Position numbers and translations under genes: made by a program | The notes under the pieces: generated by a model | Database searches by the model: none | Told to the model about the DNA's origin: nothing | Seen by the model: only the letters and a program-made list of their open reading frames with translations | In this document: piece after piece, positions 1 to 37,368 of the stretch | How the letters are laid out: each line of letters starts with the position of its first letter | Position numbering within the stretch: position 1 is the first letter of the stretch | IMG/VR virus record: IMGVR_UViG_3300042300_000730 | Coordinates: 1-37,368 of that record | Origin: a virus | Length of the DNA stretch: 37,368 nt | Reading direction: 5' to 3' (one strand)

Positions 1-17
1 AGTTTTCTGGCCATAAG

Positions 18-3000
18 TTAGTTAGATCCTTTGCTTTGTTCATCTGAAGTAAGATACGTCCACCCTGGGAAATCGTTTTCAATTTCTTGATACTCATAGG
101 TAAACGGTGCGCCAATAGCTCCCGTGTACCTGGTGTACGAAAGATACGCGCCGTTAGTAAGACGAACGATGACTCTTTCTTGTTTTTCATTGTTCAGGTC
201 TTTGACTGCAACAATGACCGCGTTTTCATCTACTGGCGGAGCGTATTCTTTTGCCCGTCCTGATGGATCTTCATTTAGCCAGTCTTTGTACTTTTTCGCG
301 CCACCAAAATCTTCTCCAAACCTGGTTTTAAGATTTTCATCTAGTTTTGTTTGGAACTTCTTAACTGCGCCTTCTTTTTCCATAACTACACCTTGACCGC
401 CAACTGTCACAACTTCGTCAACAGACCTTCCGTTTATTTCAGTTATTCCGCGGTTCTTGAGTTCTTCAATCAAAAATGGAACTACTCTTGTGTGAACAAC
501 GATGTCTTTTAGCATATCAGTGCTAACTCTGTCCTTGAACATCAGCTCATAGCCGCCAGGAGCAGCGTTCTTAAGATTGTCGTTTTCTTCAGATCTAGCG
601 CCATAAGTATCGACGTAGTTGGCATAGAAATCAAGTCGCGTGAACAGATCAACCGCGTCAAATGTCACTGTAGCGTCACTGGCGTCACTGACGCCGTAGC
701 CGATACTTGAGGTTACAGTCATGTCTTTAGGCGAGAAGAATACGTAGTCTGCACCGCCCGTGGCCATGTCAGTTTCTGAAGACTGACCCGAGCCGCCGAC
801 GCCTTCGGTCCATCTTGCCAACGTCGACATAAGTGCTCTGTTTGGCCCAACGATAATGTCTGCTATCTTTTTGGCCGCAAGTTCTGGGTCAGGGCGGTAC
901 CCAGCAGACACAGTTAAATTATGCTCTGCAATTTCAATTTTAGCTTCTTTTGCCAAAGCTGCTGCTTTTTCTTTAGAAACTCGCATCTCGATACGGCCAT
1001 TGGCGCCAACACCAACGTAGACGTCTTCAACTCCAATACCGTATTTAGTTTTTACTTCAGAGAGAATCTCTTGTCTGACTTCTGGTCTAGCTTCATTTCT
1101 TGACGCATTTGTTTTTCCACCAAGCACGCTCATAAGCCGATTTTCAATAAGAACGCGAAAATCTTGCTCTACCGATGGGCGTGGGTCAACAACGCCAGCA
1201 ATATTAAATGCTGAGCGCACGCTGTCTGGCGACACGCCGTCTGGGACATCTATGATTACATAGTTGTTTAAGGCATTAACTACTTCATCGTAGTCCTCAA
1301 CGCTTCGTGAAAAGACATGGTCTGTGTAAGAGCCTTGCGCTCCACGGAAAAATTGAATTTTTACGCCGTTAGGTAGTGTTGCTTCATATGTTGTTCCGTG
1401 GCGCCAATTGTTATAAACATTTGTATCTGGCTTTAAAGCTGGGACTGCAGCATCTTTTCGACTAATCTCTTTGAGTGCTACTCCATTAGTTATTGTGTAC
1501 TCGTTGCGTTTAAGATCTTGTACATCTTTATACAATTGTTCACCAGCCCAAGCTGTGAGCTTGTATCTCATTCGAGTTATTTGCTCAGACGTCTCAAGAG
1601 AGCGTAGTCTAGTTACACGAACTGACATGTCTTCTATGTCAGTCGAGTCTATCGCCGCGTAAGAACCAATAATTGCTGCATTCGGCTCGTCTGAAGCTAC
1701 AAACGCAAACGCATCTGCAAGAGACGGCGTGCCAGGTATTCCTGAAGAAGTGTATGGTAACGCTTCTTCAATAATTACTGGCTCAACGCCTGGTCCAACT
1801 ACTCCCTGCTGTTTATCTTTTTTACTTTTTGGAGGTTCAGGCGCTCTAGGAGCTAGAGGCATGTTGTCTGGAAACGGAACTTCAGGAGCTTTGGGAGCCC
1901 CTTTCGGGGCTTCAGCTTTTGGGAGTTCAGGTCCAGACGGTTCCGGTGCTGTAGGCGTGCCACCGCCGCCACCTTCTCCACCAACAATTTCAAGAGTCTT
2001 AGTTGACTTAATTTTTTCCTTGCTACCGTCTGTTGGCTTGACGTAGACGTAGTTCCAGTTAGATGGATCATAGCGATGAACAACGTACGTCACACCGTCT
2101 TTAGACTTAACTGTCATTCCTGGTTTTACCAGTGTGACTTTGTCTTTTGAAAGTCCTAGTCCGCTACCAGGCGGTGGAAGATCTTTGTCGATGACGACAA
2201 CAGGATCGTAGATCGTGCCATCTAAGTTCTTGATTATATGATCAATCGCTTCAGCTGTGGCTTCTTTTGCAACTGGCTCACCGCCGCTTGCTGAAATTTC
2301 ATCACGAAGAGCGGCGAGTTCAGCTGCTGCCTCTTCACGAGTTATTTCACCGGCGTCGTAGCGCTCGCGAATATCTTCAATCTTTGCACGAGTCTTCTTG
2401 TACTTAGACTTATCACTGCCTTCAAGACCCCAGTCGCTAGAAAGATACGTTTCAATATCGTCAAAGATGACGTCAAACGCATTGCTAACTTCTTCATCGC
2501 TTGGTAGTTGCCGTACTTTTGGCTCAGCAAGTTCAGCGTCTGTCGGTGTTGCTTCTGCGATTAGCTCGTTTACAGAAGGCAGATCGCATGGATTAGTTGC
2601 TGCAGACGTTAGTCCGCCTTCGCAATTCCAACCTTTAGCGATTGCTTTGTCCATCGCAAAACGAGCAAGTTCATCTTTAAATGCTTCGATAGACTCAGGA
2701 CTCTTGTCTGCTGGAGCTGTCGGCCGCTGAGCAACTTCTGGCATATTTAGTACAGAGTCTTCAATGTCAAATCTGTCTAGAACGTCAGCACGACGCTTCT
2801 TTAACCGATCTTTGAGACCTTCAGCCATGCCAGGATCTGTGACGATTGAATCAACTATTTGATCAATTCTTTGAGGAGTGATGTCCAGCAGTTTTTGAGC
2901 TGACGCTTTGCGCTGTTCTTCAGTCATTCCACCAAAGACTCTAGATGCTGATGGGTTGATGTCCGGATCTGTAAGAGTATCAATCTCGCCTACGCTGTCG

Positions 3001-6000
3001 CCAAACATGTCGCCTTTTTCAGCGCCACGAGCACGGAACAGCAGTGCGCCACCCGGATCTACACGAAGAGGATTTCCATCGTTATCTACAACTATGTTGT
3101 CGTACACGAGGCCAGCGACATCGTAGTTACCGAGCCACGCGTCAATTGCAAAATCTTCGCGGATCTTATCAATGAACTCACCGTCATTTAGTCGATCAGC
3201 AAGAGTTTCACCAGTTGTTGAAACAATAGGTGACACTGTACGTGGTGCGCCGTCTGCTTCACCTACGCGAACGTCTACAGCGTTTACGCCTAGTTCTTTG
3301 TAGAATGCAGACGCAAGAGCTTCGTTCTCTGCGTGCTTGAGAGACTTAGATTCTTTTACGTAGTAGATGTCACCATCTGGGTCTTCGTACGTTCCGCCGA
3401 GGTTTGAACCGAGTTGCGGTCCAACTTTGTCCCAGCTTGCGACGTTTGGCTTGGCTGGTGTGTCAACTGCTGCGTCGTCACCTGGTCCAAAAATATCTGA
3501 GTCAGCTGCACCACCGTCAGCGTCAACGCCAGAAGCTGAAACTTGGCGCAAACTCACGACAGTCAAGTCTGTTCGTCCACCCATTTCAACTCTGCGAGTG
3601 CTGTCTACTTCGTAATTACCCCAAGCAATATGCTCTGCTTCTCCTGAAAACCAAGACACAGACGCGAACGAGATTGAAGTACCCTCATTTGGCTGTATCT
3701 CAAACACAATATGCGTTGTCTCGCTGTTTGGAGGATACTTCAGCAGCGACACGATATCCTCAGCTGCTTCATCTTTAGTTGTAAATGAGCGAGCGTCAAT
3801 AGGCAGAACTACGCCAGGAGTTAGGTACTGCTGAAGTGCCGGGTCATCTTTTCTCACGTCGATGTAACGATGAAGGCGAACATCATTCTTTTCAGCGGAC
3901 GCGGCCATCAAACGGAAAAACGCTCCAGCTGAAGATTGATCTGAGAATATGTCAGCATCTCCGTCAGAGATAGCTTCTTTTCCTGTAGTCCACTCCGGGT
4001 ACCCGCCGTACTCACTAATCAGCCTGTCGTACTCTGCTAGCGCGACTTCTTCATCTCCGCCGCTTTGACGTTTAACAGACTCATAGACTGCGCGACGGAA
4101 GCCGCTAGTGCTTTGTACTGGTCGCTTGTCGTCCATATCGTTTGTTGATCCACCGTCGATACTCATCAGCATTCCCCAGAAACCTCTAAAAGCTTCTCGT
4201 TCATCAGCTGAGTCACTAAACGACCACGGCATATAGCTGTCTAATACATTTCCAAGATTTTCAGCGCTGTACTCGTTTAAGTTTGGATCATTTTGACGGT
4301 TAATAAGATCGTCTGCAACTTCTTTAATGCTTGGATTCTTTTCTTCATTCTTCGCAGCGTCTGTCATCTGCGCCACAGCAAGCGCTGCGCGTTGCGGAGT
4401 TGCTAGCTCGCCATTACGCTTGATCGCTTGCTTGATTTCCCAATCGCGTGCAGTATTGATGTCAGCCGGGTTAAAGTCTTCTCCACCGATCTTGTCAAGG
4501 TCGTCTCGCTGCATAGTGATGCGCTCAACGTTTGTTTCACTGCCTTCAGGTAACGCGGAGTCGTAGATGCCAGCGACAACAATGTCGGAGTCGATTCCAG
4601 CAAAATCAAGTGATTCATACAAAGCTTCTGCTGGAACTGCTTCATCGCCACCGTCAAATGGCAAATAGCCAAGTCCGATCGCAACGTCACCATCGCTAGA
4701 CGGTACCAACGCTTGACGAAGAGCTTTCTGTAGATTTTCTGCAGTAAAACTATTCGCTAAAATCTGAGGATCATCAGTGTAGTCTGTGCTGTCTTGGTCT
4801 ACACGTCCGCGTGGGTTGTATTGCTCGAACACATTTAGTTTGTACGAATCGTCAGAAGTGATAAACGTTTCATCGAACAATGATTGATCTACTGGATCGT
4901 TAGTCTCAGGCGTACTAGGAGCTTTTTCTGCAGTAAGGTACGGCACTGCTCCTTCTTCACTGGCTAACTTTCTAATAGATTTCTCGGCGTTGGACTTAGC
5001 TTTTTCTATAGAGAAACCACGAAGCTCGACGTTTTCTATTTGCTTTTTCAGACTGTTATAGATTTGATCGTTGTTTGGCACGTCGTCAATAGCTACGCCA
5101 AGTAGATCTAAAACTTCGCTTGCATCGACAGCTCCACTGTTATAAGAGTCGAATAACGCTTTTACTTCGCTAACTACACCGTCTAGCGCCGAAGGCTCAG
5201 CAGCGACTTCAAGTTCTGCACGCCTACCACTAAAATCAATAGTTGGAAGAGAGAGATACTCATCAACTGCTTCCTTGAGCACAGAACCGGCGTCTTGCAT
5301 GTCTGCATTAGTCGCGTTAGAGAGAAGTTCTGCCATTTCTCCAAGGTCAGCGCGAGCTTGATCGAAGTAAATATCGTTAAGCTGCGAGCCCTCTGGGTCT
5401 ATGTTGTCTAGCGCGTCTCTAGCAGAGTCCGACAGCTTATTGATTTTTTCAAGAATGTTCGCATCGTCGTCGTCTAAGTCATCGAGATCTGCATCATCAA
5501 TGTCTGTAAGAATTCCTTCCGCTGTAAGTGCGCCTTCGTCAAGAATGTCTCGAGCAGCTTCTGGTGATGTAAACGGTGGCTCGCCTGGGCCGGCAGTTGG
5601 CAGATCAAGCTCGTCTCCCCATCTATCTACAAATGCATTAACAGCATCTTCTACAGACGTTTCGCCATTTTCTATTTGCGAAGCTTGATCGTTTAGATAA
5701 TCAAGCACATCGTCTGTTAGACTATCAACGTCTACGCCTTTTTCTTCTAACGCTTCTGTTAGCTTGCTTACAATCTCTTGAGATTTGCCGTAGTCGTCTG
5801 GCTCGTCTGGACCGCCTGTAGGTGGCTTGCCTGGGGCGCCGGCTGGTGGCTCGCCCGGGCCTTCGGTTGTTCCGCCAAACGCACGCGCAATTTCTTCGTC
5901 GTCGTAGCCGAGTATGTCAGCGATTTTTGCAAAATAGTCATTTGCAATTTTTTCCATCGCCTCGTCTTGATCATCAGAATCTTCAATTTCTTTAGCCGCG

Positions 6001-7778
6001 TCCATTTTGTCTTGCCGCTCTTCAAAAGCGTTGACAATAGCTTTCTTTTCAGAACGATTAAACGAATCATTATCATCAATGTTTCTAATGAGGTCTTCGT
6101 ACTCGTCGCCATCAATGTTGCCAATGTTGTATCCACTTGTGTTTCTTAGGAACTCGTCACGCTCGGGGCTACCAGGACCTCCGCCTGTGGGTGGCTCGCC
6201 TGGGGCGCCAGTTGGTGGCTCGCCTGGAGCGCCTTTAGTGAGTTCGTCAAACAGCTCTTCACGCTCGGAGCCTTCGCTGTCGTCTTCAAACCTAGCGTCG
6301 AATGCTCCGTCGCGCCCTGGGCCGCCAAGGAACGCATTAGCCTCTGCTGGTGTAAGACGCGGCTTATTGAACGTGACAACTATTGCATCTGCGCCTTCTA
6401 GAGTTGGTGTTGTGTCAATTTCTACGAATCCGCCAAGATCATTAGCTCTCTTAACTTGATCAGCAAAAGTCTCTAAATCATATTCGTACTCAGCAAGTGG
6501 GAACGAGATACTTACTCCGTTACCCTTTGGAATTGTGTTCGGTACAGCGAATGGTGGCTCGTCTGCTGGTGTTGACAGAGCTTCAAGATCTTGCTTGTAG
6601 TCGTCTTGATCAGCAAGAACAGCTTTTTGAACCTCGCTCCATGAGCGCATTACTTTTTTATCTTTTGCAAACGGATCAGTGTCAGTCGCTTCCATTCGTC
6701 GCACTGAGTAGCCGTAGTCAACGCCTGTGCCAGCCGCGTTAGGTCGTGCTTCGCGCTTTACTGTATAGCCGTCATCGCTTGTGTATTCAGAATAAGACGT
6801 GCGGCCCACTTGTCGCGTTTTGCCTAATTGCTTCCAACCGCTAGGAGCATCCTTGCGCGTGAGAGTTGCTGAGTCTACATAGACATCGTCCATAGCATCA
6901 TCACGGTCTGGAAGTTCTTCTACAGCTTTTGTAGGAAGAACAGCTTTAACTGACTCACCCTTTGCAGATGGCATAGTGTAGACGCCGTCGTCAAGATCTT
7001 TGCTTCCAGTTACCTCGATCTCAATTGCGTCAGTACCTGAAGCGCCAACAACACGACCCGACACCGTCTTGAACAGTCCGTCAGGCAGACGTAACTTGAA
7101 CGACCAGCCGCCGCCCATTTCAGCAAAACGGCCTTTGCGGTCGCGACGTTGAAGCTTGGCACGAAGACTTCTAGCAGCGTCTGAGTTTCCACCGAGACCA
7201 AGAACTGCAATGATAGGTGTCAACTGTAAATCAGCGTCGATTCTAATGTCGCGTGGAATAGCGCCTACTGGAAGTACTGATATTCGTGTAAACGCATGGC
7301 GATGTTCGACAGAACCTGGAGTCTGCGAGTACGCTGCTGCGACAAGATTTCGTAAGTTATCGTCAATTCGTGGATCAGCGGCAAGCCACTGTGCACGCGC
7401 AGCGCGTAGTGACGCTTCATTCATCGTGTGTGAACGAGTAGAAAGCGGATGCGCGACTGGCAAAAGATCTGTGTTAGACAGACGCTCTACACCAGGCTTT
7501 CCAGTTCGTGAAAGGTTTATAAATGAATTTACAGCTCGTATAGCCGCAAAAACTCGTGCAGCAGGCTTAGCACTTGAAGACGATGTTTGAAGAGATCGTG
7601 AAGCTGCTATTACAGCAGAGTACGGTGAAATCTGACGATGTGTTTGCAGCTCTGAGTTTGCACTGACGACCATATCCATGATCGCACCCTTTAGAGCTTT
7701 TTGATATGTCAATGGCAGGTCAGCAAACGCGTGACTATACTGATAGCTGCGTTTCTTTTGTTTATTGTGCTTAGTCAC
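18..7778 (-). CDS. Giant multidomain virion-associated protein with predicted ADP-ribosyltransferase and kinase-like domains
   Basis: The product has 2,586 residues and a GTG start preceded by AAGTAGGT. It is the last gene of the portal operon, 11 bases after the previous gene. An N-terminal region near residues 205-300 (RDRKGRFAEMGGG) resembles portal-adjacent actinophage proteins. Acidic helical segments follow, separated by Gly-Pro-Glu linkers such as GAPGEPPTG near residues 510-530, 635-660 and 730. Residues about 1300-1420 fit the ADP-ribosyltransferase fold: RLHRYID (Arg near 1303), ARSFTTK (near 1330) and GEAEHIAWGNYEV (Glu pair near 1378). Residues about 1445-1670 look kinase-like: a Gly-rich start (LGSNLGGTY), YYVK lysine, DAWLGNYDVAG, YDNIVVD and RVDPGG. 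The C-terminal part (about 1960-2586) contains ATGGADYVFFS and is unassigned. A role as a virion protein injected to modify host targets is inference; toxin or capsid-morphogenesis roles are alternatives. No clear MuF or protease motif was recognised. Confidence 0.85.
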   Translation of the reverse strand: MTKHNKQKKRSYQYSHAFADLPLTYQKALKGAIMDMVVSANSELQTHRQISPYSAVIAASRSLQTSSSSAKPAARVFAAIRAVNSFINLSRTGKPGVERLSNTDLLPVAHPLSTRSHTMNEASLRAARAQWLAADPRIDDNLRNLVAAAYSQTPGSVEHRHAFTRISVLPVGAIPRDIRIDADLQLTPIIAVLGLGGNSDAARSLRAKLQRRDRKGRFAEMGGGWSFKLRLPDGLFKTVSGRVVGASGTDAIEIEVTGSKDLDDGVYTMPSAKGESVKAVLPTKAVEELPDRDDAMDDVYVDSATLTRKDAPSGWKQLGKTRQVGRTSYSEYTSDDGYTVKREARPNAAGTGVDYGYSVRRMEATDTDPFAKDKKVMRSWSEVQKAVLADQDDYKQDLEALSTPADEPPFAVPNTIPKGNGVSISFPLAEYEYDLETFADQVKRANDLGGFVEIDTTPTLEGADAIVVTFNKPRLTPAEANAFLGGPGRDGAFDARFEDDSEGSEREELFDELTKGAPGEPPTGAPGEPPTGGGPGSPERDEFLRNTSGYNIGNIDGDEYEDLIRNIDDNDSFNRSEKKAIVNAFEERQDKMDAAKEIEDSDDQDEAMEKIANDYFAKIADILGYDDEEIARAFGGTTEGPGEPPAGAPGKPPTGGPDEPDDYGKSQEIVSKLTEALEEKGVDVDSLTDDVLDYLNDQASQIENGETSVEDAVNAFVDRWGDELDLPTAGPGEPPFTSPEAARDILDEGALTAEGILTDIDDADLDDLDDDDANILEKINKLSDSARDALDNIDPEGSQLNDIYFDQARADLGEMAELLSNATNADMQDAGSVLKEAVDEYLSLPTIDFSGRRAELEVAAEPSALDGVVSEVKALFDSYNSGAVDASEVLDLLGVAIDDVPNNDQIYNSLKKQIENVELRGFSIEKAKSNAEKSIRKLASEEGAVPYLTAEKAPSTPETNDPVDQSLFDETFITSDDSYKLNVFEQYNPRGRVDQDSTDYTDDPQILANSFTAENLQKALRQALVPSSDGDVAIGLGYLPFDGGDEAVPAEALYESLDFAGIDSDIVVAGIYDSALPEGSETNVERITMQRDDLDKIGGEDFNPADINTARDWEIKQAIKRNGELATPQRAALAVAQMTDAAKNEEKNPSIKEVADDLINRQNDPNLNEYSAENLGNVLDSYMPWSFSDSADEREAFRGFWGMLMSIDGGSTNDMDDKRPVQSTSGFRRAVYESVKRQSGGDEEVALAEYDRLISEYGGYPEWTTGKEAISDGDADIFSDQSSAGAFFRLMAASAEKNDVRLHRYIDVRKDDPALQQYLTPGVVLPIDARSFTTKDEAAEDIVSLLKYPPNSETTHIVFEIQPNEGTSISFASVSWFSGEAEHIAWGNYEVDSTRRVEMGGRTDLTVVSLRQVSASGVDADGGAADSDIFGPGDDAAVDTPAKPNVASWDKVGPQLGSNLGGTYEDPDGDIYYVKESKSLKHAENEALASAFYKELGVNAVDVRVGEADGAPRTVSPIVSTTGETLADRLNDGEFIDKIREDFAIDAWLGNYDVAGLVYDNIVVDNDGNPLRVDPGGALLFRARGAEKGDMFGDSVGEIDTLTDPDINPSASRVFGGMTEEQRKASAQKLLDITPQRIDQIVDSIVTDPGMAEGLKDRLKKRRADVLDRFDIEDSVLNMPEVAQRPTAPADKSPESIEAFKDELARFAMDKAIAKGWNCEGGLTSAATNPCDLPSVNELIAEATPTDAELAEPKVRQLPSDEEVSNAFDVIFDDIETYLSSDWGLEGSDKSKYKKTRAKIEDIRERYDAGEITREEAAAELAALRDEISASGGEPVAKEATAEAIDHIIKNLDGTIYDPVVVIDKDLPPPGSGLGLSKDKVTLVKPGMTVKSKDGVTYVVHRYDPSNWNYVYVKPTDGSKEKIKSTKTLEIVGGEGGGGGTPTAPEPSGPELPKAEAPKGAPKAPEVPFPDNMPLAPRAPEPPKSKKDKQQGVVGPGVEPVIIEEALPYTSSGIPGTPSLADAFAFVASDEPNAAIIGSYAAIDSTDIEDMSVRVTRLRSLETSEQITRMRYKLTAWAGEQLYKDVQDLKRNEYTITNGVALKEISRKDAAVPALKPDTNVYNNWRHGTTYEATLPNGVKIQFFRGAQGSYTDHVFSRSVEDYDEVVNALNNYVIIDVPDGVSPDSVRSAFNIAGVVDPRPSVEQDFRVLIENRLMSVLGGKTNASRNEARPEVRQEILSEVKTKYGIGVEDVYVGVGANGRIEMRVSKEKAAALAKEAKIEIAEHNLTVSAGYRPDPELAAKKIADIIVGPNRALMSTLARWTEGVGGSGQSSETDMATGGADYVFFSPKDMTVTSSIGYGVSDASDATVTFDAVDLFTRLDFYANYVDTYGARSEENDNLKNAAPGGYELMFKDRVSTDMLKDIVVHTRVVPFLIEELKNRGITEINGRSVDEVVTVGGQGVVMEKEGAVKKFQTKLDENLKTRFGEDFGGAKKYKDWLNEDPSGRAKEYAPPVDENAVIVAVKDLNNEKQERVIVRLTNGAYLSYTRYTGAIGAPFTYEYQEIENDFPGWTYLTSDEQSKGSN

Positions 7779-7789
7779 GTTTACCTACT

Positions 7790-8572
7790 TTATCTCTTCT
7801 TTGGTAACAGGTCTGAGTCAATACTGCTGTACAAGTCAACAGCAAGTCTTTTAGCTCTTATGTACGGACTTTCGTCTGCTCGCACAGCACGAACCCACGC
7901 GGCGCGAAGCGCCGGGATAATTTCGTAGCCTTGACCAGAAAATTCAGCAAAAGCTAATATCGCATCTTCTGGTGTAGCGTAATCTGCTTCATCTTTGATC
8001 TCGACGTCAAGAAGTCCAGAAGCCGTGATTGATGTCTTACTTCGTGATGATTTAGGGTGACCGCTTGGCAGAATATCGTTGTCTTGCTTGTAGTTTGGAT
8101 TAGCTGGTCGTCCAGATCTTAAAAGTCGAAGATACGCGTTTACACGAGCCATTGCCCAGCGGTCTCTTGTCATGCCTGGACGATGCGAACTTGAAAATGC
8201 TCCAGCGCCGCGACGATAGACTGCCTTAAGTTGCGCCATCGTTGCTCTTCGGCCATTTGGAGCTTTTTCATTGTGCTCTTTGACTTTGTTGCGTAGCGCC
8301 GTTTCTGTCTTAGCAGAGAACGTAATCTTTTTGCCACCTGCTGCCGAGCCTGGCTTGTTCTTCTTAGAACCGTAGATACGATCTTTCTTAGGAGCTCGAC
8401 GAGACTTTGCAAATTCTTGAGATGTAGCTGCGTCTTTAGGCACACAGTTTGGGACCATCTTGCCATTTTTCTTTTTCATTCCAACTTGAACATAGCCGTC
8501 CCAACAAGGACCGCGCCCTGCGGCGGTAACTGGTTGATACGAATCTAAAAGATCAATTGGCTCAGTTGACAT
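7790..8572 (-). CDS. Phage protein with CWDGY...NCVP motif and DUF5824-like region
   Basis: 260 residues. The N-terminal part contains GPCWDGYVQVGMKKKNGK and NCVPK, a short Cys-containing motif found in many phage structural-region proteins. The middle is strongly basic (SKKNKPGSAAGGKK). Residues about 95-170 contain RRGAGAFSSSHRPGMTRDRW, ARVNAYL and DNDILPSGHP, which I associate with the DUF5824-type phage family. The C-terminal third is acidic and helical. It starts 2 bases after the portal stop codon and precedes the giant protein, so it belongs to the head-assembly operon. The function is unknown; a head or scaffold-associated role is inferred from position only. Confidence 0.75.
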   Translation of the reverse strand: MSTEPIDLLDSYQPVTAAGRGPCWDGYVQVGMKKKNGKMVPNCVPKDAATSQEFAKSRRAPKKDRIYGSKKNKPGSAAGGKKITFSAKTETALRNKVKEHNEKAPNGRRATMAQLKAVYRRGAGAFSSSHRPGMTRDRWAMARVNAYLRLLRSGRPANPNYKQDNDILPSGHPKSSRSKTSITASGLLDVEIKDEADYATPEDAILAFAEFSGQGYEIIPALRAAWVRAVRADESPYIRAKRLAVDLYSSIDSDLLPKKR

Positions 8573-8574
8573 TG

Positions 8575-10302
8575 TTACACCTCTGTTGTTGGCGTCGGCT
8601 CTGTCGTCTTTTCTGGTGTCGGCGTCTCTACTGGCGATTCGGCAGCACTCGGCTGCGCTGTCTCTGTCTCTGGCGCGCCCTGCAAAATCTGCTGTAGTGC
8701 AGACGGCACAGGCGCGACGCTCGTAGCTTGCTGTGCGCTTCTTGCAGCGTCCATGACGTCAGGCGCGATCGCCGTCAGCACAGCTTGAGTAAGTTCAGGA
8801 GAGATTACGCCCTTGTCGATTATCATACGAAGAGCGACTTCCTTAGCTGTTGGTGCGTCGGCCTCGCTAAATCCATGAGCACGGCGCCAAGTATCGTATG
8901 AAACTGCACCACGGTCAAATCCACTGTCAGCGTCTGCAGCGCGGTCATTACGAGTTGATACCTGCGATGGGTCGTACCAAGCGACAATTCGTGAAACTTC
9001 CGTTGGATCAAATCCATTAGCAATCAAGTATGGACGCAGATAGACAACTGTCAGCGCGTCGGCGATAAGCAGCATCAACGGTTCGATGTGAGCCTTATAC
9101 AACGACTCATCAATTTGAAGTGCGTTGCTATACTTTACGTTTGCCATTCCGGTAACAACATCTTTTGGAATGTCGATGCCTTGAAGAATACGCTCAAGAA
9201 CACGGTCAGCTCGCTGAGCAAGTGACGGGTCGAACGAACGCTCGAACTTGAACTGCTTAATCTTGTCACCAAGCTCTGCTGGGCCGCGAATGATCAACGG
9301 TACAACAGCGCTTGCTGAGTCCTCGTCGCGGATCGGCGTCGTCATAGCATCGATCAGCGCGTCTTCAAATTCGTCTTGTTGCTCTTCAGGCGTCGGCATT
9401 GACTCAAAATCTGAGCCCGTGTCGTAAGGATAGTCAGGATCTGGATTAGCAGCGACGCTAAGTCCGTCTGGCAAATACAAAGCTCCTGCGTTTAATCGTG
9501 ACCGCGCAGTTGCACGGAACGTGCGATTCAAAAGCATAAGTTCAGCGCAGAGATCTAACAGTCCACGAAGCGATGAATCTGCTTCGTCGCTGTAGCGAGG
9601 ATGCGCGCGCCAGATGCGGCCAACAAACGCACTTCCTGGAACTTTAATTCCGCCTTTGCGTGTAGCGTCCTGACCAGACAACTCTCGTCGAGGCGAGATG
9701 ACGTAGTTACCGCGCGTGTCAAGCGACACTTCGTCTACTGAGCGAATGTCCCATGACTCTGGAATACTGTGCCCGGGACGCGCTGGCATCTGCACGAGAT
9801 AGCACTCGCCTGCAACGCTAAGATTCAACGCTGCGTCTCGAAGCATTCCAGCTTGGCCGCCGTAAGCAGAGTCAAGACGCGATAGCGCGCGTTCTGCTGC
9901 CGCGGCTAGTGCAGCGTCCACCTTAGTGGCTGAACGAACGTTGACAGGCATCTCTGCTGGGTTCTCAACAACTGCTGCGTGCAAACGAATTCGTGACACG
10001 ACTGAGCCAACTAAGTTAAAAGCGTATTTAATTTCTCCAATAGCGTCGTAGTACTCCCAGGCTTCAGACTGCCATTGGCTAGAACCAGCAGAGCGACGTT
10101 GCCTGAACATCTCTGCTTCATTCTTATTGTTTACGCTTACCTGTGCGGCAGCCGCTGTAAGACCGCGCGGCGCGTTATATGGAACTGAAATAGCTGGTGA
10201 GTATCCAGAAGGCACGATAAGCGAAGATGACAATACCTGCGGATTAGTAGCGTTTGTGCGACGTGTTCGTGCTATTGATTGATTGCGCCTGAAGACGCCC
10301 AT
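8575..10302 (-). CDS. Portal protein
   Basis: 575 residues, close to the size of other actinophage portals. The portal forms the dodecameric DNA-entry ring of the capsid. Supporting signs are the central region with AQRADRVLERILQGIDIP followed by NVKYSNALQIDESLYKAHIEP and LRPYLIANGFDP, a pattern typical of siphophage portals, and a Pro/Thr/Glu-rich disordered C-terminus. The start has a good Shine-Dalgarno (GAGGAG, 6 bases before ATG). It follows a DUF1360 membrane protein and precedes two structural-region genes. The terminase lies about 2.4 kb upstream in transcription order, which fits the usual terminase-portal-head layout. Confidence 0.88.
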   Translation of the reverse strand: MGVFRRNQSIARTRRTNATNPQVLSSSLIVPSGYSPAISVPYNAPRGLTAAAAQVSVNNKNEAEMFRQRRSAGSSQWQSEAWEYYDAIGEIKYAFNLVGSVVSRIRLHAAVVENPAEMPVNVRSATKVDAALAAAAERALSRLDSAYGGQAGMLRDAALNLSVAGECYLVQMPARPGHSIPESWDIRSVDEVSLDTRGNYVISPRRELSGQDATRKGGIKVPGSAFVGRIWRAHPRYSDEADSSLRGLLDLCAELMLLNRTFRATARSRLNAGALYLPDGLSVAANPDPDYPYDTGSDFESMPTPEEQQDEFEDALIDAMTTPIRDEDSASAVVPLIIRGPAELGDKIKQFKFERSFDPSLAQRADRVLERILQGIDIPKDVVTGMANVKYSNALQIDESLYKAHIEPLMLLIADALTVVYLRPYLIANGFDPTEVSRIVAWYDPSQVSTRNDRAADADSGFDRGAVSYDTWRRAHGFSEADAPTAKEVALRMIIDKGVISPELTQAVLTAIAPDVMDAARSAQQATSVAPVPSALQQILQGAPETETAQPSAAESPVETPTPEKTTEPTPTTEV

Positions 10303-10338
10303 CAGTTTCTCCTCGTCATCAACGGAGCGTGTTTACGA

Positions 10339-10629
10339 TCAAACACGCGCGGCTACTAGTCCTGTGATCGCGGACAGCGCTAAAACACACGCTACCGCAA
10401 ACACTATGTTAGGTATCATAATATACATAACTACAGTCATTGATGATGTCCAAACACTAGTGCACCAGTCACAGGTAATCAGGTAGCCGATGCCGCCTTG
10501 TTCGGGCGGATACTTTTTCCAGAGTCTTGTCCGTGCGCGATCAAGCAGTACATCGGTAGTAACAAGCCTAGTCAGGCGGTAAACGCCAAGAGCAAGCACG
10601 ACGAAGTGAAATACTGAGATATCGGTCAT
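10339..10629 (-). CDS. DUF1360-family membrane protein
   Basis: 96 residues. VYRLTRLVTTD, ARTRLW and LITCDWCTSVW are hallmarks of the DUF1360 family, seen in phages and Firmicutes/Actinobacteria. Hydrophobic stretches at residues 5-20, 58-73 and 75-95 suggest two or three membrane segments, with the CDWC pair between them. The ATG overlaps the stop codon of the upstream gene (ATGA), so translation is probably coupled. The biochemical role is unknown. Confidence 0.8.
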   Translation of the reverse strand: MTDISVFHFVVLALGVYRLTRLVTTDVLLDRARTRLWKKYPPEQGGIGYLITCDWCTSVWTSSMTVVMYIMIPNIVFAVACVLALSAITGLVAARV

Positions 10630-11000
10630 TCAGTTGGGTCCTTACTCGAGTGTAGTGTATTATACGGATTCCAGCTTCGTAATCTGCTTCCGCAACCGCA
10701 GCTATCGTCACGAACGAAGATAATCGTCTTACCCGTAGAGGTAGTTAGTGATGATTCGGTACGGGCGCTTCCGCTCCAGTTCAACTGTTCAATCGGCTCG
10801 GAGAAGATCGTCACAGGTCCTTTGTGTGAGTCCGCCGCGATCAAAACCCGAGAATCCGTAATCAGCACGCGAACCGCCTCAACAAGCCTCGTCGGTGGTT
10901 GCGGCTGGCTGGTCTTCGTCGTCAACTGCTCAAGCGAGATGCCGTGATTCTGCGGAGCAACAAGAACTCGAGCCGGAAAGATATCGTGAAGAACCTTCAT
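10626..11000 (-). CDS. Conserved phage protein with CGCGSRL motif
   Basis: 124 residues. The first 90 residues look like a compact beta-rich domain with a conserved VRVLITDSRVLIAADS segment. The C-terminus carries DDSCGCGSRLRSWNPY, a motif I recognise from hypothetical actinophage proteins beside terminase and portal genes. The Shine-Dalgarno AGGAG lies 9 bases before the ATG. Its first and last bases overlap its neighbours by ATGA on both sides, so it is firmly inside the structural operon. The function is unknown; the three cysteines may bind a metal. Confidence 0.7.
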   Translation of the reverse strand: MKVLHDIFPARVLVAPQNHGISLEQLTTKTSQPQPPTRLVEAVRVLITDSRVLIAADSHKGPVTIFSEPIEQLNWSGSARTESSLTTSTGKTIIFVRDDSCGCGSRLRSWNPYNTLHSSKDPTE

Positions 11001-11530
11001 CTTGTAATTCTCCTATTTATCGCGCGATAGGTAACTTCTGCAGCCGCGGCGATCTCTCTAACCGTAACGCCTCTCGAGTACAGCGTGTTCACTAACTGCG
11101 TGAAATCCGCGTTCGCTTTTCCATAGGCGGAGGAGGTAGAAGAGGTAGATCTATATCTACTTGCGAGTTGCGCTAAAGCCTTGATACTACTCTTGTCAAC
11201 TTCAGTGAGCCCCGGTGAAGCGTGCGGCATAACGTTCTTGCGCTTCGGCGCGTATCTATCCTTCTTGGCGGGGGCGGTAGGAACGGGGTGAACTGAGTGA
11301 ACTAAATTAAAGCTTGAGTTTTTCACCGCGGATATTGTTGAATCGGAAGAAGAAGAGGGAGAGATCCAAGATCTTATTGTAGATCGGGAGCGGGGCGGCG
11401 CACAGGCCTTGCCCACGGCTGACATCGACCAACCTGCGGCGACGAGCTCGCGAACACGGGCCTTTAACTCGTTACCCGACAATGCGCCGAGGAGGCGGTG
11501 CTCACTCTCAGGTAACTGCGCTCTCTCCAT
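10997..11530 (-). CDS. Helix-turn-helix DNA-binding protein, small-terminase candidate
   Basis: 177 residues with two likely helix-turn-helix segments: residues about 20-55 (LKARVRELVAAGWSMSAVGK ending in STIRSWI) and 140-175 (LYSRGVTVREIAAAAEVTY ending in INRRI). A Ser/Pro/Lys-rich linker lies between them. It heads the portal operon and is close to the large terminase, which suggests either the DNA-recognition (small terminase) subunit or a late regulator. Its ATG lies 6 bases after TACAAT, so the mRNA is probably leaderless. The basic C-terminus overlaps the next gene by ATGA. Confidence 0.65.
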   Translation of the reverse strand: MERAQLPESEHRLLGALSGNELKARVRELVAAGWSMSAVGKACAPPRSRSTIRSWISPSSSSDSTISAVKNSSFNLVHSVHPVPTAPAKKDRYAPKRKNVMPHASPGLTEVDKSSIKALAQLASRYRSTSSTSSAYGKANADFTQLVNTLYSRGVTVREIAAAAEVTYRAINRRITR

Positions 11531-11858
11531 TGCACTATTGTATCATACTTAATTGTGTACATCGCTGCCTTGTTTGACGAACACGACAATACCTGCGGCG
11601 GAAAAATCACACCCTGCTTGCGCTGCTCTGCGTGCGTGCCGAAGGCACGCCGCGTCTTCTGCTAGTGTCATTCACCGCGGCGGAAGACTATGTACAAGGG
11701 GAAGTATAGTACCTTGCCATAATTGCCTTGGACGTGAGAGAGGGATATGGATAGAAATACAGAAAGTGTAAAGTGTCTCCAACTTTTTTAGAAAAATATT
11801 TTTTTCTTTGCGAAAAGTTGAGCGCGAGCGAAGAAAAAAGTTGCTCTACTTTTTTAGA
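11531..11858. other. Intergenic region between divergent units, no gene seen
   Basis: About 330 bases separate the leaderless minus-strand gene ending its 5' side at 11530 from a plus-strand promoter at 11859. The left part holds the TACAAT element at 11537-11542 and a perfect 7-bp hairpin GCGTGCC-gaa-GGCACGC at 11634-11650. The right part (11770-11855) is very A/T-rich, with runs of T and A and two copies of a CTTTTTTAGA block. No convincing coding frame with a ribosome-binding site was found on either strand. An origin, a small RNA or a regulatory region are all possible. Confidence 0.5.
11537..11542 (-). promoter_or_regulatory. -10 element TACAAT of a leaderless late-type promoter
   Basis: On the minus strand TACAAT is followed by exactly 6 bases and then the ATG at 11530. 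There is no TTCCAGAG box and no obvious -35. The same geometry precedes the large terminase gene. Confidence 0.5.
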
Positions 11859-11876
11859 TTCCAAAGTTTTTATAAT
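11859..11876 (+). promoter_or_regulatory. Box/-10 promoter TTCCAAAG-tttt-TATAAT
   Basis: Plus-strand member of the window's promoter family. Six bases separate TATAAT from the ATG at 11883, so the transcript is probably leaderless. Confidence 0.75.
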
Positions 11877-11882
11877 GATGAC

Positions 11883-12242
11883 ATGATGAAAAGAAAAAAC
11901 ATTGTGAGTGTGCTACAAAGTTTGAGTGAGAAAAGCGCGCGTGCAAAGAGCTTGCCTCCTCTCACTCGAGCAGAGATGAGCAAGTGGCGAGATCCATTTG
12001 GCAGAGAGATGTTGACTAGCGCCTCTGCGTTCGCTCAACAGAAAGAGAAAGCAGAAAAGAAAAAGCGATTTGTTGTTGTTCGACACAGCGATGGAAAAGC
12101 TTGGTCAGGTCCATGGCTTAACGATGGAAAGCGATTCTCCTCAGTAGAAAGCAAGTGGCACTACTTCTTGCGAGAAGAAGACGCGGAGCAAGCTGTAGAG
12201 CGCGAAGGCTTCGACTATAGAGTTGATGTGTTTGAAATGTAG
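11883..12242 (+). CDS. Small basic protein of unknown function, plus strand, leaderless
   Basis: 119 residues from the ATG at 11883; a second in-frame ATG follows at once. The upstream in-frame extension back to 11808 runs through the promoter and is rejected. The N-terminal half is basic and helical (KRKNIVSVLQSLSEKSARAK), and KEKAEKKKR leads into a C-terminal region RFVVVRHSDGKAWSGPWLN and WHYFLREEDAEQAV that may be a small beta domain. It is one of only three plus-strand genes and converges on the peptidoglycan-binding protein gene 13 bases away. I do not recognise the family. Confidence 0.7.
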   Translation: MMKRKNIVSVLQSLSEKSARAKSLPPLTRAEMSKWRDPFGREMLTSASAFAQQKEKAEKKKRFVVVRHSDGKAWSGPWLNDGKRFSSVESKWHYFLREEDAEQAVEREGFDYRVDVFEM

Positions 12243-12255
12243 AGCGTGACTATGC

Positions 12256-12699
12256 TTAGACGATGACGTTGATGAATGGTTCATCAGCGAACAAAGCTAC
12301 AAGCATGTCCGCATCGACAGTGCCGGTTACCGCACGGTTGTTGGCCGCTTGATATTGCTCTACCGCACGCTTAGTTGCGTCTGCATACCAGCCGTCTTTG
12401 TCAGTGCCTGCTTCATTGAACCCGCATTCGACTAAACGACGTTGAAGGTGATGTACTGACAACGACTTGCGTGTTGCTGGGTTTTTGTAGATGCACATGT
12501 CAAGCCGCACGTCATCGCTGTCCGCACCGCTTGCGACAATTCCTACGCCAGACTTGACCGCACGCTTACGCGGCGCAGGTTCAGGTGTTGGTTCAGGTGT
12601 TGGTTCAGGAGCAGGCGCTACTGGCTGCTCTTCGACAACTACCGCAGCCTCTGCCACGACTGGAGTCTCTTCAACTGCTGGGGTTTCTTCGTTGCTCAT
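12256..12699 (-). CDS. Peptidoglycan-binding-domain protein with Pro/Glu-rich N-terminus
   Basis: 147 residues. The first 45 residues are Glu/Pro/Val/Ala-rich with PTPEPTPEPAPRKR, a disordered linker. Residues about 80-140 match the PG_binding_1 three-helix repeat: SVHHLQRRLVECGF, GWYADATKRAVEQYQAANN and VTGTVDADMLVALF. Such domains anchor proteins to cell-wall peptidoglycan. No catalytic domain and no signal peptide are visible, so it is more likely a virion or lysis-accessory protein than a complete lysin. It lies directly downstream of the large terminase. A TATACAAT element lies about 35 bases before the start, with GAAAG as a weak ribosome-binding site. Confidence 0.75.
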   Translation of the reverse strand: MSNEETPAVEETPVVAEAAVVVEEQPVAPAPEPTPEPTPEPAPRKRAVKSGVGIVASGADSDDVRLDMCIYKNPATRKSLSVHHLQRRLVECGFNEAGTDKDGWYADATKRAVEQYQAANNRAVTGTVDADMLVALFADEPFINVIV

Positions 12700-12749
12700 T
12701 TGTTTACCGTACTTTCTTTAAAGACTTGATGTGTAATTGTATACCCGCA

Positions 12750-14165
12750 CTAGCGAGGCGAGAACACACGGCCACCGCCGCGGCCATTGCCGTTCCTAAA
12801 GCTTGGCAAGCGTCTGTGCGCCAACGACTTGGCTGTGATAGTTCCTCCGAGGAAGCCCGCAGGTGGCTTGATTAGCAAAGCAGTAAGTGCGTGAACTAAG
12901 GCGTCAACTCTGTCTGGTGACTTGCCTTCACCTGGAATCCATGCGCACATCTGCGACTCGAGGTCCGCAAGATAATTGACGTGATGCACGCGGTTTTGCT
13001 CGTAGGCAAGTGTGATTGGTTCAGCACGCAAGGCTTTGCCGACCTTTGAATGAACCTCAAATACTTTGATCGTTGGGTCGATTGTGTTGATGGCATTCCG
13101 CACTAGTGCGCCGCCTTGGTTTACTTCTGCTACAACAGGGCACGACCACTTGCGCGCCATTTGAACTACCGTATTGGCCCAGCGGTCTGGCGCGCCAAGA
13201 AGTGACGCGTCCTCGAGAACCCATGAATGACGCTTGTACAAGTCACGTTCGCCTGTGGAAGCAACAACAACAATCCCGCATTCGTCGCGCGGATTCTCGG
13301 CTACGGACGGGTCGACGCCGATGCAGCGCAATGGCGCGCCAAGCGGCAGTTGTTTTTCCCGGGCGCGTTCAATCAGCTCGATAGTCCACAGCGCGCCTTC
13401 GATGTCACTAAGCATTTCACCGTAGAGCTCTTGAGCTGCCAACCGAGTGCCCTCGTAAACGCCTGTGATTGCGTCAAGATAGGTGCTTGAAAGGTTGCCC
13501 GCATTGTCAAGTGTCGAACCTCGTGACACGACAACGCGCCCAGTTTTTTCTGCCTCGTTCAGCAAGCCGTACAGCATTGGCACACGCTTTGGCGTTGTAG
13601 TGCAGATGATTTGTGGATTGGCGCCAAGACGAGTTGCAACTCGAACGTTGTCCCACGACGTCATGCCCGCAGCGTCTGGCGACTGACGCCACGCCGCAAT
13701 CTCGTCGCACCAGGCGTAGTGAAACTGAGGACCGCGAAGGCCGTCGGGTTCGTCAGCAGTAAAGCAAGTAGCCGTATTTCCGTTGGGCCAAGTCAGACGG
13801 CGCTTCGATGGCTCGTATAGTGGGCGCTCGCTTGGCGGCGAAACAGAAATGATACCAGATTCGCCTTCAACAATTACGTCACGAACGTCGGCTGCAGTAC
13901 GAGCGACAAGGGCAAAGCGAAGTTGGCCCATGTTTGTGACCTTAGCTCTATCACGAACCCACTCCGCAGCTGACCGCGTCTTACCAGCACCGCGGCCAGC
14001 GAGGTACATCCATATTGACCAGTCATCTCCCGGCGGTGGCACTTGTTCCGGCCTTGCCCAGAGTTTCCAGTCCCACACAAGAAGCTCTGGGTCGATTCCG
14101 TCGAGAACTTTGTCACGCTCTTCGCGCGGCAACTTAGCAAGCTCTTCCATGATGCTCTTGGCCAT
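12750..14165 (-). CDS. terL: Terminase large subunit
   Basis: 471 residues, a normal TerL length. The N-terminal ATPase that drives DNA into the prohead shows Walker A AGRGAGKT at residues 56-63 and Walker B YAWCDEIAAW with D154/E155. The C-terminal RNase-H-like nuclease that cuts concatemers shows CIGVDPSVAENPRDECG (metal Asp near 274), VVAEVNQGG and DRVDALVHALTALL. The C-terminus is Gly/Arg-rich. TACAAT is followed by 6 bases and the ATG, suggesting a leaderless late transcript. The zinc-finger gene upstream ends 12 bases before it. No small subunit is directly adjacent. Confidence 0.95.
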   Translation of the reverse strand: MAKSIMEELAKLPREERDKVLDGIDPELLVWDWKLWARPEQVPPPGDDWSIWMYLAGRGAGKTRSAAEWVRDRAKVTNMGQLRFALVARTAADVRDVIVEGESGIISVSPPSERPLYEPSKRRLTWPNGNTATCFTADEPDGLRGPQFHYAWCDEIAAWRQSPDAAGMTSWDNVRVATRLGANPQIICTTTPKRVPMLYGLLNEAEKTGRVVVSRGSTLDNAGNLSSTYLDAITGVYEGTRLAAQELYGEMLSDIEGALWTIELIERAREKQLPLGAPLRCIGVDPSVAENPRDECGIVVVASTGERDLYKRHSWVLEDASLLGAPDRWANTVVQMARKWSCPVVAEVNQGGALVRNAINTIDPTIKVFEVHSKVGKALRAEPITLAYEQNRVHHVNYLADLESQMCAWIPGEGKSPDRVDALVHALTALLIKPPAGFLGGTITAKSLAHRRLPSFRNGNGRGGGRVFSPR

Positions 14166-14171
14166 GGAGCT

Positions 14172-14177
14172 ATTGTA
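14172..14177 (-). promoter_or_regulatory. -10 element TACAAT of a leaderless late-type promoter (terminase)
   Basis: TACAAT, 6 bases, then the terminase ATG at 14165. This matches the element at 11537-11542 in sequence and spacing, and lacks the TTCCAGAG box. Confidence 0.5.
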
Positions 14178-14405
14178 CTACGAAGCAGCAGCCTTGTAGC
14201 CGCAAGGGCAGTGTTTTGAAAGCATTGGCATCATCCTTGCGCCACACCTCGGGCAGGGCTCTTCAACTGCCCTGCGCGAGTGATCACGGTCGTCGTAGTG
14301 TTTGTACGAAGTTACGTCCGCATGCTTTTTGACAACATGAATCATCGCATCGTTCGCGCTGTCGTGTCTGGCATCGCAGAACTTGCACTTATGTTTGCCT
14401 GCCAC
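14178..14405 (-). CDS. Small zinc-finger protein (C2H2-like plus zinc ribbon)
   Basis: 75 residues from a GTG whose G is shared with the TAG stop of the upstream lysozyme gene (TAGTG), indicating coupled translation. Earlier in-frame starts would overlap that gene by over 200 bases and are rejected. KCKFCDARH followed by MIHVVKKHAD resembles a C2H2 finger. The second half has CPRCGARMMPMLSKHCPCG, a four-cysteine ribbon. A nucleic-acid-binding role near the terminase is plausible but unproven. Confidence 0.65.
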   Translation of the reverse strand: MAGKHKCKFCDARHDSANDAMIHVVKKHADVTSYKHYDDRDHSRRAVEEPCPRCGARMMPMLSKHCPCGYKAAAS

Positions 14406-14932
14406 TAAAGACTCCAGTGACCAAGACCACCGTTGTTGTACAGATACTTTGCAACAGCGATGTTGCACTCGACAGCGAACAGAACGTCCAAGTGCCCAAA
14501 CGGCTGTCCGCAGATCTGCATAGTCACTGTTTTCCAAGTTGAGTTGATCTGCAGCAGCCCGTAGTCTCTTGACTTGTCTCTGTTGAGAGTGCTGTTGTAC
14601 GCAGTTGGAGTGCATCTTGACTCGCGCCAAGCGATGAATGAAAACTGTTCAACTGGCAAACCTGCCTCAGCAAACAGCGGCTCAAATTCCGGGCAGCGTC
14701 TACTTGACTCTACTGACAGCGCCTTTATCGAGCTTTCTGCAACTGAAGTGCTAGTAACTGGCGCCGCATCAATCTCGACAGCAGGCGCCACGCTTGAAGG
14801 CGTAGTTTCTGTTGCGATTTCTACACGAACTGGCTGCAGATCCGCAGGCTCACCAAATGTCACGCTTAAACTAAAAGAAGTCAAAGAGTAGCAAACGGCA
14901 GCACCAATTGTCACCTTGGTAGACGTCCGCAT
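14405..14932 (-). CDS. Lysozyme-like lytic transglycosylase, membrane-anchored
   Basis: 175 residues. The first 25 residues (KVTIGAAVCYSLTSFSLSV) form a signal peptide or anchor. A Thr/Ser/Pro-rich linker reaches residue 75. The catalytic domain has FIAWRESRCTPTAYN with the probable catalytic Glu at 104, DYGLLQINSTW, and NIAVAKYLYNNGGLGHW, the pattern of SLT/C-type-lysozyme-like domains that cleave the glycan strand. It starts one base after the upstream stop. It may act in genome entry as a virion muralytic enzyme or in lysis beside the endolysin at 34127. Confidence 0.82.
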   Translation of the reverse strand: MRTSTKVTIGAAVCYSLTSFSLSVTFGEPADLQPVRVEIATETTPSSVAPAVEIDAAPVTSTSVAESSIKALSVESSRRCPEFEPLFAEAGLPVEQFSFIAWRESRCTPTAYNSTLNRDKSRDYGLLQINSTWKTVTMQICGQPFGHLDVLFAVECNIAVAKYLYNNGGLGHWSL

Positions 14933-14933
14933 G

Positions 14934-15275
14934 TTAGCGTCTCGAGTTTACGTCAAGGTCTTCTGTTCTAAGCATTACTGACCACACGCTGGACAGCGCG
15001 TTGCAGAATCTGTCATCACGCAGATGATGCATTCTGTTTTTGTAGTTGTCGTAGTCAAGTTCTTCAACCGCATTGAGCAAGAACTTTTGCCAAGACTCGT
15101 CTTTGATGAAGACACGATACGGGTAGTCTGAACCTGCATGCGTGATGATGTCAGCTTCTGCAAAGTCTGCAATTGCCTGAATCGACTCGAGATCTCGAGC
15201 ACGCACTACGAGCGCGTCTGCATCTTCGCGGTGGCGAACCGCACTTAAAAAGCCTGTCTGTGTAAATACCCACAT
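14934..15275 (-). CDS. Conserved phage/actinobacterial hypothetical protein
   Basis: 113 residues. The order MWVFTQTGFLSAVRHRED, LVVRARDLESI, YPYRVFIKDESW and LDYDNYKNRM, ending in SVWSVM, matches a small family common in actinophages and actinobacterial genomes whose function is unknown. The start has a strong AAGGAG ribosome-binding site. It sits in the operon begun at 16129. Confidence 0.75.
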   Translation of the reverse strand: MWVFTQTGFLSAVRHREDADALVVRARDLESIQAIADFAEADIITHAGSDYPYRVFIKDESWQKFLLNAVEELDYDNYKNRMHHLRDDRFCNALSSVWSVMLRTEDLDVNSRR

Positions 15276-15342
15276 TATTATTTCTCCTTGTCATTTTGTC
15301 TTTTTGCGTAGCGGGATTGCTACGACTTTATTCAGCGCGATG

Positions 15343-15528
15343 CTAGATGTTGGTTTCTTCCATCGCTTGAATTTCTTCAAGTGACGCAGACTCTACCGTA
15401 ACCGAGCTGCCGTACTCTTCTCTCATTGAACGAGCGTATGAAACGCGACGCTCAGGAGTGACATACGCGACGATGGACTTACCATCACGCGTGATTGTCG
15501 TAACCTTGTACATTTCTGGTTCTTTCAT
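15343..15528 (-). CDS. Small acidic protein of unknown function
   Basis: 61 residues starting MKEPEMYKVTTITRDGKSIV. The AAAGGAG ribosome-binding site 7 bases before the ATG at 15528 fixes this start; the longer in-frame reading overlaps the upstream gene heavily and is rejected. The Glu-rich C-terminus (SASLEEIQAMEETNI) is helical. The gene lies 34 bases after the DUF6011 gene in the same operon. Confidence 0.65.
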   Translation of the reverse strand: MKEPEMYKVTTITRDGKSIVAYVTPERRVSYARSMREEYGSSVTVESASLEEIQAMEETNI

Positions 15529-15562
15529 TTCTGTCTCCTTTGTTAGTTCATTATACACTGCT

Positions 15563-16129
15563 TTAGAATCCAAACTTTTTTCGACACTCAGGTCCAAGTT
15601 GCAACTCACGAGAGCGAACATCTGTGAGCTCAGCTCCACATGAACCGCAGCACGAGTAGTGCTTGCCGAAGAGTTGCGTGTACTTGTACGGATCAACCGA
15701 GAGAATTGCGACGACTTCTTTAGTCTGCTCCGCTGTAAGCTTGCCGCGGTTAAACGCGCCCGGAGCTCCATGGAGCGTGCGAATGTAGAGAGTGTTCATG
15801 TACTCTTTGATCTCAACAAAAAGCAAGTCATTTGCTACTTTGACTGACGACAGCTCGAGTTCGTCCGCAGGGATTGCGTACTTTGATTTCGGCACGCTTG
15901 CGAGAAGTGTCTGCATTCCGCCGGTCGCTTTCACGCGCTTAGGCAGCGCCAGAAACGAGCTGATGTCCGAGCTTGCGTGCGACTTTGTGTAGTGGCCAGC
16001 AGAGATCGTGTCTTCAATGTGCTCCGCAGTATCCGCGTCAACCTCTCGGGTTGCGAGCAAGTCGCGGACAAAGCTGATCTGCTTTGGAGTCGCCATGTGG
16101 CGAAGTGTGTCTACGGCAGTAATTGTCAT
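15563..16129 (-). CDS. DUF6011-type zinc protein
   Basis: 188 residues from the ATG at 16129, chosen because GAAGGAC precedes it and the promoter and leader occupy the in-frame extension to 16198. Near the N-terminus, MATPKQISFVRDLLATREVD resembles short helical modules of actinophage DNA-associated proteins. The C-terminus YSCCGSCGAELTDVRSRELQ then LGPECRKKFG is a DUF6011-like zinc site (CxxCG, GPEC). The family is widespread in actinobacteria and their phages, with no established role. It is the first gene of a unit that runs to the lysozyme gene. The leader begins with a stem-loop. Confidence 0.75.
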   Translation of the reverse strand: MTITAVDTLRHMATPKQISFVRDLLATREVDADTAEHIEDTISAGHYTKSHASSDISSFLALPKRVKATGGMQTLLASVPKSKYAIPADELELSSVKVANDLLFVEIKEYMNTLYIRTLHGAPGAFNRGKLTAEQTKEVVAILSVDPYKYTQLFGKHYSCCGSCGAELTDVRSRELQLGPECRKKFGF

Positions 16130-16145
16130 AACGTCCTTCAGTCGG

Positions 16146-16165
16146 GCCAAGCGGGTTTGCTTGAC
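16146..16165 (-). promoter_or_regulatory. 5'-terminal leader stem-loop GTCAAGC-aaaccc-GCTTGGC
   Basis: A 7-bp stem with one G-U pair and a 6-base loop. If transcription starts 7 bases after the -10, the first stem base is +1. The stem is repeated at 31181-31200. Confidence 0.55.
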
Positions 16166-16171
16166 AATTAA

Positions 16172-16189
16172 ATTATATAAACTCTGGAA
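16172..16189 (-). promoter_or_regulatory. Box/-10 promoter TTCCAGAG-ttta-TATAAT
   Basis: Drives the gene starting at 16129 with a leader of about 36 bases that opens with a stem-loop. Confidence 0.75.
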
Positions 16190-16227
16190 AATGCTCAACT
16201 AAACTCGAGTTGAGAAGACTGCTTGAA

Positions 16228-16253
16228 GAGCCGGGCCCCAACCGGCCCGGCTC
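16228..16253 (-). terminator. Hairpin GAGCCGGGCC / GGCCCGGCTC
   Basis: Perfect 10-bp GC-rich stem with a 6-base loop, between the stop at 16265 and the next promoter. There is no U-tract, so termination strength is uncertain. Confidence 0.6.
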
Positions 16254-16264
16254 CTCGAATTCAA

Positions 16265-16570
16265 TTAGAATTCGTAGCAGTAGTATTCGTGGCGCTCGCC
16301 GACGTAGAGCTTGAGGCCGCCTCTCATCGAGGATCCTTGCAGTACGTACTGGCCATTCGCGCGAAGCGTGAACGTCATTGTTTCGCCTTGTGGATTTGGT
16401 GTGATAATCCACTGATTGCTCATTGGCGCACCGGTTGCAACAGCGTTGTCGCGTTGGGCGACCACTGTTTTGTTGTTTTCACTGACCGCGATAACAGTCA
16501 TCGCAATCGTGTCGGCGCAGAATGAGACGGATGCTCCCATTCCAATTTCTGGTTTAATCATGGTTTTCAT
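16265..16570 (-). CDS. Conserved actinophage hypothetical protein
   Basis: 101 residues from the ATG at 16570, after leader AACGACGAAAGGACAAAA. The pattern GASVSFCADTIAMTVIAV, VVAQRDNAV, TFTLRANGQYV and LYVGERHEYYCYEF matches a small beta-rich family frequent in actinophages; its function is unknown. The promoter block is nearly identical to the one driving the WGR gene at 19084, suggesting recent copying of the 5' region. Confidence 0.72.
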   Translation of the reverse strand: MKTMIKPEIGMGASVSFCADTIAMTVIAVSENNKTVVAQRDNAVATGAPMSNQWIITPNPQGETMTFTLRANGQYVLQGSSMRGGLKLYVGERHEYYCYEF

Positions 16571-16586
16571 TTTTGTCCTTTCGTCG

Positions 16587-16610
16587 TTGTCAGGCTTGTT
16601 TGCTTGACAA
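16587..16610 (-). promoter_or_regulatory. 5'-terminal leader stem-loop TTGTCAaGC-aaacaa-GCcTGACAA
   Basis: An 8-of-9-bp stem whose core GTCA begins at the predicted +1 (16608). It resembles the leader hairpins at 16146 and 31181. Confidence 0.5.
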
Positions 16611-16614
16611 GATA

Positions 16615-16632
16615 AATATATCATCTCTGGAA
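16615..16632 (-). promoter_or_regulatory. Box/-10 promoter TTCCAGAG-atga-TATATT
   Basis: Drives the gene at 16570; leader about 38 bases. CTCGAG flanks the box. Confidence 0.75.
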
Positions 16633-16639
16633 CTCGAGT

Positions 16640-16662
16640 GGCCGGCCAGTTTGTGGCCGGCC
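16640..16662 (-). terminator. Hairpin GGCCGGCC / GGCCGGCC
   Basis: Eight-bp GC-only stem with a 7-base loop, directly after the stop at 16678 and before the next promoter. Confidence 0.55.
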
Positions 16663-16677
16663 GGCCGAACCTCGAGT

Positions 16678-17046
16678 TTAGCGGTTTGGGTAGAAGGGAA
16701 TGTTAAGCAGTTTGCAGTGAGCGTCGATGAAGTCGATGATTGGTTTGCCGAATGCCGATATGCAGTCGTCGAAGTCGTCGCAGAAGTCTGAACCGGCGTA
16801 GTCGTAGCGTACGCCGTAGTTAAGTGTTTCGTCGGCTGAAAAGCCGATATTGACGAAGTCGAAGACGTTGCCGTTGTAGTCGTGGCTGAAGTTGTTGAAA
16901 AACTCAGTGGTTTCGGTTGGGTCGTCGATGCCGGACTTAGTTGTAAGTAAGTAGGCGAGTGACAGTTTTGCGTCGAAGCTGACAGTTTCGTTGTCGATGT
17001 CGGTAAGCGTGATTTCGTAGGTGTCAGTTTTGAGTTGCGTTTTCAT
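16678..17046 (-). CDS. Acidic protein of unknown function
   Basis: 122 residues beginning MKTQLKTDTYEITLTD; the in-frame extension to 17085 runs through the leader. The protein is rich in Asp, Phe and Tyr (FVNIGFSADETLNYGVRYD, DFCDDFDDC) and shares acidic composition and a similar length and opening (MKT.. + beta strands) with the protein at 25098. A common origin or DNA-mimic character is possible but unproven. Confidence 0.65.
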   Translation of the reverse strand: MKTQLKTDTYEITLTDIDNETVSFDAKLSLAYLLTTKSGIDDPTETTEFFNNFSHDYNGNVFDFVNIGFSADETLNYGVRYDYAGSDFCDDFDDCISAFGKPIIDFIDAHCKLLNIPFYPNR

Positions 17047-17076
17047 TTTTGTCCTTTTGTCGTTGTTGGTATATAC

Positions 17077-17094
17077 ATTATACAAACTCTGGAA
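17077..17094 (-). promoter_or_regulatory. Box/-10 promoter TTCCAGAG-tttg-TATAAT
   Basis: Drives the gene at 17046; leader about 24 bases. ACTCGAG and then the TAG stop of the upstream gene adjoin the box. Confidence 0.78.
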
Positions 17095-17101
17095 CTCGAG
17101 T

Positions 17102-17263
17102 CTACTGATCGTTCAACCGTACAGCAATCAGTCCAGCCAACCCAAAGGCTATCGGCACAGGTGTGTTGGCGCCGGCAATGGCAGAAACGACTGAGACTAC
17201 TCCGCAGCCTGCTGCCACTACCGACGTCCAAATAACGTCACGAAAACGTGAACGCCAGTTCAT
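17102..17263 (-). CDS. Small two-span membrane protein
   Basis: 53 residues (MNWRSRFRDVIWTSVV...VRLNDQ). Its ATG shares bases with the TAA of the upstream helix-turn-helix gene (TAATG), indicating translational coupling. Two hydrophobic segments, residues about 11-31 and 35-48, are preceded by a basic N-terminus. The stop TAG abuts the next promoter. A holin-like or membrane-perturbing role is possible; the family is not recognised. Confidence 0.6.
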   Translation of the reverse strand: MNWRSRFRDVIWTSVVAAGCGVVSVVSAIAGANTPVPIAFGLAGLIAVRLNDQ

Positions 17264-17442
17264 TAGGCCTTGCGGCGAGTGCGACCCTTGAGACGCGACG
17301 AAGCATCGCGAACTGGAGTGCCTGCTTCATTGATAAGTTTACGGGCCTTGCCGTAGGTTACGCCCAAAGCTTGAGCTACTTCTACAATTGGCTTTCCTTC
17401 TGCGTAAAGCTGCGCTGCAGCTTGTGGAGTTGGAGTTGACAT
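17263..17442 (-). CDS. Small helix-turn-helix DNA-binding protein
   Basis: 59 residues from the ATG at 17442. LYAEGKPIVEVAQALGVTY followed by GKARKLINEAGTPVR is the classic small actinobacterial/actinophage helix-turn-helix, with a basic tail GRTRRKA that should bind DNA. The start is supported by the leader CAACGAAACGAGGAATA. The frame stays open to an ATG at 17604, which would add 54 residues and overlap the coiled-coil gene by 47 bases, so a longer form cannot be excluded. It is a candidate regulator of the promoter family. Confidence 0.65.
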   Translation of the reverse strand: MSTPTPQAAAQLYAEGKPIVEVAQALGVTYGKARKLINEAGTPVRDASSRLKGRTRRKA

Positions 17443-17557
17443 TATTCCTCGTTTCGTTGTTTGTTGTTTGTGCCGCACTGGCTCGTCAGTTGGCGTCATT
17501 GCCAACTGAGCTCGGGAGCGTGCGATAAGCTCCTCCGCCTCGACGAGTAGCATTTCG

Positions 17558-17695
17558 CTACTCACGATCAAACTCATTAGTTCGCTCGATAAGGCTGAAG
17601 TCATTTAGTTTCTTTCTCAGCAACGCGTTCTCTATTTCTAGCTCCGCGTTTCGTCTTTGTAAGTAACTCATTGACCATTCTTCTTCCTTTGTCAT
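17558..17695 (-). CDS. Small coiled-coil protein
   Basis: 45 residues. YLQRRNAELEIENALLRKKL is a short leucine-zipper-like coiled coil. The ATG lies 4 bases after the stop of the membrane-protein gene at 17700. No function is assigned. Confidence 0.5.
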   Translation of the reverse strand: MTKEEEWSMSYLQRRNAELEIENALLRKKLNDFSLIERTNEFDRE

Positions 17696-17699
17696 AGCG

Positions 17700-17981
17700 T
17701 CAGATCGATGGTATATCATTTTCGTCATAAAGTACACCTTGATCCGCATCTTTTTTAGGAGCTACTACTCCAAGTAAGGTTTTTGAATCTTTTTGCGCAA
17801 AACGCTTGACAGACCACACAGTTGCGAAGTGCACCGCTGGCAGCAGCAGCCCAAGGCTCGTGATGAAGACGATGCCGGCTGCGAGACTTGTTTCTCCAAC
17901 AAACGGAATAACAATCAGTGGAATAGCAATTGCTAAACTTAAAAAGATAGCCGCAAACGTTCCTGGTTGATTTTTTGTCAC
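17700..17981 (-). CDS. Two-span membrane protein
   Basis: 93 residues from a GTG with GAGGAAC 5 bases upstream; the in-frame ATG at 18020 lies ahead of a TATATT -10 and is rejected. Hydrophobic segments at residues about 10-27 and 35-58 and a hydrophilic tail (KRFAQKDSKTLLGVVAPKKD) suggest an inner-membrane protein with cytoplasmic ends. Function unknown. Confidence 0.65.
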   Translation of the reverse strand: MTKNQPGTFAAIFLSLAIAIPLIVIPFVGETSLAAGIVFITSLGLLLPAVHFATVWSVKRFAQKDSKTLLGVVAPKKDADQGVLYDENDIPSI

Positions 17982-18113
17982 TTGTTCCTCACTTTCAATT
18001 TTAATATACCACAATTGCAACCGCTCAGATCATTTACACGACCTCAGCCAGCCACTTTTCAATTCCAGCCGGCGAAGTGACTCACAAACGCAGTGCGTGC
18101 CTGTGCAGACAGT

Positions 18114-18371
18114 CTAGCCCTGGGTTGGCAGCTGAATTTCTTGCCCAGGGTAGATTGTAGACGTGCCAAGGTTTAGAACTAAGTCGTCCATGGCATTTAC
18201 AACGTTGCCTGAGCAATTTGCCTGAGCGATGCCGTGTAGCGTCTGGCCTTCCTGCACTGTCACGGCCGGCGAGTTGCAAGTGTACTTGCCACTCTCTTGC
18301 GCGACCTTGACTAAGCCTACAGCCGCAACTGCTGCCAGGGCAACAAAAAACATTTTACGTGCTTTCGTCAT
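18114..18371 (-). CDS. LysM protein with signal peptide
   Basis: 85 residues. The N-terminal MTKARKMFFVALAAVAAVG is a signal peptide or anchor. VTVQEGQTLHGIAQANC, NLGTSTIYPGQEIQLP is a single LysM module that binds N-acetylglucosamine in peptidoglycan. Two cysteines (YTCNS and ANCSG) may form a disulfide. An AAGGAG ribosome-binding site precedes the ATG. A secreted single-LysM protein without an enzyme domain may mark or alter the host wall, for example in superinfection exclusion; this is inference. Confidence 0.8.
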   Translation of the reverse strand: MTKARKMFFVALAAVAAVGLVKVAQESGKYTCNSPAVTVQEGQTLHGIAQANCSGNVVNAMDDLVLNLGTSTIYPGQEIQLPTQG

Positions 18372-18405
18372 TTAAGTCTCCTTCGTCATTGTAGTTGATA
18401 GTACT

Positions 18406-18423
18406 ATTTTAACTTCTTTGGAA
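18406..18423 (-). promoter_or_regulatory. Box/-10 promoter TTCCAAAG-aagt-TAAAAT
   Basis: Diverged copy driving the LysM gene; leader about 28 bases. Confidence 0.6.
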
Positions 18424-18445
18424 CTGAGTTCCCTAAAGCTTAGCA

Positions 18446-18467
18446 GCCCGGGCGACGATTCCCGGGC
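18446..18467 (-). terminator. Hairpin GCCCGGG / CCCGGGC
   Basis: Seven-bp stem, 8-base loop, 14 bases after the stop at 18481 and upstream of the LysM promoter. Confidence 0.55.
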
Positions 18468-18480
18468 GCCAGCGATCTAA

Positions 18481-18705
18481 CTAATAAGCGTACGAGTTTG
18501 AGTGACCCCAGACACGTTGATGTACCGCCGCGATGTCCGCAGCCTGCTCGTTGCTTTCGCATTCCATCTTTAAAATGACGGAATCGCTCGAGTCACCAGT
18601 CGGGCTTGCGAACCAAAGTTCAAGGGTTTTGCCGTAGAGCATGTAACCTCTGAACGCGCCTTTGCTCTCTCGAACAGTCGAGAGTGCTTCGTCTGTCATT
18701 GCCAT
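18481..18705 (-). CDS. Small protein of unknown function
   Basis: 74 residues beginning MAMTDEALSTVRESKGAF. The first ATG after GAAAGGACGAA is out of frame and closes after four codons; the next, ATGGCA at 18705, opens this gene. YMLYGKTLELWFASPTG and ILKMECESNEQAADIAAVHQ suggest a small alpha/beta domain. Its mRNA begins with a stem-loop. Confidence 0.65.
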   Translation of the reverse strand: MAMTDEALSTVRESKGAFRGYMLYGKTLELWFASPTGDSSDSVILKMECESNEQAADIAAVHQRVWGHSNSYAY

Positions 18706-18725
18706 TTCATTTCGTCCTTTCGTAA

Positions 18726-18746
18726 GTGCCAACCATTTTGGCTGAC
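18726..18746 (-). promoter_or_regulatory. 5'-terminal leader stem-loop GT-ca-GCCAA / TTGGC-AC
   Basis: A 5-bp stem extended by a GT/AC pair beyond a 2-base bulge; the first base is the predicted +1 (18746). It resembles the GTCA-starting hairpins of three other leaders. Confidence 0.45.
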
Positions 18747-18752
18747 AGAATT

Positions 18753-18770
18753 ATATTAACTTCTCTGGAA
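18753..18770 (-). promoter_or_regulatory. Box/-10 promoter TTCCAGAG-aagt-TAATAT
   Basis: Drives the gene at 18705; leader about 41 bases. The box directly follows the TGA of the upstream gene. Confidence 0.68.
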
Positions 18771-18941
18771 TCAATGCCCGTAGCGTCGAAGCAGCTCGCA
18801 CGCGATTGTCATCGGATACGATGACGCGACATTGCGAACTACCTCCGCAACGATGTCGTCTTCGCCCAGATCCGGGTAATCGGCTTTCGCGTCTTGGATA
18901 CCGATCTGTACCTCGACGAGAGCGTCATTTAACGTTCTCAT
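18771..18941 (-). CDS. Small helical protein of unknown function
   Basis: 56 residues (MRTLNDALVEVQIGIQDAKA...LLRRYGH). The ATG at 18941 follows GAAAGGATGAGC; an ATG two codons upstream is too close to the Shine-Dalgarno. It lies between a promoter-family copy and the promoter of the next gene, with its stop touching that box. The sequence is helical and acidic. Not recognised. Confidence 0.65.
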   Translation of the reverse strand: MRTLNDALVEVQIGIQDAKADYPDLGEDDIVAEVVRNVASSYPMTIACELLRRYGH

Positions 18942-18968
18942 GCTCATCCTTTCGTCGTTGATAGATAC

Positions 18969-18986
18969 AATGTATCATCTCCGGAA
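18969..18986 (-). promoter_or_regulatory. Box/-10 promoter TTCCGGAG-atga-TACATT
   Basis: Drives the gene at 18941; leader about 21 bases. It forms a 16-bp inverted repeat with the divergent promoter at 19025. Confidence 0.68.
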
Positions 18987-19024
18987 CTGAAGTCGTAGGC
19001 CGGCTTAGTCAGAGTCCGCTCTAG

Positions 19025-19042
19025 TTCCGGAGATGATATATT
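19025..19042 (+). promoter_or_regulatory. Box/-10 promoter TTCCGGAG-atga-TATATT
   Basis: Plus-strand promoter for the WGR gene at 19084; leader about 35 bases. AGTTCCGGAGATGATA is repeated inverted at 18969-18986. Confidence 0.75.
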
Positions 19043-19050
19043 TATCTCAT

Positions 19051-19063
19051 CAGCACAACGCTG
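19051..19063 (+). promoter_or_regulatory. Leader stem-loop CAGC-acaac-GCTG
   Basis: A short 4-bp hairpin starting about two bases after the predicted +1 of the WGR transcript. Confidence 0.35.
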
Positions 19064-19083
19064 GTAACGACGAAAGGACGAAA

Positions 19084-19332
19084 ATGAAAAAATGGTGCTT
19101 GCTTAAAGGAAGCGACATCGGCCCAATGGGACGAGGTCAGAATGGCAAGAAGAAAGTCTACGAGGTAATCGCAGATGGTTCAGTGTTGCGTTGCTCGTGG
19201 GGCATGGCAGAGAAGATCAACCGCCAGTCAAGCGTGCAAGTGTATCACTCAGGCCAAGCAGCAATGTCAGCCGCGTACGAAAAAGTGTACGCAAAGCGAG
19301 ACAAGGGATACGCTCTAGCTTACGAAGTTTAA
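19084..19332 (+). CDS. Stand-alone WGR-domain protein
   Basis: 82 residues from the ATG at 19084, after AACGACGAAAGGACGAAA. GKKKVYEVIADGSVLRCSWG, then SGQAAMSAAYEKVYAKRDKG and Y, follows the WGR domain plan (tyrosine strand, WG turn, K..KGY end), although the Arg of WGR is Met here. WGR domains occur in PARPs and bacterial regulators and often contact nucleic acids. This one is the whole protein. It is one of two plus-strand genes in this cluster. Confidence 0.7.
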   Translation: MKKWCLLKGSDIGPMGRGQNGKKKVYEVIADGSVLRCSWGMAEKINRQSSVQVYHSGQAAMSAAYEKVYAKRDKGYALAYEV

Positions 19333-19351
19333 TCTTCGTAAATGGTAAGTC

Positions 19352-19376
19352 AGCCAGCCGGCCAAACCGGCTGGCT
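19352..19376 (+). terminator. Hairpin AGCCAGCCGG / CCGGCTGGCT
   Basis: Perfect 10-bp stem with a 5-base loop between the two plus-strand genes. No U-tract follows. Confidence 0.6.
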
Positions 19377-19385
19377 AACTCCAGT

Positions 19386-19403
19386 TTCCAGAGTTGTTAT
19401 ATT
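19386..19403 (+). promoter_or_regulatory. Box/-10 promoter TTCCAGAG-ttgt-TATATT
   Basis: Six bases before the ATG at 19410: a leaderless arrangement on the plus strand. Confidence 0.75.
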
Positions 19404-19409
19404 GATTAC

Positions 19410-19661
19410 ATGACAAACATACAAACACACCAAATAATCAACATCCATCACGAACCTGAATACTTGACTACTGTCACGTTTAACTACTACGGCGACCCGT
19501 ACGCCATATCGCACATCGGCAACCTAAACGGCATCGACAGCTACTGCGTAAACAGCGTCAACAGCAACGAGTACTACGAATACCTCGCTGCCAACTGCGA
19601 CTTCATCGTCGACTTGCTCAAAAATAATCCGCGCATCGACGCCGCGCTTCACAGCAAATAA
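19410..19661 (+). CDS. Small Asn/Tyr-rich protein, leaderless
   Basis: 83 residues from the ATG 6 bases after the -10. The protein is unusually rich in Asn and Tyr (VTFNYYGDPYAISHIGNLNG, NSVNSNEYYEYLAANCDF), with a helical C-terminus. Composition and acidic/aromatic character resemble the proteins at 24817 and 25098, which also follow box promoters. Not recognised. Confidence 0.68.
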   Translation: MTNIQTHQIINIHHEPEYLTTVTFNYYGDPYAISHIGNLNGIDSYCVNSVNSNEYYEYLAANCDFIVDLLKNNPRIDAALHSK

Positions 19662-19675
19662 CAAATAAATAATCG

Positions 19676-19700
19676 GCCAGCCGACTAAAAACCGGCTGGC
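19676..19700. terminator. Bidirectional hairpin terminator GCCAGCCG / CGGCTGGC
   Basis: Eight-bp stem between converging genes (19661 plus, 19708 minus), flanked by AAATAAATAATC and TATTTATTT. The flanks extend the stem and give U-rich tails in both directions. Confidence 0.75.
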
Positions 19701-19707
19701 TATTTAT

Positions 19708-19893
19708 TTACACCGCGCCAAAGTTGCGTTCAGTCCGCACGCGCTCGAGTTCTTGATTTAGGCTTTCAACTTTAGTCCGCAGCATTTGTATCTCTTCAGC
19801 TGCGTTTCTCATCACAGGCGCGGACGGACCAAGTCCATTGCGTTCTGCCAGCGCAAGAAGACGCCATACAACATCGATTGAACCATCGATCAC
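19708..19893 (-). CDS. Small coiled-coil protein
   Basis: 61 residues from a GTG overlapping the stop of the upstream zinc-ribbon gene (GTGA). The C-terminal half, EEIQMLRTKVESLNQELERV, is a clear coiled coil. Function unknown. Confidence 0.55.
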   Translation of the reverse strand: MIDGSIDVVWRLLALAERNGLGPSAPVMRNAAEEIQMLRTKVESLNQELERVRTERNFGAV

Positions 19894-20090
19894 TTAACTA
19901 GTTCCATGGCCACTCCAGTTGACGTGTGCTCTTTCGGATTGTGGCACACTGGCGGCTCAGATACTTTCACATGAAGAATGACAGTCTCGCCACACTTTGG
20001 GCATTTCCATTTATCTTTTCGTTTTGGCAAGCGCTCGTTGCGATCTGTAGCGCCACCGCTTTCCTCTTCTTCTGCGGCTGCTTCGTTCAT
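19890..20090 (-). CDS. Small zinc-ribbon protein
   Basis: 66 residues. An acidic N-terminus (MNEAAAEEEESGG) and a basic stretch precede WKCPKCGETVILHVKVSEPP then VCHN, a CxxC...C/H metal site. The Shine-Dalgarno AAAGGAG lies 7 bases before the ATG. A TATACT element lies about 33 bases further upstream without the family box, so it may have its own promoter. Function unknown. Confidence 0.65.
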   Translation of the reverse strand: MNEAAAEEEESGGATDRNERLPKRKDKWKCPKCGETVILHVKVSEPPVCHNPKEHTSTGVAMELVK

Positions 20091-20158
20091 TGGTACTCCT
20101 TTTAGACAATAGTAGTTGTTAAGTATACCACGTTCTCCAGATAGATTCTGCGACTGAC

Positions 20159-20398
20159 TTAACGAGTTCGGCGTGCAGTGCGCCGCAGCCTACGCCGCTC
20201 ATTACCAGTAAGTCCGCCCCAGACGCCGATCTGTTCGTTGTCTAGCGCGTAGTCCAAACACTCCTGCCTGACTAAGCACCCAGCGCAGACGACCTTGGCC
20301 TGCCGCGTGACTATACGCGATTTCTCGTTATGGAACAAATCTCCTTTGCCGGCGCACGCCGCATGCTGCATCCAATGCTGCTGCTTAGCGATGCGCAT
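20159..20398 (-). CDS. whiB: WhiB-family Fe-S transcription regulator
   Basis: 79 residues. Four cysteines fit the [4Fe-4S] ligands: C15 (AACAGKG), C38 and C41 (VVCAGC) and C47 (RQECLDY). GVWGGLTGNERRRLRR is the WhiB G[V/I]WGG turn and basic DNA-contact tail. The family is essentially restricted to actinobacteria and their phages and acts with the host primary sigma factor. The ATG overlaps the upstream stop (TAATG). It is a candidate partner in recognising the box promoters, which lack a -35. Confidence 0.93.
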   Translation of the reverse strand: MRIAKQQHWMQHAACAGKGDLFHNEKSRIVTRQAKVVCAGCLVRQECLDYALDNEQIGVWGGLTGNERRRLRRTARRTR

Positions 20399-20802
20399 TA
20401 CTTCACCCCTACTGGGGTGAAGTAACGCTTGACTGATTCTTGGAAGAATGAATGCTTCCCAGTCGCAACCTCACGTACGTAAATTGGGTACTTCGACCGC
20501 GAAGCCGCGATACCCGCAAACGCATACTCTTTTCCATTGACTGAGAAAGTCTTTCCAAGAAGACCTTCCGGCAAGTCGTACATCGAACCAAAACGAATGT
20601 AATCTGTCGCTTCTACTGAAGCGAGATTGACTCCATTTGGTCCAGTCTCGACTGGCTGAGCTTCAATCTTGAGTGAGTAAAGTTGTCCGTACTTTATGGA
20701 GACTTTGCCTCGCTCGAGACCATGTTTTGCGAAGATTGCCACTGCAGCTTTTTCAAGCTCGTTAGTAATTTCCTGCGCAAGTGATCTGCTTACTGCTGTC
20801 AT
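20398..20802 (-). CDS. Conserved phage protein of unknown function
   Basis: 134 residues. The N-terminal 30 residues are helical. EATDYIRFGSMYDLPEGLLG then KTFSVNGKEYAFAGIAASRS then KYPIYVREVATGK recalls a beta-rich domain common in unrelated phages, whose function is unknown. Leader ACGAAAGGACAAACAA precedes the ATG. It is transcribed with WhiB. Confidence 0.72.
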   Translation of the reverse strand: MTAVSRSLAQEITNELEKAAVAIFAKHGLERGKVSIKYGQLYSLKIEAQPVETGPNGVNLASVEATDYIRFGSMYDLPEGLLGKTFSVNGKEYAFAGIAASRSKYPIYVREVATGKHSFFQESVKRYFTPVGVK

Positions 20803-20831
20803 TTGTTTGTCCTTTCGTAGTTGACAAGTTA

Positions 20832-20850
20832 ATTATAACAAACTCTGGAA
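20832..20850 (-). promoter_or_regulatory. Box/-10 promoter TTCCAGAG-tttgt-TATAAT
   Basis: Five-base spacer instead of four. Drives the gene at 20802 and WhiB; leader about 23 bases. Confidence 0.7.
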
Positions 20851-20864
20851 ACTTAAACAAGTGA

Positions 20865-20972
20865 TTACTTTATGTAAAACCACCACAGATCTTCTTCTTT
20901 TTCTTCTTCTAGCCTCGCTCGAGGCGCCGGCTGCCACAGCCACAGCATTGCGCGTTTGACAGCCGCGAGCAC
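20865..20972 (-). CDS. Possible 35-residue Trp-rich small protein
   Basis: A GTG that overlaps the subtilase stop (TAGTG, as at 14405) opens 35 codons: a basic start, MLWLWQP, then RARLEEEKEEDLWWFYIK. The overlap suggests coupled translation, but length and composition give little support. Tentative. Confidence 0.35.
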   Translation of the reverse strand: MLAAVKRAMLWLWQPAPRARLEEEKEEDLWWFYIK

Positions 20973-22216
20973 TATCCAACTGCAATCGAGCTGTACGGCG
21001 CTCCACCTACAAGTACGATTACATTATACCCACTTAGGTTTCTAGTCGTCGTGAACTTTACCGCACCGCTGGCTGAAGAAGTCTTCGTCCAAGTAAAGGA
21101 TGACTTAGCTTTTGCTAGTGCGCTAATTTGCATCTTTGTTCCGGGGAGCGAAGATTCAACTGCGATCTCGTAGCCTTCTGAAGTTTTCGTCACCGCAACT
21201 GTTACAGAAGTAGACGACGGCACTTCAGTCCCATTGTCGATCTCTTTGACAATTGTTGTTGAAGTTGTTGTTGTCACCGCAGGCGCAGAACTAGACCCAG
21301 ACAATGGAGCGTACAGCAACTTGTTTGGAGAACCCACGCCAGCGTCAGTAATCGCATCGCTGGTGGCAGAACTCACAATCAACGAAGTAACGTCAGTTAC
21401 AGACAGCGCTGGACTATTCTGTAGCGCTAACGCCGCGACGCCGGTGACGTGTGGCGCCGCGTGTGACGTACCTTTAAGAGTTTTAGACGCTGTTGGCGAC
21501 GTAGCCCACGCTGACAGCACGTTTGCGCCTGGAGCAAATATGTCAACACACTTGCCGTAGTTAGCCCATGACCACCTAGCGTCGTTTTCATCACTCGCCG
21601 CAACGTTGATCGCGCTTGGAGTAGACCCCGGCGAGTAACTGCACGCGTCCTTATTGTTGTTGCCGGCTGCAGTAACTACTACAATTCCATCTGCAATCGC
21701 GCGATCGACCGCAGCATTTACTTTTGATGACAAGTTTCCACTCATGCTGATATTCATGACTGCAGGCTCGCCAGTCTTGTGATCTGCTACTGCCCAGTCG
21801 ATGCCCGCGATCATGTCAGACGTCCAACCATTACCACTACAGTCTGTGACCCGCACAGGGACAAGAGTCACCTTTGGCGCTACGCCGTAGGTTGACCCGC
21901 CGACTACGCCGGCGACATGAGTGCCATGTCCGTAGCAGTCCTCAGTTCCTCGCCCATCAAGAATTTTAGTGAAACCCGCACGAATTCTGCCTGTAAACTC
22001 TTCATGCGACGAGAGTATGCCACTGTCAACTACGTAGACAGTGACGCCTTGACCATTAAGCGCCAGCGAAACGTCTTTGTTCAACGGCAGTGAGCGTTGA
22101 TCAATGCGATCAATATTCCACTGAGCTGTAGCAACGGCTTCCGCATTTCCATAGATTAAGGCGATTACGACGGCAACTATCGCCGCCACAATTGCAAACT
22201 TATTTTTTACTTTCAT
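20972..22216 (-). CDS. Secreted subtilisin-like (S8) serine protease
   Basis: 414 residues. Residues 1-29 form a signal peptide. The catalytic triad is visible: D64 (VYVVDSGIL), H97 (YGHGTHVAG) and S251 (GTSHAAPHVTG), with oxyanion Asn near 186 (AAGNNN). The order matches proteinase K/aqualysin-type enzymes. The usual inhibitor-like propeptide is absent: the mature-type start (QWNIDRIDQRSLPLN) follows the signal peptide directly. After residue 310 comes a Thr/Ser linker and a small beta domain ending VLVGGAPYSS. Its ATG overlaps the upstream membrane-protein gene (ATGA). It probably acts outside the membrane, on host surface or incoming phage proteins; target unknown. Confidence 0.9.
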   Translation of the reverse strand: MKVKNKFAIVAAIVAVVIALIYGNAEAVATAQWNIDRIDQRSLPLNKDVSLALNGQGVTVYVVDSGILSSHEEFTGRIRAGFTKILDGRGTEDCYGHGTHVAGVVGGSTYGVAPKVTLVPVRVTDCSGNGWTSDMIAGIDWAVADHKTGEPAVMNISMSGNLSSKVNAAVDRAIADGIVVVTAAGNNNKDACSYSPGSTPSAINVAASDENDARWSWANYGKCVDIFAPGANVLSAWATSPTASKTLKGTSHAAPHVTGVAALALQNSPALSVTDVTSLIVSSATSDAITDAGVGSPNKLLYAPLSGSSSAPAVTTTTSTTIVKEIDNGTEVPSSTSVTVAVTKTSEGYEIAVESSLPGTKMQISALAKAKSSFTWTKTSSASGAVKFTTTRNLSGYNVIVLVGGAPYSSIAVG

Positions 22217-22422
22217 CGTGAGCTCCTGTATGATTCGTCAGTTGCACGCATGATACTTTCCCATGATGCTTTTCTGTCGTCAGCCTCTGAGCTTCTGACT
22301 ATTACGCGATCGCCGTACTTAGCACGACGATTTAGTTCACCGCGTTCTTTCCACAGAGACCAGCCAGCTACCGCGAAGAAGCTCGCAATGATAGCTTGAA
22401 ACATAGCTTGAACAACTCTCAT
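22213..22422 (-). CDS. Small single-span membrane protein
   Basis: 69 residues. The ATG shares bases with the upstream TAA (TAATG). Residues about 3-25 (VVQAMFQAIIASFFAVAGWS) form one membrane helix, followed by a charged cytoplasmic tail with RRAKYGDRVIVRSSEADDRK. It lies between another tiny membrane protein and the subtilase, with overlaps on both sides, suggesting the three act together at the envelope. Confidence 0.65.
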   Translation of the reverse strand: MRVVQAMFQAIIASFFAVAGWSLWKERGELNRRAKYGDRVIVRSSEADDRKASWESIMRATDESYRSSR

Positions 22423-22526
22423 TATCGACCACGCTTGCGCGATATCGACATACCGGCGATTAAGAACACCGCGACTGCCCAAGCAACCGCAGCGGCAGTA
22501 TTGTAGAACTCTATATCTATTCTCAT
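22422..22526 (-). CDS. Tiny membrane protein
   Basis: 34 residues (MRIDIEFYNTAAAVAWAVAV...SRKRGR), or 35 from the adjacent ATG at 22529. AAAGGAGAAA precedes the start. A hydrophobic helix of about 18 residues is followed by a basic end. It is the first gene of the subtilase unit, behind a family promoter. Confidence 0.6.
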   Translation of the reverse strand: MRIDIEFYNTAAAVAWAVAVFLIAGMSISRKRGR

Positions 22527-22574
22527 CATTTTCTCCTTTGTAGTTTGTATTGTGTCTTACTTTTCTTATTTTAT

Positions 22575-22592
22575 ATATTACATTCTCTGGAA
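22575..22592 (-). promoter_or_regulatory. Box/-10 promoter TTCCAGAG-aatg-TAATAT
   Basis: Drives the membrane-protein/subtilase unit; leader about 42 bases. The box directly abuts the TAG stop of the proteasome-like gene. Confidence 0.7.
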
Positions 22593-23183
22593 CTAAACCG
22601 GCCCGCTCTGAACTTGTATGTTGAACGGCGCGCTCGTGTTTGCGTCCAACCTTGCCGCAACAGTAAGCGCAGTCTTGACCGCAGCCTTAGCTTTATCTAT
22701 GTTGTCCGCACCTTCTGGAAGAAGAGCGTACAGCACACCGAGCGCGTATGGACTTCCAGTGCCAAGGCCGTAGATGCCACTTGTGTCTTTAACCCACGAG
22801 TAGTCTTCTCCGATGACGTACACCGCACCATTGACTGCAGCCAGTATTATTGATCCAGACTCATCTGAATGATCTTTGTTGGGTGAAGGCGCTGTGTAAC
22901 CTTGCTCGTTAAAGCACGCACGCAGTGACGGAACAAAGTCGCTCGTTATGAATTTGTCAAGTCGGGTGCCGACAAAATTCTTAGCGTCAGGCGGACGGAA
23001 TGCGTATTGCAAGATGTTGATCGCGCGCACGTCGCCTGCAGCGCCAAGCAGATACGCACGATTCCGCGCGACCTTGGCTGAACCTTTAGGTAGAACGTAG
23101 ACGCGCCCATCTTCTTCAGTGACACGCGAATCAGACCCAACTACAGTCCAGCCACTGCCAGTTACTGCAACTATCGTTGTCAT
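22593..23183 (-). CDS. Proteasome beta/HslV-like Ntn hydrolase
   Basis: 196 residues. Met1 is followed by TTIVAVTGSGWTVVGSDSRV. Removing Met would expose a Thr1 nucleophile, and the Asp of GSDSRV then falls at position 17 as in proteasome beta subunits; a Lys near position 32-36 (LPKGSAKV) can serve as Lys33. GSIILAAVNGAVYVIGED, IYGLGTGSPYALGVLYAL fits the Ntn sandwich (GSG.. helix). No propeptide is present, as in HslV. It could form a phage peptidase ring or replace host proteasome subunits. No dedicated unfoldase is adjacent. Only 8 bases follow the upstream stop. Confidence 0.82.
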   Translation of the reverse strand: MTTIVAVTGSGWTVVGSDSRVTEEDGRVYVLPKGSAKVARNRAYLLGAAGDVRAINILQYAFRPPDAKNFVGTRLDKFITSDFVPSLRACFNEQGYTAPSPNKDHSDESGSIILAAVNGAVYVIGEDYSWVKDTSGIYGLGTGSPYALGVLYALLPEGADNIDKAKAAVKTALTVAARLDANTSAPFNIQVQSGPV

Positions 23184-23191
23184 GCAGTCAA

Positions 23192-23494
23192 CTATACCTT
23201 TTTGTCGAGTACGACAGGTGACATCGCATAACGGAACTCTTTTCCATCAAGCTTGCCTTCGACTATCAATGATCTAGGCCACTTAGCCGCAACAACGCAC
23301 TCGGCGCCGCGCAGGGCTTCGTACCCGCATAGGTCATTTACAACAACTAGGTCTCCAGTCTCGTAGTCGGCGACTGAGCGCTTAGCGCGGATCTTCTGCG
23401 CATGGCGCGTCACCGCAGTCTCTATCGAGAACGCGACGTCGTCGTAGACTCCACTTTGCAGATCTGACAAAAACCTCTCAGCTTTTACCTTCAT
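23192..23494 (-). CDS. Small beta-rich protein of unknown function
   Basis: 100 residues. The N-terminal third is helical and basic (RHAQKIRAKRSVADYE). The rest, TGDLVVVNDLCGYEALRGAE then CVVAAKWPRSLIVE, resembles a small SH3-like barrel. GAGGAG precedes the ATG, which overlaps the upstream gene by 17 bases. It lies between a helix-turn-helix gene and the proteasome-like gene. Confidence 0.65.
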   Translation of the reverse strand: MKVKAERFLSDLQSGVYDDVAFSIETAVTRHAQKIRAKRSVADYETGDLVVVNDLCGYEALRGAECVVAAKWPRSLIVEGKLDGKEFRYAMSPVVLDKKV

Positions 23495-23687
23495 TGCTTA
23501 ACTCCTCTACCGCACGCTTAATTTTCAGAATATCGGAGTTCTTCGACGTTGTCGGGTCAGTGACAAAGCGATTAACTTTCCTCGCTGTAGTGCCAGCCGA
23601 CTCTGCAATTTTCTCAATGCCAATTTTCTTTACGGCATGCGCCAACTCGAGCATTTTCTCGATGTGACTTTCTAGTATGACTCCCAT
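23478..23687 (-). CDS. Small helix-turn-helix protein
   Basis: 69 residues. AVKKIGIEKIAESAGTTARK followed by VNRFVTDPTTSKNSDILKIK reads as a Cro/LacI-like helix-turn-helix with a wing or third helix. It is the first gene of the unit with the proteasome-like hydrolase. AAAGGAG precedes the ATG. It may regulate its own unit or the wider promoter family. Confidence 0.65.
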   Translation of the reverse strand: MGVILESHIEKMLELAHAVKKIGIEKIAESAGTTARKVNRFVTDPTTSKNSDILKIKRAVEELSNEGKS

Positions 23688-23728
23688 GTCTTCTCCTTTG
23701 TCGTTTCTTATACCTGATTGTAGATACC

Positions 23729-23746
23729 ATTATACATTCTCTGGAT
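23729..23746 (-). promoter_or_regulatory. Box/-10 promoter ATCCAGAG-aatg-TATAAT
   Basis: Drives the unit from 23687 through the proteasome-like gene; leader about 35 bases. Confidence 0.73.
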
Positions 23747-23753
23747 AGCAAGA

Positions 23754-23797
23754 AGTAGAGCCGATCAAAGTCTCAGCGATTGATTATCGGCGCTACT
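23754..23797 (-). terminator. Hairpin with 11 of 12 bp stem
   Basis: AGTAGaGCCGAT pairs with ATCGGCgCTACT across a 20-base loop, between the stop at 23817 and the next promoter. Confidence 0.55.
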
Positions 23798-23816
23798 CTA
23801 CTCGCTATGGCAGCGA

Positions 23817-24089
23817 CTATACAGCTAGAGTGACCTCACCCTTAGCGACCTGTGACATCAGCCGGCACGCTTGTTTCGTGTCGTCTACTTTGACTGACGT
23901 GCCTGTCATGATGTCGAATACGAGATAGTGAGTACGATCATCCGCTCGCAACACCGCAAGCTTCTTTCGGCGACGAAAGTACGCTGCTGAGTACCCAGCC
24001 GGCAAACTTATGCCCGCTGCAAGTTCTGGGAGCTCTTCAGTCCGCGAACCTGGCTTAGCTCTATTTTTTGTTTCTGTTTCTGTTGTCAT
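23817..24089 (-). CDS. Small basic protein of unknown function
   Basis: 90 residues. A Thr/Glu/Lys-rich disordered start is followed by AGYSAAYFRRRKKLAVLRAD and HYLVFDIMTGTSVKV, a likely small beta domain with a basic patch. AAAGGAG precedes the ATG. It is the last gene of a unit begun at 24785. Confidence 0.62.
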   Translation of the reverse strand: MTTETETKNRAKPGSRTEELPELAAGISLPAGYSAAYFRRRKKLAVLRADDRTHYLVFDIMTGTSVKVDDTKQACRLMSQVAKGEVTLAV

Positions 24090-24119
24090 TATGTCTCCTT
24101 TTGTTTTTGTTGTTATTAC

Positions 24120-24596
24120 TTAATAAATGCTGAATCCGCCGGACTCAACTAAGAAGTCTGCGAACTCGCGAATATCGTCTACGTCAAGACTGTAGTGCGC
24201 TTCCCAAGGGCGAACCTTGCCTTTGCTATCGCATGCATTGCACGTCTTCTTTTTGTCCATGCCCATGCTGACGCCGACCGTATCCGTTCGGATACCTGTT
24301 GCGTCACAGTACTTGCATGGCTCGTCCGGCAACGCAGCAATAGCCGCATCACGTTCTGAGACGTAGCGAGCAGCGATACCATCTGCAATGTCGTTGTAGA
24401 GCTTCAGACCGAGCGCGTAAGCGTCATCTTCGTTCAGCCCATCACCATCGTTAGTCTGAGCATTCTTCACCTTTGATGCGGTGTCTACGTGCATATCTTC
24501 TACGTAGATCCACAGCGGGCGCCAGCCCCAAACGTTGCGTCGGAAGTATTCGCCCATTTCACTTTTGGCGTTTCTTCCCATTACGTCCATTCCCAT
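24120..24596 (-). CDS. Protein with DnaJ-like zinc site
   Basis: 158 residues. The N-terminal MGMDVMGRNAKSEMGEYFRR then NVWGWRPLWIYVEDM is a recognisable module of phage and bacterial hypothetical proteins. Residues about 93-130 hold CKYCDATGIR and CNACDSKGKV, the CxxCxxxG pairs of a DnaJ-type zinc centre. The C-terminus DVDDIREFADFLVESGGFSI completes the module. AAAGGAG precedes the ATG. No J domain is present. Function unknown. Confidence 0.75.
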   Translation of the reverse strand: MGMDVMGRNAKSEMGEYFRRNVWGWRPLWIYVEDMHVDTASKVKNAQTNDGDGLNEDDAYALGLKLYNDIADGIAARYVSERDAAIAALPDEPCKYCDATGIRTDTVGVSMGMDKKKTCNACDSKGKVRPWEAHYSLDVDDIREFADFLVESGGFSIY

Positions 24597-24647
24597 TATT
24601 GTTCTCCTTTTGTAGTGTGTCGTTTTAGTTTTGAAAGAAGCAGAACT

Positions 24648-24785
24648 TTAGAAGTCCCACTTCTTTACGCGGCAAGCCTGACGATTCGCAAGCTTGCGCT
24701 TGTTAGGAATCTGCTGAGCTCTGAGGATATTTCTATCCGCAAAGGCTTGGCGACTTTCCGCGTTCCATTTGGTTGATGTTTTCAT
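24648..24785 (-). CDS. Small basic protein, leaderless
   Basis: 45 residues (MKTSTKWNAESRQAFADRNI...CRVKKWDF). The ATG lies 6 bases after the -10, so the longer in-frame reading is rejected. It is strongly basic and helical and probably binds nucleic acid or a partner protein. Promoter and first bases (TATAATGAATATATGA) are shared with the gene at 25065, so the 5' ends are duplicated. Confidence 0.6.
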   Translation of the reverse strand: MKTSTKWNAESRQAFADRNILRAQQIPNKRKLANRQACRVKKWDF

Positions 24786-24791
24786 ATATTC

Positions 24792-24809
24792 ATTATACAA
24801 TCTCTGGAA
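24792..24809 (-). promoter_or_regulatory. Box/-10 promoter TTCCAGAG-attg-TATAAT
   Basis: Leaderless arrangement, 6 bases before the ATG at 24785. CTCGAG and the TAA of the upstream gene adjoin the box. Confidence 0.78.
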
Positions 24810-24816
24810 ACTCGAG

Positions 24817-25065
24817 TTAAAGACTGAAGATCGAAGTTTGTGAATCAAAGAACTCCATGTCGTCCTCTTGACCCAACCACTCAGCGAGAGTTTCCGAGTC
24901 GGATTCGTTGAAAACGATGTCGATATTTGGCCAGCCGGTGGATTCGGTGGCAATGTCGACGACGCGGACAAACGAGTCCGGAATAGTGTTTTTTAGGTCG
25001 ATAATGGCGTCGAGAAGGTTTTCGGTGGCCAAGTCGACGTTGATGATTTTTGTGTGGTTGTTCAT
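24817..25065 (-). CDS. Small acidic protein, leaderless
   Basis: 82 residues (MNNHTKIINVDLATENLLDA...). ATG 6 bases after the -10. The protein is strongly acidic (FNESDSETLAEWLGQEDDME), with aromatic residues near the C-terminus. Acidic small proteins of early phage regions often bind host factors; this is only a possibility here. Confidence 0.65.
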   Translation of the reverse strand: MNNHTKIINVDLATENLLDAIIDLKNTIPDSFVRVVDIATESTGWPNIDIVFNESDSETLAEWLGQEDDMEFFDSQTSIFSL

Positions 25066-25071
25066 ATATTC

Positions 25072-25089
25072 ATTATACAATCTCTGGAA
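25072..25089 (-). promoter_or_regulatory. Box/-10 promoter TTCCAGAG-attg-TATAAT
   Basis: Leaderless arrangement for the gene at 25065. The block including the first bases of the gene matches the copy at 24792. Confidence 0.78.
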
Positions 25090-25097
25090 ACTCAAGT

Positions 25098-25400
25098 TTA
25101 GTAGGGACTTTGGCCGTTGTCGAAGCGGCTGTCAGTCGCGATGAGGGCCAGAAGGACATCGTAGTTGAAAACTTGTTCGATTTCAGATTCGTCGAAGAGT
25201 GGGGCCTCGAACGAGAACGTGGCGGCGTCGTTGCCGAGATTAATGAATGGCTGATTGTCGACGAAGTGAATTGTGAATATCGGGTCGAGGCCAAGTTCGT
25301 TGAAGTCGATTGTTGCGTTGTTGCAGTTAGCGTAGAAGTAGTCGATGTCGAAGTCGATTGTAACTGCGTTGTCTGTTTTTGTGATCGTGTAGGTTTTCAT
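25098..25400 (-). CDS. Acidic protein of unknown function
   Basis: 100 residues beginning MKTYTITKTDNAVTIDFDID. The start follows AACGACAAAGGAAAAATC. It is rich in Asp, Asn and Phe with alternating strands (TIDFNELGLDPIFTIHFVDN), ending FDNGQSPY. It resembles the product at 16678 in composition and opening. Not recognised. Confidence 0.65.
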   Translation of the reverse strand: MKTYTITKTDNAVTIDFDIDYFYANCNNATIDFNELGLDPIFTIHFVDNQPFINLGNDAATFSFEAPLFDESEIEQVFNYDVLLALIATDSRFDNGQSPY

Positions 25401-25430
25401 GATTTTTCCTTTGTCGTTGTGTATATAAAC

Positions 25431-25448
25431 ATTATACAAACTCTGGAA
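25431..25448 (-). promoter_or_regulatory. Box/-10 promoter TTCCAGAG-tttg-TATAAT
   Basis: Drives the gene at 25400; leader about 24 bases. CTCGAG lies beside the box. Confidence 0.78.
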
Positions 25449-25460
25449 ACTCGAGTTGCT

Positions 25461-25667
25461 CTATCCGAACATCTCGGCCCAGCACTCTGGGTGCGTGCCT
25501 GAAACAAGCTGCTCACGAAGACCTCTGCTTAGATCAGGGAACGCGTTCTGTATCAACGCGCCCGCACTGCGTCGTGCAAGGCCTGAGTTCGGTACTTCTA
25601 CCTCACCCTTGTATCCGCAATGAACGCACCGCGGCGTCTCGACTACTGAGTAAAACTCTGTCCGCAT
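25461..25667 (-). CDS. Small protein with CxxC motif
   Basis: 68 residues beginning MRTEFYSVVETPRCVHCGYK, with AAGGAG 6 bases before the ATG. CVHCGYKGEVEV and the later PECWAEMF give three cysteines that may form a zinc site (CxxC...H/C). It follows the upstream stop by 10 bases in the unit begun at 25845. Confidence 0.62.
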   Translation of the reverse strand: MRTEFYSVVETPRCVHCGYKGEVEVPNSGLARRSAGALIQNAFPDLSRGLREQLVSGTHPECWAEMFG

Positions 25668-25677
25668 GCTCTGCTCC

Positions 25678-25845
25678 TTAATCCCACAGAGGTTCGCGCG
25701 GTGTGAGTGCCGCAATGATGAGACATACGCCCGAGATGCCGAGCTTGAACTGTGTCGACGTTCTCACGCCGAGGTGCTCTACACCAAGCAACCGCTCGAG
25801 TTCATTGATTGCGAGTTCGAATTCATTCTCTGTGTTTACTGCCAT
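25678..25845 (-). CDS. Small protein with C-terminal hydrophobic segment
   Basis: 55 residues beginning MAVNTENEFELAINELERLL. The ATG at 25845 has GGAG 6 bases upstream, whereas the in-frame ATG at 25863 has none. The N-terminal half is an acidic helix. LGISGVCLIIAALTP may be a membrane segment. Confidence 0.55.
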   Translation of the reverse strand: MAVNTENEFELAINELERLLGVEHLGVRTSTQFKLGISGVCLIIAALTPREPLWD

Positions 25846-25875
25846 GTTGTTCTCCTGTGTCATGTTGATAGTTTA

Positions 25876-25893
25876 ATTATATAAACTCTGGAC
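25876..25893 (-). promoter_or_regulatory. Box/-10 promoter GTCCAGAG-ttta-TATAAT
   Basis: Drives 25845 and 25667; leader about 24 bases. The first box base belongs to the upstream TAG stop. Confidence 0.75.
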
Positions 25894-26186
25894 TAGTACT
25901 CTGACATCATTCTGTCGTAGCGAATCTCTTCCGCAACCGCGTCGTCGTCGTACTTCTCGAGAGCGACCATCGCCTCATCGACGTTGGTGAACTCTTGTTC
26001 GTGAATGCAATCTACGTCTGCCGGCTCCCAGTACGTCGCTGGAATTGTCTTCCAAACTGTCCCGACGATGAGTCCGCTAGTCTGCACTTGCACTTCAAGC
26101 CCGAACAAGTCGCCTATCGCGAAGTACTCCGCAATGACGCCTTCAAACGGCTCTCTTGTTCCCCATTGTTTCTTCGTGTATTTCAT
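25893..26186 (-). CDS. Acidic protein of unknown function
   Basis: 97 residues. MKYTKKQWGTREPFEGVIAE then IPATYWEPADVDCIHEQEFT, with an acidic helical end (AMVALEKYDDDAVAEEI). Leader AACGAAAGGACGCAAT precedes the ATG. No family recognised. Confidence 0.66.
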   Translation of the reverse strand: MKYTKKQWGTREPFEGVIAEYFAIGDLFGLEVQVQTSGLIVGTVWKTIPATYWEPADVDCIHEQEFTNVDEAMVALEKYDDDAVAEEIRYDRMMSEY

Positions 26187-26213
26187 ATTGCGTCCTTTCG
26201 TTGTTATATATGC

Positions 26214-26231
26214 ATTATATAAACTCTGGAA
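26214..26231 (-). promoter_or_regulatory. Box/-10 promoter TTCCAGAG-ttta-TATAAT
   Basis: Drives the gene at 26186; leader about 21 bases. The sequence TAA-ACTCGAG-TTCCAGAG joins the upstream stop directly to the box. Confidence 0.8.
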
Positions 26232-26238
26232 CTCGAGT

Positions 26239-26385
26239 TTACTTCTTATTTTGCTTTTCGATGCACCTGACTAAGTCTTCAGCTATTTCTTTCTTTCTGA
26301 AGTACCTAACTCCAGACGGAGTTATTACGTTCCAAGTGTGAATGCTTCTCTCAATACGTACCTGTTGTTTCGTCGTTGTAGTCAT
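26239..26385 (-). CDS. Very small basic protein, leaderless
   Basis: 48 residues (MTTTTKQQVRIERSIHTWNV...KQNKK). The ATG is 6 bases after TATAAT and the TAA touches the next CTCGAG-box, so promoter geometry frames this gene on both sides. ITPSGVRYFRKKEIAEDLVR suggests a small strand-turn-helix fold of Arc/excisionase size; DNA binding is only a guess. Confidence 0.62.
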   Translation of the reverse strand: MTTTTKQQVRIERSIHTWNVITPSGVRYFRKKEIAEDLVRCIEKQNKK

Positions 26386-26391
26386 GCAACC

Positions 26392-26409
26392 ATTATATAA
26401 ACTCTGGAA
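26392..26409 (-). promoter_or_regulatory. Box/-10 promoter TTCCAGAG-ttta-TATAAT
   Basis: Leaderless arrangement for the 48-residue gene at 26385. The upstream TAG is followed by ACTCGAG and the box. Confidence 0.8.
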
Positions 26410-26416
26410 CTCGAGT

Positions 26417-26587
26417 CTATATCGAGATCGGGCAACTCAGGTTCGCATCGTTTGAGTGGAATCGAAGTTCCTGCTTGCAAACTGCGCAGATTTCGTCTAA
26501 GTCTAGACCAACAACGCTGTCGTTGTAGTCACGCATAGCTCGTCGTTTACCTGCTCGATAAGCGATGTACAGTCCTAAGATTCCCAT
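26417..26587 (-). CDS. Small membrane-anchored zinc-site protein, leaderless
   Basis: 56 residues (MGILGLYIAYRAGKRRAMRD...). The ATG is 6 bases after the -10; the longer in-frame reading crosses the 40-bp repeats and is rejected. A short hydrophobic N-terminus is followed by KRR and then EICAVCKQELRFHSNDANLS with CxxC and a later Cys, a possible metal site. Function unknown. Confidence 0.6.
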   Translation of the reverse strand: MGILGLYIAYRAGKRRAMRDYNDSVVGLDLDEICAVCKQELRFHSNDANLSCPISI

Positions 26588-26593
26588 AACTAC

Positions 26594-26611
26594 ATTATAA
26601 CAGCTCTGGAT
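26594..26611 (-). promoter_or_regulatory. Box/-10 promoter ATCCAGAG-ctgt-TATAAT
   Basis: Leaderless arrangement for the gene at 26587, immediately beside two 40-bp repeats. Confidence 0.73.
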
Positions 26612-26619
26612 GTCCAAAG

Positions 26620-26659
26620 TGGCAGCGGTCTTGCCTTGCAGCCTCCCGCCAGGCCGATG
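26620..26659. repeat. 40-bp bipartite repeat, copy 1
   Basis: TGGCAGCGGTC, about 20 bases, AGGCCGATG. Intergenic, in tandem with copy 2. Confidence 0.7.
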
Positions 26660-26667
26660 CTTGAAAT

Positions 26668-26709
26668 TGGCAGCGGTCTTGCCTCTGCAGCCTTCCACCA
26701 GGCCGATGT
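26668..26709. repeat. 40-bp bipartite repeat, copy 2
   Basis: Same ends as copy 1, with the inner part also similar (TTGCCT..GCAGCCT). It ends just before the stop at 26711. Confidence 0.7.
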
Positions 26710-26710
26710 C

Positions 26711-26914
26711 TCAATCGCGTTTAGGGAACGCAATGATCTTAGCATCAGGCGGTTCAGGCAGCACCTCGATGTCGAGGATGTCAACCATCTCTGCGTCTTC
26801 TATTCCCTGCGAGACAGCTGCGAATACCTCACCGTCTATCTCTGTGTATGCGTCAGGCCCGCGCCTCACGCACAGCCGGACCACTACTGAGTAGAGGACC
26901 GTGCCTTCACTCAT
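26711..26914 (-). CDS. Small acidic beta-rich protein
   Basis: 67 residues. TVLYSVVVRLCVRRG then EIDGEVFAAVSQGIEDAEMV, ending IIAFPKRD. The ATG overlaps the upstream stop (ATGA), so the pair is translated together. Not recognised. Confidence 0.62.
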   Translation of the reverse strand: MSEGTVLYSVVVRLCVRRGPDAYTEIDGEVFAAVSQGIEDAEMVDILDIEVLPEPPDAKIIAFPKRD

Positions 26915-27129
26915 GATTGTGCGGCGTCAGGGAACACCAACGGCAGCGCTAACTGCGCCGTCGGTTTCATCTTGCCGCCTGACAACTGCAGCGCGATACT
27001 TCCACGCTCGCCTTCAGGCGCGTTGTCGACGTCTTCCCACTCGTCCTCGGTCCAGTCTGATGTGTCGACGACGACTAATTGACGAGCATTGCCGTAGTTT
27101 CCATCGGCAGCGAAATAGTGAATTGTCAT
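26911..27129 (-). CDS. Small acidic protein of unknown function
   Basis: 72 residues. MTIHYFAADGNYGNARQLVV then TSDWTEDEWEDVDNAPEGER, then a short beta-rich end. The start follows AACGAAAGGATAACCTA. This N-terminal pattern (strand, DxxGNYG, WTxDEW) occurs in small actinophage proteins of unknown role. Confidence 0.66.
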   Translation of the reverse strand: MTIHYFAADGNYGNARQLVVVDTSDWTEDEWEDVDNAPEGERGSIALQLSGGKMKPTAQLALPLVFPDAAQS

Positions 27130-27158
27130 TAGGTTATCCTTTCGTTGTTGTTACGTAC

Positions 27159-27176
27159 ATTATATAAACTCTGGAA
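27159..27176 (-). promoter_or_regulatory. Box/-10 promoter TTCCAGAG-ttta-TATAAT
   Basis: Drives the pair 27129 and 26914; leader about 23 bases. Confidence 0.78.
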
Positions 27177-27187
27177 GAATGAACCAA

Positions 27188-27232
27188 CCCGGGAGGAACA
27201 CTAAAGGACAAGTAAAGTGTGTCCACCCCGGG
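27188..27232 (-). terminator. Long imperfect hairpin with CCCGGG ends
   Basis: CCCGGG...CCCGGG closes a stem that continues through GGAACACT / AGTGTGTCC. It lies after the stop of the VWA gene. Confidence 0.6.
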
Positions 27233-27242
27233 CCGGCGATCT

Positions 27243-29036
27243 TTAGCGTTGAACTGACTCCAGCGCTCTTGCTGCTGCAGATCCTATCTGCGTCGCTACG
27301 TCTGCGGCACTTGTAATCTTCTCGACGAGCTGCACTGACTTGGTGCTCGAGCTATTGAGAAGTCGACGAGCGTCGTCACTCGCTAACGGAGACACAACCA
27401 TGACTCCGACACCAAGTCTTTCGCACTCATCTAACCAGCGTCGTGCGTTCTTCGTCTCTTCGTGAGTGTAACACAGATCGCTAACGATGACGAGCAATCG
27501 CGCGCCTACGCCATTGAGCAAGTTCAACGAACCATCAAGCGCTTTGAATGCTTTCTCAAAGCGTTCAGTTCCATCTGGCGCCGAGTACACTGTCACCTCT
27601 GACAAGTGCTGCCCGGGCTTCAATGTTGGGAACACCCCAGTGCCGTAGTAAACCATCGCCGCACGGCCTTGAACTCTCCGCACCGCTTCGCTCATGACCC
27701 ACGCTGTCACTGCCATCGGCTCCATCGCCGAGGACATTGAACCGCTGATGTCGACCATTACGCCGACAGTGAGAGTTGGGTCGTCAGTGTGCGTGCGCTT
27801 AGTCCGGCGCCATGGCTCTACTTGCGTCATGATGCCCTTCGACTTAAACGCTGCTCCCTGCACCATAGCGCGCGTGCGCAACCGGCCAGGAGGAACGATC
27901 GACTTAATCTCAGTCTCGTCACGCTCACGATACTTAGCTTTCTCAAGCATCTGCGCTACCTTGACTGCTGCTGCTCGTTCATCACCACGTGGAGCGCGCT
28001 TTTCAACTAGACGACTGTTTGTCTCAGAAGAAGATTCTGGCCCAGTGCCTCTACCGAATACTTTGTCCGCAGCGTCCTTGTGTTCTTTCTGCTGCTTCGC
28101 TGCACCGCTTCGACTTTTAACTTCACGCTCCCATTCTTCTTGCGTCTGTTGATCTGCTGCATCGGCTGAACCACCGACAGCTGCGTTGCCAGCTGCTTCC
28201 TCGAGTGCTTCCTCGAGTGCTTCCCCGAACTCGCCAAGCTCGCCTAGCCCTGATTCACCTTGACCAGGCTCTGGCTCACCAGCTTCAGCTGCTGCCTCTT
28301 TAACTAATCTTGCCCACTCACGGGCGACAGGGTAGAGACCTTCAATTGAACTGTGTGAAGTGTAGTCCTGAGCTTGCAGCCATAGGTTGCGAAGCTTAGT
28401 GAAGAGCTCTACACCAAGCTTATTGATTAGAACTTCCTCTACAGTCTCGATGTCTGACAGCTCGAGTGAACCCGCATCTACGCGTGCTGACGTGAGTGCC
28501 GCCATGTGCGCTGCTGTCCACATGCTGCTGGTGTCTACACCGGTGACATTGAGGTCAGCCATCACTATCTCGAGCGCGCAAGCGCGGAGAAACCCGGAGT
28601 TACCTGGCATCAAGGTGACGCCTAAGTTCTCGATACGACCTTCTTCAAGAAGCACGAGTGCTTTGAACTCAAGAGACTCGAGGTCCTTCTGCGCTTTAAT
28701 GAGATCCCAGCGAGAGAACCGAGCGTGGAGAGCTTCATGGAATATGACACCAGAAGCTTTAGGCCAGTCGAACTGAACGCTGCGTTGCGTCATGTCGCCG
28801 ATCGACGCCGGCGTTATTGACTTGCCAAACGCTCTCGTCACATCTACTTCGATCTCTGCAAGCATTGGGTTGTAGCACGCTGGTGCCACGCCGCCACCGG
28901 CGCCTGGGCCGACGTACGCGATAACATCTGCGCGTTCTGCCCAGATATTTGTAATCTGGCCGATCTGCACGCCTACGCCTAACCACTCGGGTGGCGTAGC
29001 CTCAGCTCGAGAGCTATTAATCTTAAAATGTGTCAT
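27243..29036 (-). CDS. CobT-like metallopeptidase/VWA protein
   Basis: 597 residues. An N-terminal zinc-peptidase-like domain has GVIFHEALHARFSRW (HExxH, H100/E101/H104) with a later VLLEEGRIENLG that may supply the third ligand. Residues about 235-360 are Glu/Ala/Gly-rich and disordered. The C-terminal von Willebrand A domain has the MIDAS motif VMVDISGSMSS (near 426-432) and VIVSDLCYTHEE. This is the CobT/VWA plus MoxR arrangement, in which the VWA protein delivers substrates to the AAA+ partner, encoded next upstream at 29155. The cobalt-chelatase role is unlikely without CobN; a remodelling or proteolytic role is inferred. Start follows AAAGGACAAGGACAA. Confidence 0.88.
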   Translation of the reverse strand: MTHFKINSSRAEATPPEWLGVGVQIGQITNIWAERADVIAYVGPGAGGGVAPACYNPMLAEIEVDVTRAFGKSITPASIGDMTQRSVQFDWPKASGVIFHEALHARFSRWDLIKAQKDLESLEFKALVLLEEGRIENLGVTLMPGNSGFLRACALEIVMADLNVTGVDTSSMWTAAHMAALTSARVDAGSLELSDIETVEEVLINKLGVELFTKLRNLWLQAQDYTSHSSIEGLYPVAREWARLVKEAAAEAGEPEPGQGESGLGELGEFGEALEEALEEAAGNAAVGGSADAADQQTQEEWEREVKSRSGAAKQQKEHKDAADKVFGRGTGPESSSETNSRLVEKRAPRGDERAAAVKVAQMLEKAKYRERDETEIKSIVPPGRLRTRAMVQGAAFKSKGIMTQVEPWRRTKRTHTDDPTLTVGVMVDISGSMSSAMEPMAVTAWVMSEAVRRVQGRAAMVYYGTGVFPTLKPGQHLSEVTVYSAPDGTERFEKAFKALDGSLNLLNGVGARLLVIVSDLCYTHEETKNARRWLDECERLGVGVMVVSPLASDDARRLLNSSSTKSVQLVEKITSAADVATQIGSAAARALESVQR

Positions 29037-29069
29037 TTGTCCTTGTCCTTTGTTGTCCTTGTACTATCA

Positions 29070-29087
29070 ATTATATAAACTCTGGAA
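29070..29087 (-). promoter_or_regulatory. Box/-10 promoter TTCCAGAG-ttta-TATAAT
   Basis: Drives the CobT-like gene separately from its AAA+ partner; leader about 27 bases. Confidence 0.78.
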
Positions 29088-29092
29088 AGAGA

Positions 29093-29124
29093 GGTTAGCC
29101 TCCCGCACACCTACGGGAGACCAA
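29093..29124 (-). terminator. Hairpin GGTT..CTCCCG / CGGGAG..AACC
   Basis: Two-part stem after the AAA+ gene and before the next promoter. Confidence 0.5.
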
Positions 29125-29154
29125 CCAACGAAGACTGAGCGCGAAAGGCAGCGC

Positions 29155-30147
29155 TTAGATCTTCGCCGGGCGACACTCTTCTCCGAATACTCGGGTGAAG
29201 ACGTCAGCCACGACTGGGCGATCCATCTCGGGAGCGGCAGCTAGCAAGTTCGCGATAGCGAATGATGTGCCGAACTCCTTTGCGAGATCGCGGAACGCTA
29301 GAAGCTCACGCATCTGAGGAGCCCATGAGACTTCAGACGACTGCTGCTTCTTACTTAAATTTTGCGCCGCAGTGACGATTGGCACCGGAGCTCCTAACTT
29401 ACGAGCGAGCGACCAATCAGTCGTCATCTCTGCTTGCACAAGGAATCGTGACAAGAGAGCTTCAGACAATCGCACGCCTGGAGCGTTCGGGTTAGTCGCT
29501 GCGATTACGTAGAAACCTGGAGCAGCTTTCACTGTCCCACGCTCTGGGTTAGCAGTCACAGTGTATTCACGACGGCCATCCATGAGACCGTAGACGATAC
29601 TGAGCACCTTCGGGTCGATAAGACCTACCTCATCGATGAGCAGCACTCCGCCGCACTCCGCTGCTTTAAGCAGTGGGCCGTCCTCCCAGACAAAGCCACC
29701 ACTTGGTGTCTGCACATATCCGCCGACTAAGTCAGCAACTTCTGTGTCGCCTGAGCCGAGCACTGTGAACAAGCCACCGGACTCGCCAGTGAACGCAGCT
29801 TCAACAACAGCAGTCTTACCGCAACCTGGTGCGCCGTACAAAAGTACGTATGCTGACATGTCTCTCGACTTGCGAAGCACCATGACATCGTCATGCTCAC
29901 CCCACTTGCGTGAGTAGTAGTTCTCGCCATTTGGTCGAGTGTAACTCTTCTCGCCTACAAGCGCGTCTGCAGATATCATTGGAACTTTCTTCTTCGGAGC
30001 GATAGTCTTAGCCTTGACGCGTCCTGCGTCGAGAACCATTGACTTCATCTTATCCGCGAACTCTGAGTGCAGAGTCTGCCCCGCTGCTGCAAGCAGCACT
30101 TTGTCTAGCCCCGGGTGGAGCTTGTCGTATTCTGTACTTGATAACAT
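29155..30147 (-). CDS. MoxR/CobS-like AAA+ ATPase
   Basis: 330 residues. Walker A GAPGCGKT at residues 105-112; Walker B VLLIDEVGL with D172/E173; sensor-1 VIAATNPNAPG; arginine-finger region LSEALLSRFLVQ. GSGDTEVADLVGGYVQTPSG and WEDGPLLKAAECGG are typical of the MoxR/CobS clade. Such ATPases remodel proteins with a VWA-domain partner, here the gene at 27243. Its own family promoter and the leader AACGAAAGGACACAAA precede the ATG. Confidence 0.92.
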   Translation of the reverse strand: MLSSTEYDKLHPGLDKVLLAAAGQTLHSEFADKMKSMVLDAGRVKAKTIAPKKKVPMISADALVGEKSYTRPNGENYYSRKWGEHDDVMVLRKSRDMSAYVLLYGAPGCGKTAVVEAAFTGESGGLFTVLGSGDTEVADLVGGYVQTPSGGFVWEDGPLLKAAECGGVLLIDEVGLIDPKVLSIVYGLMDGRREYTVTANPERGTVKAAPGFYVIAATNPNAPGVRLSEALLSRFLVQAEMTTDWSLARKLGAPVPIVTAAQNLSKKQQSSEVSWAPQMRELLAFRDLAKEFGTSFAIANLLAAAPEMDRPVVADVFTRVFGEECRPAKI

Positions 30148-30200
30148 TTTGTGTCCTTTCGTTGTTTGTCGTTTGGTGTGTTACTTACTTATTCATTATT

Positions 30201-30218
30201 ATTATAAAGACTCTGGAA
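30201..30218 (-). promoter_or_regulatory. Box/-10 promoter TTCCAGAG-tctt-TATAAT
   Basis: Drives the AAA+ gene; the longest leader of the family, about 47 bases. Confidence 0.75.
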
Positions 30219-30219
30219 G

Positions 30220-30666
30220 CTAACTCTGCTTCCAGTAATCTTCAAAACTAAGAAACTTGCGAGCTTTGTTGACTCGGCCAAGAGCCTTGTACGCGAGCTT
30301 GCCTCTGGCCGCGTCATCGACATCCTTCTGCGTGAGCTCGACGACGATTGGCTCTTTGTACAGAGCCCAGCCTCGAGTTGAAAGCTGCTGCATTGTCGAG
30401 TCTGTCAACGACGTCAGCCAAGTCGATGCCTGAACTTCAGCACTGCCGGGTCCTGGCATAACAGGGCTTGGCGTCGGGCCTGTGTAGCATCGCCACTGTC
30501 TGCGTGCTACCGCTGGCGAGATCTGTCGACGGAATACTGTAAACGGCATCATAAGCGATGAAGACGACCTAAGCGGCGGAAACATCATCATTTGATACGA
30601 CGTTTTGTCGTGCCTAAATTCTAAGTAGAGCATGTGCCCTACAACTTCTGTTGAACTGTCATTCAT
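30220..30666 (-). CDS. Protein of unknown function
   Basis: 148 residues. GHMLYLEFRHDKTSYQ, then a stretch rich in Met, Ser and Pro (FPPLRSSSSLMMPFTVFRRQ), then a basic helical end (GRVNKARKFLSFEDYWKQS). Leader AACGAAAGGACAAAAT. Not recognised. Confidence 0.66.
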   Translation of the reverse strand: MNDSSTEVVGHMLYLEFRHDKTSYQMMMFPPLRSSSSLMMPFTVFRRQISPAVARRQWRCYTGPTPSPVMPGPGSAEVQASTWLTSLTDSTMQQLSTRGWALYKEPIVVELTQKDVDDAARGKLAYKALGRVNKARKFLSFEDYWKQS

Positions 30667-30695
30667 TATTTTGTCCTTTCGTTTGGTGTGAATAC

Positions 30696-30713
30696 ATTAT
30701 ATAAACTCTGGAA
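30696..30713 (-). promoter_or_regulatory. Box/-10 promoter TTCCAGAG-ttta-TATAAT
   Basis: Drives the gene at 30666; leader about 23 bases. Confidence 0.78.
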
Positions 30714-30714
30714 A

Positions 30715-30778
30715 GCTGCCGGCTGAGGAGGGTTTCAGCCGACAGCAGTTCTGTGCTCAACTTCCGACCGGGAGTTGA
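30715..30778 (-). terminator. Two adjacent hairpins
   Basis: GCTGcCGGCTGA / TCAGCCGaCAGC (30715-30746) and TCAACTTCCG / CGGGAGTTGA (30757-30778), both between the stop at 30783 and the next promoter. Confidence 0.5.
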
Positions 30779-30782
30779 TTCT

Positions 30783-31160
30783 CTAGACAGCGTGCTCGTG
30801 CGAGCACACTGATAGAAAGACTTCGAAACCGAAGTTCACAAGGTCATGCTCTCCAGCGATGTCCTGAGTGACGACAGTCTGGTCTGACCAGGTGACGAGA
30901 TGCACGTCATCTGTATCAGGCTCACAGAAGTCCCGGCCGCCGGCTGTAATGCCGAAGCCAGTCTCTTCACTCCACGAGTCTCCCACAATTGAGGAGATTG
31001 CGATGCGAGTCGCGTATGCTGAATCGCTCCAGCGTGGACGAGCTTTCTCGATTGCCGTGGCAATCAAGCTCAGTCTGTCGCTGCCACCCCAGTGACTGTA
31101 TAGCCACACGGGAGGAGTATCTTTAGTGTCGCGGAATCCCACGACGAATCTGTCACCCAT
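30783..31160 (-). CDS. Conserved phage hypothetical protein
   Basis: 125 residues. MGDRFVVGFRDTKDTPPVWL, YSHWGG, ARPRWSDSAYATRIAISSIV and ETGFGITAG match a family common in actinophages; its function is unknown. The start follows GACGAAAGGACAAAGCA. Its mRNA begins with the same stem as the DUF6011 transcript. Confidence 0.76.
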   Translation of the reverse strand: MGDRFVVGFRDTKDTPPVWLYSHWGGSDRLSLIATAIEKARPRWSDSAYATRIAISSIVGDSWSEETGFGITAGGRDFCEPDTDDVHLVTWSDQTVVTQDIAGEHDLVNFGFEVFLSVCSHEHAV

Positions 31161-31180
31161 TGCTTTGTCCTTTCGTCATT

Positions 31181-31200
31181 GCCAAGCGTTATTGCTTGAC
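31181..31200 (-). promoter_or_regulatory. 5'-terminal leader stem-loop GTCAAGC-aataac-GCTTGGC
   Basis: Stem identical to 16146-16165, with a different loop. The first base coincides with the predicted +1. Confidence 0.58.
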
Positions 31201-31206
31201 GAATAC

Positions 31207-31224
31207 ATTATAACAACTCTGGAA
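31207..31224 (-). promoter_or_regulatory. Box/-10 promoter TTCCAGAG-ttgt-TATAAT
   Basis: Drives the gene at 31160; leader about 40 bases. Confidence 0.78.
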
Positions 31225-31229
31225 TTACA

Positions 31230-31280
31230 GGCCTAGGCTGTCTTACCGCGTCCTCACGCATTGGCAAGACAGTCTAGGCC
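31230..31280 (-). terminator. 15-bp hairpin GGCCTAGGCTGTCTT / AAGACAGTCTAGGCC
   Basis: One wobble position and a 21-base loop. A second nested structure (CCAGAC...GTCTGG enclosing GCAT-tact-ATGC) follows at 31279-31324, after the stop at 31329. Confidence 0.6.
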
Positions 31281-31328
31281 AGACCGAACGTCAGCCTGCA
31301 TTACTATGCACGGCATCAGTCTGGGCTC

Positions 31329-31661
31329 TTACTTGGCGTCGAGGACCGTGTAAGACGACTGAACTAGCGTAGCGTCGTGCGCTTCAGGGAACGCAGTCTT
31401 GAGCGCTTCACGATCAATCTTGCTCATGTTGCGATGTTGAATTCGCACACGAACAGTTCCATTGATTGTGCCACTCTTCGCGTCACCAAGCATTGCACGA
31501 AGCTTTTGCTCCGCTTCTGCTTTCTTCGCTTCAAACGCCTTGATTGCTGCTTTCGCAGAGTTGAACTCTGCAATCGCAATCTCAGTTGCAAGTTCATCGA
31601 GAATTGCAACCTGCTCTGCTACTTCGACTGTTGAGGTCGTGATTACTGTTGATGTTGTCAT
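31329..31661 (-). CDS. Coiled-coil protein, possibly recombination-associated
   Basis: 110 residues from the ATG at 31661 (after ACGAAAGGACAATA); the longer in-frame reading crosses the promoter. A Ser/Thr start is followed by a long Ala/Glu/Lys coiled coil (FNSAKAAIKAFEAKKAEAEQ). The C-terminal part, GTVRVRIQHRNMSKIDREAL then KTAFPEAHDATLV, recalls small proteins encoded with phage recombinases. No such recombinase is in the window, so this is tentative. Confidence 0.62.
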   Translation of the reverse strand: MTTSTVITTSTVEVAEQVAILDELATEIAIAEFNSAKAAIKAFEAKKAEAEQKLRAMLGDAKSGTINGTVRVRIQHRNMSKIDREALKTAFPEAHDATLVQSSYTVLDAK

Positions 31662-31688
31662 TATTGTCCTTTCGTTGTGTGTATAGTC

Positions 31689-31706
31689 ATTATATAAACT
31701 CTGGAA
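31689..31706 (-). promoter_or_regulatory. Box/-10 promoter TTCCAGAG-ttta-TATAAT
   Basis: Drives the gene at 31661; leader about 21 bases. A GGAAACGAG / CTCGTTCC hairpin (31703-31730) overlaps the outer edge of the box. Confidence 0.78.
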
Positions 31707-31760
31707 ACGAGAATCAAAGACGCTCGTTCCCAGAGTTGAATTCATTGTATATCAGGGGTG

Positions 31761-32174
31761 TTACAGGGTTGCTGACGCCAGCACTCTTGCTGGCTTCGAG
31801 TCATCAACATGACTTGCGCCATGGAGCTTGACCCAAGCGTCCCAGTAGCACGTTGACGAGCCATCGTCGAACGTCACCTGCTGACTCTTCAGGATGAAAC
31901 CTGGAGAGCAGTTGCATGTGCAACCGGCGTGCTGCGACCAGCTCAATTTGCTGATGTCAAGCACTCCTGCAAGTCCGCTCGAGTGAATCATCGACTTGTA
32001 GACATTGTACGGGCGACGCTTGCGATTCGCAAGGTTGCTCATAAGTGTCTCATCTTCGATGCTTACGTACATCCGAGGAGCTGCTGTCAGCTCTCGGCTG
32101 CTTGTGTATCTACGTTCAGTGAACGTAATTGACCCTCCAGTGAATTCCACTGTACGTCGTCGTTGCGTATTCAT
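31761..32174 (-). CDS. Protein of unknown function with CxCxC motif
   Basis: 137 residues. A basic N-terminus (MNTQRRRTVEF) and RRPYNVYKSMIHSSGLAGVL precede SQHAGCTCNCSPGFILKSQQ, a possible metal-binding cluster with a nearby His. Leader AACGAAAGGACAAGACA. Family not recognised. Confidence 0.68.
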   Translation of the reverse strand: MNTQRRRTVEFTGGSITFTERRYTSSRELTAAPRMYVSIEDETLMSNLANRKRRPYNVYKSMIHSSGLAGVLDISKLSWSQHAGCTCNCSPGFILKSQQVTFDDGSSTCYWDAWVKLHGASHVDDSKPARVLASATL

Positions 32175-32203
32175 TGTCTTGTCCTTTCGTTTGGTGTAAA
32201 TAC

Positions 32204-32221
32204 ATTATATAAACTCCGGAA
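32204..32221 (-). promoter_or_regulatory. Box/-10 promoter TTCCGGAG-ttta-TATAAT
   Basis: Drives the gene at 32174; leader about 23 bases. Confidence 0.76.
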
Positions 32222-32320
32222 AGTTCGGAAGGCCGCTCAAGACGCCACATTCGTTGAACTCAGTTCTGCCTGTTTAACGGAGTGTCAGCTCCGCACCTTC
32301 CTGGCTATCAGCCAATTCTT

Positions 32321-32515
32321 CTAAACGTTGTTGATTGGCTCAAACCCAAGGTCTAGCGCGGCGCGGCGCGCTTCCTTAGCAGTCTTGAACCCACTGAACG
32401 TCGGGCCGACCACCTCGGTGTTGTGGCCGTCGTACGTGCGGTGTATGCCAAAGTACCGACCATTCGGCCCTTTGTATACGACCATCGGCCGTAGAGGCTT
32501 AGCTTTCGTTTTCAT
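32321..32515 (-). CDS. Small basic protein of unknown function
   Basis: 64 residues. MKTKAKPLRPMVVYKGPNGR then YFGIHRTYDGHNTE and a C-terminal helix (KTAKEARRAALDLGFEP). It resembles an AP2/Arm-like strand-strand-helix DNA-binding module, which is only a structural impression. Leader AACGAAAGGACGCAAAGA. Confidence 0.65.
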   Translation of the reverse strand: MKTKAKPLRPMVVYKGPNGRYFGIHRTYDGHNTEVVGPTFSGFKTAKEARRAALDLGFEPINNV

Positions 32516-32548
32516 TCTTTGCGTCCTTTCGTTGAAGTTGATAGTGAT

Positions 32549-32566
32549 ATTGTAACAACTCTGGAT
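32549..32566 (-). promoter_or_regulatory. Box/-10 promoter ATCCAGAG-ttgt-TACAAT
   Basis: Drives the gene at 32515; leader about 27 bases. The first box base lies in the upstream TAA stop. Confidence 0.72.
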
Positions 32567-32820
32567 TAGCTCTCGCCAAGTGGATCGATTACTCGGCGAA
32601 GAGCTGTGTCAATATGAGCGTCTGCATAGCTCTTCTCAAAGCGGAAGCCATCATCGCAAGCTCGGTGATACACGAACCAGCGATAGAAGACCTCGATGTC
32701 TTTTACAACTGGTATGCGTCCGGCTGCGAACTCTGTTCTAAACCGATCACGCAGCACCGGCGTGTCTATTCCGCTAACTACGTGCTCCAGCTCTGCAAGT
32801 TCGACTGATGATACTTTCAT
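32566..32820 (-). CDS. Small protein of unknown function
   Basis: 84 residues beginning MKVSSVELAELEHVVSGIDT, after ACGAAAGGACAACA. Helical, with a Trp/Phe-rich middle (VKDIEVFYRWFVYHRACDDG). The longer in-frame reading crosses the promoter and is rejected. Confidence 0.65.
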   Translation of the reverse strand: MKVSSVELAELEHVVSGIDTPVLRDRFRTEFAAGRIPVVKDIEVFYRWFVYHRACDDGFRFEKSYADAHIDTALRRVIDPLGES

Positions 32821-32847
32821 TGTTGTCCTTTCGTTTGGTGTAGAGTC

Positions 32848-32865
32848 ATTATATAAACTCTGGAA
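32848..32865 (-). promoter_or_regulatory. Box/-10 promoter TTCCAGAG-ttta-TATAAT
   Basis: Drives the gene at 32820; leader about 21 bases. Confidence 0.78.
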
Positions 32866-32867
32866 AC

Positions 32868-33098
32868 CTAAGAATGAGGACTCATGACTGGGAATGCGCA
32901 CTCAACACAAACAACCCATGATACTTCTAATTGATCGCATACTACAACAGCTGGAAAGAATTCGTCGTCTGTCGGGCCAACAACCATTCCGCAGTTGCAG
33001 CACTCGCTTGACTCGTAAAAAAAGTCGTAAGCGCCGACTTCAGCTGCGATCATTGCCTCAATTGGTGTCTCGACTAAGAGAAGGTTATAGCCCAACAC
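32868..33098 (-). CDS. Small zinc-ribbon-like protein
   Basis: 76 residues from a GTG directly after a stem-loop; no Shine-Dalgarno is visible, and an in-frame ATG at 33053 is an alternative. SSECCNCGMVVGPTDDEFFP and VVCVECAFPV give two CxxC-type pairs expected to bind zinc. There is no family promoter, so it is probably expressed from the transcript of the winged-helix gene upstream. The start position is uncertain. Confidence 0.5.
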   Translation of the reverse strand: MLGYNLLLVETPIEAMIAAEVGAYDFFYESSECCNCGMVVGPTDDEFFPAVVVCDQLEVSWVVCVECAFPVMSPHS

Positions 33099-33134
33099 GA
33101 TACAACTGGCTCACGTTCATGAGCCAACTGTATC
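33099..33134 (-). promoter_or_regulatory. RNA hairpin with G-U pairs between two genes
   Basis: On the minus-strand RNA, GATACAGTTGGCTCA pairs fully with TGAGCCAGTTGTATC using two G-U pairs (loop tgaacg). On the plus strand the same site has two A/C mismatches. It sits between the winged-helix gene and the GTG at 33098, so it may be an attenuator or terminator. Confidence 0.55.
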
Positions 33135-33145
33135 AAATCAGAAGC

Positions 33146-33658
33146 CTAAGCTAGGCGTTTAATTTTTGCCAGACGGTCTTCAAGTTCGGCTACCCGGGCC
33201 TGAAGTTTCGCTGTTCGCTCGCTCACAAGAAGATCGATGAGCTGATCTGCAGTGTGCTTTTTGGCAGCGGTCTTGCCTTTTCGAGTGCTAGCAGGCCGAC
33301 GTCCAGTTTTAAGGACGACGCCCGGTACAGCTTCAGCGACGGTGCGTGGAGGCACAACGTTGCCTTTAGCCCAGTACAGCGACGCTTGATAGCCTTTAGG
33401 CGCTTTCATTGATGAGCGAATGAGACGTTCATCCATGGTCTCGGTACGCTTGCTTACCAGGCCGGCGGCTTCCAAACGAATCAACGCGTTTCTCACTGAC
33501 ACCGGATCGGCTTTTCGTCCGGTCATCTGGCTAATTGCTTGCTGAAGCTCAAGAACGCTGAGTGGTTGAGTAGATTCAAGCAACGTAAGTTGAACGTTGT
33601 CTTTCAGTGTTTGGAACATCATTATTTTTTCTTCTATTACTTGATTGTACTTGCGCAT
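33146..33658 (-). CDS. Winged-helix DNA-binding protein with C-terminal coiled coil
   Basis: 170 residues beginning MRKYNQVIEEKIMMFQTLKD; AGGAG 6 bases before the ATG at 33658 fixes the start. Residues about 20-75 read as a winged helix: PLSVLELQQAISQMTGRKAD then VSVRNALIRLEAAGLVSKR. The middle is basic (RRPASTRKGKTAAKK) and encodes one 40-bp repeat copy. The end, VSERTAKLQARVAELEDRLA, is a coiled coil that should mediate dimerisation. A transcription regulator of the phage programme is likely. Confidence 0.75.
   Translation of the reverse strand: MRKYNQVIEEKIMMFQTLKDNVQLTLLESTQPLSVLELQQAISQMTGRKADPVSVRNALIRLEAAGLVSKRTETMDERLIRSSMKAPKGYQASLYWAKGNVVPPRTVAEAVPGVVLKTGRRPASTRKGKTAAKKHTADQLIDLLVSERTAKLQARVAELEDRLAKIKRLA
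33262..33301. repeat. 40-bp bipartite repeat, copy 3 (inside the winged-helix gene)
   Basis: TGGCAGCGGTC...AGGCCGACG with the same length as the intergenic copies. Read in the gene's frame it encodes RRPASTRKGKTAAK. Confidence 0.65.
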
Positions 33659-33694
33659 CGTTTTCTCCTGTGTCTGTTGTATGTTCATTAATAA

Positions 33695-34102
33695 TTATAT
33701 ATTATCATCTCTGGAAACCCAGTTGCCTTCGGTATCGCCAAAGAGTAGCTGATCGTCTCCAGTTCTAGTCCAAGAAAACTCGCAGCACGAGTGTTCGTCT
33801 TCGTCTTCAAAAAGAGTGTGATACGGGGCACCGGCTCGAAAAATGTTTGGAAGAGCGCGAGCAACCTTTAGAAAGCAGTCGTGACAGAGCACTGTCATTT
33901 CTCGTTCTGGTTCTTCAAACATAAAATCGACGAACATGCCATAGCCGCCAAGTAAGTCAAGGACCATGCCATTTATAACTTGCGGATACTCTTCACGAGG
34001 CTCGTAGTCGATATCTACGTCTTCCACGTATTTTGGATTTTGAACGTGAGTATCCTGATTACACTCGTCGCAACGAGTCTTTGGGTAGCTGTCTCTTATC
34101 AT
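33695..34102 (-). CDS. Acidic zinc-site protein, leaderless
   Basis: 135 residues; the ATG is 7 bases after TATAAT. KTRCDECNQDTHVQ near the N-terminus and LCHDCFLKVA near residue 73, plus EHSCCEF, give paired cysteines for one or two zinc sites. The rest is very acidic (YVEDVDIDYEPREEYPQ). Function unknown. Confidence 0.68.
   Translation of the reverse strand: MIRDSYPKTRCDECNQDTHVQNPKYVEDVDIDYEPREEYPQVINGMVLDLLGGYGMFVDFMFEEPEREMTVLCHDCFLKVARALPNIFRAGAPYHTLFEDEDEHSCCEFSWTRTGDDQLLFGDTEGNWVSRDDNI
33699..33716 (-). promoter_or_regulatory. Box/-10 promoter TTCCAGAG-atga-TAATAT
   Basis: Drives the winged-helix gene at 33658; leader about 34 bases. Most of the box lies inside the end of the upstream gene. 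Confidence 0.7.
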
Positions 34103-34109
34103 TACCAGA

Positions 34110-34127
34110 ATTATATAAACTCTGGAT
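34110..34127 (-). promoter_or_regulatory. Box/-10 promoter ATCCAGAG-ttta-TATAAT
   Basis: Leaderless arrangement, 7 bases before the ATG at 34102. The first base is part of the endolysin stop. Confidence 0.75.
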
Positions 34128-34906
34128 TATTCAATGGTGATCTGAAAAAGTCCAGTCTCTCGTCCAAGTCGCTCGAGTGAATTAAGCTCGGGTCCAGCTT
34201 CAGAGTCGTCTCCAACAAATCCAATTGAGCGCATCCAACGAGCTAAAGCTCTCTTCGTCTTCTCGTCGAAGATTCCTGGAATGTATCCTTCAAGGTTACA
34301 CTTCAAGGCCAACGCTCGTTGCAAAGCCTCAGTGTCTAGGTTAGGCTTACTGCTTGGCCGAATCGCGCGAATTGATATTTTGGCAGCGGTCTCGGGTAAT
34401 TCGCCTATGGCAGGCCGATGTTTGAACTCAGGCCTGACGAACGCGAGAACGTCGTTTCTTTCGCGGGCCCTAATAAACACACCGTCTCGGTCCTTTGACG
34501 CCTTAGGCAGGCCTGAATTTATTTGAGCCTCGATCGCCGTGAATATTCCCGCTGACCGATACCGATGAGTCTCGAGTACGATCCCAACGTGCGGCATTCC
34601 AAAAATGGCAGCGGTCGGCCATGCGTAGAAAACAATGTCCCCGGGCCGGGGTCTCTCTGTCAACCGTCTAGCTCTTATAAACTCGCTCAGGCCGGCAGCG
34701 GTCTGCACACAGGAAGGCATAGCCAGGCCGGCGTCTCGAGCGACACAGTCGATGAACGCTCCTGACCACGGCAAAGCATGGCCGGCGTAGCCGACCCGTT
34801 GCGCGAATGGACTTAAGACTCCGGTGCGAACTCGAGTGCCAAGATGAGATTGTGCCTCGAGAAGAAATGTGTCCCGTAGGTTACTACGAAGCGATTTGCG
34901 CGCCAT
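34127..34906 (-). CDS. Endolysin: CHAP-like domain plus peptidoglycan-binding domain
   Basis: 259 residues from the ATG at 34906, which overlaps the coiled-coil gene by 23 bases. Residues about 10-160 read as a CHAP/NlpC-type amidohydrolase that cuts peptidoglycan peptides: ALPWSGAFIDCVARDAGL, RPRPGDIVFYAW and GMPHVGIVLE with H106. The usual W-C pair is W47-S48 here; the only nearby Cys is C54. Residues about 200-259 (LQRALALKCNLEGYIPGIFD then EKTKRALARWMRSIGF) form a peptidoglycan-binding module. Two full and one partial 40-bp repeat lie in the gene, one of them in the linker. It should act with the holin-like protein at 36317 to release virions. Confidence 0.82.
   Translation of the reverse strand: MARKSLRSNLRDTFLLEAQSHLGTRVRTGVLSPFAQRVGYAGHALPWSGAFIDCVARDAGLAMPSCVQTAAGLSEFIRARRLTERPRPGDIVFYAWPTAAIFGMPHVGIVLETHRYRSAGIFTAIEAQINSGLPKASKDRDGVFIRARERNDVLAFVRPEFKHRPAIGELPETAAKISIRAIRPSSKPNLDTEALQRALALKCNLEGYIPGIFDEKTKRALARWMRSIGFVGDDSEAGPELNSLERLGRETGLFQITIE
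34381..34420. repeat. 40-bp bipartite repeat, copy 4 (endolysin linker)
   Basis: TGGCAGCGGTC...AGGCCGATG; in frame it encodes HRPAIGELPETAAK, matching the residues encoded by copy 3. Confidence 0.65.
34606..34616. repeat. Left half of the 40-bp repeat (endolysin)
   Basis: Only TGGCAGCGGTC is present; the right half is not seen at the expected distance. Confidence 0.4.
34693..34733. repeat. 40-bp bipartite repeat, copy 5 (endolysin, diverged)
   Basis: CGGCAGCGGTC...AGGCCGGCG, encoding AGLAMPSCVQTAAG. Two end bases differ. Confidence 0.45.
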
Positions 34907-35057
34907 AGAGCTCGATGATTCCGTCAAGAAGATGAATCGCTTCGTTCAGCCGCGTGGTCATCCGAATGTGTTCCTCTCGAGTCTTTGATTTCTCGATGTC
35001 GGCTTCCAGCTGGGTGATGTGCTCTTGAGCGTGCGAGGTCAGTATCTCCAGTGTCAT
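34884..35057 (-). CDS. Small coiled-coil protein
   Basis: 57 residues (MTLEILTSHAQEHITQLEAD...YGAQIAS). The ATG overlaps the upstream stop (ATGA), and the 3' end overlaps the endolysin start. It is helical throughout with heptad-like Leu/Ile spacing and may be a chaperone or assembly factor. Confidence 0.62.
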   Translation of the reverse strand: MTLEILTSHAQEHITQLEADIEKSKTREEHIRMTTRLNEAIHLLDGIIELYGAQIAS

Positions 35058-36013
35058 GATTCAGCCTCTGTTCGTTCTTCTGTGCTCGTGCTCGATAGTT
35101 CTCTAGGTTCGTTATTTTCGCCGTCACTATTGTCTCTTTCGATCGATGACTCTGATTCACTAACTCCAGCGTCGACTAGTCGAGACGCGACCTCGATCGC
35201 GCTTCTCGATAAACGAGCTAGACGATCTGCTACTATATCAGCTGCACTGCGCGAATCGGTGACATTCAAATTGGCGTCGACTTCAACTCCTCCACGAACT
35301 CCAGCTCGATCAAGAATCTCGGTTGAGGCCTTCAACTTCACCGGCTCGCTAAGAGCGTTCTCCATAAGATCTTCGAGAACGTCAACAGCGTACGGCGCTG
35401 CCTGTACTAGCTTTGCTCGAGCGCGCTCTATATTTTCACCGGGCTTACGCTGAACTGAGCCCAGATGAATACGACAGTAGCCGTCGTCCTTCGCGCGGCC
35501 AGACGCCCAGAGCATACAGCGAATGCCGTCTTCCTTGACATGACGACAACGCGTTGGCATCGCCGCTGGTTTTCTTCTGCTACCTGCAGGAAGGCCACCT
35601 TCGTTCTGTTCTTTTATCCAGTTGCGAGTAGCGCCGATTACCCAAGGTGGAACGAGATAGTCAGCCGCAGATTCCGCGAGTAGATCGAGGCCGGTAATGT
35701 AATCAGAGTTGACTCGGTCTGGGTCAACTAGAATTGGTTTCTTCTCTGTGAGCGAGAGCATTCTTCTGGCCTTGGCCATCTCGTCGCTGCGAGCTTGAAT
35801 AAGACCGGTCGGCACTCCGTTAGAAGCATAGACCGGATCCCAGCCCATCTTGTGTCGACGAAGAATCGCGCGGTTCTCGTAGTTGTCGTGACAGATGCCG
35901 CGCTCTACTTCCTCGATGCCAAGTGCTTCGAGTTGCGGGCGGATATTTATCGGAGAGTCAACCTGAAGCTCTGGACGCTCAGGCTCTAAAGACAGTGGCT
36001 CGAGTTCGCTCAT
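35054..36013 (-). CDS. Zinc-finger protein resembling terminase small subunits
   Basis: 319 residues. An N-terminal alpha-helical region is followed by RCRHVKEDGIRCMLWASGRA then KDDGYCRIHLG near residues 154-183, a Cys3His zinc site. ARAKLVQAAPYAVDVLEDLM and EPVKLKASTEILDRAGVRGG resemble the helical segment of phage small terminases ("LKA..EILDRAG"). The Ser/Glu-rich end is disordered. It lies far from terL, so the role as packaging initiator is tentative; the helix-turn-helix protein at 10997 is the rival candidate. TACATT lies only 3 bases before the ATG. Confidence 0.7.
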   Translation of the reverse strand: MSELEPLSLEPERPELQVDSPINIRPQLEALGIEEVERGICHDNYENRAILRRHKMGWDPVYASNGVPTGLIQARSDEMAKARRMLSLTEKKPILVDPDRVNSDYITGLDLLAESAADYLVPPWVIGATRNWIKEQNEGGLPAGSRRKPAAMPTRCRHVKEDGIRCMLWASGRAKDDGYCRIHLGSVQRKPGENIERARAKLVQAAPYAVDVLEDLMENALSEPVKLKASTEILDRAGVRGGVEVDANLNVTDSRSAADIVADRLARLSRSAIEVASRLVDAGVSESESSIERDNSDGENNEPRELSSTSTEERTEAES

Positions 36014-36042
36014 GTGAATGTACTACGTTTTAGATGTGAAGT

Positions 36043-36082
36043 GAAGAGCCCGGGCGGGGAGAGAGCGGTACCCGGGCTCTTC
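36043..36082 (-). terminator. Perfect 12-bp hairpin GAAGAGCCCGGG / CCCGGGCTCTTC
   Basis: Strong stem with a 16-base loop after the stop at 36096. The tail is only weakly U-rich. Confidence 0.68.
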
Positions 36083-36095
36083 GTCTTGTGCAGAA

Positions 36096-36287
36096 TTACT
36101 TCGCGCCGAACAAACGAGCAAAGAAGCCAGGCTTCTTTTTCGCTGAAACTGGAGCTGAAGGTGGAGTTAGCACTGGAGCTGGAGTTGGAGTTGAAGCTAC
36201 AACTGGAGCATCTGTGCGGAGTTCTGCTTTCTTCTTTGGAGCTGCAGCTTTCTTCGGAGCTGGAGCTTTTTTCTTTGCTGTTGTCAT
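36096..36287 (-). CDS. Lys/Ala/Pro-rich low-complexity protein
   Basis: 63 residues. AKKKAPAPKKAAAPKKKAEL is histone-tail-like, followed by a Pro/Thr/Val linker and a C-terminal KKPGFFARLFGAK. The basic part may bind DNA or teichoic acids, and the aromatic end may be an anchor. It lies between the holin-like gene and the zinc-finger gene. Confidence 0.6.
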   Translation of the reverse strand: MTTAKKKAPAPKKAAAPKKKAELRTDAPVVASTPTPAPVLTPPSAPVSAKKKPGFFARLFGAK

Positions 36288-36316
36288 GGAGGTGATTTTT
36301 CCTTGTTTGGTTGTGA

Positions 36317-36517
36317 TTACTTTGACCCGCGGCCAAAGGCTTTGTCTTTTGGATTTAGGTAGCGTGCTGCTGAAGGAACTACTGCAGCAACTCCCGCTGC
36401 CCAGAGTGCCGACGGATCCGTGTTACCTGAGAGGTACACTGCGATCGCCGCAGAGATGAACGAACGAACGTAAGAGGCGACAAGCTTCTTATTCGCTTCA
36501 CTCAAGAATGCTTCCAT
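36317..36517 (-). CDS. Holin-like small membrane protein
   Basis: 66 residues beginning MEAFLSEANKKLVASYVRSF, with AAGGAG upstream. ISAAIAVYLSG and PSALWAAGVAAVVPSAARYL are two membrane segments separated by a short NTD turn, and KDKAFGRG ends the protein. This layout matches a small holin-like family frequent in marine and actinobacterial phages. Holins open the membrane for endolysins; the endolysin lies three genes downstream. Confidence 0.7.
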   Translation of the reverse strand: MEAFLSEANKKLVASYVRSFISAAIAVYLSGNTDPSALWAAGVAAVVPSAARYLNPKDKAFGRGSK

Positions 36518-36703
36518 ATTTTCATTTCTCCTTAGTGAGCCTTCGGATGAGAGCTCAGGGTAAGTATACAACAGAGAAGAGGATGCGAGAGTTTTTTGAG
36601 TGAGAGAGGAGATTGGACCTGCCTCTCGGATGTCTTTTAGAAACAGGGTTTTGACGGTTGAAAAGTCTGCTCAAGAAAATGCTTCTGAGAATGGCTTAGC
36701 GGA

Positions 36704-36778
36704 TGGAGCCCTCGGTCAGGATTGAACTGACGACCTACCGCTTACAAGGCGGTTGCTCTACCACTGAGCTACAAGGGC
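36704..36778 (-). tRNA. tRNA-Thr(TGT)
   Basis: A complete cloverleaf: acceptor GCCCTTG / CGAGGGC, D arm GCTC...GAGC, anticodon stem ACCGC / GCGGT with loop CTTGTAA (anticodon TGT, reading ACA), T arm GTCAG-TTCAATC-CTGAC, and an encoded CCA end. Confidence 0.93.
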
Positions 36779-36790
36779 GTGTGTTTTTTG

Positions 36791-36876
36791 TGCGCAGTCT
36801 TGGACTCGAACCAAGAAACCTACCGCCCAACCATGGGGTCATGGACGCGGTTGCTCTACCGTTAATGCTACTGCGC
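36791..36876 (-). tRNA. tRNA-like gene with 20-base anticodon loop
   Basis: The acceptor GCGCAGT / ACTGCGC, the T arm CTTGG-TTCGAGT-CCAAG and the anticodon stem ACCGC / GCGGT are intact. The loop between the anticodon stems is 20 bases instead of 7 and contains CCATG-accc-CATGG. The D stem is weak and no CCA is encoded. It may be a degenerate gene, a tRNA with an insertion, or one needing processing; the anticodon cannot be assigned. Confidence 0.55.
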
Positions 36877-36881
36877 GGTTA

Positions 36882-37139
36882 TTATCTTAGCGGAGATTCT
36901 CCTCTGACGATGTCCAAGGCTCTTCTCAATCCGAGACTATAGAGTGTCTTGTCGTCGTCCGACATTTTCTCTTCCCAGTCTTTTATTAGTTCCGTTAGTT
37001 GATCCTCAATTGATTTCATAAACGCGTCAACTGGAGTCACGACAGCTTCTGCGATCTGCTCAACGGAGGGCTTCTCGTTGTTCACCATCGCGACTGTTAT
37101 ATCTTTAATTATCGTAGAAATGAGCTCTTGTTTCTTCAT
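36882..37139 (-). CDS. Small helical protein of unknown function
   Basis: 85 residues (MKKQELISTIIKDITVAMVN...). It is almost entirely helical and acidic (LTELIKDWEEKMSDDDKTLY). The ATG overlaps the upstream stop (ATGA). It lies just before the tRNA genes. Confidence 0.62.
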   Translation of the reverse strand: MKKQELISTIIKDITVAMVNNEKPSVEQIAEAVVTPVDAFMKSIEDQLTELIKDWEEKMSDDDKTLYSLGLRRALDIVRGESPLR

Positions 37140-37368
37140 ACTTCGTAAACCGTCTCCTTGTGATGTCTAACCTTTATCGTCGGATCTATCCAGATTTTAT
37201 ATCCTGACTGCTGAGCTTTGGCGCACCATGAGTAGTCTTCTCCAACGTTCACCCTCATCTCAGATTCAGAGCTCCACTGCAGTCTTGCGATGAGAAACCA
37301 AGGTCTTGGCATATTTTCAAAGACTCCAGATTTCACCGCAAGAAACCCAAAGCCGACGCCACCAACTT
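37136..37368 (-). CDS. Glycosyltransferase family 2 protein, C-terminal part (runs off window)
   Basis: The frame is open to the window edge, so the true start lies outside. The visible 76 residues include GGVGFGFLAVKSGVFENM, PWFLIARLQW, NVGEDYSWCAKAQQSGYKIW and PTIKVRHHKE. This is the C-terminal half of a GT2/GT-A glycosyltransferase, with the GED acidic motif and final His of nucleotide-sugar transferases. Phage enzymes of this type modify DNA, virion proteins or host glycans; the target is unknown. Confidence 0.72.
   Translation of the reverse strand, partial: VGGVGFGFLAVKSGVFENMPRPWFLIARLQWSSESEMRVNVGEDYSWCAKAQQSGYKIWIDPTIKVRHHKETVYEV

Follow-up and report, generated by a model that had tools for sequence, protein, structure and literature searches.

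Stoperators of the mycobacteriophage L5 type occur in many asymmetric, oriented copies per genome, and their sequence differs between related phages. At the middle promoters of phage T4, a phage DNA-binding protein reads a box together with a protein that binds sigma region 4 (PMC6755090). The AT-rich DNA that WhiB7 reads is located upstream of a -35 element (PMC10245118). In Mycobacterium smegmatis, a -35 consensus is absent over 6,090 promoters, and a bare -10 element is therefore ordinary in Actinobacteria (PMC6448022). The DNA analyzed here (the window) is a stretch of 37,368 nucleotides from the virus record IMGVR_UViG_3300042300_000730 and carries a repeated box upstream of a -10 element. 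No description of this box element was found in the open-licence literature.

The box promoter array

When up to 3 mismatches were allowed, the pattern TTCCAGAG-N4-TATAAT matched at 29 places in the window (3 on the plus strand and 26 on the minus strand), compared with a mean of 2.09 and a maximum of 6 in shuffled sequence. Together with one copy whose spacer has 5 bases, these make up the 30-copy family reported in the initial annotation, and a diverged 31st copy is also present. The near-invariant box with few variants, the 4-base spacer with its single exception (20832-20850, minus strand), and the three plus-strand copies, starting at 11859, 19025, and 19386, were all as first described. 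The box promoters are as follows (coordinates, strand, form).

11859-11876, plus: TTCCAAAG-TTTT-TATAAT, leaderless (ATG 6 nt after the -10)
15550-15568, minus: diverged 31st copy, TTCTAAAG-CAGTG-TATAAT, 5-nt spacer, upstream of 15343-15528
16172-16189, minus: exact consensus
16615-16632, minus: TTCCAGAG-ATGA-TATATT
17077-17094, minus: exact consensus
18406-18423, minus: TTCCAAAG-AAGT-TAAAAT
18753-18770, minus: TTCCAGAG-AAGT-TAATAT
18969-18986, minus: TTCCGGAG-ATGA-TACATT
19025-19042, plus: TTCCGGAG-ATGA-TATATT
19386-19403, plus: TTCCAGAG-TTGT-TATATT, leaderless
20832-20850, minus: TTCCAGAG-TTTGT-TATAAT, 5-nt spacer
22575-22592, minus: TTCCAGAG-AATG-TAATAT
23729-23746, minus: ATCCAGAG-AATG-TATAAT, upstream of HTH69
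24792-24809, minus: exact, leaderless
25072-25089, minus: exact, leaderless
25431-25448, minus: exact
25876-25893, minus: GTCCAGAG
26214-26231, minus: exact
26392-26409, minus: exact, leaderless
26594-26611, minus: ATCCAGAG, leaderless
27159-27176, minus: exact
29070-29087, minus: exact, before a 597-aa gene whose DSL-LC01 match is annotated as a cobalamin biosynthesis protein
30201-30218, minus: exact, before a MoxR-type AAA ATPase
30696-30713, minus: exact
31207-31224, minus: exact
31689-31706, minus: exact
32204-32221, minus: TTCCGGAG
32549-32566, minus: ATCCAGAG-TTGT-TACAAT
32848-32865, minus: exact
33699-33716, minus: TTCCAGAG-ATGA-TAATAT, upstream of the winged-helix gene
34110-34127, minus: ATCCAGAG, upstream end of the array, ATG 7 nt after the -10

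The window is contained in a contig of 98,426 bp (IMGVR_UViG_3300042521_002634; 1 difference in 1,869 overlapping bases compared), in which copies with up to 2 mismatches were confined to 46.9 to 69.2 kb. A position weight matrix, the scan proposed in the initial annotation, gave 31 matches of at least 12 bits in this contig, 30 of them in the same interval, and none in the reversed control. The array is a single 22-kb gene block in which about 30 small genes are preceded by a box promoter. The motif was not equally frequent within genes: 28 of the 29 sites lay mainly outside called genes, in a block that is 78% coding. Most gene units have a copy in front of them, and the description "nearly every" was slightly generous, as the genes for the WhiB protein (20159-20398), the zinc ribbon (19890-20090), and a small helix-turn-helix (HTH) protein (17263-17442) have no copy directly upstream. 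When the exact pattern was scanned in all viral contigs, it gave mostly single chance matches, and only the contig holding the window proved to be a true relative. The late and replication genes yielded no promoter shared among them. Hairpins ahead of the box were not general (12 of 30 below -20 kcal/mol, compared with 28% of controls); strong ones were seen at units 16172, 16615, 19386, 27159, 29070, 30696, and 31207.

Promoter anatomy and turnover of the box

Every copy without a Shine-Dalgarno sequence has an ATG 6 to 7 bases after the -10 and is leaderless. Among 441 sites in 15 phages, the ATG was located exactly 6 nt after the -10 at 67 sites, with about 2 to 3 at neighboring positions. 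These leaderless ATGs fix +1 and thereby place the box at -24 to -17, where it had initially been estimated to lie. T-12, A-11, and T-7 were invariant, and the -10 is of the primary-sigma (SigA/sigma-70) type with a start about 7 nt downstream. No match to PF00940 (T7-type RNA polymerase) was obtained, but the controls were silent too; the -10 pattern is sigma type. On sequence grounds, the box copies are promoters.

The information content was high from -24 to -7, dropped from 1.2 bits at -24 to 0.15 bit at -25, and did not exceed 0.45 bit upstream (T at -29 in 17 of 29 copies). As the initial annotation had noted, no -35 element was visible: in 29 copies, there was no TTGACA hexamer at 16 to 18 nt and at most 0.24 bit at -36 to -30, and the same kind of test detected TTGACA-17 in Microbacterium phage A3Wally. 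Nor are the copies extended -10 promoters with TGn at -15 to -13, as G occurs at -14 in 10 of 29; some relatives partly show TGn. The positions -24 to -19 are upstream of the usual contacts of sigma regions 2.4 and 3.0.

The further step from the missing -35 to a dedicated recognition factor is weak, because mycobacterial promoters also lack a -35 consensus (PMC6448022). A stronger case for a dedicated, phage-encoded reader comes from the constant 4-base register and the phage-specific turnover of the box. Between two sister phages, 2 of 400 box positions (0.5%) and 1 of 300 positions of the -10 (0.3%) had changed, compared with 39 of 1000 (3.9%) at -44 to -25, the -35 region, and 7 of 200 (3.5%) in the spacer; constraint on the box matches that on the -10, and the surroundings of the box drift (Fisher P = 2e-4). 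About 19 related contigs share the geometry with other boxes (CTAAAG, CTARGGA, CTCRGGA, CTAGAG, CTGAG, and CTACAA). The related phages, including DSL-LC01, each have their own box sequence, near-invariant within the phage and present in up to 65 copies. In other phages, 55 of 60 occurrences of TCTAAAG and 21 of 22 occurrences of AACTAAAG are located 4 nt before a -10. Box-less relatives of the group use CCTGA-TATAAT, and more distant relatives outside the group have TTGACA-17 or extended -10 promoters instead of the box.

Leaders and Shine-Dalgarno regions also resemble each other between units. This would be expected if the repeats were copies of a mobile promoter cassette, alike only by recent duplication. 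We rejected this as very improbable, given the sharp information edge between -24 and -25 and the constraint on the box between sister phages while its flanks drift. From its sequence, the block is best described as about 30 promoters with a primary-sigma -10, transcription starting 7 bases downstream of it, and the 8-bp box at -24 to -17 as another element under constraint.

Candidate readers of the box

The unusual box is probably read by a phage-made protein, in this freshwater actinobacterial phage and in relatives with the same layout. The block encodes the following proteins of interest.

17263-17442, minus: HTH59, 59-aa HTH protein, kept in box-less relatives too
19890-20090, minus: zinc-ribbon protein, 66 aa, adjoining WhiB
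20159-20398, minus: WhiB protein, 79 aa, candidate cofactor (Pfam PF02467, E = 2e-18)
23478-23687, minus: HTH69, 69-aa Cro/LacI-type HTH protein, candidate reader (pLDDT 86.7)
33146-33688, minus: PadR-like winged helix with C-terminal coiled coil, candidate reader or repressor (pLDDT 90.4)

In the reading that we favor, with a probability of about 0.52, host RNA polymerase with its primary sigma would read the -10, and a phage-encoded, sequence-specific DNA-binding protein would occupy the box and touch the polymerase from the spacer. The bound protein would stand in for a -35 contact and activate all units of the block at once. The box is specific to each phage lineage, and so, in this reading, would be the protein that matches it. 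Either the winged-helix protein or HTH69 is the likely reader, with WhiB possibly holding sigma region 4. Such an activator is not strictly necessary, as promoters with a bare -10 can function in Actinobacteria (PMC6448022).

The WhiB, HTH, and winged-helix proteins named initially as possible activators are real candidates, but none was singled out. WhiB and the zinc ribbon co-occur in box-bearing loci and are missing from most box-less relatives. HTH59 was rejected as the reader because box-less relatives also keep it, with a recognition helix that is similar. HTH69 was rejected as a reader that goes solely with the box, since it is present in extended -10 relatives (L205, L321, L323, and L325); two phages whose boxes differ share one HTH69 recognition helix. 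The alignment of this protein varied too much to serve for a contig search. The winged helix was likewise rejected as a box-exclusive reader, since it occurs in both promoter classes, box and extended -10. Box distance was compared with winged-helix distance (13 phages), HTH69 distance (10 phages), and control protein distances in Mantel and partial Mantel tests, none of which gave a significant result.

The winged-helix gene occupies the array's upstream end, and in 12 of 13 phages a box promoter precedes it, which fits autoregulation better than a sole required activator. The box may instead be the operator of a phage repressor, such as this PadR-like protein, that silences or holds back the block, with host polymerase firing on the strong -10 alone. 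We regard this as possible but rather unlikely. The position and own promoter of the gene agree with it, as do its membership in a mostly repressor family, the inverted repeat GATTC...GAATC formed by box and discriminator in DSL-LC01, and the box differences between related phages, which would resemble immunity groups; actinobacterial promoters, moreover, do not need a -35 (PMC6448022). A repressor site may slide, yet the 4-nt register is kept in about 19 contigs despite sequence turnover. The box of the window has no palindrome, free-standing copies did not exceed chance in the window contig or in other phages, and no integrase is annotated among the listed parts of DSL-LC01.

A phage alternative sigma, also proposed initially, was not supported: sigma-70 region 2 (Sigma70_r2) was detected in none of 8 related phage genomes, and the control genomes were positive. 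This result and the standard primary-sigma -10 would suit a host protein (an alternative sigma, a CarD/RbpA-like factor, or a host regulator) as the reader, the boxes differing because the hosts differ. A terminase search did not find the host of this phage; it gave only 41 to 44% matches in Proteobacteria among reference genomes and one 86% partial match in a metagenome bin labeled Gammaproteobacteria. We consider a host reader improbable, since closely related phages differ in their box, each repeating its own up to 65 times, and since, to our knowledge, no primary-sigma contact reaches -24 to -19. No such element is present in M. smegmatis promoters (PMC6448022).

Comparison with known systems

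Like L5-type stoperators, the box copies are many, asymmetric, oriented, and different between relatives. Unlike them, every copy is register-locked to a -10, and operator copies outside promoters do not occur beyond chance. The array shares with extended -10 (TGn) promoters a sequence just upstream of the -10 and the lack of a -35, but its box extends to -24, and most copies lack TG at -15/-14. WhiB7-dependent SigA promoters also combine an actinobacterial WhiB with the primary sigma, and a WhiB gene is located inside the phage block; the phage promoters, however, have no -35, and their box is downstream of the AT-rich site of WhiB7.

Phage-made sigma appropriation in Actinobacteria, in which WhiB and the zinc ribbon would hold sigma region 4 while a small HTH or winged-helix partner reads the lineage-specific box, appears unlikely. 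In that case, the -35 contact would be replaced by a protein bound in the -10/-35 spacer, and the box would be an address that differs between related phages.

Much has been learned about sigma factors from phage factors that redirect host polymerase, for the most part in Escherichia coli. The box promoters with their probable reader would be an example from freshwater actinobacterial phages, with the box unusually placed inside the spacer. The array offers natural lineage-specific box variants, promoters that can be tested, exact start sites, and four proteins as candidates.

T4 middle promoters (MotA/AsiA) likewise have a consensus -10 and a phage-specific box in place of the -35 at many promoters, which serve one temporal class. 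No MotA or AsiA homologue was recognized among the proteins examined. The MotA box is centered near -30 and replaces the -35, whereas the box of the window is centered near -20.5, inside the spacer.

Box promoters and their start sites

The box copies are promoters. In the window, the pattern of box plus -10 was matched 29 times at ≤3 mismatches against 2.09 expected, so the copy number of the promoter family proposed in the initial annotation far exceeds chance. Beyond these matches, there is one copy with a 5-base spacer (20832) and one that has diverged (15550). Nearly all matches (28 of 29) are outside called genes. As had been claimed, no -35 element is visible in the aligned copies, and conservation upstream of -24 is 0.45 bit at most (T at -29). 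In the 98,426-bp viral contig that includes the window, the copies occur only between 46.9 and 69.2 kb. This block, adjoining the terminase, consists of small genes, most of them without a known function; the structural and replication genes carry no copies. Strong G+C-rich hairpins immediately upstream of box promoters 16172, 16615, 19386, 27159, 29070, 30696 and 31207 are perhaps terminators of the preceding unit.

A Shine-Dalgarno sequence and start codon follow 22 of the 29 copies, at a median distance of 33 bases from the -10. At the other seven, ATG follows after 6 bases (six copies) or 7 bases (one copy), the distance at 11859 being taken from the printed sequence. These are leaderless genes, with ATG at the putative +1 or one base beyond, at box promoters:
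11859
19386
24792
25072
26392
26594
34110

Among 441 sites in 15 phages, ATG lies exactly 6 bases after the -10 in 67 cases, at 7 bases in 11 and at neighbouring positions in about 2-3 each; 49 of the 97 sites without Shine-Dalgarno have ATG at 6 bases. Since leaderless transcription is a prominent feature of Actinobacteria such as M. smegmatis (PMC6448022), this peak indicates that +1 is the A of ATG. The box is thereby fixed at -24 to -17, as initially annotated. Leaderless ATGs thus provide start-site mapping from sequence only, applicable across the whole phage group.

Selection and variation of the box

In 50 orthologous promoter pairs from two sister phages, 0.5% of bases were changed in the box and 0.3% in the -10; change was more frequent in the spacer (3.5%), at -44 to -25 (3.9%) and at -6 to -1 (4.7%). 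For box versus upstream region, Fisher P was 2e-4, or 3e-3 with the box count doubled to allow for ascertainment. The spacer between box and -10 kept its length, not its sequence. Judged by these substitutions, the box is under selection.

Among named phages, the closest by terminase (84%) is Actinomycetia phage DSL-LC01, whose genome is an assembly from lake metagenomic data (PMC10611076). Its variant, gATTCTAAAG-N4-TATAAT-nGAATC, occurs in about 30 copies at 22.6-40.6 kb. At locus L219 of this phage (about 14.3-32.3 kb), the promoter is enclosed by an inverted repeat, GATTC...GAATC, which is made up of box and discriminator and is possibly a dimer site.

Box variants in other related contigs
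TTCTAAAG: 65 copies
ATCTARGGA: 57 copies
AACTCRGGA: 36 copies
AACTAGAG, GAAACTAAAG, TTCTGAG, AACTACAA and others: further contigs

In a 19-contig consensus, -22 is always C and -21 is T (or C), with variable bases after, a C-first pattern that is partly by construction because the chosen seeds began with C. Of 145 loci (at least 9 kb each, many overlapping or near-identical), 46 fall in the box class and 60 in a class with an extended -10 (CCTGA-TATAAT or similar); 39 belong to neither by these tests. The two classes are largely separate in the terminase tree. The promoter architecture with a lineage-specific box in the spacer is real, selected and group-wide.

Reading of the box

The -10 and start distance are of the primary sigma type, and this sigma would serve the box promoters. 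Upstream of the -10, sigma and beta' normally make contacts no further than near -18, so bases -24 to -19 would need another protein. The box keeps a fixed distance from the -10, is constrained as strongly as the -10 and differs from one phage lineage to the next, which argues for a phage protein that would bind the box and touch polymerase. A phage-encoded activator is therefore the likely mechanism; reading by a repressor or by a host protein is possible. The missing -35 had been taken to imply a dedicated factor. The absence itself stands, but the inference is weak, because mycobacterial promoters likewise have no -35 consensus (PMC6448022), and a missing -35 alone is no proof of a box-binding protein. 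A phage alternative sigma had also been suggested, but no sigma-70 region 2 was found in eight related phage genomes. A search for T7-type polymerase (PF00940) gave no match, with the controls equally silent.

Candidates for a phage-encoded reader in the window are:
20159-20398, minus strand, WhiB protein
19890-20090, minus strand, zinc ribbon protein
23478-23687, minus strand, 69-aa Cro/LacI-type HTH protein (HTH69)
17263-17442, minus strand, 59-aa HTH protein (HTH59)
33146-33688, minus strand, PadR-like winged-helix protein

WhiB (Pfam E 2e-18) and its zinc ribbon neighbour co-occur in box-bearing loci covering that place and are missing from most box-less loci, an association confounded with descent. 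Both are present in related contig G009, which has few box copies, and WhiB is present in G020, which has no box. HTH69, with a Cro/LacI-type fold predicted at good confidence and no match below E 0.001, occurs outside the box class too, and HTH59 is present in both promoter classes. The winged-helix protein has a PadR-like predicted fold and no match below E 0.001 in PDB; its gene, at the upstream end of the array, mostly has its own box promoter. The genes proposed to encode the reader are thus present, but covariation with the box supported none of them.

Other genes and box-less relatives

The probable counterpart of an HslV-like protease subunit annotated in DSL-LC01 lies at 22593-23183; the subunit gene directly precedes the WhiB gene in DSL-LC01, and the probable counterpart is close to WhiB in the window also. 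At 27243-30147, two genes are conserved in the group: one for a MoxR-type AAA ATPase and a large partner, the latter having matches in Microbacterium and Gordonia phages. A 414-aa protein (20972-22216) resembles, by eye only, a secreted subtilisin-type protease and has a homologue in G002 among the compared phages. A 1,309-aa protein (L131:2866-6795, a related locus) is conserved in the group and gave no confident Pfam or PHROGs match.

In box-less relatives (loci L205, L310-L354 and L174-L218), CCTGA-TATAAT precedes a start region specific to each phage (AGTACTA, TTAACTCA, TTATCCTA), and in several of them the palindrome TAGTACTA spans the start site. In the corresponding block, Microbacterium phages A3Wally and Pumpernickel have TTGACA-17-TAnnnT, and Gordonia phage Forza has TTGTGATATAAT.
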